DNA from: Suillus spraguei
Taxonomy: Eukaryota > Basidiomycota > Agaricomycetes > Boletales > Suillaceae
Direction: 5' to 3'
DNA length: 64,000 nt
Assembly (NCBI GenBank): GCA_016800925.1
Contig: JABCPU010000070.1
Coordinates: 124,001 to 188,000 of the forward strand
Part shown: positions 1-64,000 of the stretch, in pieces
Layout: each line of letters begins with the position of its first letter
Numbering within the stretch: position 1 is the stretch's first letter
Program-made: the position numbers and the translations under genes
Notes under the pieces: model-generated
Databases searched by the model: none
What the model saw: only the letters and a program-made list of their open reading frames with translations
What the model was told of the DNA's origin: nothing

Positions 1-407
1 CCAATTTCATTCCAAGCCTAGTTTCGTGAACCAGCCGCCTTGTCTGAGAAGGGGATTAATGTGTGACAAGGCGTCTGGAAGAACTTCCCTTGGAAGGAGC
101 AGAATTATGAACACACTTTCAAACTCCGCATATGTCAGAAACAGTACCGGTTGTAAGTATCTCTTCCAAGTTCCTAGCTCATGAATGAGTCGCTTCCTCG
201 TCCGTATTTTATCACAATGATGCAGGCTGCTGCTGGAAATGGCTGTTGATCCAGGGTGCATGACAATAAGTTTGACGTCATGGGCTTGGTACTAGCGCTT
301 GATTCTCTTGAAGGTACGAAATGTAATGCATGGGACAGCGTGTAGTACCGTTCAAAACATATCAGTGAAACATCTTGTGATCCTCTGAGTCCTGCTGCAA
401 ATCTCAA
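1..407 (-). other. Possible 5' part of an unrecognised gene leaving the window, with a decayed inverted copy at about 588-740
   Basis: Two short minus-strand reading frames cover this stretch (one ending about 174, one running off the left edge). They could be consecutive exons, but no family was recognised. Part of it (about 1-185) is duplicated in opposite orientation at about 588-740: both copies share a stretch beginning with a start-like CATGAGCTAGGAA and a longer block around TTCCAGACGCCTTGTCACAC. The right copy lacks a matching open frame and looks like a fragment. Gene status is unproven and the 3' part lies outside the window. Confidence 0.25.
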
Positions 408-756
408 ACCTCAGGGGGGTAATCTGTAAACTCGAAGACAAGGAGACACCTCAAAGATCTGCAGGAGGCCAAGATATTACTTTTGGTTGGGTGCGGATCT
501 GTCGAGAATGTCAAAGGCTATATTTTCATTGTTTTTGGTACGTTTTTACTGCACCATTGTGATAGAATGCGGAAGAGCGTTCCGTTCATGAGCTAGGAAG
601 AGGTACGACACGATACTGAGTTTGGTATGTGTGCAGTTTGAAAGTGTACACTACTGTTTCTAAGGGAAGTTGTTCCAGACGCCTTGTCACACATTTCCCT
701 TCTCAGGCGTTATTACAAGGCTGGTTCTTTCGATACATTCGAACATGGCGATCGCG

Positions 757-3113
757 TCATAGTGGGAGTTCTCCATCCAGTACAAACGTCCATAGAGCAT
801 CTGGTCTCTTGTAGTCATGATGCACAATGCTCACTAGCCACCGCTCTCTGCGGACGGAATTCAATAGCTCTCTTTCTTCCGACCCTGGTGGGTAGAAGGA
901 GGACCACTCAGCCCATATGGAGAACGCTTCATCCTATAATGATATTATCGGTACAAGCATGGACAGAATGAGTCTGAAGTTAACGCATACCTTCCACGTC
1001 AGGAAAGATTCGCGCTCGATTATGGTCGTTTGGGTGATTTCTTGCCCGGGAAACATACCCCAGGTGACTGCGTTCCTGCCGTCGTCGGGTACGTTGCTTC
1101 TACATTCTCCCTGTACCCGCGTGAGTCTGTAAAAATGTTGCAATATTCAAGGGAATGCTTACGTGCAAATTCCCAGCGAAATAGTGCACCCAACCTTGCC
1201 CCTCTTCCTCAATCTTCTTCTCAATCTTCGCTAGGTCTTGCTCTTCCACAAAAAACTCCACAAACCCTTTTTGGTAAACATAACCACCTCTCGGGCCCCA
1301 CCCGAAAATCTCATCCGTAGAGCACGCTCCGTCTACTGCAGGTTGAGAGGAAATCGTCCACCACCCACGCTTCGTAAGCTGCTCGAGGTACGGCAGGATC
1401 GTCAGCGACTCTGGAGAAAGTGGTAAGGAGGAAAATGGGGACGAGGACACCTCCGAATGAAGGTAGCGCAGGAAGAGTGAGGTAAGGTCATCACTACTTT
1501 TTGGATGACCCCATTCACTAAGACCTTCATATTGCTGCAAGGACTGTCAGCACGCTGGTTGGGCTGGGCAGAAAGACAATTCGCACAGACAAGCCACTAC
1601 CACCCCACTGATCTTGAGCACCGAACGCAGGACTCTTGTAGTCGCCGAAACGACCGTTCGGAAAATCATCCCATGTCGCTGCATTATTCACCTCCCCTCG
1701 GCCGGGATCTGGATCCAAGGTTTGCTTGAACGTTAGCGCATTTCTTGCTGTGTTTGTCGCTGTGGTGGGATCAATGACCAGATCGGAGGAGTTAGCGAGC
1801 TGCACATGGATCATCGGTCCTGGAGCATCCTAAGATTACAATCAGCGACTTGACCTTAACCATATATTAACGGAACTCGCAGCGATCAATTTATTCTTCG
1901 TTGTCGGGCTGCCGCCCGCCCACTGCAGTTTTTCTATCACAAGCTGGACACTCTTCTCAAGGTTTAGAGTGCAAAAGTGAATTCCTTTGATTGTTCCTTT
2001 GGAGGTAATCTTCCGAATGATGTCAACAGCAAGGCCTACACCATAGTCTTTGACAAGCTGGTCATCATGCTGTCCTCTAATCAGCAGGGTAGTGTGACTT
2101 ATTGGAGCACTTACACAGATAGGTTCCAGGGCAGCTATGACAGACGGGGGAACCTTAACTCCACATAGCTTGATCAAGCGCAAAAAGGAAGAATATGTTT
2201 GAATAGGCATGACGCCGGGTATGATTGGTACAGTAATGCCTGTGTTCCGCTCAGTGGGACATACATGACACCGTGAATTTCTACTAACCTTTTGCTCTAA
2301 CTTTGTCGACCCATTCGAGAAACGGATCTGCGTCATAAAATAGTTGCGTCACGATAAAATCTGCTCCAGCATCGACCTTCTCTTTCAGGACATTTAAACT
2401 ACCATCTTCATCGGTTTCGCGGTCTGGGTGACCTTCGGGGTAGGCTATTACACGTATGTCAGTAATAACGAGTTCAAACTAAGAGCCCTTACCTGCAACG
2501 CCAATACAAAAATGGGAGGAAAACTCCGGAGAAGAGCGAATGTACCTCACCAGGTCAATCCCACAAGTAAATTGAGAGTCAATGGGCGTCCAATGTTCAG
2601 TTCCTCGAGATGGATCTTACGTAGAATATCATTAGTAACATGAAAAATGTCTCAAACGAGAATCGCGATGCTCACCACCACGCAGCGCAAGTATATTTTG
2701 TATACCCCGCACTTTTGCAGCCTGTTAAGGCGGTGTCACTGTGGTCCGGAGATGATTCTTTGGAATTAACTCACCCTGAGAGCATCATCAACCATCCCTG
2801 GGACCATATTTGTGCATGTCAAGTGCAAAATGGTGTCAATCCCATAATCTGATTGGGTCAGACCTGCAAGATCAATGCTTCGTTCTCTTGTGGAACCCCC
2901 AGCTCCCCATGTTACACTTATCGCAAGGGGGTTTAGAGTTGACAGGCGTGATATACGTGGGATCAGATTCTCGAACCCCTGACATAGATTGTGAAGGATG
3001 CGCATCATAAGGAAACACCATACACGAACCTGGTCAGTCCGAGGGGGAAAGAATTCAAAGGTATAGAAAGGGTGCGACGAGCTGTATACTGCAATCTTGT
3101 CTGAAAGTTTCAT
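757..3113 (-). CDS. MET12: Methylenetetrahydrofolate reductase (MTHFR, MET12-type)
   Basis: Cytosolic flavoenzyme that reduces 5,10-methylenetetrahydrofolate to 5-methyltetrahydrofolate, the methyl donor for methionine synthesis. The start ATG at 3113 opens with MKLSDKI and soon reaches the FEFFPPRT motif. Next come the TIM-barrel signatures VTWGAGG, HLTCTNM and NILALRG, then YPEGHP and [11 protein letters not shown], and [10 protein letters not shown] and [10 protein letters not shown] at the end of the catalytic domain. The C-terminal, SAM-responsive regulatory half contains [20 protein letters not shown] and [12 protein letters not shown], and the last exon ends ...LDGELPL before the stop at 757-759. 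At least eight exons with short introns were traced and no lesion was seen. The full eukaryotic two-domain length is present. It is divergent from YPT6 across a gap of about 270 bp. It resembles MET12/human MTHFR more than MET13 by N-terminal motifs; the paralogue assignment is an inference. Confidence 0.93.
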
Positions 3114-3383
3114 TGCATACCCTATCCAAAATACGCCGAAATCAAGTTAGGTGGTTGCACAGAGCCTCCACGTTGATGGAGATAATGATTTTCTAAGTAT
3201 ACCGCATAGCTTACATACACAGTAATAACTGAGCAAACATGGGTAAACACACTGCCATGACAGAGCTCAAGTAGACCGACTTTTACATCCAGAGGTCTTA
3301 ATTAGCAGGCACTTGGCAAGCCAATCGCCTTATTTCATCATTGTTGTACACGGTTTAGGCGTAGGCCAGGATTGTACCCCGCC
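3114..3383. promoter_or_regulatory. Bidirectional intergenic promoter between MTHFR and YPT6
   Basis: The two start codons (3113 on minus, 3384 on plus) face apart with only 270 bp between them, so this stretch must hold both promoters. No clear TATA box or known motif was identified. Confidence 0.55.
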
Positions 3384-4301
<918 letters not shown>

Positions 4302-4439
4302 CTCAGTGTTTTCCATGCGATAATACGTACTACCCCCTCATGATACCTGTTTTGCCCGTGTTGCAATCAAGTACGTTCTACTGCCCCCCTTCGTCACATT
4401 ACGAATTATTTGTGACACAATGCAACGAGTTTCCCACCT

Positions 4440-5821
4440 TCAACCGCGATTCATCGTGTTGCCCGCTCCACGTGGATTAACATCCTTGAACTGTGCCCAC
4501 TGTTCATCTTTCTGCCGTTTCTCTTCCGATTTCACATCACCAAAGATTGTACCATCCGTTTCGGAGTCCATCGCCAGCTGTTCCGACGACGTTGGTTGTT
4601 CCTCAGATTGTGGGCTGCACAGATTAATTAGTGTGTCTAAGTAACTCAAATGGAGAACGTACCCTCCCCCTGTGAGTATGTTGCCACGTTCTTGTTCAAT
4701 TTTGAGGTACTCGTCAATGCTCATCGTTGGCAGACGGTGACCAGGTCCGAAGACCTGGGACTGCAGACGTGTGCGATCTGCTGCGCCCGCAGGAAGGATA
4801 GTAAATGGCCTTAGGGGCTATTACGACGATCAACTTCATTTGGCGGTGGGAATGCAAAGCTCTGGTACCTTCCCATTAGAGTCAAATAATGGTCCGTTCT
4901 CACCGGCGGGAGATTTCGTATCTAGTTTCCACATGTCATCTTGTTCCTTCAGTTTACTTTTCCTGTTGTCTGAGGGTGGGCCCGGCCTGGGAGGAGGTGG
5001 GGCGTTACGTAGGAGTTCGAGCTCCTGATCCATGCTCTCGAGCTGAGAGTACGCTTGGGCATAATTTAATCGTAGTAGTAGTAATACTGCTTCCCGAAGG
5101 ATCTCATCTGTCTCTGAATCATCGTCATCGTCGTCCTCGTTGCTTACTTGAGGAGTAACGGTTGACGGGAGTAATGATCGGATAAGATCAAAATCACTTT
5201 GGGACAGGCCTCCGACAGGTATTTGCTTCCGTCGTTTTCGCACAGCTTCGATTCGCGCACGCAAGTCCTTCTCAGTCTTGAACTGCTTGATCTTGACTTC
5301 TCGCCGTTTAGCCGCGTCCTTTATGGAGGATGCGCTTTGTGCGTACAACGCACGATCCACTTCAGGTACTAAGCAATAAGTGTCCAAATCATGGATAAAT
5401 GATCTCAGATGGACCTGATCACAGGTTGAGACCTTTCGCTTGATCAACGGAAATAGAGAATTCACCTGTGTCTGCTTGAGAACGGTCATGCGCTCGTCTC
5501 TATCTGTTGTCTTCGTGCGATTCTGCACTTCAGCCAGAACATATCGTGCAAACAAGTACACCAGATTCCTGGTAGAGATATCCTCAAGAACCTCATTGGC
5601 ACTGAACAATGAAAGGGCTGCGACGCGCCGGTCTAGCTCCTTGAGATCAGTTACGGCTGATTGGATTAGTTCCTTCGTGATATTATCAGATAACAATAAA
5701 CAATACGTGGTCCAGTGTGAAGTCGCACCTGTGTGTCATCGTCGACAGTTGGCAAATTTGCGGCTTTTGAGGCTGTTGCAAGCGCCCTGGAGAATAGAGT
5801 TGGTAAGGGAAGTGTAGTCAT
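4440..5821 (-). CDS. TAP42: TAP42/alpha4-family PP2A-associated protein
   Basis: Regulatory partner of type 2A-like phosphatase catalytic subunits downstream of TOR signalling. The start at 5821 (MTTLPLPTLFSRAL) is chosen because the next exon joins in frame at DDTQ|ELIQSAV and matches the family N-terminus; the ATG 23 codons upstream would sit in the short divergent promoter. The large exon (about 4836-5696) has the helical alpha4 core with ISTRNLVYLFARYVLAE and RREVKIKQFKTEKDL. An acidic Asp run follows, and the conserved C-terminus has MSIDEYLKIEQERGN and ...GAGNTMNRG directly before the stop at 4440. Three or more exons, no lesion seen. It is divergent from POT1. Confidence 0.93.
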
Positions 5822-6001
5822 GGTAAGAGTTTTCTGGGGTCCTTCATACATAAGTAACATAATGCTATATGAGCAGTGCCTGGGGGTCAACCCGCGTTAC
5901 ATCGCGTCTCAGAAATCGGTTTGCATTTTCTTCGTCTCTTAGTTCATTATCGACTTAGTAGACATCCTCTGTGCACACGCTTTGCACATTCAAACGAAGT
6001 T
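5822..6001. promoter_or_regulatory. Bidirectional promoter region between TAP42 and POT1
   Basis: Only 180 bp separate the two divergent start codons (5821 minus, 6002 plus). No TATA box was identified. The GC-rich core around 5890-5910 includes CCGCGTTACATCGCGTC. Confidence 0.5.
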
Positions 6002-9000
6002 ATGAAAAGAATATCTGTGGAAGAAGGATCCCCTCAAAAAAGACCTCGCTTGGAGGACAACCTCGCGCTATTCGATGAAACGCTTCGAAAGAATGCAACC
6101 GACCTCCTCGACACCGCGACCGATGAAATCAACAATATCGAGGCTAAAATTCACATGATTTTTCCTTGTATCGGTAAACAACGCCAGGTGAACGTCGAGA
6201 TGCACGAACACGGCGATACCTACCGCTTTGTCGTTCTCATTTCGTCCAAAGTCGAAGGATTGCTTCCCTTCCCATTCGCTGTTAATGACAGAATATGCCT
6301 TTCTCTGAAGGGTGCGCAGATTCGTCCAAGGAAACAATCTTCTGCCCCTTGCTATCTACCCGTCACGCTCATGTTCAAAGAAGGGATTGCAGCCATGCTC
6401 ATGTCAGGACCCTCAGCAGGGAAGGTATTCAGTACTTGGGAAGGTGATTCATTATGTTGTATTATGTCTACAGAAGTAATTTGTATTAACGCGACCTTCC
6501 TGACATCTAGTAGACTGGTTTAGCAATACTGGCGACATTCCCCGCATCGGGGACATTGCCCGGCAACATTGTGCAGAAGATGTGCAAATGCGGAACATAA
6601 ATCCCCCATCTAAAAACCTGCAGCCGGAGATTGTTACTGGTCAGAAGGCACAAGAAGAGCCAATGCCTGTCCTTGCGTCCCATCAACATCTCGATTCATC
6701 AGCTACTACTCTTCCTCAATCTCATGCGCAGCCACCAGAACAGGAGCTCACGAAAAAGCAGAAGCGCAGGCGGAGCAAGCTAGCACTGAAGGCAGCTGCT
6801 CTTGAGGCCAGGCGTAAACCAGGTGGGCATGGGGTAGCGGTACCCCAAGCAAAGGCGGTTGCTTTACGGGCACCATCACCGCCCCCCACCGATTTGCGGT
6901 CAGCGCCACAAGTACCCTCCAACGAGCGCACAAGCTCCAATTCTGAACAGACTAGTTCGTCGTCGTCCAACAAGGCAATCCCGACGGCGGTGATCATGCC
7001 CTCACCGCCTCCTGCAAACGATTCCGCGCACAACAGTGAACCACTGGCCATGAAGGCTGGAATGACTACGCAAGGGGTGTGTTTCCTGTCCTTAGAGAAG
7101 CTCAACCCATGTTCATTTGAAATCTATCTATAGGGAGATGTGTTTGTACCAATCAAGAAGATTCATTCGGGACTGGGATATTTCAACGTCATTGGTGTAG
7201 TTACGTCAACCAAGTCTCTGTTCCAAACGCGCAATGGAGGTGGGATTCCGTCGGTGTTTACTATTGGTTCATTGTTGATCGTAATACTAGATTGGTCCCG
7301 TAACTTCTGTATTGTCGACCCATCCTGCATGGAAAAGGATTTGGATATTGTGACTCATAAATTTACGGTCAACTGCTTCCAGAAGAAGCACGCGGAGTGG
7401 CTCCCTCAGGCTGAAGTTGGAGATATAGTCCTCTTTCGGCGGCTGAAGGTATCCATCAATAACCTGTATCACTTCACAATCATTCATATTATTTGTCCAG
7501 ATCTCCACATTCGGTGGTGGTGTCAACGGCATAGGGTATTGGAATACGTTGCGCTGGGCCACTTATGATACTCAAGCCCGGCGTTTCCGCAATCCTAACA
7601 GAAATGATGCTCCGCGTTCCGTGGCCCAAGATGAAGGATTTGGGTATGCATACTCACCTTACTATGAGCCGAGTGAGGAAGGCAAAGAAGCGGAGTACTG
7701 TGCTCAGCTTGCCGACTGGTGGCAGGCGATACATACGAAAGAACAAAGTATCACCGTGCAGTGTGCCCCACGTCCTTCGCGAGAGCATCACCTTATCTCT
7801 GAGGTCACTACGGATACTTCTCCTCAAGGTTATTTCGACTGCACTGTCGAAGTGAGTCTACAAATGGCTCATCATAAATTTGAAGCTGAAGGAGGTCTAG
7901 ATTTTATATATCTACGAAAACACCGGTGGGCCCAACACCGCGTATGTGACCGACTACACTGTGAACCCAGGAACCAGCCCACCCAAGCAAGCTGGTGCCC
8001 GCCGGAACTGTCAACATACGTTTTCAGAATGGAGATGTGGGATAAAGCGCGCCTCCTCGCAGGGACGATGCAGCCCGGAGAGTTCTGGTACCTCCCAAAC
8101 TCGCGCGTCCTGATGGACTCCGGATATCGTCTCCACGGTAAACTGGTGGAAACACACAGGTCAAAAAAGCTCGACGAGGTCGCAGATGGCGGGAACTTAC
8201 GTTTCCGCGCGTTGCTAGAGTGAGTAGTGCTGTTGGCTTAACAGAAAATATCACTCATCGCCTGTTCTTCAGGCGGAAAAAGAAGTTTGAACAAGGGGGA
8301 GGGGCGTCCAACTCTTCTGCACTGTTTGACATCAAGTTGATTGAAGATGTTGACGAACAAGTACGGTTCTTTCATTGCACGGTTGAGGTGGGTCAGATAA
8401 AGACTACGTCTTTCACTTCATGACACATTTCACAGGTCCTTCATGTCGATCTTGCCTCTGCGGATGAGCCAGTTATTTACGTTACAGATTACACATTCAA
8501 TCCCAACCTTGTCAATCCAGCCGAGGCGACACGCTGGGCTCTCGGTCTCGAACGCCGGATCGTCAAGATTGTCCTGGAGGGTGGGCAGATAGGGATGGCC
8601 CGTGACCTTCAGCCAGGCGCGATGTATAGAATCAAGAATTTGCGCTTGATCAAGAGGACAGATGTCAAGGGTGCCTTCGGTCGTCTAGGAGGTGATGAAC
8701 GACTGATCATTGCAGCCAATGACCGCGAGAAGGATGAAGTACAAGCACTTCTACTGTATGTGTTGGCGAGACTGTTGACATTTTGCTGGTCGCTGACACT
8801 CTGACAACAGACGCAAAGAGAAGTGGAAGTTAGAAATGAAACGAGACGGGGTGTCCATCGAACCAACGGTCAATTCCACTGCAAAATCCCGCCCTCCTAC
8901 TCCCGAGACATCACAGGATCTCACTCTGAAGCAAGTTGTCGCAAGCACCGTCTGTCCGAATACATTCACCGTCGTTGCGCGGGTGTCCGATTTTCATCCC

Positions 9001-9520
9001 TTCGATCTCAATGAAGCCACGTACCTGCGGTGCATGAAGTGCAAGACCATGTCAGCTCAAACCAATTATTTCCCTAGACGACGCTGACGTGTTCTGTAGC
9101 TTACGGCGGACCTGGAAACGCTGTGTCGACTGCGATGACATGCTCGATACGCATTGCAAATGGTTTTACAAACTGCTTTTCCAATTGGAAGATGACGAAG
9201 GAAACGATATCATGGTCTCTGCCTCCAATAAAGAGGTAAGTTTTGTGCCTCATTTCGTACATCTTCCCAGGTTCTGAGCAACTGCAAAGTGTAAACTTCT
9301 ATCTGGATTACCTCCCGTTGATTTGGAAGCGGATAAAGATGCTTTTGATCGATTTGTAGCTCGTCTACAACCTGTCATTGGTAATCTTGGGCAGGTGCAT
9401 AATGCATATGCAAAGCAGAAGGTCCTGCCAGTCGTTGCCCCGAAGATGCGTTTTACTGTCGAGAGCTGGATCGCGAAAGGTGACCGATGGTATGGGCTTC
9501 TGGAGTGTACTGCACTTTAA
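6002..9520 (+). CDS. POT1: POT1-like telomere single-strand DNA-binding protein (one apparent frameshift)
   Basis: Shelterin subunit that binds the telomeric G-rich overhang. The start MKRISVEEG at 6002 leads a basic KRPRLED stretch. An N-terminal region to about residue 170 has no family I can name, and a Ser/Pro/Ala-rich linker with KKQKRRR follows. The Telo_bind OB fold then runs from VFVPIKKIHSG through DIVLFRRLKI (about 7135-7560). After it come two consecutive similar OB-type modules, each with a VTDYT.NP motif (about 7800-8225 and 8290-8800). The C-terminal OB-like domain has CMKC and CVDC pairs and ends at TAA 9518-9520. Introns are short; one ends at 9294 just before the codon for Cys-Lys-Leu-Leu. 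Near 7980-8005 the reading frame of VTDYTVNP must move by one base to reach WCPPELSTYVF, and no intron fits there. This is either decay or a sequence error. Confidence 0.85.
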
Positions 9521-10279
9521 TCTTTCCTTGGACAAATGGACCCTCTGATTGAGCTTGTAGAATATGTGTAATCAGTTCATAATCTGTAATATGTATAGCG
9601 TAGTTAATGTTTTCTATGTACTTAGATATCTCGACTAACTCTTGGTAGCAGGAGATGGCCTCGATGGGATAACAAATATCACGACACCCCTCGGGCTCCA
9701 GGATTCGTTCAGTTTATTGTGTTAGTAGATAGATAGCGGACTTAGAAGCGGACTTCTGCCGGCCGCCCATAGCGCCGGCGTCTAAAGAGGATTTCCTTTT
9801 TCATCATACACCCACATTCATATCTCATTCACTGCCGTACACCTACAGCAAACTGACATGACATGTCAGTTCTGTGATTCCATTGCACAGCAGACTGCTA
9901 CATCTTTGACATCGTACCTTTCTCGCGAAATGGACAGCGTGCACTCTCGCAAATGCAATGACTATCATTAGTCCGCAACTTTTTGTATCCAGTCAATAAC
10001 GGGCTTCGAGTCGACTTATACTTATCTTATATGATGTGTGAGTTTTGTATTGATAGGACCTCCGGCGCTGGGCATGTAGGTTTGGGGTATATTCAGGAAA
10101 CATCCAATTCAAATCACCCGTGTCTTGGCTTACAGGCAAGCTATTTATTGTTGGCAAAGCTTTCTGTGGAGCATATTCGCTGGAGGCGGTGCAAGTAATC
10201 GCGGTGTCTTCACAATGTGCCACGCATGTTCACATAATAAATGGTAGTAGATATTTTCGCCTTTTTCACCCATTGACTC
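9521..10279. other. Intergenic region without a supported gene
   Basis: This holds the POT1 3' flank and the distal promoter of the next gene. Only short unsupported frames occur on either strand. A small GC-rich patch (about 9755-9785) has CCGGC-type inverted sequence; nothing else was recognised. Confidence 0.5.
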
Positions 10280-10340
10280 ATGACAGCGTCTCTTTGAAAG
10301 GACGTATCGCACACCCGTCCTCTCAAAGAGACGCTGTCAT
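10280..10340. promoter_or_regulatory. Strong 25-bp inverted repeat (hairpin) just upstream of a TATA box
   Basis: The left arm 10280-10304 and right arm 10316-10340 are reverse complements over 25 bp with one mismatch, separated by an 11-bp loop. The arm begins ATGACAGCGTCTCTTTGA. It ends five bases before the TATAAA at 10345, so it lies in the core promoter of the gene starting at 10404 or 10494. It could be an operator-like site or a miniature transposon footprint; function is unknown. Confidence 0.7.
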
Positions 10341-10344
10341 TTAC

Positions 10345-10350
10345 TATAAA
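10345..10350 (+). promoter_or_regulatory. TATA box
   Basis: TATAAA followed by a G run, 54 nt upstream of the first ATG at 10404. The spacing suits a fungal core promoter with a short 5' UTR. Confidence 0.5.
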
Positions 10351-10403
10351 GGGGGGAAATTAATATTTTGGTTTCCTTTATCTCAACATACTGTTTCCCA
10401 GCA

Positions 10404-12237
10404 ATGCTGCGCTGGATATCCCTCGCGCTTGTTCTGGCGACTAACGTCGCTGCGTTTACTGACTCACCCGCTCCAGAATCTAAAAGCTGAGCGATGCACC
10501 GTCCAGTGCCAGGCACTTGCCTGGGTAGAGCACCTGATATGGTTCCCGGCGAAGTTATCACGGGCGATGTCAAGATTAAACTCAGCGGACCATGCATTGA
10601 CGCAGAAAGCTATACGCTAGGTTTGCGTTACAAGAAAATTATTCTGGAATTGAGGTGATTGTTTTTTCTCTCTCATGTCCTTCACTAGACATCCGACAGA
10701 CGGGAAGATGCGCCAATTCGAAAATGCCCAATTGACGTATACCGGGACGGCCTCGGGGCGAACAGGAACTCGATTAATAATAAGGATTTGGTCTATGCAC
10801 GAGGAAGAACGGATTGCCTTTGAGATCAAGAGTACTCTGGCCGGCGCAGAGAAAACAGGTACATATTAAGATTTTGAGTAGACTCAATTTAATGTCGAAA
10901 ACAGGTCCATTGTCAAGAAACTTCACGAGCCAATTCGGAGTTCTGGTACCAAATACAAACTATCCTCCAGGATTAGACTGTCGCTCAGGTTCCACCCATA
11001 AAGGGGGAGCGACTGATGTAAGAACAGGCTTTATCGATTTCATCTTGTGCTCAATGTTGTTGCAGATAATATCCAGCGAATCGATTTACGAGTACTTTGT
11101 CGAAATCGGGTTTAGTAATGGCACCACTTCAGAGATACGTGCAGGAATAACAGCTTTCACCCCGTTCTACCTTTCGACAGAAACCCACGCTCCCAGTATT
11201 AACGTATCTCTATCTCCGGCACCCGCACACCCTGGTTCTAACATGAAGCCATCGATAGACAGGTTGCGGAGCAACTACACTGTTGAAGTATCTTTTCCTA
11301 AAGGAGCTTACGTTCATCAAAGTATGTTTCAGTGAATTGGAAATCTTAACCTAGTTATCTGATTGCATGCTTTCTAGACTCGTCCGTGAATGTCACGGCT
11401 ATTGTCCATCGGACAGGCTATAGGAATCGCACAGACATTCCCGTAGAGCTGTGTGCTTTCTCGGCGAATGGCATTGAATGGCGTTCTCAGGAGCTCCAGA
11501 ACCGATCGTGGCCATTTATGCCGTCCATCGGAGCGTTGGTCCCCTCCGTTTTTGTGAAGATTTCGGGATGCTCTCAAGTTAGTCGTTCACCATGCAGCAA
11601 GATCAAATTTGCCGCAACTCCTGTGCCCTTGACTCATGAAAGCCACATCTTTTCCATGTCTTCCGAACCGCTTTCATTATCCCTCTGGGTGCATCACAAT
11701 GCCGTTCCTGATTTTTCAACGTACTATCAAAAACTGGGACATGGTGTCAAGCTGAATCTCCATATCGCACCTGATCCATCAGAACCATGGGATAACGAAT
11801 CCGAGAAGATACGATGGGAGAAGCAGATTGCAGACGCGGATGAACTTGACTGGACGCCCTCGATGCCGATACAAATTCCTCGCCGACTCCTTTCCGGCGA
11901 CGTCAATGTACTATCAGTCATTCCAGTGCAGAAGCAGGGACCTGTGCGATCAACGCCAGTCCACTACCTGTCTGACAAAGCTCGCCAACCGATATTTGTC
12001 AATGCGTCGGACATCGCTGACCTTCGTTTGATGTTGCCCGAGGAACGCGATCTCATCGCCCCGCTTGCGCACCCGTCTGTCAAGGTTTTTGCTCAGGGAG
12101 AAGAACGTCCCCGTAGGTATTACACCGGCGCTAACCATCGGCACCCGATATACGTTGGAGACACCTGGGTCAAGAAAGTATTGCCTGTACCTGCTGAGGG
12201 TCAGTACGAGAGAGACCATTTATTCGTGGTGCAGTGA
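10404..12237 (+). CDS. Putative arrestin-fold or unknown secreted protein; in-frame TGA near its N-terminus
   Basis: I cannot name the family with confidence. The region after 10494 reads RAPDMVPGEVITGDVKI and then a beta-rich segment, resembling an arrestin N-domain. The C-terminal exon 11386-12237 is the longest (about 283 codons) and contains LPEERDLIAPLAHPS and ends DHLFVVQ. The first ATG at 10404 encodes a convincing hydrophobic leader (MLRWISLALVLATNVAAF) and is in frame with the body, but a TGA at 10488-10490 lies between them. The next ATG at 10494 would give a leaderless protein. Exons are joined at GT-AG introns near 10655, 10858, 11020 and 11322. The gene is either a recently broken secreted protein, one relying on the downstream ATG, or one carrying a base error. 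Confidence 0.6.
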
Positions 12238-12240
12238 TAA

Positions 12241-12894
12241 CGATCATCAGTTCATGTAATGACCCCAGAGGGTAGTCGAGTAATTTATGATTTCAGTTGA
12301 ACACTACCGTACTTACTAGTGCTGGACGAAGACCCTCCGGTATGGGAAGCCAAACCATCGCGCTCTACTTCCAAGGCTTCTACTTCTCAGAATCTTCCTA
12401 GTGAGGTAAGTAGCTTCTATTAAGCTTCCCATGGTGGACGATAGGTTACGGTTCGATTTGCCGATTTGCCGCGACATATTTTGAAGTCAGATCAATGTTT
12501 GTTCTAGTCTTGAACTATTTCTTGGTAGACCTCATAATTTGCATGGCTTCAAAGGTTCGTGCATAAGACATAAGTATCTTAGACGCGGGTCACACGGTAT
12601 ACAATCTTGCTGTCAGTTCAGTTACGTTGGCAAAGGGAAGCAGCGTGAGCACGTTATTAACCAATACACTTGTCCCACAGACAAAGAATTGTGAAGCTCA
12701 GAGCCTGCAGGCCTTGCGATTTGACCGGCAATGTACGAACCCCTTGAAGCTGCTCAGGAATACACGAAGACGAAACAACCAACGGAGGCTGAGTTTGAAG
12801 TCTGCGAGTCAGTCCATAGATATCCAAGGCAGTGTAACGCCAAGGAAGCTTCACCGGCTACGCGATCTACTGCAATCAAGGTAGTGAGGGGACT
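12241..12894. repeat. Repeat remnants left of array 1, including a reverse-oriented copy of the tail end
   Basis: Positions 12339-12410 match, in reverse complement, the tail end at about 14396-14465: both carry CTCTACTTCCAAGGCTTC and TTCTCAGAA followed by a GAGGTAAG-like splice donor. Positions about 12425-12490 match in reverse complement 15205-15270 (CCTATCGTCCACCAT). No gene was seen in the rest. Confidence 0.65.
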
Positions 12895-13018
12895 CAGAGG
12901 GGGGGACGCAGAGCATAATATAATTAGTGTTTCGAACGTGTCCGAAGGCACGACTCGCCATGGAGTAAATATCAATGTTGCATCAACAATTTGCACAGGG
13001 GCTAAGACCAGTTAAGAT
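12895..13018. repeat. Head segment of repeat element copy 1
   Basis: Shared with about 15525-15745, 38565-38705 and 42830-43095. Common blocks include GAAGGCACGACTCGCCATG, then AATATTAATGTTGC-like sequence, just before the first tRNA-like unit. Confidence 0.75.
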
Positions 13019-13019
13019 G

Positions 13020-13735
13020 GATGTCAAGGTGTGTTCCGATATAAAAAAATGCGGTCATCAGCAGGTTTTGAACCTACACAGGAAAGAGAAACAGATTTTG
13101 ATTCTGTTGTGGTAACCATCACGCTAAGACTAGTTACAATGAACTGCTAAAGAAACCATCACGGGTGAATATTAAGGTGTGTTCCGATAAAAAAAACCTT
13201 GTCGTCGGCAGGTTTCGAACCTGCACAGTCCAAGAGAAACAGATTTTGATTCTGTCGAGGCAGCCACCAAGCTAACACCAGCTACGGTGAACTTTCAAAG
13301 AAACCGTCCACGAGTGAACATCAAGTGTGTTCTGATAGAAAAAACCTCGTCATCGGCAGGTCTTGAACCCGCACAGTTCAAGATAAACAGATTTTGATTC
13401 TGCGGTGGCAACCGCCTAGCTAAGACCAGTTACGATGAACTTCTAAAGAAGCCATCCATGAGTGAATGTCAAGGTGTGTTTCAATAGAAAAAAACCTTGT
13501 CGTCGGCAGGTTTCAAACCTCCACAGTCCAAGAGAAACAGATTTTGATTCTGTTGTGGCAACCACCTGACTAAGACCAGTTGCGGTGAACTTCTGAAGAA
13601 ACCGTCCATGAATGAATGTCAAAGTGCGTTCTGATACAAAAAAACTGGAGTTCAGCAGGTTTCGAACCTGCGCAGTCCAAGGGAAACAGATTTTGATTCT
13701 GTTGAGATAACCACACTAGCCAGGTTAAAGTTTTT
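13020..13735 (-). repeat. Array 1: five tandem tRNA-like units of about 148 bp
   Basis: T-arm-like blocks start on the plus strand at 13061, 13208, 13356, 13505 and 13654, so the period is 147-149 bp. Read on the minus strand, each unit has an A-box-like TTAGC..GGTGG, a five-pair anticodon-type stem ACAGA/TCTGT around the loop ATCAAAA (CAA in anticodon position), and a variable arm of about 14 nt. A T-arm GCAGG-TTCGAAA-CCTGC follows, and then TTTTTT. The B box is near consensus (GGTTCGAAACC). The acceptor stem does not pair convincingly, so functional tRNA is unlikely. The last unit has a diverged 3' flank (GGAGTTCAGCAGG) shared with the last units of arrays 3 and 4. Confidence 0.85.
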
Positions 13736-14465
13736 AACTCCCACTTGACGACTCATCCTAAGCTGAAAGCCTATGGGGCCCCTGATTGACATTGCCCGAA
13801 AAGATGACGTGGAGAGTAAAGTTCGAGCCTGAACGTCTACGAGACAATAGAATTGCCCCGACGAGGGACAAAAACTAAGATAGTTCTAATTCACCATCAT
13901 TAGCAGCAAGTTCAATGTGATTGACATTACCACTAAGTATACACGGAGTTTCTGGAAACACAGAAGGAAATGAGCAGATACAAACGAGGACAGTGAAACA
14001 CTGTCACCACCTTGAAGGCCAGACATGGAGGATTGGAGACGGGAGTCTCATCTTCCCACAAAACGGTGGTCACGCAGCAATGCAGTTCATCCAAACATAA
14101 CATCGAGACCTCACGCGACCTCAAACTCGACATCGGTAGTGAGAGCACGGCAATAAATCACTGAGGCCATGGGGATTTCAGCGAAACGCGAACTTGGGCC
14201 CAAATGGCTGAGCAAACGAGCAATCGAAGAAGACGAGAGAAGAATACCATTCAAGGACAAGAGCAACAGACGCAGGAAAACAATCGATTTCAATGATGTC
14301 CTAATGGTAAAACACGATATAACCCACTCCCTTATGGTAGCGGGAATAAATCTACATGACACATTAGCACAGGGTGTTCGGAAACCAATGCAAGCACTTA
14401 CTTTACTAGGAAGGTTCTGAGAAGTGGAAGCCTTGGAAGTAGAGCACGGTGGTCTGGCTTTCCAT
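13736..14465 (-). repeat. Tail segment of repeat element copy 1
   Basis: Unique-looking but repeated sequence that follows every array (also about 17205-17702, 39830-40500 and 44205-44905). Shared blocks include AGAATTGCCCCGACGAGGG-like, CACTGTCACCACCTTGAAGG, and the terminal TTCTGAGAAGTGGAAGCCTT. Open frames on either strand are short and not conserved between copies, so I do not call a protein. On the minus strand its right end carries a GAG|GTAAGT-like donor, so this could be the transcribed 5' part of the element. Confidence 0.7.
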
Positions 14466-15524
14466 AGAGCAACAGGCTTCGTATGAATCTCTGCTCTCCC
14501 GCACACAACGGGGGCAACAAGGGTCAGTACAAATACGGACAGAGTTTGCAAGCCGTCGTGATAATATTGATCGTCGTAATGAGACCATACATGATTGTCA
14601 TGCTGTCTCAAAGCCATATGGGATGCGGTAGAAGGAGAAAAGACAGTGGGAATATACTTCAGGCGAGATAGACCGGTCGAAATGTCTGTTAAGAATTATA
14701 CCAACTGTCGATAGTAGGAATGCGCGCAGGACCAGATGTCAACTCCACGGTGACCCCATTATGATCGGAAACAAAACGCAGCACAATGCGGTCATGTAGA
14801 AAAGACGATAGTACGGAGAAATCCTGACTCATCGTTAACATAAATAACAGTAGGAATATCAGTGAAGGGTCCAATGATTTGATAACAACTAAAGGCACAG
14901 TCGACGATTAAGATCAACATACGCAGTGAGAAACACAACACCAACTACTGTCATAGCGGGAATGAAGCACTGCGCAGCCTGAGTGAGTCACATATCCTGG
15001 AGGGTAAGGGCTGCTCAGTGAGCTCAGGGAAGGAATCCGAAGGATAGATTCATTCGCCGCTAATGTTGTGATATTAATAGTAATGCTCGCCAGCAGCTGC
15101 GGATCTACCTCAGTGAGCACGGCGCGCAGAGTCGCCGCAGACTGGCGTAGAACTGATTTGTGATTCATGTGACAGGACATAAGCGTGAATAGGTGCATAC
15201 CAATCGGACTTCAAAATAAGTTGCGGCATATCGGCAAATCGAACTGTAACCTATCGTCCACCATAGCTCCCGAACACCTTGTGCGACTCACAACTGTTCG
15301 AAAAATTAAAAATTTACTGACCTTCAGTGATTTAATACATGTGCAGGAGCTTCGGCTGTAGGAAATTTATCTTGTGAAAACAGACGATGAAAAAACATGG
15401 TACTAATTTGTGCCTGCGAAGCATAAACCATACTAAGACGCAATAGCTTCGAACAGAGGTTTGGTTTGGACATATGTTCCACCTTGATCGCGAGTGCATG
15501 CTAAATCACTGTTAATACTCTGTT
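14466..15524. other. Spacer between array elements 1 and 2, no gene supported
   Basis: Only short frames occur. About 15205-15270 is the reverse-complement partner of 12425-12490. Nothing else was recognised. Confidence 0.45.
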
Positions 15525-15745
15525 TAGTGGTGCTCAGATCAGCACCTGATATTGTAGACGCGTTCACAGACATCAATTCATCCAATGTGCATTTGACTAA
15601 GCCTGAAGAAAGACTACATAAAACCGGCAGCCTCACGACACAATATAATTAATGTTGCGAACGCGTCTGAAGGCACGACTCGCCATGGAATAAATATTAA
15701 TGTTGCAACATCAATTTGGGGGCTAAGATGAACCTCTAAGGAAAC
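15525..15745. repeat. Head segment of repeat element copy 2
   Basis: Begins near GATCAGCACCTGATATTG, which recurs near 38580 and 42885, and continues with ACAGACATCAATTCATCCAA and GGCACGACTCGCCATGG. It leads directly into array 2. Confidence 0.75.
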
Positions 15746-15749
15746 CATC

Positions 15750-17204
15750 CATGAGTGAATGTCAAGGTATGTTCCGATAGAAGCAAAACGTCATCGGCAG
15801 GTTTCGAACCTACACAGTTTGAGAGAAACAGATTTTGATTCTGTTGTGGAAGCCATCAGGCTAAGACCAGTTACGGTGAATGTCTAAAGAAACCATCCAC
15901 AAGTGAATGTCAAGGTGTGTTCCGATAGAAAAAAAACGTTATGGTAAGCAGGTTTCGAACCTGCAAGACAAACAGATTTTGATTCTGTTGTAGCAACCAC
16001 CTGGTCAAGACCAGTTATGGTGAATTTCTAAAGAATCCATCCACGAGTGAATGTCAAGGTGTGTTCCGATAGAAAAAAACGTCGTCGTCGCGGTTCGAAC
16101 CTGCACAGTCAAAGACAAACAGATTTTGAGTCTGTTGTAGCAACCACCTGGTCAAGACCAGTTACGGTGAATTTCTAAAGAATCCATCCACGAGTGAATG
16201 TCAAGGTGTGTTCCGATAGAAAAAACGTCGTCGTCGGCGGGTTTCGAACCTGCAAGACAAACAGATTTCGATTCTGTTTGTAGCAACCGCCTGGTCAAGA
16301 CCAGCTACGCTGAATTTCTGAAGAATCTATCCACGAGTGAATGCTAAGGGGTGTTCGATAAAGAAAAAAGGTAGCGTAAGCAGGTTTTGAACCTGCAAGA
16401 CAAACAGATTTTCATTCTGCTGTAGCAACCACCTGGTCAAGACCAGTTATGGTGAATTGCTAAAGAATCCATCCACGAGTGAATATCAAGGTGTGTTCCA
16501 ATAGCAAAAAACGTCATCGTCGGCAGGTTTCGAACCTGCACAGTCCAAGACAAACAGATTTTGATTCTGTTATGGCAGCCATCAAGCTAAGATCAGTTTC
16601 AATGAACTTCTGAAGAAACCATCCATGAATGAATGTCAAAATGTGTGCCGATAGAAAAAAAGTGAAGTTCAGGAGGTTTCAAACCTACACAGTCCAAGAC
16701 ACACAGATTTTGATTCTGTTGTAGCAACCACCTGGTCAGGACCAGTGACGGTGAACTTCTAAAGATACCATCCATGAGTGAATATCGAGGTGTTTCAATA
16801 GAAAAAACCTCATCATCGGCAGGTTTCGAACTCGCTCACTCCAAGACAAACAGATTTTGATTCTGTTGTAGCAATCACCTGGTCAAGACCAGTTACAGTG
16901 AATTTCTCAAGAATCCATCCACAAGTAAATGTCAAGGTGTGTTCCGCTAGAAAAAAATGTCGTCGTCGGTAGGTTTCGAACCCACACAGTCCAAGACAAA
17001 CATATTTTGATTCTGTTGTGGCAGCCATTAGGCTAAGACCAGTTACGCCGATTTCTAAAGAAACCATGAATGAATGTCAAAATGTGTTCCGACAAAAAAA
17101 AGTGTAGTTCAGGAGGTTTCGAACCTGCTTGTTCCAAGAGAAACAGATTTGGATTCTGTTGTGGTAACCACCAGGTTAAGGCCAGTTACGGTGAACTTCC
17201 ACGA
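15750..17204 (-). repeat. Array 2: ten tandem tRNA-like units
   Basis: T-arm blocks start near 15797, 15948, 16087, 16235, 16380, 16523, 16671, 16819, 16968 and 17111. Several units have a shortened variable arm (AAGACAAACAG instead of CACAGTCCAAGAGAAACAG). The first unit has the variant ...CACAGTTTGAGAG also found in the first unit of array 3. Each unit is followed on the minus strand by T5-T7. Anticodon-loop changes occur in some units (for example TTTGAGTC near 16120 and TTTCATTC near 16408), as expected of sequences not held as real tRNA. Confidence 0.85.
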
Positions 17205-17702
17205 AACCATTATGTCAAGACAGGAGTTTCGTCTTCCCACAAAACGGTGGGTACTAAAAAGACCCCCCCAGAATAGAGTTCACGCAGCAATCCAGTTTAT
17301 CCCAAATACAACATCGAGACCACGGTCCACACGCGACCGAACTCGACATTGGTAGTGAGCACACGGCAATGAATCACTGAGGCCATGGGAATTTCAGCGA
17401 AACGTGACCTTGAGTCCAAATAGCCGAGCGAACGAGCAATCGAAGAAAACGAGAGAACAATACGATTCCAGGTCAAAAGCAACAGGCGCACTGGGAAGAC
17501 GACCGATTGGAATAAGCCCAGTGGTAAAACACGATATATCATATAACCCACTCCCTCATTGTAGCGGGAATAAATCTACATGACGCATTAGAATGGTCGC
17601 AAAGGGTGTTCGGAGGCCAATGGAAGCACTTACCTCACAGGGAGGTTCTGAGAAGTGAAAGCCTTGGAAGTTGGAAGTAGAGCACGGTGGTCTGGCTTTC
17701 CA
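17205..17702 (-). repeat. Tail segment of repeat element copy 2
   Basis: Similar to the distal part of the tail after array 1: GTCTTCCCACAAAACGGTGG, then GGCAATGAATCACTGAGGCC, and the terminal TGGTCTGGCTTTCCATA. It is shorter than copy 1 because the proximal part of the tail is missing. Confidence 0.7.
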
Positions 17703-17849
17703 TACTCCGATGAATTGATGGTTGGTTGGTTCAATTCTCAGGTGGCAGTCTATCTGTCCAGGTTAGGAATCAAAGCAACTTCGAAACGACGTTCTAATCC
17801 CATGGCTGATTCAAAGAGGGACAATTGGTCATGGCCAGAAGTCTGATAT

Positions 17850-17865
17850 CACGTGACCGACGCGT
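17850..17865. promoter_or_regulatory. CACGTG and ACGCGT elements upstream of the NEDD1-like gene
   Basis: CACGTG at 17850-17855 (within TCACGTGA) and ACGCGT at 17860-17865 lie about 170-185 bp before the start codon. ACGCGT is the MluI cell-cycle box used for G1/S transcription in yeasts. The link to this gene is an inference, but it suits a mitotic protein. Confidence 0.4.
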
Positions 17866-18033
17866 CTTGTTCGTCGCGCCCTGTGGATTCTGTATTCTGA
17901 ATCAATCATCCTCTTGTATTTATCATCCAACTTGTCATACCAGGAAAGTTCGACAACTCTGTATTCCCCTCATTCGAACACACCCAACCACTCCTCGAAA
18001 ATCAACCAGTGATAATTTTACAACGCGACTAAC

Positions 18034-20363
18034 ATGCTTGCCTTGGTCACCACGACAGCCCTCGCCTTGGCCTCTCCTGTAACCCTAAAGAATCCTCCAT
18101 CTTTACTTCCGATCAGCCAGTCTCTTTCATCTCAATATTTCGCATCAGCATGGTCCCCCGATAACTCATCTCTCTATCTTGCCTCTCCCTTCAGCATCGA
18201 TCGCTTCATAATCTCGCAAAGCCGATTAGATGAGGCCATATACGTGCAATCCAAGGAGGAAGGAGGGATAAATGCCATGGCAGTAACTCCATCAGGAAAT
18301 ATAGTACTGGGCGCCGGGAAGAAGGTGATCGTGCTGGAACACACAGCCGGATCAGCAAAAGTGCTCAAAACGCTCGAATCCCATGGAACGACGATCACCG
18401 CGCTGGCCGTCTCAAACGACAGCACACTCGTCGCTTCCGCTTCTTTAAAGGGCGTGCATATTCACGATTTACTCGTTTCTGCGAAACATACGTCTCTCCC
18501 CCTCCCTATAGGTGCTTCGCGGTCTGTGAGCACCATGACATTCCATTCGCATGTTCGAACTCGCCTGCTTCTTGGTCTTGGCCATGATATACTTGTTTAC
18601 GATGTGGATAAGCCTTACGCGTCTGTGAAACCTATTAGCATTGGACGGAAAGTGGTGGGCATTGCGTGTAGCCCGTTTAGCAAAACGCTGGTTGCTGTTG
18701 CAAGCACAGATCACGTCGGCCTTGTTGATTTGGATAAGGATAAGGGGTACGTATGCGCATATTCCATTTTAATAAGTAATAACTCTCCGAGCATAGGTTA
18801 TTCAAGACAGTCTTGTCCCCGCAGCTCATTACCTCGATCACATTTTCACCCGAGGGTGCAGCTATCTATCTCGGTGTGCGGGATGGGCTGAGGATTCTCA
18901 ATCTCAGAGAACTGGACAAGGAGATGAAGAGAGTTTATGTGGGCGAGTCTGGACAGGGTGTAGTATGTCTCACTGTTCAGGTATGTATATTTGGGACACA
19001 TCCGCTAGCATTTCTGATCTAACGAAACAAGCAGAAAAGGCTGAAAACATCTGCGTCTGCTGTGAAACCACGTATCTCCAATCCATCAGCAAGCTCCTCT
19101 CCTGCACGTGCTCGCGCGAAAGCAGCTTCAAATGCTCGCTCTCCCCTCCGACCTGTGACAGCTGCCGTACCGAGAAAGAATGGGATATCGTCATCCATTG
19201 CTAAGACCCCTACGAAGCAGGATGTTCTGGAGACCAATACGCCGACTAGGCGTGTCTCAAACCGAGGTGCTTTCTCGCCATTGAGGAATCCTATATCACC
19301 GTTGCGTGGTAGCAGAGGCACCGACAGTAGTTCTGGTGGGTTGCCTTTTATGCAGCCTCCATGTAAAGAACACTGACGCATGTCTCAAAAACTAGCGACT
19401 AGCGTGCTGCGCACCAGAGTGTCTACATCACGGGAAAATATATTCGATGATGCCAGTGACACCGCAAGGCGATCGGATACACGCACCGGATCTTCCCAAA
19501 AATCAGGGGTATCGAGTATTCACCCTGGCGATTCGATTTCCGCTAGATTGGCCTCATTGCGCACAGGTAAAACGAGAGAGACTAGAGTTGCTTCTGGATC
19601 GTCTGCTCGTTCTGAGATTACGAGAACGTCGTCGAATCCAAGTGTTGGCACGAAAACCAGGGGGTCTTCGTTAAAGCGCGCCCCGTCGACATTATCGACC
19701 TCTTCATCGAAGACGAGGGATAGTACTCGCTCAAAGACGCCCACCAATGAAGATGAGGATGCACGCACAGATTTATCGTCTCCGGATTTGCCAATAGACT
19801 CCGTAACCCCCGTGTCCGATATGAAGAGACAGTCAGCAAGAATAGCTATCGAAGCCAAGAAACTAACGGTAAGAACAAGTGCAGGGAGGACAAGTACCAA
19901 GACGGGGAGCACAGTCAGCACCGCAAGGTCCAGGGGAAGCAAGAGTAAAGGAAAAGAGAAAGACGTCGATGTGGATGCGGAAAATGCTGACACGTGCGAA
20001 GAGTTAGACGCTGTGGAAGAAGATGAAGAAGAAGCACAAATGACCCATGAGCGGGAGCTCTTGATGCAAGTTTCCCCTCGCCCCTCTGCAGCGCAGACCT
20101 ATGTTCCATCACCACTCCGGCGAACCTCAGGCACCTTCTCTATGCAATCTGGTGCAAGCGGTGCGTACGAGCTCTTCCGGGGGCTCATTGCGGACATGCA
20201 AGCCAAGAACCACGCGGACATGAAAGCGTTGCACGTTGACATGCTGCGAATGGGGCGCGGGCTTCGGCAAGAGATGGATGAGTGGGGTGGGGAGATGAAA
20301 AAGTTGAGGGAGGAGAATGAGAGGTTGCGGGAAGAAAACGATAGGCTAAGGAGAGGGTACTGA
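18034..20363 (+). CDS. NEDD1-like WD40 protein (gamma-tubulin recruitment)
   Basis: NEDD1/GCP-WD proteins attach gamma-tubulin complexes to microtubule-organising centres. The N-terminal part (18034 to about 18985) is a WD40-type propeller with degenerate repeats such as QYFASAWSPDNSSLYLAS, GINAMAVTPSGNIVLGAG and ITSITFSPEGAAIYLG. A Ser/Thr/Arg-rich, probably disordered and phosphorylated middle follows. The C-terminus has a helical segment (YELFRGLIADMQ, LHVDMLRMG) resembling the NEDD1 gamma-tubulin-binding region, and ends in a coiled coil rich in EEN/LR before TGA 20361-20363. Introns are near 18747-18797, 18980-19034 and a very short one about 19363-19395. The family call rests on propeller plus C-terminal helix, so it is good but not certain. 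Confidence 0.75.
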
Positions 20364-21481
20364 GCGTCCCTCGTGTTATTTCTTTGGAAGATGGACGGAT
20401 GTATTGGGTTGTATTGCTTCGACACGATACCCTTTTACAATATGGTATTGTAGCCAGTAGAGTGTTGTATGATCTTTTCCAGTGCCGGTTCTCTCCAATC
20501 CATCGATGTGCTGCGATCGGGTTCTGTACGTCCAGAGGAATCATGCATAGCGTGTCATACGATCCAGCGCATGATGAAGAGATTGATGTTGTATTTACAC
20601 GATCGATGAATTTCAGTGACTGTGCGATCTCATTGAGCTGCCAACTCTGTTATTTCCTGAGATACCTAACAACGAAAACCGTGAGTCACAATTGTGCTTC
20701 ACCGAGGACACCATTCACCAAGTCGAACTGCTGCGCCAATGTTTTATTCAGATTGAAGGAGATGTATAGAGGATCCTTGTCACCACCAGGCTCAAGTTGA
20801 ACCTGCGAATACGAAACGTCTTCTGCTAGAGTCTAACGTATGCAGTGAAGGGCACAGACAAACTCCGCATCCTGCACGCACACGAGATGTAGCTTTCAGT
20901 CCAGTGGTGTCAGAAGGACAGGGCAACCAATCTGCGGACCGGGGCACAACGACATGTTGGCCCTGGCGTAAGACAGTGCTTCGGCGCAACCTCTTTCCCT
21001 AGAGAGCTAAAAGCCTGCCAGATGGATTCACTTAGGGATTGCTTCGAAATTCGAATGTATATTTGGGTACTGCAGCACTTCTTGGGAAAGATTCCAAAAA
21101 GTCTTTGACAGTAATTCATCCTTCGAAAGCACCGGGTAAGAGAACTGATTTCTTCTGGTGAGTAAGCTAAGAGAGATCTGCTGTCGGACGGTAGAGATAA
21201 AAAGAGTAGTCCTTGTAGAGTCTAGGCTCTCATTCCGATCATCGGGCCCCGTGGGAATACATCAAACGGTCTGATCTGGAGGCCTGACAAAGTAGGCATG
21301 CTTGAGCCTGAGCGCTGAGCGCTGAGCGCTTGAGCATTGACACAAAGCATCTGAATCAGTGAGCCGCCAACATAGTCCTGGAGTATGAACAAAACTAATA
21401 AGGCAGCTGAAACCCCACGTGATCGCGAAACGTTGACATCGACACGCCCAAAACACGCTCATATCCAGATCAACCCCGACA
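20364..21481. other. Intergenic region, no gene supported
   Basis: This is the NEDD1-like 3' flank and FAN1 upstream region. A small direct repeat of about 7 bp (GCTGAGC) occurs three times at about 21311-21330. No other structure was seen. Confidence 0.5.
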
Positions 21482-24400
21482 ATGACCCCAAGTTCACCAA
21501 AACCGGCCTCACTCAGTACCCTCATCTTTTCCGGTGGCGAAGTCGGAAGCGATTACTCGTACGAAACCCAAATATGCCAAGATGATCGCCTAGCAGGGCC
21601 TTCCAACTTAAACCACAATCATCAGAAGACAGGAGATGTATCTGACGATAAGCCCGTCAATACATATGTCCAACTTTTTGAAGGTACGTCGTATCTCAAG
21701 ATTGTATTGTCAAGCATATTAAAGACGCGTATACTCAGACATGCTCAGGACTTTGGTAGAGACTGAGGGTCATTTATTCGACCCTTCAGAACTCGATTAC
21801 GCCCAGAGATACGCCAGACTTTCGCGTATGTTTACATTTCAAAATTATAAGCTATCTCAGTGATAAATAGCAGTGCAAAGTTTCTTCTGACGAAGCTTCT
21901 CCTGCGAAAATTCAATGCATGGCACCGTCTAGACTCGCTCAAATACGAGGCTGAAATAGGCAGCAAAGAAGGGCTTATTCAAGCTATCGACGAGATATGC
22001 TTTATACCAGGTCAAATTAAGGTGGACCATGTAGACGAAGGGGCCGTCAAGATGAGCGTAGAAGAGAGGGAAATAATAGACCTCACGAATGATGTCCACC
22101 CACCTTCCTTGCCTTCACACATTCTGCAACCTCAGGAAACACCTGCACTACAGCACCAACCTGCACGCTTCAATATCAAGACTGAGGAAGTCCCAATACC
22201 CCTAGATACAACGCTCTCTACTGCAAATGTTATTGCTGGTCCCTCTTCTATAAAACTCGAAGACCTTCCTATGGCTGACACCAAGCTTATGAACTATGCT
22301 GAAACACTCCCAGAGCCCGTAGGCATCCTAGCGGAAGACGAGTCTCAAATGGACCTTCCTGCCCTCCTTGAGTGCCTCAGAGTCGACGAACTACGTTGCA
22401 TCGCGAAGCAAATGCGCGTCAAAGCTAGTTCGAAAGTGCGTCCTCGTAGCCCTTGTCACGTCTTATTCTGATATTCCGAATCTCTGCAAATACAGCCCGA
22501 TATTGTACACGCGCTTCTAAAAGGTTCCTGCACGCAGTTAACACTAGTATCATCATTCGCCTGTGCTACGACGACGTCTAAAATTCGATCGCAGCCAAAA
22601 TTGAGTTCACATCATCAACACCCATTCTTCAACAAACTATTCTCCCTTTTGGTCGCGAGACAGCCCAGAAGCGACTGCGCATATCGTTCTCGGCACACTC
22701 GGCAAGTGTGTGCGTGTACATGAGAGCTTTCACCGGTTTGTGCGGCGGGCAAACATAATTTATTTCAGGCTGTGCGTCCCCTCTTCTCCCTCGGCATTTT
22801 TTTGTGTCTTTTCGACAATCTAACTCATAGTTTTAGGACTCAATCTTCCCAGAGTCTTCTTCTACCCGCCCTACTCTCGCGCTTTAAGAAGCGCTCCTAC
22901 GCCGACATATCCTTCACACGTACGAAGGATATCTGGCCTACACGTGATGCTCTTCTCGCTTATGAACAAGCGCTTGAGCAAGAAGAACTTGTAGATGCCG
23001 CGTTCGCTGGCAATTTTGCACCAGCGGGAGCTGAGAGGGAACTCAAAACTCCAGCGGCAGGTGAACTTCAATTCAAGATGCCAGTAATACCAAGTACTGT
23101 ACATGGAGCACTGCAGACACCGATTTCTACGAAGACTGTACAAACCCCTGTGTCAGACACCTTTGCAACACCCGCTTCAAGCGGCAAAGGCAACCTGCAA
23201 TCTAAATGTGGTGCATCCGTCAAGACTGAAAAACCAGATTCTGTCCGTGTACGTGGGGCACGACTAGTGAAGGAGATCTTCGAGGAAGTGTACCCGCACT
23301 GGCAGGCTCTGGTGAAGATGAAGAGCGAAGGTGGTCTTGAGGGGAAAGAGAGGGGGTATGGATTAGAGAGATTTGAAAGCGGTATGTATATCCGACCACC
23401 ATATGTACCCAGTTCCTTGACGTTTTTTGCAGGGCACGTCTTAACTCGCCTTGTTTGTAAAGGTGCACATGCTCTCAGTATTCTCGGAGAATACGAAGAT
23501 GAACTCAATGTCATCGAGTCTCTGCTTGCGCAGAGGCGGTGGCGCCGCGGACGACGGGGAAGGTGGCACGAACGCCGGGCGTTGATTCTAGAAGATATGT
23601 AGCCAGAGATGATGATGCGCTTTCGGCGTGTCTCGATGCTCTAGAAGATGATAATACACATATTGGTGGGTCCAGATTTGGAAGCTAGCTGTCTCGTCCT
23701 GAATGATCACTGGATAGTCTTCCGTCCCAAACTTGACCGCCGCTTGACAGCCCTGGAGAAGAAGCTCAAAGTTATGCCTGCAGATCGACATACAAGCGAA
23801 TGGAACCTCCAACCCCCTGTATTTGTCGCCTTTGAAGGGGTGCGCGTGCGCCACCGTGCAGCGAGCTTAAAACTCGACCGTTCTGGGCGAAACATCAACG
23901 ACACTCCCAAACCAAAAGTTTCTACCACTCAGGCAGGAGATATCACTAAATTTTTGTCGCCCAAAAAACCTGGCGTTATGAAAGTGGATACGACACCTGT
24001 CTCGATAAAAGCCGAGGTGAGTCCTTGTGGTGTTGACGAAAAATCAAAAACAGACCTGTTCCTAGACCAGTCTGACCAGGGAACGCAAAGAGGAGAAAGG
24101 AAAGTCCATCTGGGTTGGGCGAGATAACCTAGAAGTAATGTCGAGACACTCGCATTACAATGGTACGAGGACCAGGGGTTTAAAGGGTATGTCCATCTCT
24201 CGCCTTTCTCGTCCACCCTCATGGTCGTTCAATTCCGCAGCATACACTCAGAAACAAGAATCATTGCTACCCTCTTTGGTATCCTCTTCTGGGATATTAT
24301 CTTCCTCCCCATTCCCGGTGCCTTCGAGACGCCTTTCCAGACTGCACCGTTGGATATTGCAGAAGACTCGTTTTATCATGCTCGACGAGACCCCATCGAA

Positions 24401-25258
24401 ACAAGGCTCAAGGAACTGGAGGACGGACGAGGAGAGGAAATTGTGAAGCGAGTAGAAGCAGAGCACAGAGCGCGCAAGACATGGTGCGTAGGTGTAGACT
24501 GGGATTTGGTAGAGGAAGGGGAGATCGTAGAGATAGTTCGTGTGAGTGCAAATTCGTTTTGAGTAGGCTGGTCATTGACGCAGTTGTAGTGTCTTGGCGG
24601 GACAGTGCTGTCTGTGATATGCCATCTTCTGTGTGAAGACTACGCTGGCGCTCCTCCGGCGGGCCAGATCTCTTTCTGTGGAATGGGATACAGGAAAATG
24701 CAAGTTCGTCGAGGTCAAGGGCCCAGGTGATACTCTTCAGGAAAATCAAAAGGTCGTTGTCAGCGAGCTTCTTTGCATGTATCTCCTCTAACTTTCTTGA
24801 ACACTACAGCTCTGGATCGACGTCCTTCTCCGAGCTGGAGCAGCAGTGGAGTTGTGCTCAGTTCATGAGCATGGCAAAGGGGATGAACACAAGACAGGGA
24901 AGAAGGGAAAGACAAAAGGAAGCACGAAGAAGCGGCGAGGCAAAGCCAAAGACACTGTCGAATCCGACTCCGAAGAAGAAGAGGTGCAGCGCATGTGCGA
25001 ATCTGAGGATGACGCTGACTGCCCGTTATATTAATTCCCACGCGCATGGACGATATCCAAGAAGAAACTTTTTCTAGACACTCTACTCGCTCACGATCCT
25101 CCGCATACACTCCAACGCCTGCAGCCGCTAGTCCCGAACCATCAACTCCCCCATGTTCGCGTCAGAAGCGCAAGGTCATCGCCGAAGTCATTATTTCCAC
25201 CCCTAGCCCCAGGAAGAAGATCAAATTATCGCAGAATAGCGACCGTTCCGAAGTTTGA
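21482..25258 (+). CDS. FAN1: FAN1-type DNA repair nuclease, with apparent frameshifts
   Basis: Structure-specific nuclease of interstrand-crosslink repair. The ATG at 21482 is in frame with exon 1; an upstream ATG at 21385 is not. Exons read LFE|DMLRTLVETEGHLFDP, then AKFLLTKLLLRKF..WHRL (FAN1 N-terminal helices), a SAP-like segment (DLPALLECLRVDELRCIAKQ), the TPR-type middle with LPALLSRFKKRSYADI and TRTKDIWPTRDAL, and RRGRWHERRAL. The VRR-NUC core has GILFWDIIF..PGAFETPFQTAPLDIAED and FVEVKGPGDTLQENQKLWI. The frame is broken near 22655-22670 (KRLR to IVLGTLGKCVRV) and near 23580-23600 (RALI to RRYVARDDDA), each needing a one-base shift with no room for an intron. The last intron 24995-25077 adds a basic tail ending at TGA 25256-25258; without it the protein stops at 25034. 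Confidence 0.85.
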
Positions 25259-25538
25259 AAACCCTAATTATTATGTCATTTTTATCTTGCATTTTTACTC
25301 TATCTTTATTATTCCATTTACGTCCCAGTTGTATTAACGATTCTGATATCTATTCATCAGATGCGTCGTTGTCGAGGTGCTATATTAAATAACCCGATAT
25401 CATAAATAGTGGGAGAGGAATACAGTGAGTGTAGCCATACACGTGAGGTGGGAATTGGGAGGCGATGAGTAGCACAATGCGATGAATGATTAATAAAATG
25501 TAAAAAAGTAAATCATGGCATGCAAGTCAAAAAGTACA

Positions 25539-28500
25539 TCAATCATCCTTCTTCTGAGTAGGCGATTTTTTGCGCCGCAGAGAAGTGAACAGACGCATAC
25601 TGCGCTTCGGTGAGCCCTGCCGTAGGGAGGGCAAGTTGCGGCTACTCTGCCTCCGCTCCGACAGATTGGTTTGCATGCGTCGCATTGCAACGCCACCCTC
25701 TTCTGTCGCAAAATCAAATCCGCGATGCACGGAGCGAATACCAGTGGACATGTCAGTTCGGCTCGCACAGCGCGGATCTTGCACTCTCCGTAAATCCAAT
25801 GATAAATCATCGGCGCTGGAGTAAACACTCGACGCCTGTGACTTGTACCGGGACGGACGTGGTCTGGAAGGCGCATACGGTTTGGTGCGCACTGGTTCAC
25901 TTCGCAATGTTGTCAGGTCAAGATCAGGCCTTGTCTTCCGGAGGTAGCGTAGCATCTCTAGGTCCCCAGGCGCGTAACCCAATTGCCATGCGCGATAAAG
26001 ATATCGTGGAAGAAGAGCAATGGCGATGACAAGTGGTTGACTCAACCAGAAATAAGCTGATGCGAGCAGATAGTGATTGTTGCCGTAGAGGTTAGTCACC
26101 ATCCATCCCGGGCTGATCGCATCGTAGATAACCTGCGGAAACGTCAGTCTTACGGGTAACAGGCAGAATGATAGGAACTTACCGTGAATAACCACAGAAT
26201 AACAATACCGATGAAGATAGCGAAGAAGACCCAGGCAGTCCAGACATTCGTGTTCAACCCATTGAACAAGCTGACGGCTATGACAGTAGCAAAAACCATA
26301 GTCTACGGAAAATTATCATCAACAAAAGATCATTGCTCGAATGAATAAAGCTTACAGTTGAATACTCATACAATGCGATGCCGTATCCATCATTACGAGT
26401 AGTAGTCGTGTAGTATGTATAGGTGATGATAAAGTATATTGGAACAGACTGCGTAGATGTCAGGCGGCCGATACGGCCCAAGGAAAGATGCAACGTACCT
26501 GTACGACTCCATCGATCATGTATATAAAGAACGATCTCATAGAGAACCAAGTCCGTTCGCGACCATAGCGATACAGTTCAGGGAAGGCCATCAGAACATC
26601 GGCATCTGTGTCACTTATTAGAAATCCGCAGCTCGTATGTGTAGTAATATGATCTTACCAACTATCCGATCAAACAGACCGATTCCGAGGACAGGAGCAA
26701 TCGTCCAGAACGAGTTCCAGAATAACAGGTAAGTATACTCAAATACGCTTTGAGGAAAAAGTCAGCAGCTATGCAGGATTGAGACGAGGCCATAGCTCAC
26801 TAAGATGAACTCCATCCACAATAGATCTGGAACCACCACAAAACGCCAATACACACAATGTTCTTATAGAAAAAGTTGACAATCCTATAGTCGAAAAGTT
26901 TTAGCACTAGCATCGAGTATAGATATGAACAAACTGACATAATTCCGTTACGAGCATAAGACCAGTGACCATGGACGAGAAGCAATTTCTTGAGGTACCG
27001 GAACTGTTATATTATGAGTGACGCGTCCAAGACTGAACCAAATTACATACCTGCGCAATAGCATAGTCCGACGAGTTGACAGCTTGCAGACCCTCCTCAC
27101 CACTAATGCCAACACCAACGTCCGCAGCCTGGATCATGCTGACATCGTTCGCGCCATCACCAATAGCAAGGGTCATCACACCAAGACCGTCCTTGACCAT
27201 CCTCACCACAAGCGCTTTCTGCAGCGGAGAAACACGACAACAGATAACGCCTTCACATTGAGTGGCAAGACGGAGAAGAAGAGCCTTGTTGTCATTGTCA
27301 GAAAGGGCGTGGTCCAGCGCAGCACCATCAATGACAAGTACAAATCCTCCAGGTCGATCACCGTTGTCGTCTCCGACAATATCACGGACTCCCGTGCTTA
27401 GTCGCCGCATGGGGAAGTTGCTAGCTGAGTCTGTTGATGGTTGTTTAGGCGAACAAGTGACGAGGCCATATTCATCGAGTATACCGCTGTCCGGGAAAAA
27501 TTCCTCCACCGCCTGAATCATCTGTTGTTCAACCGGGCGCTCGCTACCACGTATGATGATGATATTGGACTCCTCGGCGATGAGATTCGTACTGCGCCCG
27601 ATAGCTACGTTAAAGCTTTGTGAGACGGATTCTGAAAAAGAGAATAAAATAAATACGCACCGATAGCAGTCTCAAGCTTATCACCAGTAGCGACCCATAT
27701 CTTGATTCCCGCGAGCTTGAGATCAGCAATCGTTTCTGGCACGCCATCCTGGAGGCGATCTTCAATAGCAGTGGCGCCAAGCAATCGCAGCTCGCGCTCC
27801 ATCTCATTACAAACCGCCTCAATCTTGTCTTCACGATCGTCCATGGCAGTAGAGGCTTCATGATAACTCTCAGACCAGGCCTCATATTCGTTCTCTGCAT
27901 AAACCATTTAGCCAAGTGGGAGCACGAGCTAAAACCAACTTACCCTGAATAACTTTGTATGCTAGAGTCAACGTCCTCAACCCAGCATTCGCAAAGTCCT
28001 CCAGATGCGCCTCAGTCGCTTGTTTCAAATCATCTGCACCACCCTTGAGCCGCTCAAAGATGATGTTATCCGCGCCTTTCGTAAGCAAAAACAGTCTCCC
28101 ATCTTCATCATTCAGTTTCTTGACGATGACGCTCATCCGCTTTCGTGCACTTGTGAACTCCAGGATATTAAGCAGTTCATACCGCTCGACCTCCTTCGAG
28201 AAAGGCGTTTGCAAAAGCAGAATTTCCTTCTCACGTCCGCGAAAGATGAACCCGACGTCAGCGGCGGCTTGGACGAGGGCAGCTTCGTCAGGTGACTGCG
28301 CTTTGTACTCGATAGCGCCTGTCACAGGGTCGACAGCAGTGAGAACAGTATGACAAAGTGCCAAGACGGAGAAAAAGCCGTTAAGCGAGCGTGCTTGAGC
28401 GGCGTTCTCTGAATCCGGTTCGGCTTCTACCGCACGTGCAAGGTCTTGGGAAAGGTGCTGGTCACTGAAATGTTTGAGAACCCCGCTGGAGAGCTTTACG

Positions 28501-30396
28501 ACGGGGGCATCCGCAGCAGACGGAACCGCAGGATCATGCCCACGCGTGGAGGTCGAGGCATAGGAGTCATTGCTAGTTTCACGGACGATATCCGTACTGT
28601 TCTGTATGGCTTTCTTGATGTCTTCGTCCTCGTCCTCTTCAGGATCACCGTGATAGACCGATCCTGCGATGGAACACTCTCTAAAGACCATGGAATTCTA
28701 CAAAGAACATTAAACGATGATATAGATGGACCACGGCAAGCGCACCTGTGTGAGAGTACCAGTCTTGTCCGAAAATATGTACTCTATCTGTCCAAGGTCA
28801 TCCGACAAGTTGTAACTCCGGGCGATGGTCGGTTGGTTCTTCTTTGCGTAGAAGATATCGTAATCAAAGTAGATGAAGAGCGCCTGACACGTCTTCACAA
28901 ACTCTATTGAGATGTACAGGGATATAGGCACAATATTTTGAAACCTGTTATGATTGATGAGTTTGGAATTAAAGAGAGGATCATGAACACAAACGTGATC
29001 AACGCAAACGCCCAAGTGATTAGTCCGTTGATCTCTGGGTTGTCATTAGCTTCGTTATCGTTGTATAGCCAAGGGGCGCCCTCTGGGTATTTCACCCTTT
29101 CGATCTGAGAATCGGCGATACCACACACGACTGCCATAGTAGCTAGAATAGCTAGATTCGCCAAGCTTAAAGTAGAACAGTCAGATATAGAAGAGACTCA
29201 AGATAGAAATGCTTACACCTGTGGGTTGATCTGCCTCTCCACTCGACTCCGCTTACTGGGCGTACCACCAGAATTAAGTACGATCTTGGTGTCAACGCCG
29301 GTGAAAAGAACGACACCAATGACCCAGTCTGTGTTCCGGAGTACCGTGCCACGAAGGAGAACTGTTTGCAAATCCACCGGGAACTTTTCCTCCTTGCGAG
29401 AAACAGTGGCATTGAACCTGTACATGTTCGTGTCCGGTCGATCACAATCGACAGAGAATGGATTGGAAACACAATCGGCAGCAGTGCGGAGGTCAGTAAG
29501 GGCAACGCATGCGTTTCTCGACTTGAGATTGGTCTCTCCATCAAGGTTCTTCGTCTCAACGAACGCCACATTCTCCTCCTCGGACGTGGCACATATGAGG
29601 ATATCAGCCGGGATCGGCTCATGGTCCATGATCTTGACGAAATCACCAACCCGAATATCCTCCCACTTGGTCTTGTGCCAATGGGGTCCTGTATTTTCCC
29701 CGGCATGCCCAAATATATGATGTTCACCCTCCTGCATCGAATCCGCGCGGTCGTACTCGATATCTGGATCCTGCCTAGTTGCAGCGCCTTCCTCTACGTC
29801 TTTCCGTTTCGGCCGCCGTCTTGGAACGATACCCCTGACAAAGGTTCGACTTTTTCTACCGTTCAAATTCGGATTAACCCAATCGCCACCCGCGAGGACG
29901 CGAGCCTGAGAATGGTTGACGTGACTGTCTGACTGATGGCGTTTGATGTCCTCGTAGCCATCCTTTATAGCGGTGATACTGAGGACGATAAGGATTGGTA
30001 TGACCACTAGACCTGGAGAAATGGTAGAAAATTCGGGGAAGAACTGCAGAATTGCTATAGCGGCAAAGAAGCTGCATGACGTTGTCAGAGACGAGAGTGA
30101 AGTAAGGCGGTGCAAAAAGTGGAGACATACATATTTGCTATTCGCCTGAACTGTTCTAGGAGGTTTCTGGGCACGAATGTTATGATTGTGTACTTTGATG
30201 AGATGATTTGGTTAGTGGGGTAGACATGCACTTTCTTTGATTTTCCCTTTGGATCAAAGTAGCTCTCTGGAAGATTCTGGTTAAAGAATACAGTGCGAGG
30301 AATGCCCGGGCCAGAACGACGGGCGAATAAAGATTCTACGTTGAAATTGACGAGTTTATCGTAAAAGGCAGCGACGCGAGAGCGTTTCTTTGCCAT
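25539..30396 (-). CDS. P4-type ATPase, aminophospholipid flippase (DNF-like)
   Basis: Moves phospholipids from the outer to the cytosolic leaflet of plasma-membrane or Golgi membranes. The start at 30396 ([15 protein letters not shown]) is followed by [14 protein letters not shown] and the P4 signature [22 protein letters not shown]. The actuator-domain DGETNLK is near 29540, and the P4 motif [12 protein letters not shown] is followed by the phosphorylation site SDKTGTLT (about 28770). [20 protein letters not shown] and [20 protein letters not shown] complete the P and N domains. Six C-terminal membrane segments lie between 26990 and 26060, then a basic cytosolic tail to the stop at 25539. 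More than fifteen exons and no lesion noticed. DNF1/2-type is inferred from the N-terminus; DRS2-type is less likely. Confidence 0.92.
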
Positions 30397-31018
30397 GTAA
30401 GCGCTGAAGGAGGGCGGAGGGGGGAGCAGTAGTAGTATTAATGGAAGATTTGTTTAAAGAGTCATAACGTACTATGTATATGCCGAAGCACAGCGCCCGA
30501 TGGCTGATTATTCATGATGACATGACCATGTGTATTAATGACCCCACGCCTTCAGCCTGAGATCCGCTGACTCCCCTCTTCAGTTTCAAACCAATATCAT
30601 TCCCAACATCAGTCAAGTTCGTTAGTTTGTGCCTTGACAGTCGGGCCCCTCTCTTATTACTCCTCTAACCTTTTCCCCATCAGCTTCAGTGCTGGCCGAA
30701 TGCAATACGTAGCTAATTTTATATAATCCGGCAACTTGTATGTTCTTATTTATCATCACTGTGCCTGCCTTCACTCCGTTTCTTACGTAATGCTGTATAA
30801 CCAATCACTTATGATATTAAGGTATGAGAGTAGTGAACGTGGTGCTGACAAGTGAGACCATACGCAACAAGGTCTAAAAAATCCATCAAAAAAACAAAAG
30901 AACGCAAAGGATAGTACGGAACCAACAGGGTATCATGGTTTGAATTTTCCTGTCCTTCTTTAGCTTACATTTTCATCTCAAGCAGTGTCACTCACATCAC
31001 AACCAGGGGAATAGCGCT
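30397..31018. other. P4-ATPase promoter and CDC10 3' flank
   Basis: About 620 bp between tandem minus-strand genes. No conserved gene or repeat was seen. An A-rich stretch (about 30880-30905) is the only notable composition feature. Confidence 0.5.
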
Positions 31019-32293
31019 CTATTGGTTGGTAGGCGGTCTTTGCTGTACACCCTCTTTGAGAGCAAGCAACTGCTTCGAACGGAAAGCCTCATAGTGGATT
31101 TGGGCCGTCGTCTCAATTAGGTCTTGCAGGTGTGTCCTAAGGCAGGCTGCGGTGAGAGTGCGGACCCGGAAATATCGGCATATATCACAAACCTTGTCAA
31201 AAAGTTCCGCAGGTGCATGAATTCACAGTGGTTCTCATCCTCGACATTAACCACGCCCCACCGGTTCTTGCGGCCCCGTACCGATTTGCCGTCGATAATC
31301 ACACTCCTTTCAGAACCGACGACAGCGAAGGGAATCACGTTCTGAAAAGATCTCAGCAGCTAATCGGTTTTCAATAGAAAAACACATACGCGGATTGATT
31401 CGTTCAACTGAATCTCCTCCTCGTCATTCTCATCCGTATCGAAGGGGTATAAGCGAATGTTGTGGTACACCAACTCCGCGCGAATCTCCAATTCGGTCAG
31501 CCAATGAACAAAGGTTCATAAGATCTCACCGACCTTTTGCTTGAACGCAACCCTCTCCTCTAGGGTCAAGCTGTCTGCTTTGGCAATCACAGGCACCACA
31601 TTCACAACCTCGCTCAGTTTCTTCATCACAATGACATCAATGGCACGAAGCGAATGTCCCGTTGGGCTGATGAAGTACAAGCAGCAGTGAATACGTGTGT
31701 CCAGGATATACCGGTCACGCATGGCCGTCAACTCCTTGCGTAAATAAGCGCTGTGCTGGTCCTTGATATACTTGACGATAGGATCCCAACTATACGACAC
31801 CCATTACTGGCATTCAAAAAGACGCGTAAAAGAAACTACCAGTTCTCGTTGTTCACTTGGTCGCCATACCCAGGCGTGTCAACAATGTTGAGGCGCAATT
31901 TGACGCCATTTTCGACGATAACTAGTGTGACCCCGACGTGAATATTGTTTGATACGACTTTGAAAATGCTGACTGACCATGTGAGACGGCTTGAATCTCA
32001 GTGGTCTGCCTAACAGGCTCGTTCGACTCCAACCGGCCCTTGGAGTCAATAAGGTGCGACGCAAAAACGGTGTTGATCAGCGTTGACTTCCCGAGGCCAG
32101 TTTGTCCTAAATGCGACACGTATCATTCAGCTCCGTATGTACATTGACACTATAAAACAATATCAAACCTACCAACAACAATGACATTGAACTGGAAACC
32201 ACGTTTCAAGAGCTTGTGCTCGATCTGCTGCGTGATAGAGTCGAAACCGACATAGGACGTCGCACGGATTTCCTCGACAGCTGCAGCAGCCAT
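31019..32293 (-). CDS. CDC10: Septin, CDC10 group
   Basis: Septin GTPase that forms filaments at septa and the hyphal cortex. The start MAAAAVEEI at 32293 is used because [20 protein letters not shown] follows directly, the CDC10-group N-terminus. The P-loop [10 protein letters not shown] is split by an intron. Other motifs are VDTPGYGD (G3), [20 protein letters not shown] (G4), and [24 protein letters not shown] of the septin unique element. The C-terminus is short (...[13 protein letters not shown]) without a coiled coil, as expected for CDC10. At least six introns were traced and the gene is intact. It lies upstream of the flippase in the same orientation. Confidence 0.94.
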
Positions 32294-32713
32294 GGCTTCG
32301 AAATGAAAAATGGGTGGAGGGAAAAGTATGTAAAGGAGCTGGTGGTGCAAACGACGACGAGAAGGTCAAGACGAAGAACGGCCAACCAAACCGAGGCCCA
32401 AAATTGCTTGCATCGGGGTCCGGGGTCCGACTTTATGTAGTAATGGCACCACTGCGAAACGTACAAAAAAACTCGAAATGTATCCATTTCTACCAATTCT
32501 ATACACCATTCCACGCTCGGTTCTACTATATAATTCCTCCTACACCGCGTATTTCTTCTTCTTGATCGCCTAGAGACACCCGATATACCTGAAATACACT
32601 TAGTGGCATTTCCTTTCCTTTCACCGCGCGAAGCGATTCGATCAGAGAACTGTGCCCAACCTGTATCAAAACCAAAACCGCAAAAGCATAGCATTATCAG
32701 TATACAAATAACG

Positions 32714-34146
32714 TTATTTCGCAGAAGGACGCAAGGTGATCGGGGATACTGAGAGGTAAGGTATCGTGAACGCCGCGACAAGGATCACCACGGCTATTCC
32801 TAAAGCCGTCGCAGCTGATGAAGCAGAACTCGTAGGTTTGGAAGAAATGCCAGTAGAAGAACGAGTGGACGATGATAAAGGTCTGATGTAAGGTATGATT
32901 TGTACGTACCCAATGGATTTGAGGCCGTGTATGCTGGAAAAACGTCAGTGCATGAAAGCACTCTCGAAGATGCGCACGTACTAATATCCCTCCAAATTCC
33001 TCGTGATTTCGTCTTCCATGCCTTTCGGCACACCATCAAGAGTAAATGTCACTTTCGTCGAATCAGACGACTGCTCGAGAGTTGTTGTCAGTGTCGCGAA
33101 GTGCCCTGGTACAATAAAAATTGAGGCGTTTCTAAGACAATACGAGAGAAGAAAGATATCCGACCTGATGGCCACGTAGGACTTTGCAAAGCCCAAGTCT
33201 GCACAATCTCCTTCCCTGGCGTCAGTGACACGTACTTTCCCTTGACACCACCACCAAACAACGAGTACTCGGTGCCTGCTTGCGCTGCAGACTACCAGAG
33301 GAACCACATCAGCCCAATTAACTAATGGACGTGTTCCCGAATTACCTGAGCTGGTGCACGAGTCCATAAAGGAATTCTCCTTTCGTCTGTGAAGAGTCCG
33401 AAAAGATCGTCTGAAGCAGCCATAAACGTCGCTTCCTTGACCACGCTGGACGTGTTAATTTGAGATTGTTTGACTGGGGCAGGTTTTGGAACGGTCGTAG
33501 AGGCTGATGCGGCCGTCGCAGCAACTGCGTCAATAGAAGGAGCTGGGGTACCTGTGCGGCTAGGTTCTCCGCTGACAGTAAGGTCCTTTCCATGGGTATC
33601 GACGAGAGCTGCAGGGAACTCGGCAAACTTGGCCTCCAGAGCAGGCGGGAGACGCGTCTTGACGAAAGCAAAGAGCGCATTCACTGCTGGACTAGAAGTA
33701 GTATCAAGTGTCCAGTTGTACTGTGATCAAAACACTTCAACGTCATAGTCTCCGCGTTGGGCATTGGGGAACGTACAACATAGTCTGACAACTTATCTAG
33801 CGTAATTTCATGCGAGACCTCTGGGATACTGAGTTTTCCAGTGACATCTGTCCCATCACTCGTAGCCCCTTGCCAATCTAGCTTGATTTGAATGTCGTAT
33901 ATCGTGATCAACCTGAAAGGGACCTTCACGAATGTACAAAATGCAGAGAGAACAGGATGCATACTTTGACTTGCGCTGACCGAGCTCGACATCACCTTCC
34001 TCGATCTTCACAGAAGAAATCGCCACGTTTCCCTCAGTTCCTTCGATCACAATAGCTGTAAGCTCTCGCTGGAACCATTCCTTTGCCCAGGATGTAACAT
34101 TTTTATTTTTCCAGTGCCAGTTCGCGGTAGAACTTGCCATGGCCAT
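32714..34146 (-). CDS. AHA1: AHA1-like activator of Hsp90 ATPase with a C-terminal membrane segment
   Basis: Co-chaperone that stimulates Hsp90 ATPase. The start is at 34146 (MAMASSTANWHWKNKNVTSWAKEW; a second ATG is at 34140). The Aha1 N domain covers NWHWKNK to about SHEITLDKLSDYV, followed by a Ser/Ala/Thr-rich linker. The AHSA1 domain starts around EATFMAASDDLFGLFTDERRIPLW and includes GGGVKGKYVSLTPGKEIVQTWAL and TFTLDGVPKGMEDEI. After the family's usual end (YIHGLKSIG) the last exon adds a Ser/Thr linker and a hydrophobic segment of about 20 residues (ATALGIAVVILVAAFTI) near the end, suggesting a tail anchor. Stop at 32714-32716. Confidence 0.92.
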
Positions 34147-35195
34147 CTTGCTCGGACTTGGTTATGGTTATAATAAAAGAGAGATAAAAGACTGTTGTGC
34201 TGAAAGACGATTCAGAATAGACCAGTAGTAATGAGACTATAAGAATTTGAAGGTTAAAGTTTACAAGTTTGTGAAGATCATGACTTCTCCAGAACATTCT
34301 GAGGCCCTGCGACACCGGCAACTTCATCGTGATATTCGCACTACTTTGCGCTCATCGTCATTTCTATGCATTCAAGGCAACTTGCAGGTCTCTCTCGGAT
34401 TATTGTATTCGAAGCCATCGTTTGCCCGGCAATTTGAATGGTCGGCTTACCTCTCACGGTTCATAGTACCAGTAAAACGGGATATCTCGTTTAACTCAGA
34501 CTCGTGGGATGTTTATGTGTAGAATTTTGCAGTGTTGGCCCGCGGGGCCATCAGCTGGCTGTCGCACGATGACAAGGATGATTCATAGAGCTGTCAACTG
34601 CTGGGCGAGATATGTACGCCGAGGTGCATGCGACCAATGAGAGCGGCGATGTTCAGGATTCGGGCCCCCGGGACTCTGGGTTACAGGTCCGGTATCGTGA
34701 CAGTGATAATGCAAGCCATATCGATGTTTTCAGCAGTGCGAGAAGGTATCCCAGGTATCACTTCATTGTCATCAAGCGAGTTGATATGACATCCCGAAGC
34801 ACAGCGCAAGTGGGTATGCCATTGCCTGGTACTGTCTGCTGTAAAATGTGCATCGTGTATGTACATGACTGCTACACATATTTGACCAGAAAGCAGTTGC
34901 GCAGCGATGCTGTATCACAGGCGAGTAAGACAGTGACTCTCCGTAATGCCAACTCATTCTCCCATTCAACAGTAACAGGCTTGGGGATGTTTTGTGAATA
35001 GCATCCACTCCAATGGCGGTCGATAATTAGCAAATCATGGACGGAGGCTGTGAGCAAGAAAGTTCGAGGAAACCGCGTGTCTACAGCAAGGCCGAGACGT
35101 GGCGTTCAGCAGCAACCTGTAAAGAGACCACCGACCACAGAGCATGCAAGTGCGTGTTTCCCGTTCGTCACTCCTACTGAGCAGGACACAGGATA
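34147..35195. other. Intergenic region, no gene supported
   Basis: Short frames only on both strands; no family motif, repeat or RNA was recognised. Confidence 0.5.
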
Positions 35196-35910
35196 GTGGC
35201 GGTGGCAACCACTGTTCACGAAGACGAAACATCTCCCCGAGTGCCCACTCAGTCCACCCGAAAGGAACCACATGCAGAACTGACTCTAAATGGTCATGAA
35301 GACTGGGTGGATAACATAGCTCTCATTCCTGACACAGTCTGGACAGTTGCAGCATCCCCCAATGGGTGTTGGTTTGTGAGTGGAGTGAAGAACGGAAGAG
35401 TCCTGGTCTGGGGAGTTACAACAAACAAGAGAGTACCGGTCTCGTTCCAGGGACACCAGGACAGTGTCTGGAGCATCGTATTCACATCAGACAACTAGGC
35501 ATTTGCAAGTGCATCATTGGACGGTGCGGTATGCGTGTGGCAGAGGGAGACGGGCGAAATAGTCCTCGGACTTACACAAGTGGGCAGTGAGGCATACTCG
35601 GTGTCGTACTGCCCGAATGGTAGCACGTTAGCAGCAGGAACTGACGAACACATCCGAGTCGCTATCTGCAATACTGCAAGCGAAGAGGAAACGTTGAAGA
35701 TATAACAGCGGGCATGGCAAGTTGCGATGATCTCCATCTCGTCAGTGTGAGTGACAAAGATAGATACTGACACAGTTTGACGCGCTTACGAACGAAGCTT
35801 TACTTTTACCTCAGTGCTTTCCAATGTCGTCAAATTCGCCACCACACCAGACGACACGGTTTCTTGACCTGACCACTTTTATACTCATTGGCAAGCGCCC
35901 AAGAAGCAGT
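35196..35910 (+). pseudogene. Decayed WD40 gene copy, related to the gene at 62203
   Basis: Blocks align with the intact WD40 gene at 62203: SPNGCWFVSGVKNGRVLVWGVTT to SPDGRWIVSGGDNGSILVWEVAT, and ETGEIVLGLTQVGSEAYSVSY. It has no start ATG. TAG at 35496-35498 sits where the intact gene has a sense codon, and a TAA at about 35703-35705 replaces a Glu codon before QRA. Part of the next repeat is deleted after 35720. Residual similarity to FFDLTTFEPIG runs to about 35910. Confidence 0.8.
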
Positions 35911-36294
35911 AACAGCTACTGGTGACCCAGGGTGACGCTTCAATATCAATATCTCAATGTTAGCTTGAAGTTGTCAGCCGGCCTTTCCGTTTCCGTTGGC
36001 AGCGAATTACCAAGCACAGTATGGCCTACGTACAACTTCCGAACAAATCAAATTAGTTCTTGTGGGATTAAAGTGCTTGCAAAGACACTTATTTTTAGAC
36101 TTACTTCCGAATAGGCTTTGTGGCGGTAGAGCATTAGCTTTTGCCGGCCGCGTCTACCATTTGATATGTAGTTGCCCAACTCTATGAGTTTCGGGCGGTT
36201 TGAAAACCTGTATACATCAATTATGAACTTCCATACACTCATGCATGACCGCGTGTGATAACAGAATTATACTGATAGGCTCGTGATTGTTCTC

Positions 36295-36303
36295 TATATA
36301 AAG
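36295..36303 (+). promoter_or_regulatory. TATA box of the DUF6533-like gene
   Basis: TATATAAAG, 49 nt upstream of the ATG at 36344. Confidence 0.5.
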
Positions 36304-36343
36304 CAGTGACATACGTCGCTTCTCAGGTTTCCCTCATTTCACT

Positions 36344-38163
36344 GATGGGCTTGGCCCTCACAAATTCACAGCCCTTACCAGTTAACAAGATTCCGACTAA
36401 AATTACTGTGTCCTGTAAGTATTGTACATTGGTGATCAGTAGCCCATCCCTCATTCTCTAAATTCGCCATTTAATTTGCACAGTTTCATGTTGGGACTAG
36501 AAGAATCTCTATATGCTCTTGACTGGAATAACAACTTAGCAGGTTTGTCAGCCTTATCGGAAATGAATCATAGTGCTGAACTTCGTCGTTTTCCAGTTGT
36601 CATCATCACCCTGATATGTTATGACTACAGTCAGTAGACTTTCACGAACCTTGCAGTGCGGCTAAGCGTAATATTATTTAGTCCTTCAGTTTGAGAAAGA
36701 GGTAATGAGAGGGTCGTTTCGTCGTCGTCATCTCAAGTACTCATGAGTCATGATCATATCGTCCCAGGTCGCGTTTGTTTGGGTTAGAGCTCCACCCCAA
36801 TGATTGAAGATCCAGAACTGACTGGTTATGCAGGAAAGACAGTGGTCAGTGATGTCATATCTATACCTTGTTGTAAGCCCCACCCTGCCAAAATAATTCA
36901 TGGTTTCTCATTCTGTTGTTATGTCAGGTTCGATATTTTGGTATTGTCCTTGCGATGTACGTCGCGGTGGTTTTATTATTCAGATGGTGCATTGTATGTT
37001 GACACTGATGTTCAGGATTTGCGCCATCTGTACGCAACGTGATACCTATTACCGACTGAGTTGTCATTAACTGACTAACCACAGGGGGAGGTCTGTTATA
37101 TATACCTGAAGCAGTGAGTGTATTCTTTCTTTCTTTAGAGTCATAGGTTGATCCAGATCCAGCCGTACGTGATAAGTTCATTTCACAACTAGGCTTGATC
37201 TGCTGCTGACCTCTTGTTTAGTTGTGGGTATATTGTACTCAAGTAAAACTAGCTTTGCTCATCATGAAATTGAAACAGGTTATGGCATACTTCTGTTCAT
37301 GCAATGGGGTTTTCTGTATATTTTTGCTTGACGGAAGGTAAGTCGCCCATGCATTCTCGTACCTTCGTGACCGATTTTATTCGCAGTCGTTCTCATATGG
37401 CGTCTTTACGTCCTATACAACCAATCCAAGCTCATACTTTATCTTCTTCTGGGGTTGCTCCTACCTATCGTCGCACTCTATATAACGATGAATATATTTT
37501 CATGGAGTCGACCCTCGGCGATGTCAGGTGAATTTCTATTTTGATTGAATTCTTTGCAAGCTGATACCTGGTTGCATAGTGTATGAAATAATGATAACTC
37601 CAAATATCAAGTACTGCACAGCTTCCTTCCACGTGGGGCCTATGCCTGCAGTATATGCTTCTATCCCCGTCATATGCTACGAAATTTTCTTGGTTGTTCT
37701 TGCCATTTCCGTGCTCTGGAAGCACCTGAAAGAAAGAAAGGAAATTCAAATGAAGCCCAATGTCTACGTAGTAATGATCGTCCGATATCATGTCATATAC
37801 TTTGTCCTGTAAGTTCCCCCTTCGTTTGTCGTGTTCTCTGAAAGCATTCATAGAATCGCGCTAGGAATGTTGCAACTGAAATAATTGTGGCGATATTATG
37901 GGTCCACCTTCCGGTACAATCTTCTGTGATTCTAGAGAGATTTATTCTAATGCAGGCATGCACAGACGGTGGCGCTGAATCCCATACTATTGTTCAAGAA
38001 TACTGTGCGATCGATTATCGTGCCACGTTTTATCATCAGCATCTGGGACACGCATGCCAATGACAACTGTGTACGTGTCAGTACTACGTTTGAGGATTGT
38101 GTCTGTTGGACTTCTCCGCCAGAATTGGAGCAGCCCGAGAACGTTGACTCCGTTCCAAATTGA
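36344..38163 (+). CDS. DUF6533-like seven-helix membrane protein
   Basis: Mushroom-specific family of about seven-helix membrane proteins with unknown function. The start at 36344 lies just after a TATA box and joins by an intron (donor at AA|GTATTG) to a helix region with CYDYILQFEKEV, the family's conserved N-terminal motif. Further exons give FVWERQWSVMS, VVRYFGIVLAMYVAVVLLF, VYFCLTEVVLIWRLYVLYNQ, GLLLPIVALYI, CYEIFLVVLAISVLWKHLKERK and PNVYVVMIVRYHVIYFV. The end is FIISIWDTHAND and an acidic tail, with the stop at 38161-38163. Exon joins between about 37000 and 37290 were not resolved. No clear lesion elsewhere. Confidence 0.7.
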
Positions 38164-38389
38164 GAAAGGAGCTAGCATACTTGCCCCTGACTAACGTAGA
38201 CTCTGTGGAATTCGTGAATGTAGATTTCTCGTACTTCGATACATCTGCGCATTGACTACCACGACATGCAGGTTCGACTGGGAATCCCAGGCAAGATAGG
38301 ACTATCTTGAGCTCATCCATTTAGTTCCTATCACTTGAATATCGTCATTATAGGCTATGGAGATCAGCGAGAAAGGGCTTGATATGCTG

Positions 38390-38705
38390 GTTCATGACGA
38401 CTCGAAAGTTGAAAGAAACCCCTTCACCTGAATATAGCGTCATTGGAGGCACCAGGACTAAGATTTTTTTTCTAAGCCTGATTGACCCATCTGCCTATAT
38501 TCTTCTGGGCGCAAAGCTCAATAGACTATGAGGTATGAAAGGTCAGCCAACCAGACGCTCTGTGCAGTGGTCCACAGATCAGCGCCTGATATTGCATACA
38601 CGTCTACAGACATCAATTCTGAAGGCATGACTCGCCAAAGAGTCGCCATGGAGTAAATATTAATGTCACAACATCAATTTGGGGACTAAGATGAACCTTT
38701 AAGGA
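38390..38705. repeat. Extended head of repeat element copy 3
   Basis: About 38390-38620 matches 42575-42915 in the same orientation (CCCCTTCACCTGAATATAGC, GCCTGATTGACCCATCTGCC, CTCTGTGCAGTGGTCCACA), with an insertion in the second copy. The part from about 38565 is the head shared by all four elements. Confidence 0.8.
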
Positions 38706-39829
38706 AACCATCCATGAATGAATGTCAAGGTATGTTCCGATAGAAGCAAAACGTCATCGGCAGGTTTCGAAATTACACAGTTTGAGAGAAACAGATTCTG
38801 ATTCTATTGTGGAAGCCATCAGGCTAAGACCAGTTACGGTGAATGTCTAAAGAAACATCCACAAGTGAATGTCAAGGTGTGTTCCGGTAGAAAAAAACAT
38901 TATCATAAGTAGGTTTCGAACCTGCAAGACAAACAGATTTTGATTCTGTTGTAGCAACCACCTGAGTTATGATGAATTGCTAAAGAATCTATCCACGAGT
39001 GAATGTCAAGGTGTGTTCCGATAGAAAAAAACGGCATCGTATGCAGGTTTCGAACCTTCACAAACAAATTTTGATTGTGTTGTAGCAACCGCCTGGTCAA
39101 GACCAGTTACGGTGAATTTCTAAAGAATCTATCCACGAGTGAATGCTAAGGGGTGTTCCGATAGAAAAAACCGGCATCGTATGCAGGTTTCGAACCTTCA
39201 CAAACAAATTTTGATTCTGTTGTAGTAATCACCTGGCCAAGACCAGTTACGGTGAATTTCTAAAGAATCCATCGACAAGTGAATGTCAAGGTGTGTTCCG
39301 ATAGAAAAAACGTCGTCGTCGGCAGGTTTCGAACCTGCGCAGTCCAAGACAAACAGATTTTGATTCTGTTGTAGCAACCATTTGGTCAAGACCAGTCACG
39401 ATAGACTTCTAAAGATATCATCCATGAGTGGATATCAAGGTGTGTTTCAATAGAAAAAACCTCGTCATCAGCAGGTTTCGAACTTGCTCAGTCCAAGAGA
39501 AACAGATTTGGATTCTGTTGTACCTTGTCAAGGCCATTCAAGCTGAGCTTCTAAAGGAACCATCCATGAGTGAATATCAAGGTGTGTTCCGATATAAAAA
39601 AACGTCGTGGTTGGCAGGTTTCAGACCTGTACAGTCCAAGAACAACAGATTTTGATTCTGTTGTGGCAACCACCTGGTTAAGAGCTGTTACGGTGAGCTT
39701 CTAAAGAACCATCCGTCAAAGTGTGTTTCGACAGAAAAAAACTGCAGTTCAGCAGGTTTCGAGTCTGCGTAGAAACAGATTTTGATTCCGTGGTGGTAAC
39801 CACACTGGCCAGGCCACTCAACTCTTCCA
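38706..39829 (-). repeat. Array 3: eight tandem tRNA-like units
   Basis: T-arm blocks near 38760, 38910, 39042, 39183, 39322, 39471, 39614 and 39752. Two neighbouring units (39042 and 39183) share a deleted variable arm (CCTTCACAAACAAATTTTG), showing recent unit duplication inside the array. The first unit matches the first unit of array 2, and the last carries the CTGCAGTTCAGCAGG flank of other terminal units. Minus-strand T runs follow each unit. Confidence 0.85.
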
Positions 39830-40500
39830 CCTGACGATATTTCCCAAGTTGAAAACGTATGGGGTCTCTGATTGACACGGCTCGAAAATGGACCATGGAC
39901 AATAAAGTTCTAGTCTGAACGTCTACAAGACAATAAAACAGCCCCGATGAGGGACGAAAACTGAGACAATTCTAATTCATCATCAACAGGTTCAATATGA
40001 TTGACATTACCACAAGTATACATGAAATTTCTAGAAACACAGAAACAAATCAGCAGATATTAAAAAACGAGGACAATGAGACACTGTCACCATCCTGAAG
40101 GCCAGATATAGAGGATTGGAGACGGGAGTCTCGTCTTCTCACAAAACGGTAGCCACGCAGCGATCCAATTCATAGGGAGCGCACGGCAATGGATCAGTGA
40201 GGTCATGGGAATTTCAGTGAAACGTGAACTTGGGCCTAAATGGCCAAGTGAACAAGCAATCAAAGAAGAGACGAGAGAGGAATATAATTCAAGGTCAAAA
40301 GCAACAGACGCAAGACGACCAATTTAGGTGAGGTCTCAGTGTGGTAACACCCACTTCCTTATGGTGACATCTACATGACACATTAGAAATTGTAGCACAG
40401 GGTGTTTGGAGGCCAATGGAAGCACTTACCTCACTAGGAAGGTTCTGAGAAGTGGAAGCCTTGGAAATAGAGAAATAGAGCACGACTTTCCATAATGGTA
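39830..40500 (-). repeat. Tail segment of repeat element copy 3
   Basis: Homologous to the tails of arrays 1 and 4 over most of its length (CAATAAAACAGCCCCGA, TTCAATATGATTGACATTACC, GGAGACGGGAGTCTCGTCTT) and ends GAGGTTCTGAGAAGTGGAAG-like, then directly meets the 3' flank of Cys-rich gene copy A. Confidence 0.75.
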
Positions 40501-40570
40501 CTAGCGAAATATAGAAACATTAGACAAATGATAGTACAAAAAAAAGCTCTGGACCAGCGATTAAAAGTAA

Positions 40571-41942
40571 TCATTGGAAGCCAATATCGTATTCTTCGTG
40601 CCACCAGAGGTTGCAAAGGCTTTCGCATTTGCAGCATGATTTCTCATCAATATTAATATCAATATTAGCGCATTCCTCGCATAGGAAATTTCCACAGCCC
40701 TGGCACCTGAAAAAGGTCTGCTTTACTTCTATTCTTTCTTCATCCTCTTTACAATCTTCACAAAGCCCCTCACGTGAGCACAGCCCGCAAACGCCGATAT
40801 ATGAGCACGCTCGACAGAAACGCCGATAGCACCCAGGGCACGTAAGGATGCCACTAGCAGCACGTTCTGCGGCCTGCGACTCGCAGCCACAGCAAGCCCA
40901 GTACCGACCACATGGACAAGTGAAGTCCTGTGTGATACAATCAGGGCAAGTTGTGGTACCGACACGAGACCAACAATCATCATTACTACAGTGGCGCCCA
41001 TGTCCGCTCGCTTTACTCTTCTCTATACAAGTAGTAGACTGGCAGGATAAGATACGCGGTAGGTGTAATCGGGTTACATCTGTGTCTGGCGAGGAAGGTT
41101 CGGTGCCGCGAGTGTCGCCATTAGAAACTGGGCGCCCAACGCACCACTGAGATTCATCTGAACAGATCCAGCGTGCACATGTGGGACACTTGCCCAGACG
41201 AGGCAGATAGTTTGGCCGCTTCATACATAAAGTACAGAATCTCACGCTGCGATGATTGGAACACTGTACGAGGGGGATAATAGAGGAGGCTTGACAATGC
41301 AAATTGGAGCAGGTAATAATTTTGCATATGTTGCACGATGTCCGCTTTGCTGAGCAGATAGGACAATGTAGGCTGTAATATGAGGGGTTCTTGACGCCAT
41401 CTACATTGATCATACCTTTGTCAACAAGACAGCGATAAAATGCCTGTACTCGGAAAAGGGCAAAATCTGAAATATGCTCAGAACTAGTTAATCACTCGCC
41501 TTGACTCTATTTCTTTTCTGTTCTCGTGCTATCTCAAGGCGATGGGCTGCCTCGCGTTTCTGCATATCGAGCATGTCACTAATATCATGTGGCCAAGAAG
41601 AAAGGGGTCAAATAAAGCATAGTAATTAAAACTCCGATGCTCCTCGACGAGACCATTTCCACTCAGATCAGTACATCAGCAAGTCCTTATGGGCCTAACA
41701 CATACATGGCCGATTGGAAAAACATCATTTTTGATAATGCGTCCTCCGAGTATTCTATGCTCCCTTTGATTATTCAGGTTATGCAATGCATCTACCGCAC
41801 CGCTGATCCTCAGAATTCAATTTCATCGACGGTGGACGGATGGCACTCATCAAGTCTTTCCTATAAGGTACAAGATTCTGGATATGTGCAATCGTCATCC
41901 TCAATCTCCGAGAAGGCGTCAGGAACATCCGTTTCATGATTA
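40571..41942 (-). pseudogene. Cys-rich zinc-binding-type gene, copy A (5' part inverted, middle deleted)
   Basis: The family is not recognised. The minus-strand frame 40571-41413 has many Cx2C pairs (CPICSAKRTSCNICK, CPTCARWIC, CPCGRYWACCGC, CPGCYRRFCRAC, CQGCGNFLCEEC), close to intact copy B. Its C-terminus departs from copy B after CCKCES and ends early. The part corresponding to the N-terminal exon of copy B (MADWKNIIFDNASSE...) lies on the opposite, plus strand at about 41620-41942, and the segment between them in copy B is missing. Minus-strand homology stops at about 41563. The gene is therefore broken by inversion plus deletion. Confidence 0.8.
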
Positions 41943-42574
41943 TTTTAGTCGCACAATAGACCTTATATGCCCGCACTTGAGTCAAGCCGTGAAGTCACTG
42001 TGCACCATGGGAGTCTCACTTCCAAGGAAGAAGCATCTGAGTCCAGACCTGCGATCATAGCACTCACGATGAACTCATGAACCAGAACCGTTCTCTTACA
42101 CATCCCGTAAGATCTTGAACACGAAGTTGGTGTCCTTGCTAAATCTACTTTGTCTCAACCAAATCTTTGTCTAGCGGCAGATACAGTTCACTTTTCCGCA
42201 GCCCTTCCTCGAGTACTATCCTGCAAAGGATAGAAATTGAAAACAAATAAAAAAATTGAACGAACATATGATCTGGTTCGCTGATCATCAACTACAATGA
42301 CAAGAAACGTTCGCAATCACTCACCTCAGCGAACCGTCATTGATGTTGACAACGAACGTCATATTCGTACTTACGACATACAACATCGGGACTATCACTT
42401 TTGTCTCCTTCATATCGACAGAATTTGCAAATGCTTCCGTGGTATTTGCAGCAGAATGTTTCGTCAATATCAGCGCATTCCTTACATAGGAAATATCCAC
42501 AGGCCTGGCACCTGGAAACAGTCTGCTCTACTTCTATTCTTTCTTCATCCTCCTTACAGTCCTCACAAAGCTCA
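41943..42574. repeat. Dispersed repeat R plus truncated 3' end of a fourth Cys-rich gene copy
   Basis: About 41943-42250 matches 48715-49010 and 51025-51300 (TATATGCCCGCACTTGAGTC, GAAGAAGCATCTGAGT, ACACCTCGTAAGAAGATCTTG-like). About 42265-42574 matches the 3' end of copy C (about 49230-49530) on the same strand, including CTGGCACCTGGAAACAGTC. It breaks off abruptly where the extended head of element 4 begins. Confidence 0.75.
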
Positions 42575-43095
42575 TGACGACTTGAAAGTTGAAAGAGACC
42601 CCTTCACCTGAATATAGCTGAGACCTGAGTCATTGGAGGCACCAGGACTAATATCTTCTAAGCCTGATTGACCCATCTGCCTATATTCTTCTGGGCGCAA
42701 ATCATGTAAACGTCGTGAAGTACTACCTTGAACAGGACATGATTGGAAACAGACACAAGAGTATGTAAATTGAACGAACATTTGATCTAATTCACTGAGC
42801 AGAATCAACGACCCTTGGCTCAATAGACTATGAGGTATGAAAGGCCAGACCACCAGACACTCTGTGCAGTGGTCCACATATCAGCGCCTGATATTGCATA
42901 CATGTCTACAGACGTCAATTCATCCAATATGTAATTGACTAAGCCCGAAGAGGAACTACACAAAACCTGCGGCAGCCTCACGACACGATGTAATTAGTGT
43001 TTCAAACGTGTGTCCGAAGGCACGACTCGCCATGAAGTAATATTAATGTTGCGACAACAATTTGTACGGGGGATAGGACCAGTTAATATAAATCT
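42575..43095. repeat. Extended head of repeat element copy 4
   Basis: Matches 38390-38705, with an internal extra segment around 42700-42830 (AAACAGACACAAGAGTATG). The junction at 42575 interrupts a Cys-rich gene fragment, so this is an insertion or recombination edge. Confidence 0.75.
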
Positions 43096-44204
43096 CAATG
43101 AGTGAATGTCAACGTGTGATCCGATAGAAAAAAACATCGTCATCAGCAGGTTTCGAACCTGCACAGTCCAAGAGAAACAGATTTTGATTCTGTTTTAGCA
43201 ACCACCTGGTTGAGACCTGTTATGGTGAACTTCTAAAGAAACCATTCATGAGTGAATATCAAGGTGTGTTCTGATAGAAAAAACCTCGTCATCGGCAGGT
43301 TTTGAACCTGCACAGTCCAAGAGAAGCAGATTTTGATTCTGTTGTAGCAACCAGACCAGTCACGATGGACTTCTAAAGATACTATCCATGAGTGAATATC
43401 AAGGTGTGTTTCAATAGAAAAAACCTCGTCATCGGCAGGGATTTTAATTCTGTTGTAGCAACCACCTTATTAAGACCAGTTACAGCGAACTTCTAAAGGA
43501 ACCATACGTGAGTGAATATCAAAGTGTTTCGATAGAAAAAAGCTCCTAAGTCGTCAGCAGGTTTCGAACCTGTACAGTCCAAGATTTTGATTCTGTTGCA
43601 GTAACCTGGTTATGTTACAGCGAACTTCTAAAGAAACCATCAATGAATGAATATCAAGTGGTGTTCCGATAGAAAAAAAATGTCATCGGTTGGTTTCGAA
43701 CATGCACAGTCCAAGAGAAACAGATTTTGATTCTGTTGTAGCAACTACCTGGTTAAGACCTGTTGGGTGAACTTCTAAGGAAACCCTCCATGAGCGAATA
43801 TCGAGGTATGCTGCGACAGAAAAAACCTCGTTATCAGCAAGTTTCGAACTTGCAAAGTCCAAGAGAAACAGATTTTGATTCTGTTGTATCAACCACCTGA
43901 CTAAGACCATTTACGCTGGATTTCTAAAGGAGCCGTCCATAAGTGAATATCAAGGTGTGTTCCGATAAAAAAACCTCGTCATCGGCAGGTTTCAAACCTG
44001 CACAGTCCAAGAGAAACAGATTTTGATTCTGTTGTGCCGACCACCTGGTTAAGAGCTGTTACGGTGAACTTCAAAGAACCATCCATGAATGAATGTCAAA
44101 GTGTGTTCCAATAGAAAAAAACTGCAGTTCAGCAGGTTTCGAACCTGCATAGTCCAAGAGAAACAGATTTTGATTCCGTTGTGGTAACCGCACTGGCCAG
44201 GCTA
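43096..44204 (-). repeat. Array 4: eight tandem tRNA-like units, one truncated
   Basis: T-arm blocks near 43146, 43295, 43433 (T-arm partly deleted), 43557, 43689, 43836, 43984 and 44132. The unit at 43984 fits the array-wide consensus well. The last unit has the conserved terminal flank CTGCAGTTCAGCAGG and CACTGGCCAGGC. T runs on the minus strand follow the units. Confidence 0.85.
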
Positions 44205-44905
44205 CTTAACTCTTCCACCTGACGAGATTTAGATTTATTGTTTCTTCTATATAAATTTCTAAAAGATTTCCCAAGTTGAAAATGTATGGAGTCTCTGATC
44301 GACATGGCTCGAAAAGATGATATGGACCATGGACAATAAAGTTCTAGTCTGAACGTCTACAAACAATAAAACAGCCCCGACGAGGGAATTCATCATCAAC
44401 AGGTTCAATATGATTGACATTACCACAAGTATACATGGAATTTCTAGAAACCCAGAAACAAATCAGCAGATCTTAAAAACGAGGACAATGAAACACTGTC
44501 ACCACCTTGAAGGCCAGACATAGAGGATTGGAGACGGGAGTCTCGTCTTCTCACAAAACGGTGGCCACGCAGCAATCCAGTTCATAGGAGCGCACGGCAA
44601 TGGATCATTGAGGCCATGGAAATTTCAGTGGAACGTGAACTTGGGCCTAAATGGTCGAGTAAACAAGCAATCAAAGAAGAGACGAGAGAGGAATATAATT
44701 CAAGGTCAAAAGCAACAGACACAGGACGACCAATTTAGGTGAGGTCTCAGTGGTAACACCCACTCCCTTATGGTGGCATCTACATGACACATTAGAAATT
44801 GTCGCACAGGGTGTTTGGAGGCCAATGGAAGCACTTACCTCACTAGGAAGGTTCTGAGAAGTGGAAGCCTTGGAAATAGAGAAATAGAGCATGACTTTCC
44901 ATAAT
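44205..44905 (-). repeat. Tail segment of repeat element copy 4
   Basis: Closely similar to the tail of copy 3, including CACTCCCTTATGG, GGCAATGGATCATTGAGGCC and the terminal GAGGTTCTGAG; it likewise runs straight into a Cys-rich gene 3' flank. A small AT-rich insert is present near 44225-44265. Confidence 0.75.
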
Positions 44906-45118
44906 GGTACTAGCGGAATATAGAAACATTAGACAAATGATAGTACAAAAAAAAGCTCTGGACCAGCGATGCGCTGAATTAATAAAAGTAATCATCGGAA
45001 GCCACATCCTCGTCATCGTAAGCCGTATACTCGCCACATAAAGATATCTCTTCGTCGGAGCATGACTGTGTTAGTGTATAGGATCATCAACTCCGATGAC
45101 AAAAAGAAACGTTCACAA

Positions 45119-46551
45119 TCAATCACTCGCCTCAGATAAAAAAGGGATGTGATGTCGATGAAGAGCCTTAACGCACTTGCGACATAAGACATCAGGATCA
45201 TCACTATCGTCTTCTTCGTACTGACAGAGTTTGCAAACGCTTCCGTCGCATCTGCAGCATGATTTCTCATCACTATCAGCGCATTCCTCGCATAGGAAAT
45301 TTCCACAGCCCTGGCACCTGAAAACGGTCTGCTTTACTTCTATTCTTTCTTCATCCTCTTTACAATCTTCACAAAGCCCTTCACGTGAGCACAGCTCGCA
45401 AACGCCGATATATGAACACGCTCGACAGAAATGCTGATAGCACCCAGGGCACGTATGAATGCCTTTAGCAGCATGTTCTACAGCCTGCGACTCACAGCCA
45501 CAGCAAGCCCAGTACCGACCACATGGACAAGTGAAGTCCTGTGTGATACAATCAGGGCAAGCTGTGGTACCGTCACGAGACCAACAAGCATCATTGCTAC
45601 AGCGGCGCCCATGTCCGCTCGCTTTACTCTTCTCTATACAGGTAGTAGACTTGCAAGATAAGGTCCGCGGCGGGTGTAATCGGGTTACATCGGTGTTCGG
45701 CGAGGAAGGTCCGGTGCCGCGAGTGTCGCCATAAGAAACTGGGCGCCCAACGCACCACTGAAATTCATCTGAACAGAACCAGCGTGCACATGTGGGACAC
45801 TTGCCCAGACGAGGCAGATAGTCTGGACGCTTCATACATGAAGTACATAATTTCGTGCTGTGATGATTGGAACACCGTACGATGGGGATAGTAGAGGAGG
45901 CTTGACAATCGAAATTGGAGCAGGAGATAACTTTGCATATGTTGCACGATGTCCACTTTGCTGAGCAGATAGGACAATATAGACTGTCATATGATAAGTT
46001 CTTGATGCCATCTTCATTGATCAGACCTTCATCAACAAGACAGCGATAAAATGTCTGCACTCGGAAAAGGGTAAAATCTAAAATATGCTCAGAACTAATT
46101 GATCACTCGCCTTGACTCTATTTCTTTGCTGTTCTCGTGCCATCTCAAGGCGATGGGCTGCCTCGCGTTTCTGCGTCTCTTGTCCTTCCCATTTCGCTCG
46201 AACAGTCCTCCCCACGTAATCTCTTAGTTCCTTAATGACAGGGATAATCTCCTGGGGCACCGAAAGATGATGATCGTGGAGTTTGTCATGGACATGCATG
46301 GTGTACAAATTAATCATGAAACGGGTGTTCCTGACGCCTTCTCGGAGATTGAGGATGACGATTGATGGCACATATCCAGAATCTTGTACCTTATAGGAAA
46401 GGCTTAATGAGTGCCATTCGTCCACCGTCGATGGAATTGGGTTCTGAGGATCAGCGGTGCGGTAGATGCATTGCATAACCTGAACAACCAAAGGGAGCAT
46501 AGAATGCTCGGAGGACGCATTATCAAAAATGATGTTCTTCCAATCGGCCAT
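45119..46551 (-). CDS. Cys-rich zinc-binding-type protein, copy B (the intact copy)
   Basis: The family is not recognised. The ATG at 46551 starts MADWKNIIFDN, an N-terminal domain of about 150 residues without cysteines that ends in a charged helix (EAAHRLEMAREQQRN). A short intron near 46079-46109 joins it to the Cys-rich part, where about twenty Cx2C pairs occur: CPICSAKWTSCNICK, CPTCARWFC, CPDC, CPCGRYWACCGC, CPGCYQHFCRACSYIGVCELC, CKLC. This suggests several treble-clef or RING-like zinc sites and protein binding or ubiquitin ligation, but no known domain order was identified. It ends LSEASD before 45119. An upstream minus-strand frame (46620-46680, MLLDEIRDN) resembles the N-terminus of copy A and may be an extra exon. 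The tail of repeat element 4 lies directly downstream. Confidence 0.6.
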
Positions 46552-46721
46552 GTTGGCGAAAGCCAATATGTGTTAGGCCCATCAAATTTAAAGGACTTGC
46601 TGATGTACTGATCTGAGTGGAACTGGGAAGTCAGATTGTCTCGTATTTCGTCGAGGAGCATCGGAGTTTTAATTACTGTGCTACGGCTTGGACATGGTGA
46701 ACTGAGCAAAATGTTTGACAT

Positions 46722-48028
46722 GAATCAATGAAGCGGATTTTGGATCTATACTGGTCTACCGACAAAAGATGTGACACGCTCTAATATTGAAATGACGCTA
46801 ATACTTGATTTTCACAGTTTAAGCCATAATTTAGTATCAGACTAATCTTTTACCGCCAAAGCCTTCAGGGCCTGACGTCAAGGCACGTGGTTTTCGGATT
46901 GCCGTTGCACGTACCATGTCCACTGATTGTTCCGTGCTTTATCTATGTCACAACAGCTCGCAGAAATTTTGATGGACGAAATGTTCACTAAAGTGCACTA
47001 ACATGGAGTTTCGGAGGCAAAGATAATTGACTCGCCCTATTTTTGTTTCCCAGGCTATTTGCAAGTAGTTCAGAGGCGGTCACCTCTTTCAACTTCCGAT
47101 GCGCACTAGCTAGAAGGACAGCGGAGTCACCCCGTGCTATGAACGAGATGATGATCGGATCTCTTCAAAGACTTCAGTGCCACGTGTGCGCAGTGCATCT
47201 AGCGACTGTTAGTAATTTCAATAAAATTAAGTATACGTACCTGCACTATGAACGAGCACAGCTGGAATGTATGCATAATGATCGGATCACTCAATCACTT
47301 TCAAAGACCTCAGTGCCGCCCTGCGCAGTGCGTCTGACTGTTAGGAATGACCAATCCTCGTGTAATAACATCGGTCCCCGTGTAATTTTTGGCAAGGTAT
47401 CCGGTGGCTGTCAGAGGACGCGTTGTGGCGTTGCAAGTGGTTATAATTATATCGTATGTCTTGTCTGAATCCCAGATGACTTAATTTGATAGAGTAAAGT
47501 CTGTTGATGCAACGGAACAGTCAGGGACCAAATTACCAGTATAATACTACTGACGAAGGCTCAAGAGTCAAACAACATTGCACCCTATCCCGAATTCGAG
47601 GCGAGCATCCCCATATCATTTTGACATCAGATGATACTTCAACAATACGACATAAAGACCGAAATAACTCACAAAAGACATGCACGTATATCATTGTGTC
47701 ATGACAAGACCATTGATTTGATACGTAATCCCTGCGCATCATGTGGAGGGATGCGCAACATCCAAAGATCAATCCTCTAGCCTCGTATGCACCTTGGCCG
47801 TCGAACGCCGCCTCCATCCGCAGGTGGAGTATTGCCATCTTGATGGGAATGCCATGCAATTTAATGTAAGGTAACCTGTCATAGCTTGTCCTACGTTGGA
47901 CATGAAATACAAGAATGCATCGTTGTCTGAAGCATGCCGGAGCTGCAGTATAAAGGCGAGAGGATATCGTTAGATTTCCACTCAACTCAATATCATCAAC
48001 AAACCTTAGTACTCTCCTCACCACAAAC
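46722..48028. other. Intergenic region upstream of the small secreted protein gene
   Basis: No gene supported. A direct near-repeat is visible: CGAACGAGCACAGCTGGAATG-like and GATCGGATC..CTTCAAAGAC..CAGTGCC(A/G)C blocks around 47150-47215 recur at about 47275-47335. Confidence 0.45.
47949..47954 (+). promoter_or_regulatory. TATA box of the small secreted protein gene
   Basis: TATAAA, about 80 nt before the start codon at 48029. Confidence 0.5.
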
Positions 48029-48340
48029 ATGAAATCCATCTCACTCGCTTCTATGATCGTAGCTGTTGCAGTAATGGCTGGTGTAGCCACTGCGTACGAC
48101 CCTATCGGCCAGACTTGTGACACCCCAGGTAAGTGCTCTTGCTAATTATCATGTGTTTCAGTTTGTGCGAATACTGAACTATTACTTGCAGGTGGTTATG
48201 AGTGCGCAAACGACGCAAACATCAACGGCGGGAATGCGTTCATTTATGAATGTGATTCGACCGGCGAGTTCGTGTACGTTGCAGGCTGCGCCTGCCCCAG
48301 CTGTTGCGTTTCTGAGGCCAGTGGTGCGTACTGTACGTAA
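48029..48340 (+). CDS. Small secreted cysteine-rich protein
   Basis: About 82 residues. The first exon (48029 to about 48129) encodes a signal peptide (MKSISLASMIVAVAVMAG..ATA) and the start of the mature protein, YDPIGQTCDTP. The intron has GTAAGT and TTGCAG ends, and the second exon finishes with ACPSCC and AYCT before TAA 48338-48340. The mature chain has eight cysteines in about 60 residues, consistent with four disulfides. No known family was recognised; hydrophobin is excluded because the paired-cysteine spacing does not fit. Such proteins are often secreted during development or host contact; no toxic activity is implied by the sequence. Confidence 0.75.
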
Positions 48341-48599
48341 AAGCAAGAGGTGACTACAGTTTTCCTTGATGCCTCTTGAATGGGTGCTGATGTTGCTTTC
48401 ATTTGGCAATAGAGGTTGTGCATAGAGTGACTAGTGATATGCGAGAGATCGTGGTAAAGGAGTGTTATAGTAGTCTGGTCCATCGGAAATCAGGTGCTGT
48501 GTATTATGTAATGTCGTGCGTGCCAATTTGAGCATTTCGCCACTGCAATTTGGCACTTCTAAAGTCAGTACTTCGAACCCAGAGTTTAACACCAACGCA

Positions 48600-49010
48600 G
48601 TAGCTTTTCACCGAGTGCTTCCCGCGTCTATCTTGCAATTGACAGACAGCTCGGCGAGTTCCCGTCAGATTTTCTTTATTTGACACATGATATCTATTCT
48701 AGTAGTGAATATTATTTCAGTCGCACTACAGACCTTATATGCCCGCACTTGAGTCAGGCCGTGAAGTCACTGTGCATCATGGGAGTCTCACTTCCGAGGA
48801 AGAAGCATCTGAGTGCAGACCTGCGATCATAACACACACAATGAACTCACGAACCAGAACCGTTCTCTTACACACCTCGTAAGAAGATCTTGAACATAAA
48901 ATTAAGGTTATTGCTGATTCTACTTTGTTTTAACTAAATATCCTCTGCTTAGCAGCGGATACAGTCCACTTTGCCGCGGCCTCCCTCGAGTACTACTCTT
49001 CAAAGGACAG
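48600..49010. repeat. Dispersed repeat R, copy left of Cys-rich gene C
   Basis: Matches 50905-51300 in the same orientation (GTGCTTCCCGCGTCTATCTTGCA, ATATGATATCTATT, CGCACTTGAGTC, GAAGAAGCATC), and its second half matches 41943-42250. Together with the right copy it brackets Cys-rich gene C as direct repeats. Confidence 0.75.
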
Positions 49011-49204
49011 AAATTAGAAACAAACAAAAACTTGAATGAACATATGATCTGATTCACTGAGCAGAATCGACGACCCTTGGCTCGACAGACTATGAGGGCA
49101 CTAGCGGAATATAGACATAATATAAAGAACATTTCTGTACCAGCGATGTGCGGTATCAATCAGAAGTCATATCCTCGTCATCGTCATCGTAATCTAATTC
49201 CTCT

Positions 49205-50697
49205 TCATTGTAGCATCGCTGTGGTAGTGTGCGGGATCATCAACTCCAATGACAAGAAGAAACGTTCGCAATCACTCACCTCAGCGATGTGATGTTGAAT
49301 AAGAGCCTCAACTTTGCACTGGTAACATACAACATTAGAATTATCACCTTTGGCTTCTTTATATTGACAGAATTTGCAAATGCTTCCCTCGCATTTGAAG
49401 CAGAATTTCTCGTTAATACCGGCGCATTCCTCACAAAGGAAAATTTTCACAGCCCTGGCACCTGGAAACAGTCTGCTCTACTTCTATTCGTTCTTCATCC
49501 TCCCTACAGTCCTCACAAAGCCCCTCACGTAAGCACAGCCCGCAAACTCTGATATATGAGCACGCTCGACAGAAACGCTGGCAGCACCCAGGACACGTAA
49601 GGATGCCACTAGCGGGATATCCTGCATCCTGTAACTTGCAGCCACCGCAAGCCCAGTACTGACCACATGGACAAATGAAGTCTTGTGTAACACAACCACG
49701 GCAAGTTGTGGTGCCGACACGGGACCAACAATCATCATTACAGCAGCGGCGCCCATGTTTTCCGTTCGCTTTACTGTTCTCTATACAAGTAGTAGACTGG
49801 CAATGTAAGGTACGCGGTAGGTGTAATCGGGCTACATCAGTGTTTGGCGAGGGAGGTCCGGTGCCGTGAGTGTCGCCATTAGAAATTGGGCGCCCAATGC
49901 ACCACTGAAGTTCAACTGAACAAAACCAGCGTGTGCATGTGGGACACTTTCCCAGACGAGGTAGAGAGCCTGGACGCTCCATACATGAAGTACAGAATTT
50001 AGTGTTGCGATGATTGGAACACTGTACGATGGGGATGGTAGAGGAGGCTTGACAATCGATATTGGAGCAGGAGATAGCTTTACATATGTTGCACGATGTC
50101 CGCTTTGTCGAGCAGATAGGACAATGTAGACTGTCAAGTGACAAGTTCTTTACGCCATCTTCATCGATCAGACCTTTGTCGATAAGACGGCAATAAAATG
50201 CCTGTTCAAATCTCCAATATGCTTACAACTAATCAATTACTCGCCTTGACTCTATTTCGATGCTGTTCTCGCGCCATCTCAAGGCGGTGGGCTGTCTCCT
50301 GTTTTTGCGTCTCTTGCGCTTCCCATTTCGCTCGAACAATCCTCCCTACGTAATCTCTTAGTTCCTTAAGAGTAGGGATAATCTCCTGGGGTACCGAAAG
50401 ATGATGATCACGGAGTTTGTCATGAATATGCATACTGTTTAAATCAATCATGAAGCGGGTGTTCATGACACCTTCCTGGAGATTGAGGATGACAATTGAT
50501 GGCGCATATCCAGGATCTTCAAGTTGTACCTTATAGGAAAGACTTAATGAGCGCCATTTGTCCACTGTGGATGGAATTGGACTTTGAGGATCAACAGCGC
50601 GATAGATGCATTGCATAACCTGCACGACCAAAGGGAACATAGGATGCTCGAGCTTGCATTATCAAAATGATGTTGTTCCAACCGGCCATGTTCGCGA
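49205..50697 (-). pseudogene. Cys-rich zinc-binding-type gene, copy C (two frameshifts)
   Basis: Closely similar to copy B over its whole length. Frame breaks relative to B: an A run of four at 50664-50667 where copy B has five (early in the N-terminal domain), and an extra base in the AAAATTTT stretch at about 49440-49447, which ends the frame after CQGCEN and separates the final CEECAG segment. Otherwise the Cx2C pattern is preserved (CPICSTKRTSCNICK, CPGCCQRFCRAC). Both lesions are in homopolymers, so sequencing error is an alternative to decay. Confidence 0.75.
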
Positions 50698-51300
50698 AAG
50701 CCAATGTGTTTCAAATTTAAAGAACCTGCTGAGAAGAATCATCGTATTTCGTCACGTGAGGAGCATCGGAGTTTCAATCACAATCATAGAACATCGTAGC
50801 CTGTAGGTCTACTATCTATGTAGTATGTAGCTGCGCGAACAGCCATCACTGTGAGTCTAGACATTAGCATTTCTGTTCTGGCATGCCACTCATTCGACTC
50901 TGTGCTAAGTGCTTCCCGCGCCTATCTTGCAATCCACAAACAGCTGAGTTCCCGCCAGACTTGACTCTTTCTTGACCGCACGATATGATATCTATTTTAG
51001 CACATCCTCAATATTAATGTTATTTCGGTTGTACAATGGACTTACATGCCTGCACTTGAGTTGGGCCGTGGAGTCGCAGTGGACCGTAGGAGCCCACCCC
51101 CGAGGAAAAAGCATCGGAGTCCAGACCTGCAATCATCGCACACACGATAAATCACGAACCAGAATTGTTTTCTTGCACACCTCGTATAAGAAGATCTTGA
51201 ACATGAAGTTGATGCTCTTGCTAATTCTACTGTGTTTTAACCAAATATCCTTTGCTTAACAGCAGATGCAGTCCACTTTTCCGCGGCCCTCCCCCAGGGA
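50698..51300. repeat. Promoter side of copy C and right copy of dispersed repeat R
   Basis: About 50905-51300 is the right-hand direct copy of 48600-49010. The remainder holds no supported gene. Confidence 0.65.
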
Positions 51301-51766
51301 GATCACGATCAACTTTTAGAAAGCAGGGACTCGGATACATTATGATAGTGTGTGCATATAACTAACCAAAGCATACAATTGATGGATGTCGGGCTACTCA
51401 CAGGTATATATACTGACCAACTTCAGGTTCTCATTTGTGAACATATGGTGGCGATTAATTTATACTGAAAACATGCGATCCGGGCGCCGCGTCCAGGAGG
51501 CGGCGTGATAAAATTGTAGGCCCTGGCTGCATAAACGAACAACTATGGCAAGCACTTTTCACTGCTAGTACGAAGTTCTATGGCACACGCTTTATTTCAA
51601 TAAGCACGCCCACATCGAAGAACATTTGTCTTGGAGTAATAACGGGAGGTATGATACACGTACAGATATACAGCTAACAAGTACAAGTAATGGTAATAAT
51701 TATTTCCACAACATCCTGCTCCGTGGCGTCACTTTCCTCCCTCACCTTATGAGTCACACATCACCG
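51301..51766. other. Intergenic region, no gene supported
   Basis: Short frames only; it includes a GC-rich inverted stretch at about 51484-51506 (GGGCGCCGCGTCC and GGCGGCG). Confidence 0.45.
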
Positions 51767-53023
51767 TTAAGCGTGCGCCTCCCCGTTAGCTCCATTGTCG
51801 CCATTTCCGTCCTTCTTCCGGCGAATGACAACATATGTGTCGCTTGACTCGTCACCCGAAACAGCCTCAACATCGCCACCAACATGACCCACGCGCTCAG
51901 GCTCGATAAGTTTGCTGTAAAGGCGTGAGGAACTGTCATGATGCGAAACAAGACAAGATACTGACCGCTCAGCGCGGATCATGTTCAGGTCGTGGGAGAG
52001 AAGACCATGACCGGCTACAGGTCCATAATACGAGATTCCTGCAAGGGAGCCGATAATGCACGTGCCCACGAGGATGGAAAGGTAGAAGCGGTACTGGGAG
52101 TACCATTTTGGTGCTGAGAAGGCAGAATCAGAAGGGAACCACGACCCTGCATCAAAGAGACTCACTCCAACCGGCAGCAGTGACTCTATTATCGGCATAC
52201 CATAGTGCAGTGAATCCAAGCCACTGCCAAAGCAGCGCGAAAGTAGGTTGAAGGGTAATGGTCGACCACGCCAAGACTGCGGGAGAGACGCCGAGGAGCA
52301 GACGGGGGTAGCCTTTGTACCCGCCCAGACCACTGAATTCCATACCCCAGTGCATTGCACCTAAATATAACATGAGCCAAGTAAGTTATCGAAATAGAAG
52401 TGGGGTCACGTGCCAAGGAAGGACAAAAGCACTGCGCCATAGTGGACTTGGAAGTTGAGTGCTTGGTCTAATATATTAAGCGCAACACCAGGGTCCATAT
52501 TAGTAATAACACCCATGGTAGCGAGACCTGCTTGGTGTGCAAGATATACAGTAGTCGCAGACGACGCGATGTAAGGGATGCCACCAGCGAGGCCCATGAC
52601 GAGATAGGGGGTTGGCACAGAGTGGGCGACTGCGGTGGTGATACCGAACTACATTGGATAATCACAGCAACATGGATAATAAGACAACCGACTTAATCTG
52701 CACAAAGGGAGACATACGAAAGAATCTTTTGTTGGCTTGATGCTGTCTACTGTGAACACGCCGCCAGCGATCGAGCGCGCCCAGTCTGTCATTGAGTTCC
52801 CAACTTCCTCCTTCACATTCTGCCTCGCATGCTCGAGTGTCTGGCTGCCTGGTCTGCCCGAGACCGAGCTTGCCGCGAACCGTGCATGAACTTGGGCAAG
52901 GTTTATAGCTGTTGGGCGGGCTGTGAATTGGAAAGAGCTCTGAAACTGCGGAGGACGACGAAGGGTGAGTGGGGCACGACGAAGCGCAGTTGTGCGATAA
53001 AGGGTACCGAAAAGTGTGTTCAT
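51767..53023 (-). CDS. DUF3429-family (TMEM69-like) mitochondrial membrane protein
   Basis: Multi-pass protein of unknown function with a likely mitochondrial presequence. The start MNTLFGTLYRTTALRRAPL at 53023 is rich in Arg/Thr with no acidic residue; an in-frame ATG at 53089 is less suitable. Membrane exons contain TPYLVMGLAGGIPYIASS, then VHYGAVLLSFLGA|MHWGMEFSGLGGYKGYPR, which is the family hallmark, LLLGVSPAVLAWSTI, FTALWYADNRVTAAGW, and PKWYSQYRFYLSILVGTC. A soluble, acidic C-terminal tail ends at 51767. Four or five exons; the gene looks intact. Confidence 0.85.
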
Positions 53024-53344
53024 AGCTGTGGTCAAAATGATGATGGAAGGCGCAGGCCTCAAGGTACCATGCCTTATAGAGCAACCCAAATGACGTCGCG
53101 TGACATCATATACGACAACACACTATAAAGTCGTGGATTTCCAATACGCCAGTATGGAGGAGATCACAGGCATCGCCCGCCGAAATGAAAATACAACGCC
53201 CACTCCATTCTGTACTTACAGCATTTCAGGCCGCCGAAGGGACTAACAACGTGACGCATGGCTTCAGTAGCATCAATCAATAAGCAATCTACAGCCCCCG
53301 CAGGGGAGGTTCTCCAAAACACGGGGTATCGCACGATTCTAGAG

Positions 53345-55653
53345 CTACAGTTTAATGAAAGATGTATCGATCCCATGAGAAAAATCCCAAATACAGATCC
53401 TCTGTAGGGACATGATCAGCTTCTAGGCGAATGCCGAGAATGTATACACCTCACCTGATCTTCTCCGCACGAAACAATCTGTATGGTACAAGATTCAGTC
53501 AAGTTAAAAATACATTTAGAGGACGGACCTTGGTACAATCAAAACCCACACAGAATATCCTTCCTGTGTGACCACCATTCAGTTCAGCGACCAGCGCCCC
53601 TGTCTTCCTGTCCCACACCTGTGTCAACACAAAGTGATGAGTCCCATATAACCCCCGCGATTGCGTTCAACATACCTTAATGGTTAAATCATAGCTCCCA
53701 CTGACAGCAAACTCCTCCCCAAGGGCAACACTTCGCACAAGATGGGTGTGTCTCTCTTGTTCCCGCCGTGCAGTTAATCCATGCGACCCACAAGCATGAC
53801 ACACGACAGTGTTTGCATCTGGCCGCATGGTATCGAATCGTGTGAGAGAAGAATGCAAAAAGAATGGTGCCGTCCCCTGTCCCGGTATCATTGCAATATT
53901 ATCTTGGGCATGAGACTGTGAGGAGGTTGAGGTAGAAGCCGTGGCTGAAGGAATAGTGTTGAACTCAGGGTTTGTCGACCAGCCTTGCGACGAAGCTATG
54001 TCAAACATGCGTAAATGCATATCTGATGAGCCAGACAACAAATATGGGGGCTTGAACTCGATAGAGGCAATGCTGAAGACGTTATCTCAGTATTCACATC
54101 TACTAGTGGGAAATTCAGGAAGAGCTTCACCCTCGTGCATGGTGTTCCTCAAAGGTGCTGATGAGCGCGCCAGTGTTTGCATTCCAAACACGTACGGAAC
54201 GGTCACCAGAGCCAGACACTATCACGTCACCAACGACAGAAACGGCGTTAACAGCTGCACGATGTGCACGAAACACAAATTGGGGCTTCAAGGACGGAAA
54301 CCCATATGTTCTGACAGTCCGGTCTGGGAAAGTGAACATTCAGCCAACTAACAGATAAGGCCGTAGATCAAGCAAACCTTTGGAACACGTCGCCAGCCTC
54401 CCGCTATCAACGCGAACACAAAGCACACTGTCAAGATGGTCTTGCAGGACCTTAATCAGCTTGTCCTTGCCGAGGTCCCAAACAACAACACGTCTATCAC
54501 TCCCTCCAGTCACCAGAAAGCCTGCACTGCTAGGCTCGTTTGCCAAAGCATCCTCTCCAGACTTCACAAAGTCGGAAGATACGCATAAGCTTAGGACACT
54601 AGAATCATGTAACTCGCCGACCACGCGCCGTACGCGGTCCGTGCGCAGATCCCACTCCCGAACAGTGCGGTCTTTCGAACCTGTAAATAGTACCTGCAGG
54701 GGTGCGGACCGACCATCAAGCCCTGCTGGATACGTCCATAACCAAAGGCAGTACACTGCAGCGCTGTGGCCACCGGCATCTGCAGAGGGTAATGTACGCC
54801 TACGATATGCGCCCTGGCAAAAACGATTGTGTAAGAGCATGTGCGTCTGGTGGAGGAGTTTGTAGTCCGGCGCAAGATGCGTACTACGTGGCAGAACGCC
54901 ATACTGTGATGTGATACGAGATATCGGGGTGATGGCGGTTGTCGAGGAGGAAGATAACGCAGCTGAAGTAATAGGTATTAGGAGATGGGATAGACCTTGT
55001 GCTTCAATGTCGTCAATGTCCATCGGCATGGACGTCCAGTCAACCGAGTCATCCCCAATAAAATCGACGATATCTCCCGGGCCTTCACCACTCCCTTCGT
55101 CCTCGTCCTCCTCTTCGTCACCCATACCTTCATCTTCGTCCCTTTCTTCAGGAACAACTGCGTCCGCAGGATCTGCATCACCAAGTCCGTCCCAAGGGGT
55201 TGGCGCGGAAACGTCCGTGCGCCATTCCCAGCCATGTGCATAGCAAAGACGGCGCCAAAGTACTTGGTCTATTGCGAGGGCGTGCCAACGTTTAGAGACA
55301 AGAGAGCAGGTGAGCAAGGAAGCTGCTTGGAGATGCGTGAAAATGAGGAGAGAAAGTTCCGTAGGAAGGGACTGAAAGTTAATCAGCTTATTGGGTCAGG
55401 GCTGTTGGACGCAGAACGTCAGACTCACCCCAACGATATCAAACTGCAACAGAGGGGTCATTCTACGCTGCAAACTTGCAAGCACAGAACGAGGAAGACA
55501 CTCGAGGAGCTTGTAGGTCATTTCTGTGAACGTTCATGCGAACAACAGCATCCCGTTTCGGGTGAGTGGAATACAAGAAGCAAAATGGTCAACATAGTGC
55601 CTGATGCAGCGGATTAAATATAAACCTTCGCGTTCCATATCATTCGATGCCAT
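53345..55653 (-). CDS. F-box/WD40 protein (SCF substrate receptor type)
   Basis: Expected to bring substrates to an SCF ubiquitin ligase. The start MASNDMERE at 55653 is joined by an intron of about 80 nt to EMTYKLLECLPRSV. The F-box follows (LPTELSLLIFTHLQ..LTCSLVSKRWHALA). A long acidic low-complexity stretch (about 55200-55080) separates it from the WD40 propeller: VLFTGSKDRTVREWDLRT, FLVTGGSDRRVVVWDLGK, VIVSGSGDRSVRVWNANTG, EEFAVSGSYDLTIKVWD and, in the last exon, RICIWDFSHG. The stop is TAG 53345-53347. Conservation of repeats is good and no lesion was seen. FBXW7/Cdc4-like or Met30-like cannot be decided here. Confidence 0.88.
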
Positions 55654-56173
55654 GGTAGCTAAATGCCAGTCAAGGCTCCGTGCGATGCCCTTGCCTTTGA
55701 CGTCTGCCGGTGATCCCGTTTAAATACTACCGCATGGTGAAATTTTTGCTCAGAAATACCTGCATCCTTGTTGGACTGCCAGCCAGTTCTGTGATTCGCT
55801 TGTATTATCCCCAAACCCGACCTGGTGGTTGCTGCGTTGGTAGTGCTGTAGCTTTGTGAGAATGCGAGCTTAAGCCCTTTGATATCTGCATCTGAAAATC
55901 CGTCATCGGTGAGACTTATCATAATCTCTAGTAGGGATTTGATGCACTGTGGTGGTACAAGAGGCCTGAGTGGGCGGCCAGATGCCTCTCGAGTCCAAAG
56001 CGTTGAGGGAAGAAGCCTGTGTCACGACTCACGACCTAACTACTAAAGTGGTGATATGGCCTAAAATAGAAATATTTCCTTCTCATCGTCGACATATGCC
56101 GAGGCCAGTCGTATTTACCGAGCCTAGCAAGTTCATTCAATCGCATTCGCTAAGCTCCAATCATATACTAGTA
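55654..56173. other. F-box gene upstream region, no separate gene supported
   Basis: An 87-codon minus-strand frame (55659-55922) overlaps the likely promoter and matches nothing I know; not called as a gene. Confidence 0.4.
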
Positions 56174-56688
56174 TGCGTAGCTCCTCTAATCCCGCACGGG
56201 CCATGTCCACTGATCGGACATCACTCAAATCTCGACAAAACCGCATTTCTGATGCGAATGATATTATACTGTAAAATTTAAATGACCTTGGAAAGTGCCA
56301 AGAAAGGTCCTAAGTAACACAAGAACATATCGGTCTACACCAAGTCTGCATCCATGTTAAAGGTCTGCTTATTGAGTCTACTTGGTAGAGATCGATCAAT
56401 CACTAATCAGCTGGTATGTATGTAAGTATAAGTCAATTGCATTATCGCAACCAGCAAGGAATTTTGTTATGACAATTAGGACAGGAAGTGTTCGACTCGC
56501 ATGCCACCCGTTTATCCTTCGCCGGTCGCCTATCAAGATCGGTTCGAAAATGAGAGAAAGCACTTCAGAACGGACATGACACCGTGTTTGCCTCTTGAAT
56601 ATGAGAGACAGATGTGATGTTACATCTGACTCGGACAAAGACAAAAGAAGACTGTCGAGAACATACTGGTTGACAATCTGATATCACT
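56174..56688 (+). repeat. Left direct repeat flanking the NACHT locus
   Basis: Matches 60018-60660 in the same orientation: TAGCTCCTCTAATCC, ATGTCCACTGATCGGACATCA, AAGGTCTGCTTATTG, GAACATA..ACTGGTTGA. It is shorter than the right copy. Its right end coincides with the inversion breakpoint at 56689. Confidence 0.75.
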
Positions 56689-57400
56689 GGTTATAGGCAG
56701 GTCAGGGTCACGAAGAGCCCATGCAAGGGAAAGGATGAGATCGGTAAGCTCAGGTTCGGATGTGCATTCATCAAGGGCATCAATAACAAATGTCAAAGGC
56801 GGACATCCACGCAATCTAGATTGAAGGTTCCATAGGGGTCTGAGAAAGAGAGCCTCCATCTGGTCCCGGAGAAGCGTGTTTGGGTCTAGTAGAGCGGGGT
56901 TTTCTTGAATAATTCTGCTCACATCCTGCCGTATAATTGGAAAATTAGTTGCAAGCTGGTAGACAAGTGTCGCAAAGAAATATCCAGTTGTGCAGCGTTT
57001 GGTGTGCTTGCGCGAGAAAAAGAATGTTCCCGCTAGCCGTGATTCGACATTCGTCTCTTCTGTCACTTTTAGACCCCTCATCCTTTTAGCTACTGTAAAC
57101 GCAACGGCAGACTTTCCAACGCCAGCCGTACCATGCAACCAAATGAGTTGATTCTTCTCTCTGTTGTCCAAAAATGCGTAGATGTATTTGAGGAGGTCTA
57201 CTCGAGTCTCTGCCAAACATTTCGGGTGAGGCTGGCGCTCACGGGAGTTGTACTGAGCACCCTTGACAACGAGCTGAGATAGCCTCGCCCAAATTCCTTC
57301 AAGAACTGCCAAAGAGGTTATAGTCTTATAGAACATACGAGAGATAAAAGATGGAAATACTGACATTGATCGTCACTCATTAACGAGGGTTGTGATATAC
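56689..57400 (-). pseudogene. NACHT NTPase, N-terminal half, inverted relative to the rest
   Basis: A NACHT domain of the STAND class, fungal NLR-like. On the minus strand the frame from 57366 contains LIWLHGTAGVGKSAVA (Walker A), GTFFFSRKHTKRCTTGYFFATL and LTFVIDALDECT (Walker B), then ALRDPDLPIT, where family similarity stops at 56689. The natural continuation (HIVLTSRSE...) lies on the plus strand at 57776 and reads away. The two halves are therefore head-to-head. Flipping 56689-57775 would place them in one frame, with the codon ACC shared at the join. Upstream exon structure beyond 57366 was not resolved. Confidence 0.8.
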
Positions 57401-57772
57401 GATGAATCAACTGAATGTACTAGTTGAGTTCAGGGGTGTAGTTAGAAATAATCCTGGTGGTAGTTTTCTGGAGGGACGACATACGAAGATTTGCAATAAA
57501 GCTTGTAAGCTGTGACAAGACTTGGGTCGACGATCAAGCTGTCGATTGATGGGGTGTGCGAAGCGTGGATGGACGAATGAATCTATTCTGCTATGGAAAG
57601 CTCGCTGGATTGTTTTGGAGTACGCCTGAAGAACGAGTAGGTGCTCGCTGTTCGACGTCGAGTGCTTGCAGGACACAAGGCAGTTAAGCCAGATGCAGAA
57701 ACCACGTGAGTCAATAATGCTGAGTGTGTTGTAGGTTAACTGAACGTTTATATGAATCGTTGAAAATGATGA

Positions 57773-59566
57773 ACCCACATTGTGCTCACAAGTCGCTCGG
57801 AATCGCATATCTCCAGAGCCTTTCAGAACGAAGGGGTGCGCCCGCTGGTGCGCGAGATACCCGTGAGAACTTCTGGGGAGGGTGGTATGATCTCATTAGA
57901 TGGCGTAGACGTTGATCAAGACATCTGTACTTTTTTACGGTTTTCCTTCCTCGAGTTGAAAAGCTGCCATCCAGATTTCCCTCGGCCATCGGAGGATGAC
58001 CTTGCGAAGCTGGCGAGCCGAGCGGGCAGACGTTTTATCGTGGCATCTACGATGATGAGGTTTATTGTGGACGTTGGATATAGTAATCCTCATGATCGGT
58101 TGCAGCTGATGCTCGAGCTAACGAGCAAGCTGCTACCGGGAACAGAGGTGTACAAGCTATACGATTCTATCCTCTCCACATGTGCCGACCCCAAGCGGGC
58201 ATACCTGCACTTGTCGCTCGTTGCTGCCCTCACGGACCCTCTTCCCATCTCACAAATCTCAACACTTCTTGGCCCTGGCCTGGGCAGGGATGTGGAGACA
58301 ACGCTGATTCAGCTACGGTCTGTCATGGATATCCCGACAGACAGCACTCTCCCTGTGAATATCTATCACTCGTCCATTCGCGACTATGTTTCCGACCCCT
58401 CAAACTGTGGCCTCCCTGAAGTACGCGACATTGCATCACCTCACCTTCTACTCGCCCATTCGGCTCTTCGCTTGATGATGAGAGAGATTCCAGAAAGCAC
58501 GGCCCTCTTGGATGCACTCTCAGAACTGAAGAAGCAAAGCAAAGCTATGCAACCCGAGGACTCCCATGTATTAAAAGACTCATTAGCGTTCCTTGTTGAG
58601 CCACTAGAGCCACTGTCAGTTGTCAGCTGTATGCTGTGGCTTCGAGGAGATCGCACTTCAGATTTACAATCTTGGCTGGGGACTGTAGACGGACGTGCCT
58701 GGCTGGAGATCCAGGGAGGGCAAGAGTGGCTGCGGACCTGGTTGCAGACCCGGGGAGGACGAAAGTGGCTGCAGACCCATGGAGGACCAGAGTGGCTGGA
58801 GACCTGGCTGGAGACCCGGGGAGGACTAGACTGGCTGGAGACCTTGGGAAGACGAGACTTGTCGGTGACCCAAGGAGAACAAGAGCGGCTGCAGGGGCTG
58901 CAGACCCAGGGAGGACAAGACTGGCTGCAGACACAAGAAGGCTATGGCTGGTTGCAGACACAGGCCGGACAAAACTGGCTGGAGACTCCCCATGGTCAAG
59001 TGTGGCAGTCCACTTCTGCGGCCTCCGTCTGGGTGACAATAGAAGAATTCTTGAGGACATCAGAAGCAATCAACGAGCGACCTGCCAGCTTTTCAACTAA
59101 TTCAGGAGTTCAAGACCTTGCCAGATTTCTTGATGTTTTCGGTTTTCCTGGCATTAAGACATCAGCATCAGATCTTCTACCAGACAAGGTGATAATTCAT
59201 ACTGTGAATGCCTCCAGAAGTTTCGCAAAAGAGGCACTGGAACGCAGTCTAACAGCTTCCAATGCTCTCAAGTATGCCTGTCACAACTGGGCCGTACATC
59301 TCTCGCGTGCCCCCAGGCCATTGGATGACACGCTCAATAATATATTTATATTCCAGGCTTTTTGGAATCATCATATTATCCCCTGGCTAGAAATGGAGTG
59401 GTGTTTGAATGGTCTGCAGTCTTGCCTGGTCGTCTTATCTGAAGGGCAGAAATTTGTGACGGTAGCTAAACAACGGATTGTCCGTCCCGGCCGGTCCCAA
59501 TCCCACTCCCAACTTCAAAGGCCTTACCGTCCTGAACAGCTTCGAACGCGAGCTTCTTCACTATAG
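57773..59566 (+). pseudogene. NACHT protein, C-terminal part with a Trp-Leu repeat, separated from its NTPase half
   Basis: The frame is open from 57773 to TAG 59564-59566 but lacks a proper start; the first in-frame ATG is at about 57887. It begins HIVLTSRSESHISRAF, the sensor-like end of the NACHT core, and continues with winged-helix-like helices (LYDSILSTCADPKRAYLHLSL, LPVNIYHSSIRDYV). At about 58690-59010 there is a degenerate repeat of about 10-11 residues with WL.T.GG (for example EWLRTWLQTRGGRKWLQT). A helical C-terminus follows (ALKYACHNWAVHLSRA, a common feature of this family). It may still be transcribed, but not as a whole NACHT protein. Confidence 0.8.
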
Positions 59567-60017
59567 AGGGTGCTTTTCGGATAGTGGACAGCATAGGTGC
59601 TTCAACTTTAGGATTGTATGAGAATAGAAAGGAGATAATCTGGGTCAGAGGTTTGGCTGGAAGGGTTAGACCGTTCGCTGCAGACGGTACTTTGGTAGTA
59701 TTGTGGTAGCAGGTATACAAGGTCGCATCCGCTTTGCAGGATGAGAATGGTCAGGCTGGTCGAACCTTCATTTCTGGACTTGTTTAGCTTTCAATCCTGG
59801 CTATGATGACCAGCTTCACAGACGAAATCGGGTTTTTGCGCACCTGTCAGCCCAGCAACCAAACTTTTTTGATGCTGGCTTTGTGGCTTCTGTAGACGTG
59901 TCCCTTGCATTTTTAGAACAAGTCGGCATCGCCCATTTTCCCCTTGGGCCGCGCTGATGTCAGTCTTGTAAATTTTAGTCTTGATCTCGTTCTCTGTACC
60001 GGCCCGGGCCCGGTAAA
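59567..60017. other. 3' flank of the NACHT gene, no other gene seen
   Basis: Only short frames; a CGGGCCCGGGCC-type palindromic patch is present at 60001-60013 just before the right direct repeat. Confidence 0.45.
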
Positions 60018-60660
60018 TGCATAGCTCCTCTAATCCTGTATGGGCTATGTCCACTGATCGGACATCATTCAGATCTCACAGCAGCGCATTCTGATGTAAA
60101 TGTGTCTCATTTTGTACTGAAATAGAGTTCGATGATATTGGAAGGCGTGCTCGAATACAAAGAGCATGTCAGTCTATACCAAGTCTACACGTATGTGAAG
60201 GTCTGCTTATTGCGTGACTTGGTCTGCTTGACAGTTGAGAGGTTCGACTCGCGCGCCGAACCGTTTGTCCTTACCTCAATGGAATAGCCTATCAAGATGG
60301 TTTGAAAATGAACAAAAGTACTTCAGAACAGACGTGACACCTGTCAAGATATGGATATGACTATCGACGTCATTATCGTACGTACTCATCCTTTTCTTTT
60401 ACATACACAATCACTCCTCGTTGCACGCCTCAGACACGTTTCCCTTTGATTCTCCGTCTAAACCATCATATTAAAACCTCTCGTCGTCGAATATCGTTCT
60501 TTAATCTTTTGAGCTAATACCAAGTCGTCGTTTCTCGTTCCGTTCCCAGTCCGAGCCTCATCAGATCTTCACAACACCGTGCTTACCCCTTAAATATCGG
60601 AGACAAACATGATGTCACAAAAAGAAGATTGTCCAGAACATAGTACTGGTTGATAATCTT
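60018..60660 (+). repeat. Right direct repeat flanking the NACHT locus
   Basis: Same-orientation partner of 56174-56688, with extra sequence around 60350-60570. No coding content or long-terminal-repeat hallmarks (primer site, polypurine tract) were recognised. Confidence 0.7.
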
Positions 60661-60678
60661 GCGAAAAATCCTATGTCA

Positions 60679-61834
60679 TTAGGCGTGAGGCCCTGCTTCC
60701 CATCTTCCACGAGAATTAAACCATGCAGAGAAAGACGTAGCAAGACTCATGGAGAAGTACTTCGGTCCTCGGAGGTCTGATGCACTCGCAACCCCGGAGT
60801 TATCGAGACCTGGACCCAGAGCGTTGCTCGTAAAAGTAACCTGCAATATGCATGAACGAGACGCTGAGGTATGTCGTATCAAGTGCGCCCCAAATAATAC
60901 TCCAGCAAATTGCATAAGTGTGGAATACTCAGGAAGAAGCACTAATTGCTTGCATAGTGCCAAGAGGGGAAGCGTTGGCAAAAGCACGATGGTCGATCCC
61001 GGTTCAAAGTCGAGCTGATCAATGCGAAGAGTAGAAGTGTCGTAACGTGAGATGGAATACCCTGCTGTTCTTGCAAGACGAGCTTGATGTACATCATCAT
61101 GTACATACCATTGAAGCTACTGATAACCGCCGCATCGTTGATTAGCCACAGATCACCGCGCCTACCACTCTAAGAAAGTTCAATGAAAACCACGTGTCCG
61201 CAGTAAAGCAATGACCCGGATGAAAGTAGATTGCCAGCATAGACTGAGGTTGTAAATAAAGAACTTCGATGGAAATCAACTGCGATGTTAAGTTACAGCC
61301 GCACAGCCGAGGGATTCACCTTAGGGACCTGAACTGGGACACACAGCTGCGGGTACGATCGCCGGCTATAAGTAATACATCACTGAGCTCTGCTGAGTGA
61401 GTTTCAACGTCTCTACTCAAGTATGTTGCCAATCGAAATTACTCGTAATCTCTGGAGTTAACGAAACTTCGACATTGTAGATCCGAGGCATTCTTTGTAA
61501 AGGTATGGGTATGCTGTAATATGCATGAGCGAGACGCGAGGAAGGGTGATGTTGAATGCGCTCAGGAATAACCGACTTGCATGAGTATAAAGTACTTAAG
61601 AGGGAGTAATACTTACTGGGGCATCGAAGGCACTATGGTTAGCCCTGGTTCAAAATACATCTGACCAATGCGAAGAACAGTAAGTGTCACAACACGAGAT
61701 TCGGAAGGCTCGTGCCTGAATACATAACCATCAAAGCTACATATAATAAATCGATCGTCCTCGCCTTCAACGTTTTTAGGTAGATCACGGGCCGGGTCCA
61801 CGCGAAGTCTAAAATAAGAGTGACTCGAAGACAT
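60679..61834 (-). other. Two tandem related fragments of an unrecognised gene
   Basis: The minus-strand frame 61613-61834 (MSSSHSYFRLRVDPARDL... ending before a GTAAGT donor) contains VLRIGQMYFEPGLTIV. A related stretch at about 61005-61060 reads TLRIDQLDFEPGSTIV in another frame, followed by a frame to 60679. Both have similar downstream blocks (CTCATGCATATT(A/G)CAG). This is a small tandem duplication; neither member forms a convincing full gene. Confidence 0.35.
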
Positions 61835-62202
61835 GGAATGTAGACAGTGTAGCACGTACAAAGCGAAGATGCAGAGAGCATAAATGATGCTCAGACTCGT
61901 CAGAAGGTTGAGAAGCACCTGTTATCCATGCGTTTGGAATGACGTAATGATGCCGATGAGAGTGGATATGTCGGCATAGACTGAAGCTGTGTAAAGAACT
62001 TCGGTTGTACAGCTGTACAGCAGAACAAACATGCATTTAATAACGAGGACAGAAGATTCGGTGGTATGACCATGACCCACCATAGCTCAAACAAGTGCCT
62101 GCTCCCTCCGAAACGACTCTGCTGACGGACACAGATCCAAGTCCAATTCTGTATCTAAATCACGTCCAAATCGGCCTCTAAATTCAACTTCGAACTCTAC
62201 TA

Positions 62203-63887
62203 ATGTCCACCGCACACGAAGACAGTCCATTTTCTAAAGCATCTGGGGTGCTCAGAGGCCATGAATCCGAGGTACTAGACGTAACGTTCATCCCTGGCAC
62301 TCGTCTCCTCGCCACTTGCTCTCAAGACAAAAGTATTCGGGTATGGGATTTGGACACGGGAAAACAAGTGGAGAAGCCCTTGTTGGGTCATGATACTGCA
62401 GCCCGAAGGGTCACAGCGTCCCCAGATGGGCGTTGGATTGTGAGTGGAGGAGATAACGGAAGCATCTTGGTGTGGGAAGTTGCGACAAAAAGCGTGCTGG
62501 TTTCGTTCAAGGGGCATGAAGATTATGTTTGCGGCGTCGTGTTTGCACCGGACAGCGAGAGATTTGCAAGTGCATCGTGGGATAAAACAGTTGGCATATG
62601 GAAGAGGGAGACGGGGGAAATAGTCCTTGGACCACTCCAAGTAGGCAGTGAGGCGTACTCGGTATCGTATTCCCCGGATGGGTCAAAACTAGCAGCAGGT
62701 ACCGAGGAGCACATCGTCATTTGGAATACAGAAGGCGGAGAAGAGTTGCTGAAAATAGAACAGCGGGCATTCAAAGTTGCATTCACTCCAGATGGTCTCC
62801 GTCTCGTCAGTGGAGACTGGAAAGACATCCGAATATCAAATACCACTACTGGAGACATCATCAAACAATTTGACGCGCACACCCAATACTTTCTGTCACT
62901 ATCCATTGCTCCCAATGGCACTAAATTTGCCACCACATCACACGATAAGACGACGCGGTTCTTTGATCTGACCACTTTCGAACCCATTGGTGAGCCACTC
63001 GAGCACCCTGGTGTTGTCTGGGGTGTGGCTTTTTCCGATGACAGCCAACTCATCGCGACTAGCTGTCGTGACAAACTCGTTCGTACATGGACAGTTCCCC
63101 TGTGCGAGTCGGAGAAGGAGAAGGAGCTCAAACAGGTGAGCAAATTCCGTATTTTTTCACCATCCTTAACCATCCCCCAGCAGGAGACAAATGCAGACTT
63201 ATCATCACCAGATGATGAACTTCCGTCAGGATTCTTTGATGATCGTGATGTTAGTCCTCCTTTAGCTTCATCTTCAAGCATGGCTGAGCTCATCTCCAGG
63301 TCCGCACAAATTATCCTCCCCGCCGCTCTAACCACCTCCCATACGGAACGTCACAACGCTCTGCACCACAGTTCCGCATCATGACTTTAGTCAATCGTCT
63401 ACCATTTCGCGGGCAAGCACCCCCCTCAGCAGGACATCTCCACCACTCAAACAGGGTCACGCAGTTCCTGCAGCAACGGCTTCCTTTCCGTCGGTCGACG
63501 CCCAGTCCGGGTCAGCCACAAGTCGTCAATGTCGCAGCTGTACGTGCCGATGATGTAAGATAGATCTTTTTACCCTTTTCCTCTTTGATAATTAGCACTC
63601 TACAGCGTACCATTATTAACCCCGTACCCCATCTCCATTACAAGAAAGTCCATGATACCCGGCGTCCGCCTAGAGAAGAACCCGTGTCGCATGACACAGC
63701 GCAAAGCGACACATCGTCTGAGATCTCCTATACGGATTCACTCCCGAACGTGCATTGGTTCACTGCATTCCTCTGCTACCTCTCCTGCTGGTCGGATGGT
63801 AGACTGAGGATGCCTCCTCGATGGGTCTTGGAGCCCGTACAGCCACCACACCAGAGTAATGGTGGCGATGTTCATGCTCGCAGTTAG
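62203..63887 (+). CDS. WD40 repeat protein (intact relative of the copy at 35196)
   Basis: The first exon from ATG 62203 encodes about six or seven WD40 repeats: LRGHESEVLDVTFIPGTRLLATCSQDKSIRVWDL, SPDGRWIVSGGDNGSILVWEV, FKGHEDYVCGVVFAPDSERFASASWDKTVGIW, and LEHPGVVWGVAFSDDSQLIATSCRDKLVRTW. It forms a probable cytosolic propeller with unknown partner. After ELKQ (about 63136) an intron is likely, then a Ser/Pro-rich tail. The 3' structure is uncertain: a frame ending at 63384 (HHSSAS) is followed by another with LPFRRSTPSPGQPQVVNVAAVR, and after an intron a last exon ending HARS at TAG 63885-63887. The latter two match the usual tail of this mushroom family, so the gene probably extends to 63887 with an unresolved join near 63250-63390. 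Confidence 0.75.
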
Positions 63888-64000
63888 ACCATCGTGCATT
63901 CAATTTCATTTACTTACCTTGATTTTCCACTGTGTCCGCTGGACAATTTTCATCTTAAACTTCTATATATGCAGGTACTAAATCTGATGCCACGGTTGCA

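Follow-up and report, generated by a model that had tools for sequence, protein, structure and literature searches.

Tandem repeats apparently derived from a serine tRNA gene and carried by a non-autonomous DNA transposon family of Suillus spraguei

Results

Four arrays of units with a tRNA-like core

We analysed a 64-kb stretch of the genome of the basidiomycete Suillus spraguei (hereafter the window). It contains four arrays of tandem repeats (Table 1), for which Tandem Repeats Finder determined periods of ~140-149 bp at positions 13021-13704, 15735-17199, 38789-39714 and 43440-44182. An anchor search and an nhmmer profile identified 31 units of ~148 bp (5 + 10 + 8 + 8), all on the minus strand and mostly spaced by 140-150 bp. 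This agrees with a preliminary description of this DNA, which had reported the same units with a class-II tRNA-like core. The units indeed harbour an ACAGA-ATCAAAA-TCTGT arm, a GCAGG-TTCGAAA-CCTGC T arm and a T run. The anticodon loop is exactly ATCAAAA in 21 of the 31 units, and four loops could not be parsed. The proposed termination motif after each unit is also borne out, with at least four consecutive T residues behind 30 of the 31 units and at least five behind 28.

Table 1. Coordinates of the arrays and of the elements that contain them (positions in the 64-kb window)
Feature	Position	Strand	Basis or remarks
Array 1, five units of ~148 bp, tRNA-Ser-derived by sequence comparison	13018..13725	-	Tandem Repeats Finder, anchor search, nhmmer
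Array 2, 10 units	15729..17200	-	Tandem Repeats Finder, anchor search, nhmmer
Array 3, eight units	38692..39822	-	Tandem Repeats Finder, anchor search, nhmmer
Array 4, eight units	43088..44211	-	Tandem Repeats Finder, anchor search, nhmmer
E1, non-autonomous TIR DNA transposon with array 1	12430..15265	-	Dispersed copies and TIRs
Left terminal inverted repeat (TIR) of E1	12431..12492	+	62 bp, 92% identity to 15203-15264
Right TIR of E1	15203..15264	-	Pairs with left TIR
Left target-site duplication of E1, GCTTCC	12424..12429	+	5/6 bases identical to right copy
Right target-site duplication of E1, GCTCCC	15266..15271	+	5/6 bases identical to left copy
E2, related remnant around array 2	15517..17704	-	Flanks shared with E1, E3 and E4; limits are those of shared sequence
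E3, related remnant around array 3	38392..40583	-	Sequence shared with E4; limits are those of shared sequence
E4, related remnant around array 4	42572..45004	-	Matches E3; flank family dispersed in the genome

ARAGORN predicted no tRNA gene in the window, and an Rfam search of the whole window yielded no match at E≤1. When array 2 was searched alone, one unit scored 17.5 bits against RF00005 (gathering score 29, E 2.2), and the top row was Plastid-ycf2, on the plus strand (E 0.16, 21.7 bits versus 65.7). Together with the homology to tRNA-Ser presented below, these results support the earlier proposal that the units are tRNA-derived elements, non-functional as tRNA genes. The acceptor stem had been described as unpaired. 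It is degraded but not wholly absent, since four of its seven positions pair in the unit consensus when G-U pairs are allowed, as against seven of seven in tRNA-Ser. Viral contigs contain no exact match for a 30-base unit pattern.

Array 1 is an internal part of a TIR transposon

Array 1 has a fixed place in a TIR element of 2.84 kb, E1, with ~0.6 kb of the element to its left and 1.5 kb to its right. Dispersed copies align with E1 over up to ~2.8 kb at 91-93% identity, and two of them (loci L062 and L063) have the same ends as E1. A 20-base word of the TIR has 126 hits in the genome with at most two mismatches, versus three for the reversed control. An exact 6-bp target-site duplication flanks 8 of the 14 copies examined and is missing from the other six, and its sequence varies between insertion sites. 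In contigs C1-C399, 25 of the 39 TIR matches listed (zero or one mismatch) are found at most 3.5 kb from a unit, while only 32 of the 101 unit matches have a listed TIR match within that distance.

Six TIR-bearing stretches of 3.0-3.4 kb yielded neither an autonomous partner nor a transposase, as they have no open frame longer than 156 residues. The longest frame of E1 (194 residues) has no Pfam match at E≤0.1. No intact tRNA-Ser gene was found inside the element, and thus the capture step itself was not observed.

The inner flank of E1 is also present around arrays 2 to 4. No termini were found for E2-E4, and the search for TIRs returned only short matches, the best of which is 18 bp long (E 0.035, in E2). 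Positions 38640-40583 and 43024-45004 are 81% identical, and positions 40582-41563 and 45202-46174 are 90% identical; by this similarity, E4 and its neighbouring gene are probably a segmental duplicate of E3. The cysteine-rich gene found next to arrays 3 and 4 was considered as a possible part of the element and rejected, as it has 11 matches in the genome, compared with 293 exact T arms.

The arrays share their ancestry across loci

The preliminary description proposed that the repeats had expanded independently at four sites. We compared 30 loci fetched with a unit and chosen by best match. Identity between loci is 93-97% for units that occupy equivalent positions in the array, as against 73-81% for units at different positions. 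All 30 loci have 4-11 units, and 26 of them have exactly five. One window unit is found at 39 further places in the genome at 97-99% identity, a value that holds for a single unit position, the other four being at 93-95%. Within the window, the nearest relative of 16 of the 31 units is in another array, which, together with the position-wise identity and the shared flanks, contradicts independent expansion. The nearest relative of the other 15 units is in the same array, indicating that some local duplication has happened. Among 18 older loci, 15 have three to eight units, one has a single unit and two have none; locus L110 is a single-unit stretch with one recognisable unit. The ancestry of the arrays is thus shared across loci, and each of the four was inherited as a piece of a dispersed transposon-like repeat; they are not separately expanded RNA gene clusters.

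The closest tRNA is a serine tRNA

The units had been attributed to tRNA-Leu(CAA). Comparison of the unit core with the tRNAs of the same genome points to another parent. Within this genome the core matches tRNA-Ser(AGA) (L088) best, with a score of 78, while the two tRNA-Leu genes in the set, both Leu(AAG) and neither of them Leu(CAA), score 33 at most. The best scores of shuffled cores over 31 distinct tRNAs average 25.9 (sd 2.9), and none of 300 shuffles reached 78. The match does not depend on the T arm and 3' end, as the core devoid of both still scores 52 versus 24.5 (sd 2.9) for shuffled sequences (0/300). In contrast, the reverse complement of the core scores 27, which is at chance (106/300 shuffles). 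From T8 on, the consensus derived from 77 units of older loci has the same base as tRNA-Ser(AGA) at 57 of 75 positions without gaps. We therefore rejected a leucine parent in favour of serine, and by these scores the units descend from a serine tRNA gene.

The loop ATCGAAA, with the serine anticodon CGA, is the consensus at one unit position (29 copies). It is present in 1 of the 31 window units. Among the 77 older units, 53 loops were parsed, of which seven are ATCGAAA and two more ATCGAAG. The persistence of this loop in some units suggests that CAA probably arose from CGA by CpG decay.

Pol III motifs and conservation within units

An exact B box (GGTTCRANNCC) is present in 19 of the 31 window units, and in 26 if one mismatch is allowed. 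On the two strands of the 64 kb, an exact B box followed by at least four T residues within 35 nt is found at 19 places, all of them on the minus strand of the arrays. A strict A box (at most one mismatch) was detected in four units and a much looser pattern in 25. The five unit positions in the E1 family include one whose consensus has lost the B box (1/30 exact).

The T run is nearly invariant across units (variability 0.012) and the B box is also less variable (0.121) than the linker (0.204; p=0.00025 and p=0.045, respectively). The anticodon arm ranks next to the T run in conservation, also when composition is controlled for. Within A/T or G/C columns, it is more conserved than the linker both in the window (p=0.0004 and 0.016) and in the older units (p=0.044 and 0.023). 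The D region and the 3' strand of the acceptor stem are the most variable parts; the A-box/D region displays no conservation and is, if anything, more variable than the linker. The effect for the T arm is non-significant, both overall and within base classes. Pairs were counted in the two stems of 30 units, the truncated one near 43437 being excluded. The counts revealed no excess of covariation (92.2% paired versus 92.1% in shuffles), and RNAalifold proposed no consensus structure for the units.

Discussion

We consider it probable that a tRNA-Ser gene was captured by a non-autonomous TIR transposon, duplicated in tandem and carried from then on as an internal part of it. The captured segment would have comprised the serine tRNA gene and some flanking DNA, and tandem duplication would have taken place within the Suillus transposon. 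The array would then have spread as a fixed part of this element and its older relatives, both through insertions that generated 6-bp target-site duplications and through segmental duplication, while unit numbers would shift slowly, presumably through unequal exchange. Of the cloverleaf, the D arm and the acceptor stem have decayed, and the CGA anticodon would mostly have been converted to CAA by CpG decay. We infer that the present-day arrays are mostly passengers, their Pol III motifs being leftovers. Nevertheless, given that the anticodon arm is conserved beyond the linker and that the T run is nearly invariant, a pure passenger status is not established.

Other readings were also considered. 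The units might be working Pol III/TFIIIC platforms, with B boxes that recruit TFIIIC and some units transcribed to their own T run. By analogy with the tRNA clusters and B-box arrays of fission yeast, the array might keep the chromatin of the transposon open or act as a mobile boundary. The numbers of exact B boxes and T runs and their low variability are consistent with this proposal, and the full boundary activity of Schizosaccharomyces pombe IR-L is stated to require five clustered B boxes (PMC4502379). We nevertheless find it unlikely, in view of the scarcity of strict A boxes, the unconserved A-box/D region, the loss of the B box at one unit position and the non-significant conservation of the T arm. 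That the transposon bears such an array as a portable device under selection on the transposon itself appears improbable. The near-palindromic CAGATTTTGATTCTG block, which recurs in every unit, might instead be a putative DNA-binding site for a transposase or host factor. Some DNA transposons have subterminal repeats bound by such proteins. The conservation of the anticodon arm while other cloverleaf parts decay is compatible with a site of this kind, and the lack of covariation beyond shuffles is no better explained by an RNA stem than by a DNA site. The array is internal in E1, however, and not subterminal, and we regard this possibility as quite improbable.

The remaining two readings concern the origin of the repeats. 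A tRNA-derived SINE family gone tandem, as in the SINE-derived satellites of squamates, would account for the tRNA-derived part and the unit length, and a minor gecko satellite variant with a 151-nt unit matches the tRNA part of its SINE (PMC10702118). However, neither a SINE body or tail nor an end derived from a LINE is seen in the unit alignments, the dispersed entity studied best here is the TIR element of 2.8 kb, and none of the 30 best-match loci has fewer than four units, making this a very unlikely origin. An independently expanded Pol III cassette derived from tRNA-Leu(CAA) is hardly credible: the tRNA-like core and T runs are real and about half of the units have their nearest relative in the same array, but the tRNA-Ser match, the position-wise identity across loci, the shared flanks and the cross-array relatives all argue against it.

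The arrays point to carriage by a DNA transposon, instead of SINE retroposition, as a route for spreading tRNA-derived tandem repeats. If TFIIIC still binds to the B boxes, one fungal genome would contain hundreds of such sites in scattered clusters, providing a ready test of their influence on transposon silencing. If it does not, the arrays would be a clear example of a tRNA fossil serving as transposon filler, and a warning against reading anticodons from decayed copies.

The preliminary description knew of no family of this kind. Among the titles and abstract openings listed in our literature survey there was neither a tRNA-Ser-derived tandem repeat in Suillus nor such an array in a TIR transposon, although Repbase or Dfam may contain a match. 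Nevertheless, tandem tRNA-related repeats are known in amphibians and squamates (PMC10702118). Those described there in amphibians are PolIII/TAN of Cynops, which is transcribed in vitro, OAX of Xenopus, Rana/polIII and Hy/polIII, the tRNA origin of which is doubted as it has no box B. Their units are ~360, ~250 and ~200 nt long, those of OAX being longer (PMC10702118). Like them, the Suillus arrays consist of tandem units with a tRNA-related part; they differ in being fungal, related to tRNA-Ser, short, made of 148-bp units and fixed inside a DNA transposon. The SINE-derived satellites of squamates have similar unit lengths (averages of 143 and 151 nt in geckos; PMC10702118), whereas the carrier in Suillus is a TIR DNA transposon, with no SINE found.

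The IR boundary elements of S. pombe also contain several B boxes, closely spaced as in the Suillus arrays; these elements are at the mating-type locus and their boundary function was tested (PMC4502379), whereas the Suillus arrays are transposon-borne sequences. Dada DNA transposons resemble the E1 family by the length of their target-site duplications (6-7 bp, versus 6 bp) and by a link with tRNA genes. According to the account of them in PMC3706591, Dada families insert into small RNA genes, and Dada-U6 and Dada-U1 are devoid of TIRs; in contrast, E1 has 62-bp TIRs, internal tRNA-derived sequence and site-variable target-site duplications. Finally, dispersed non-autonomous class II elements with internal tandem repeats, as in the E1 family, include DINE/Helitron, the Xenopus miDNA4 MITE, Pearl/CvA and Tetris (PMC9659126). 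In the parts of that source considered here, the term 'tRNA-related region' is applied only to the class I SINE-like Hy/Pol III and Xenopus Satellite 1, not to class II elements. Repeats that are related to tRNA and arranged in tandem are thus known, as are transposons with tandem repeats inside, and it is their combination in Suillus that looks new.

Serine tRNA origin of the array units

All 31 units in the window, each of about 148 bp, lie on the minus strand in four tandem arrays (5 + 10 + 8 + 8); the assembly holding them comprises 86.2 Mb in 1256 contigs. An exact B box is present in 19/31 units (26/31 with one mismatch), a run of at least five T follows 28/31 and of at least four 30/31, and a strict A box is found in 4/31. 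The succession of an exact B box and T4+ occurs 19 times in the window, always on the minus strand and never outside the arrays. In the unit consensus, 4/7 acceptor stem positions pair, against 7/7 in tRNA-Ser. The preliminary description of the core is correct.

We aligned the unit consensus with 31 distinct spliced sequences from 50 tRNA loci of the same genome. The top match was a tRNA-Ser(AGA) (locus L088, score 78), and ranks 2 to 5 were also serine tRNAs (66, 50, 48 and 48). The set held two Leu genes, both AAG and neither Leu(CAA), of which the higher-scoring reached 33. Dinucleotide shuffles gave a mean best score of 25.9 (sd 2.9), and none of 300 reached 78. When the T arm and the 3' end were removed, the core still scored 52, against 24.5 (sd 2.9) for shuffles (0/300), and the reverse complement scored 27, the chance level (106/300). 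The consensus of 77 units taken from loci that are older and more diverged, TAGCCAGGTGG, is identical to tRNA-Ser(AGA), whose counterpart is TAGCCAAGTGG, at 57/75 ungapped positions. These alignments, in which Leu was represented by AAG genes, identify a serine tRNA as the parent of the units, in place of the tRNA-Leu(CAA) proposed earlier.

Most units have CAA at the anticodon position: the loop is ATCAAAA in 21/31 window units, and CAA stands in 30/53 parsed older loops. The loop ATCGAAA is the consensus of one unit position (29 copies) in the family of E1, the transposon around array 1; elsewhere, it is found in 1/31 window units and 7/53 parsed older loops, with ATCGAAG in 2 more older loops. 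CGA is a serine anticodon, and CGA to CAA is the change expected from CpG transition. The CAA of the units presumably arose from CGA in this manner.

The carrier transposon and its relatives

Location of the carrier element and of the cysteine-rich protein genes in the window
Feature	Positions	Strand	Remarks
E1	12430-15265		the window's copy of this ~2.8-kb element
E1 inverted ends	12431-12492 and 15203-15264		62 bp, 92%
Cysteine-rich protein gene	40571-41491, 45119-46102, 49431-50222	minus	three tandem copies

E1-type copies can be aligned over up to ~2.8 kb at 91-93% identity, some being interrupted or truncated. Exact 6-bp target-site duplications were found for 8/14 copies examined (6/10 end pairs in one set, 2/4 loci in another); that of E1, which is outside these 14, matches at 5/6 bases. 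Among the six misses, the pairs L065/66 and L071/72 have flanks common to each other, the right flank of L077/78 is common to L073/74, and no duplication was found in the flanks of L083/84, L061 and L064. A 20-base terminal word had 126 genome matches with at most 2 mismatches, compared with 3 for its reversed form. In contigs C1-C399, 25/39 listed terminal matches with 0-1 mismatch were at most 3.5 kb from a unit, but only 32/101 unit matches were that close to such a terminal match. Thus, the TIR family accounts for the young copies, and many other arrays sit in older or degraded relatives. No transposase was found in six TIR-bearing stretches, and the longest E1 frame has no Pfam match.

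Immediately beyond the left terminus of E1, 12341-12411 is an inverted copy (89%) of E1-internal 14396-14466; hence, a second related fragment adjoins E1. Another TIR-bearing stretch has one recognisable unit (L110:1538-1695), either a deletion product or a form preceding tandem duplication. Two copies with shared flanks and different inner lengths (C113:165981-167779 and C617:28037-30802) are on different contigs, perhaps allelic contigs of a dikaryon.

The flank of E4, the element remnant around array 4, is one of a family of dispersed copies, whose identity is mostly 70-80% among the 40 candidates scored out of 374. Among 18 older loci fetched with this flank, 15 have 3-8 units, one has 1 and two have 0. 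Termini of E2-E4, the remnants around arrays 2 to 4, were looked for and not found. Across the genome, 293 sites match the 17-base T arm exactly; given that exact copies are present in 7/31 window units and 46/158 young-locus units, we roughly estimate ~1000-1300 units in the genome.

Common descent of the arrays

With one array 1 unit as a query, 39 other places matched at 97-99% (among the 40 candidates scored out of 494), and adjoining matches there were at about 77-92% among the matches listed. In the 30 best loci, whose selection by match to one unit over-represents the young family, mean identity between units at the same array position is 93-97% (95, 97, 93, 93 and 93% for the five positions), against 73-81% between different positions. 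The nearest relative of a window unit is in another array for 16/31 and in its own for 15/31, indicating both common descent and local turnover. E1-E4 also have common DNA to the right of their arrays, reaching ~14444-14466, 17704, 40472-40583 and 44881-45004, respectively. Position-wise identity, shared flanks and nearest relatives argue that the arrays were inherited, and the independent expansion at four sites envisaged in the preliminary description is not retained. The further arrays that it suggested seeking do exist, in 30 fetched young loci with 4-11 units (5 in 26, 4 in two, 9 in one and 11 in one; 158 in total) and in older loci.

E3 and E4, each with its adjoining gene, have the appearance of a single segment that was duplicated locally. 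The cysteine-rich product has no Pfam match; its gene has 11 matches in the genome search, and 10 of its 15 homologues are named, all from Suillus. These names point to a fungal, probably Suillus, source of the window. Elsewhere in the window, an open frame of 597 aa between stops (57773-59566, plus) has no Pfam match and contains 27-, 39- and 66-bp tandem repeats at 58698-58986. NACHT/NPHP3_N (56620-57372, minus) and F-box plus WD40 (54340-55395, minus) frames lie close together, and other WD40 frames are at 62182-63384 and 18016-18891.

Conservation within units and possible function

Mean pairwise difference among the 27 inner window units (four edge units left out) rises in the order T run (0.012), anticodon arm (0.060), B box (0.121), 5' strand of the acceptor (0.138), variable region (0.151), T arm (0.161), linker (0.204), D/A-box region (0.271) and 3' strand of the acceptor (0.350). 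As substitutions are skewed to C>T and G>A, the test was redone within A/T and G/C columns. With p-values that are indicative only, since columns are treated as independent and units as unrelated, the anticodon arm is less variable than the linker in both column classes (p=0.0004 and 0.016 for window units; p=0.044 and 0.023 for the 77 older ones). On the same terms, no class gives a significant result for the T arm, and in three of the six comparisons made for the D region this region varies more than the linker (p<0.05).

The array might be a Pol III/TFIIIC platform, and its many intact B boxes (exact in 105/158 young and 42/77 older units) are compatible with TFIIIC binding. However, the B box is broken in the consensus of one of five young-family unit positions (exact in 1/30), conservation is lacking in the D region, and stem-pair covariation shows no excess over shuffles (30/31 units). 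This pattern does not resemble an array of Pol III promoters under strong selection; our preferred reading is therefore a passenger array that retains leftover Pol III motifs. Another alternative to the passenger array is a role as a DNA-binding site.

Comparison with known systems

Tandem tRNA-related repeats include OAX in Xenopus, Rana/polIII (~250 nt) and the newt repeat PolIII/TAN (~360 nt), which is transcribed in vitro; the tRNA origin of Hy/polIII (~200 nt) is doubted (PMC10702118). Squamates have SINE-derived satellites, of which a 151-nt gecko variant matches the tRNA part (PMC10702118). Class II elements that carry tandem repeats internally have been tabulated (PMC9659126), Dada transposons, with 6-7 bp target-site duplications, are inserted in tRNA and snRNA genes (PMC3706591), and full boundary activity in S. 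pombe requires five B boxes (PMC4502379). The literature titles and abstract openings listed yielded no match to the combination of a tRNA-Ser-derived tandem array with a TIR DNA transposon. The kind of repeat is already known, and a tRNA-Ser-derived tandem array fixed within a mushroom TIR DNA transposon looks like a new combination.
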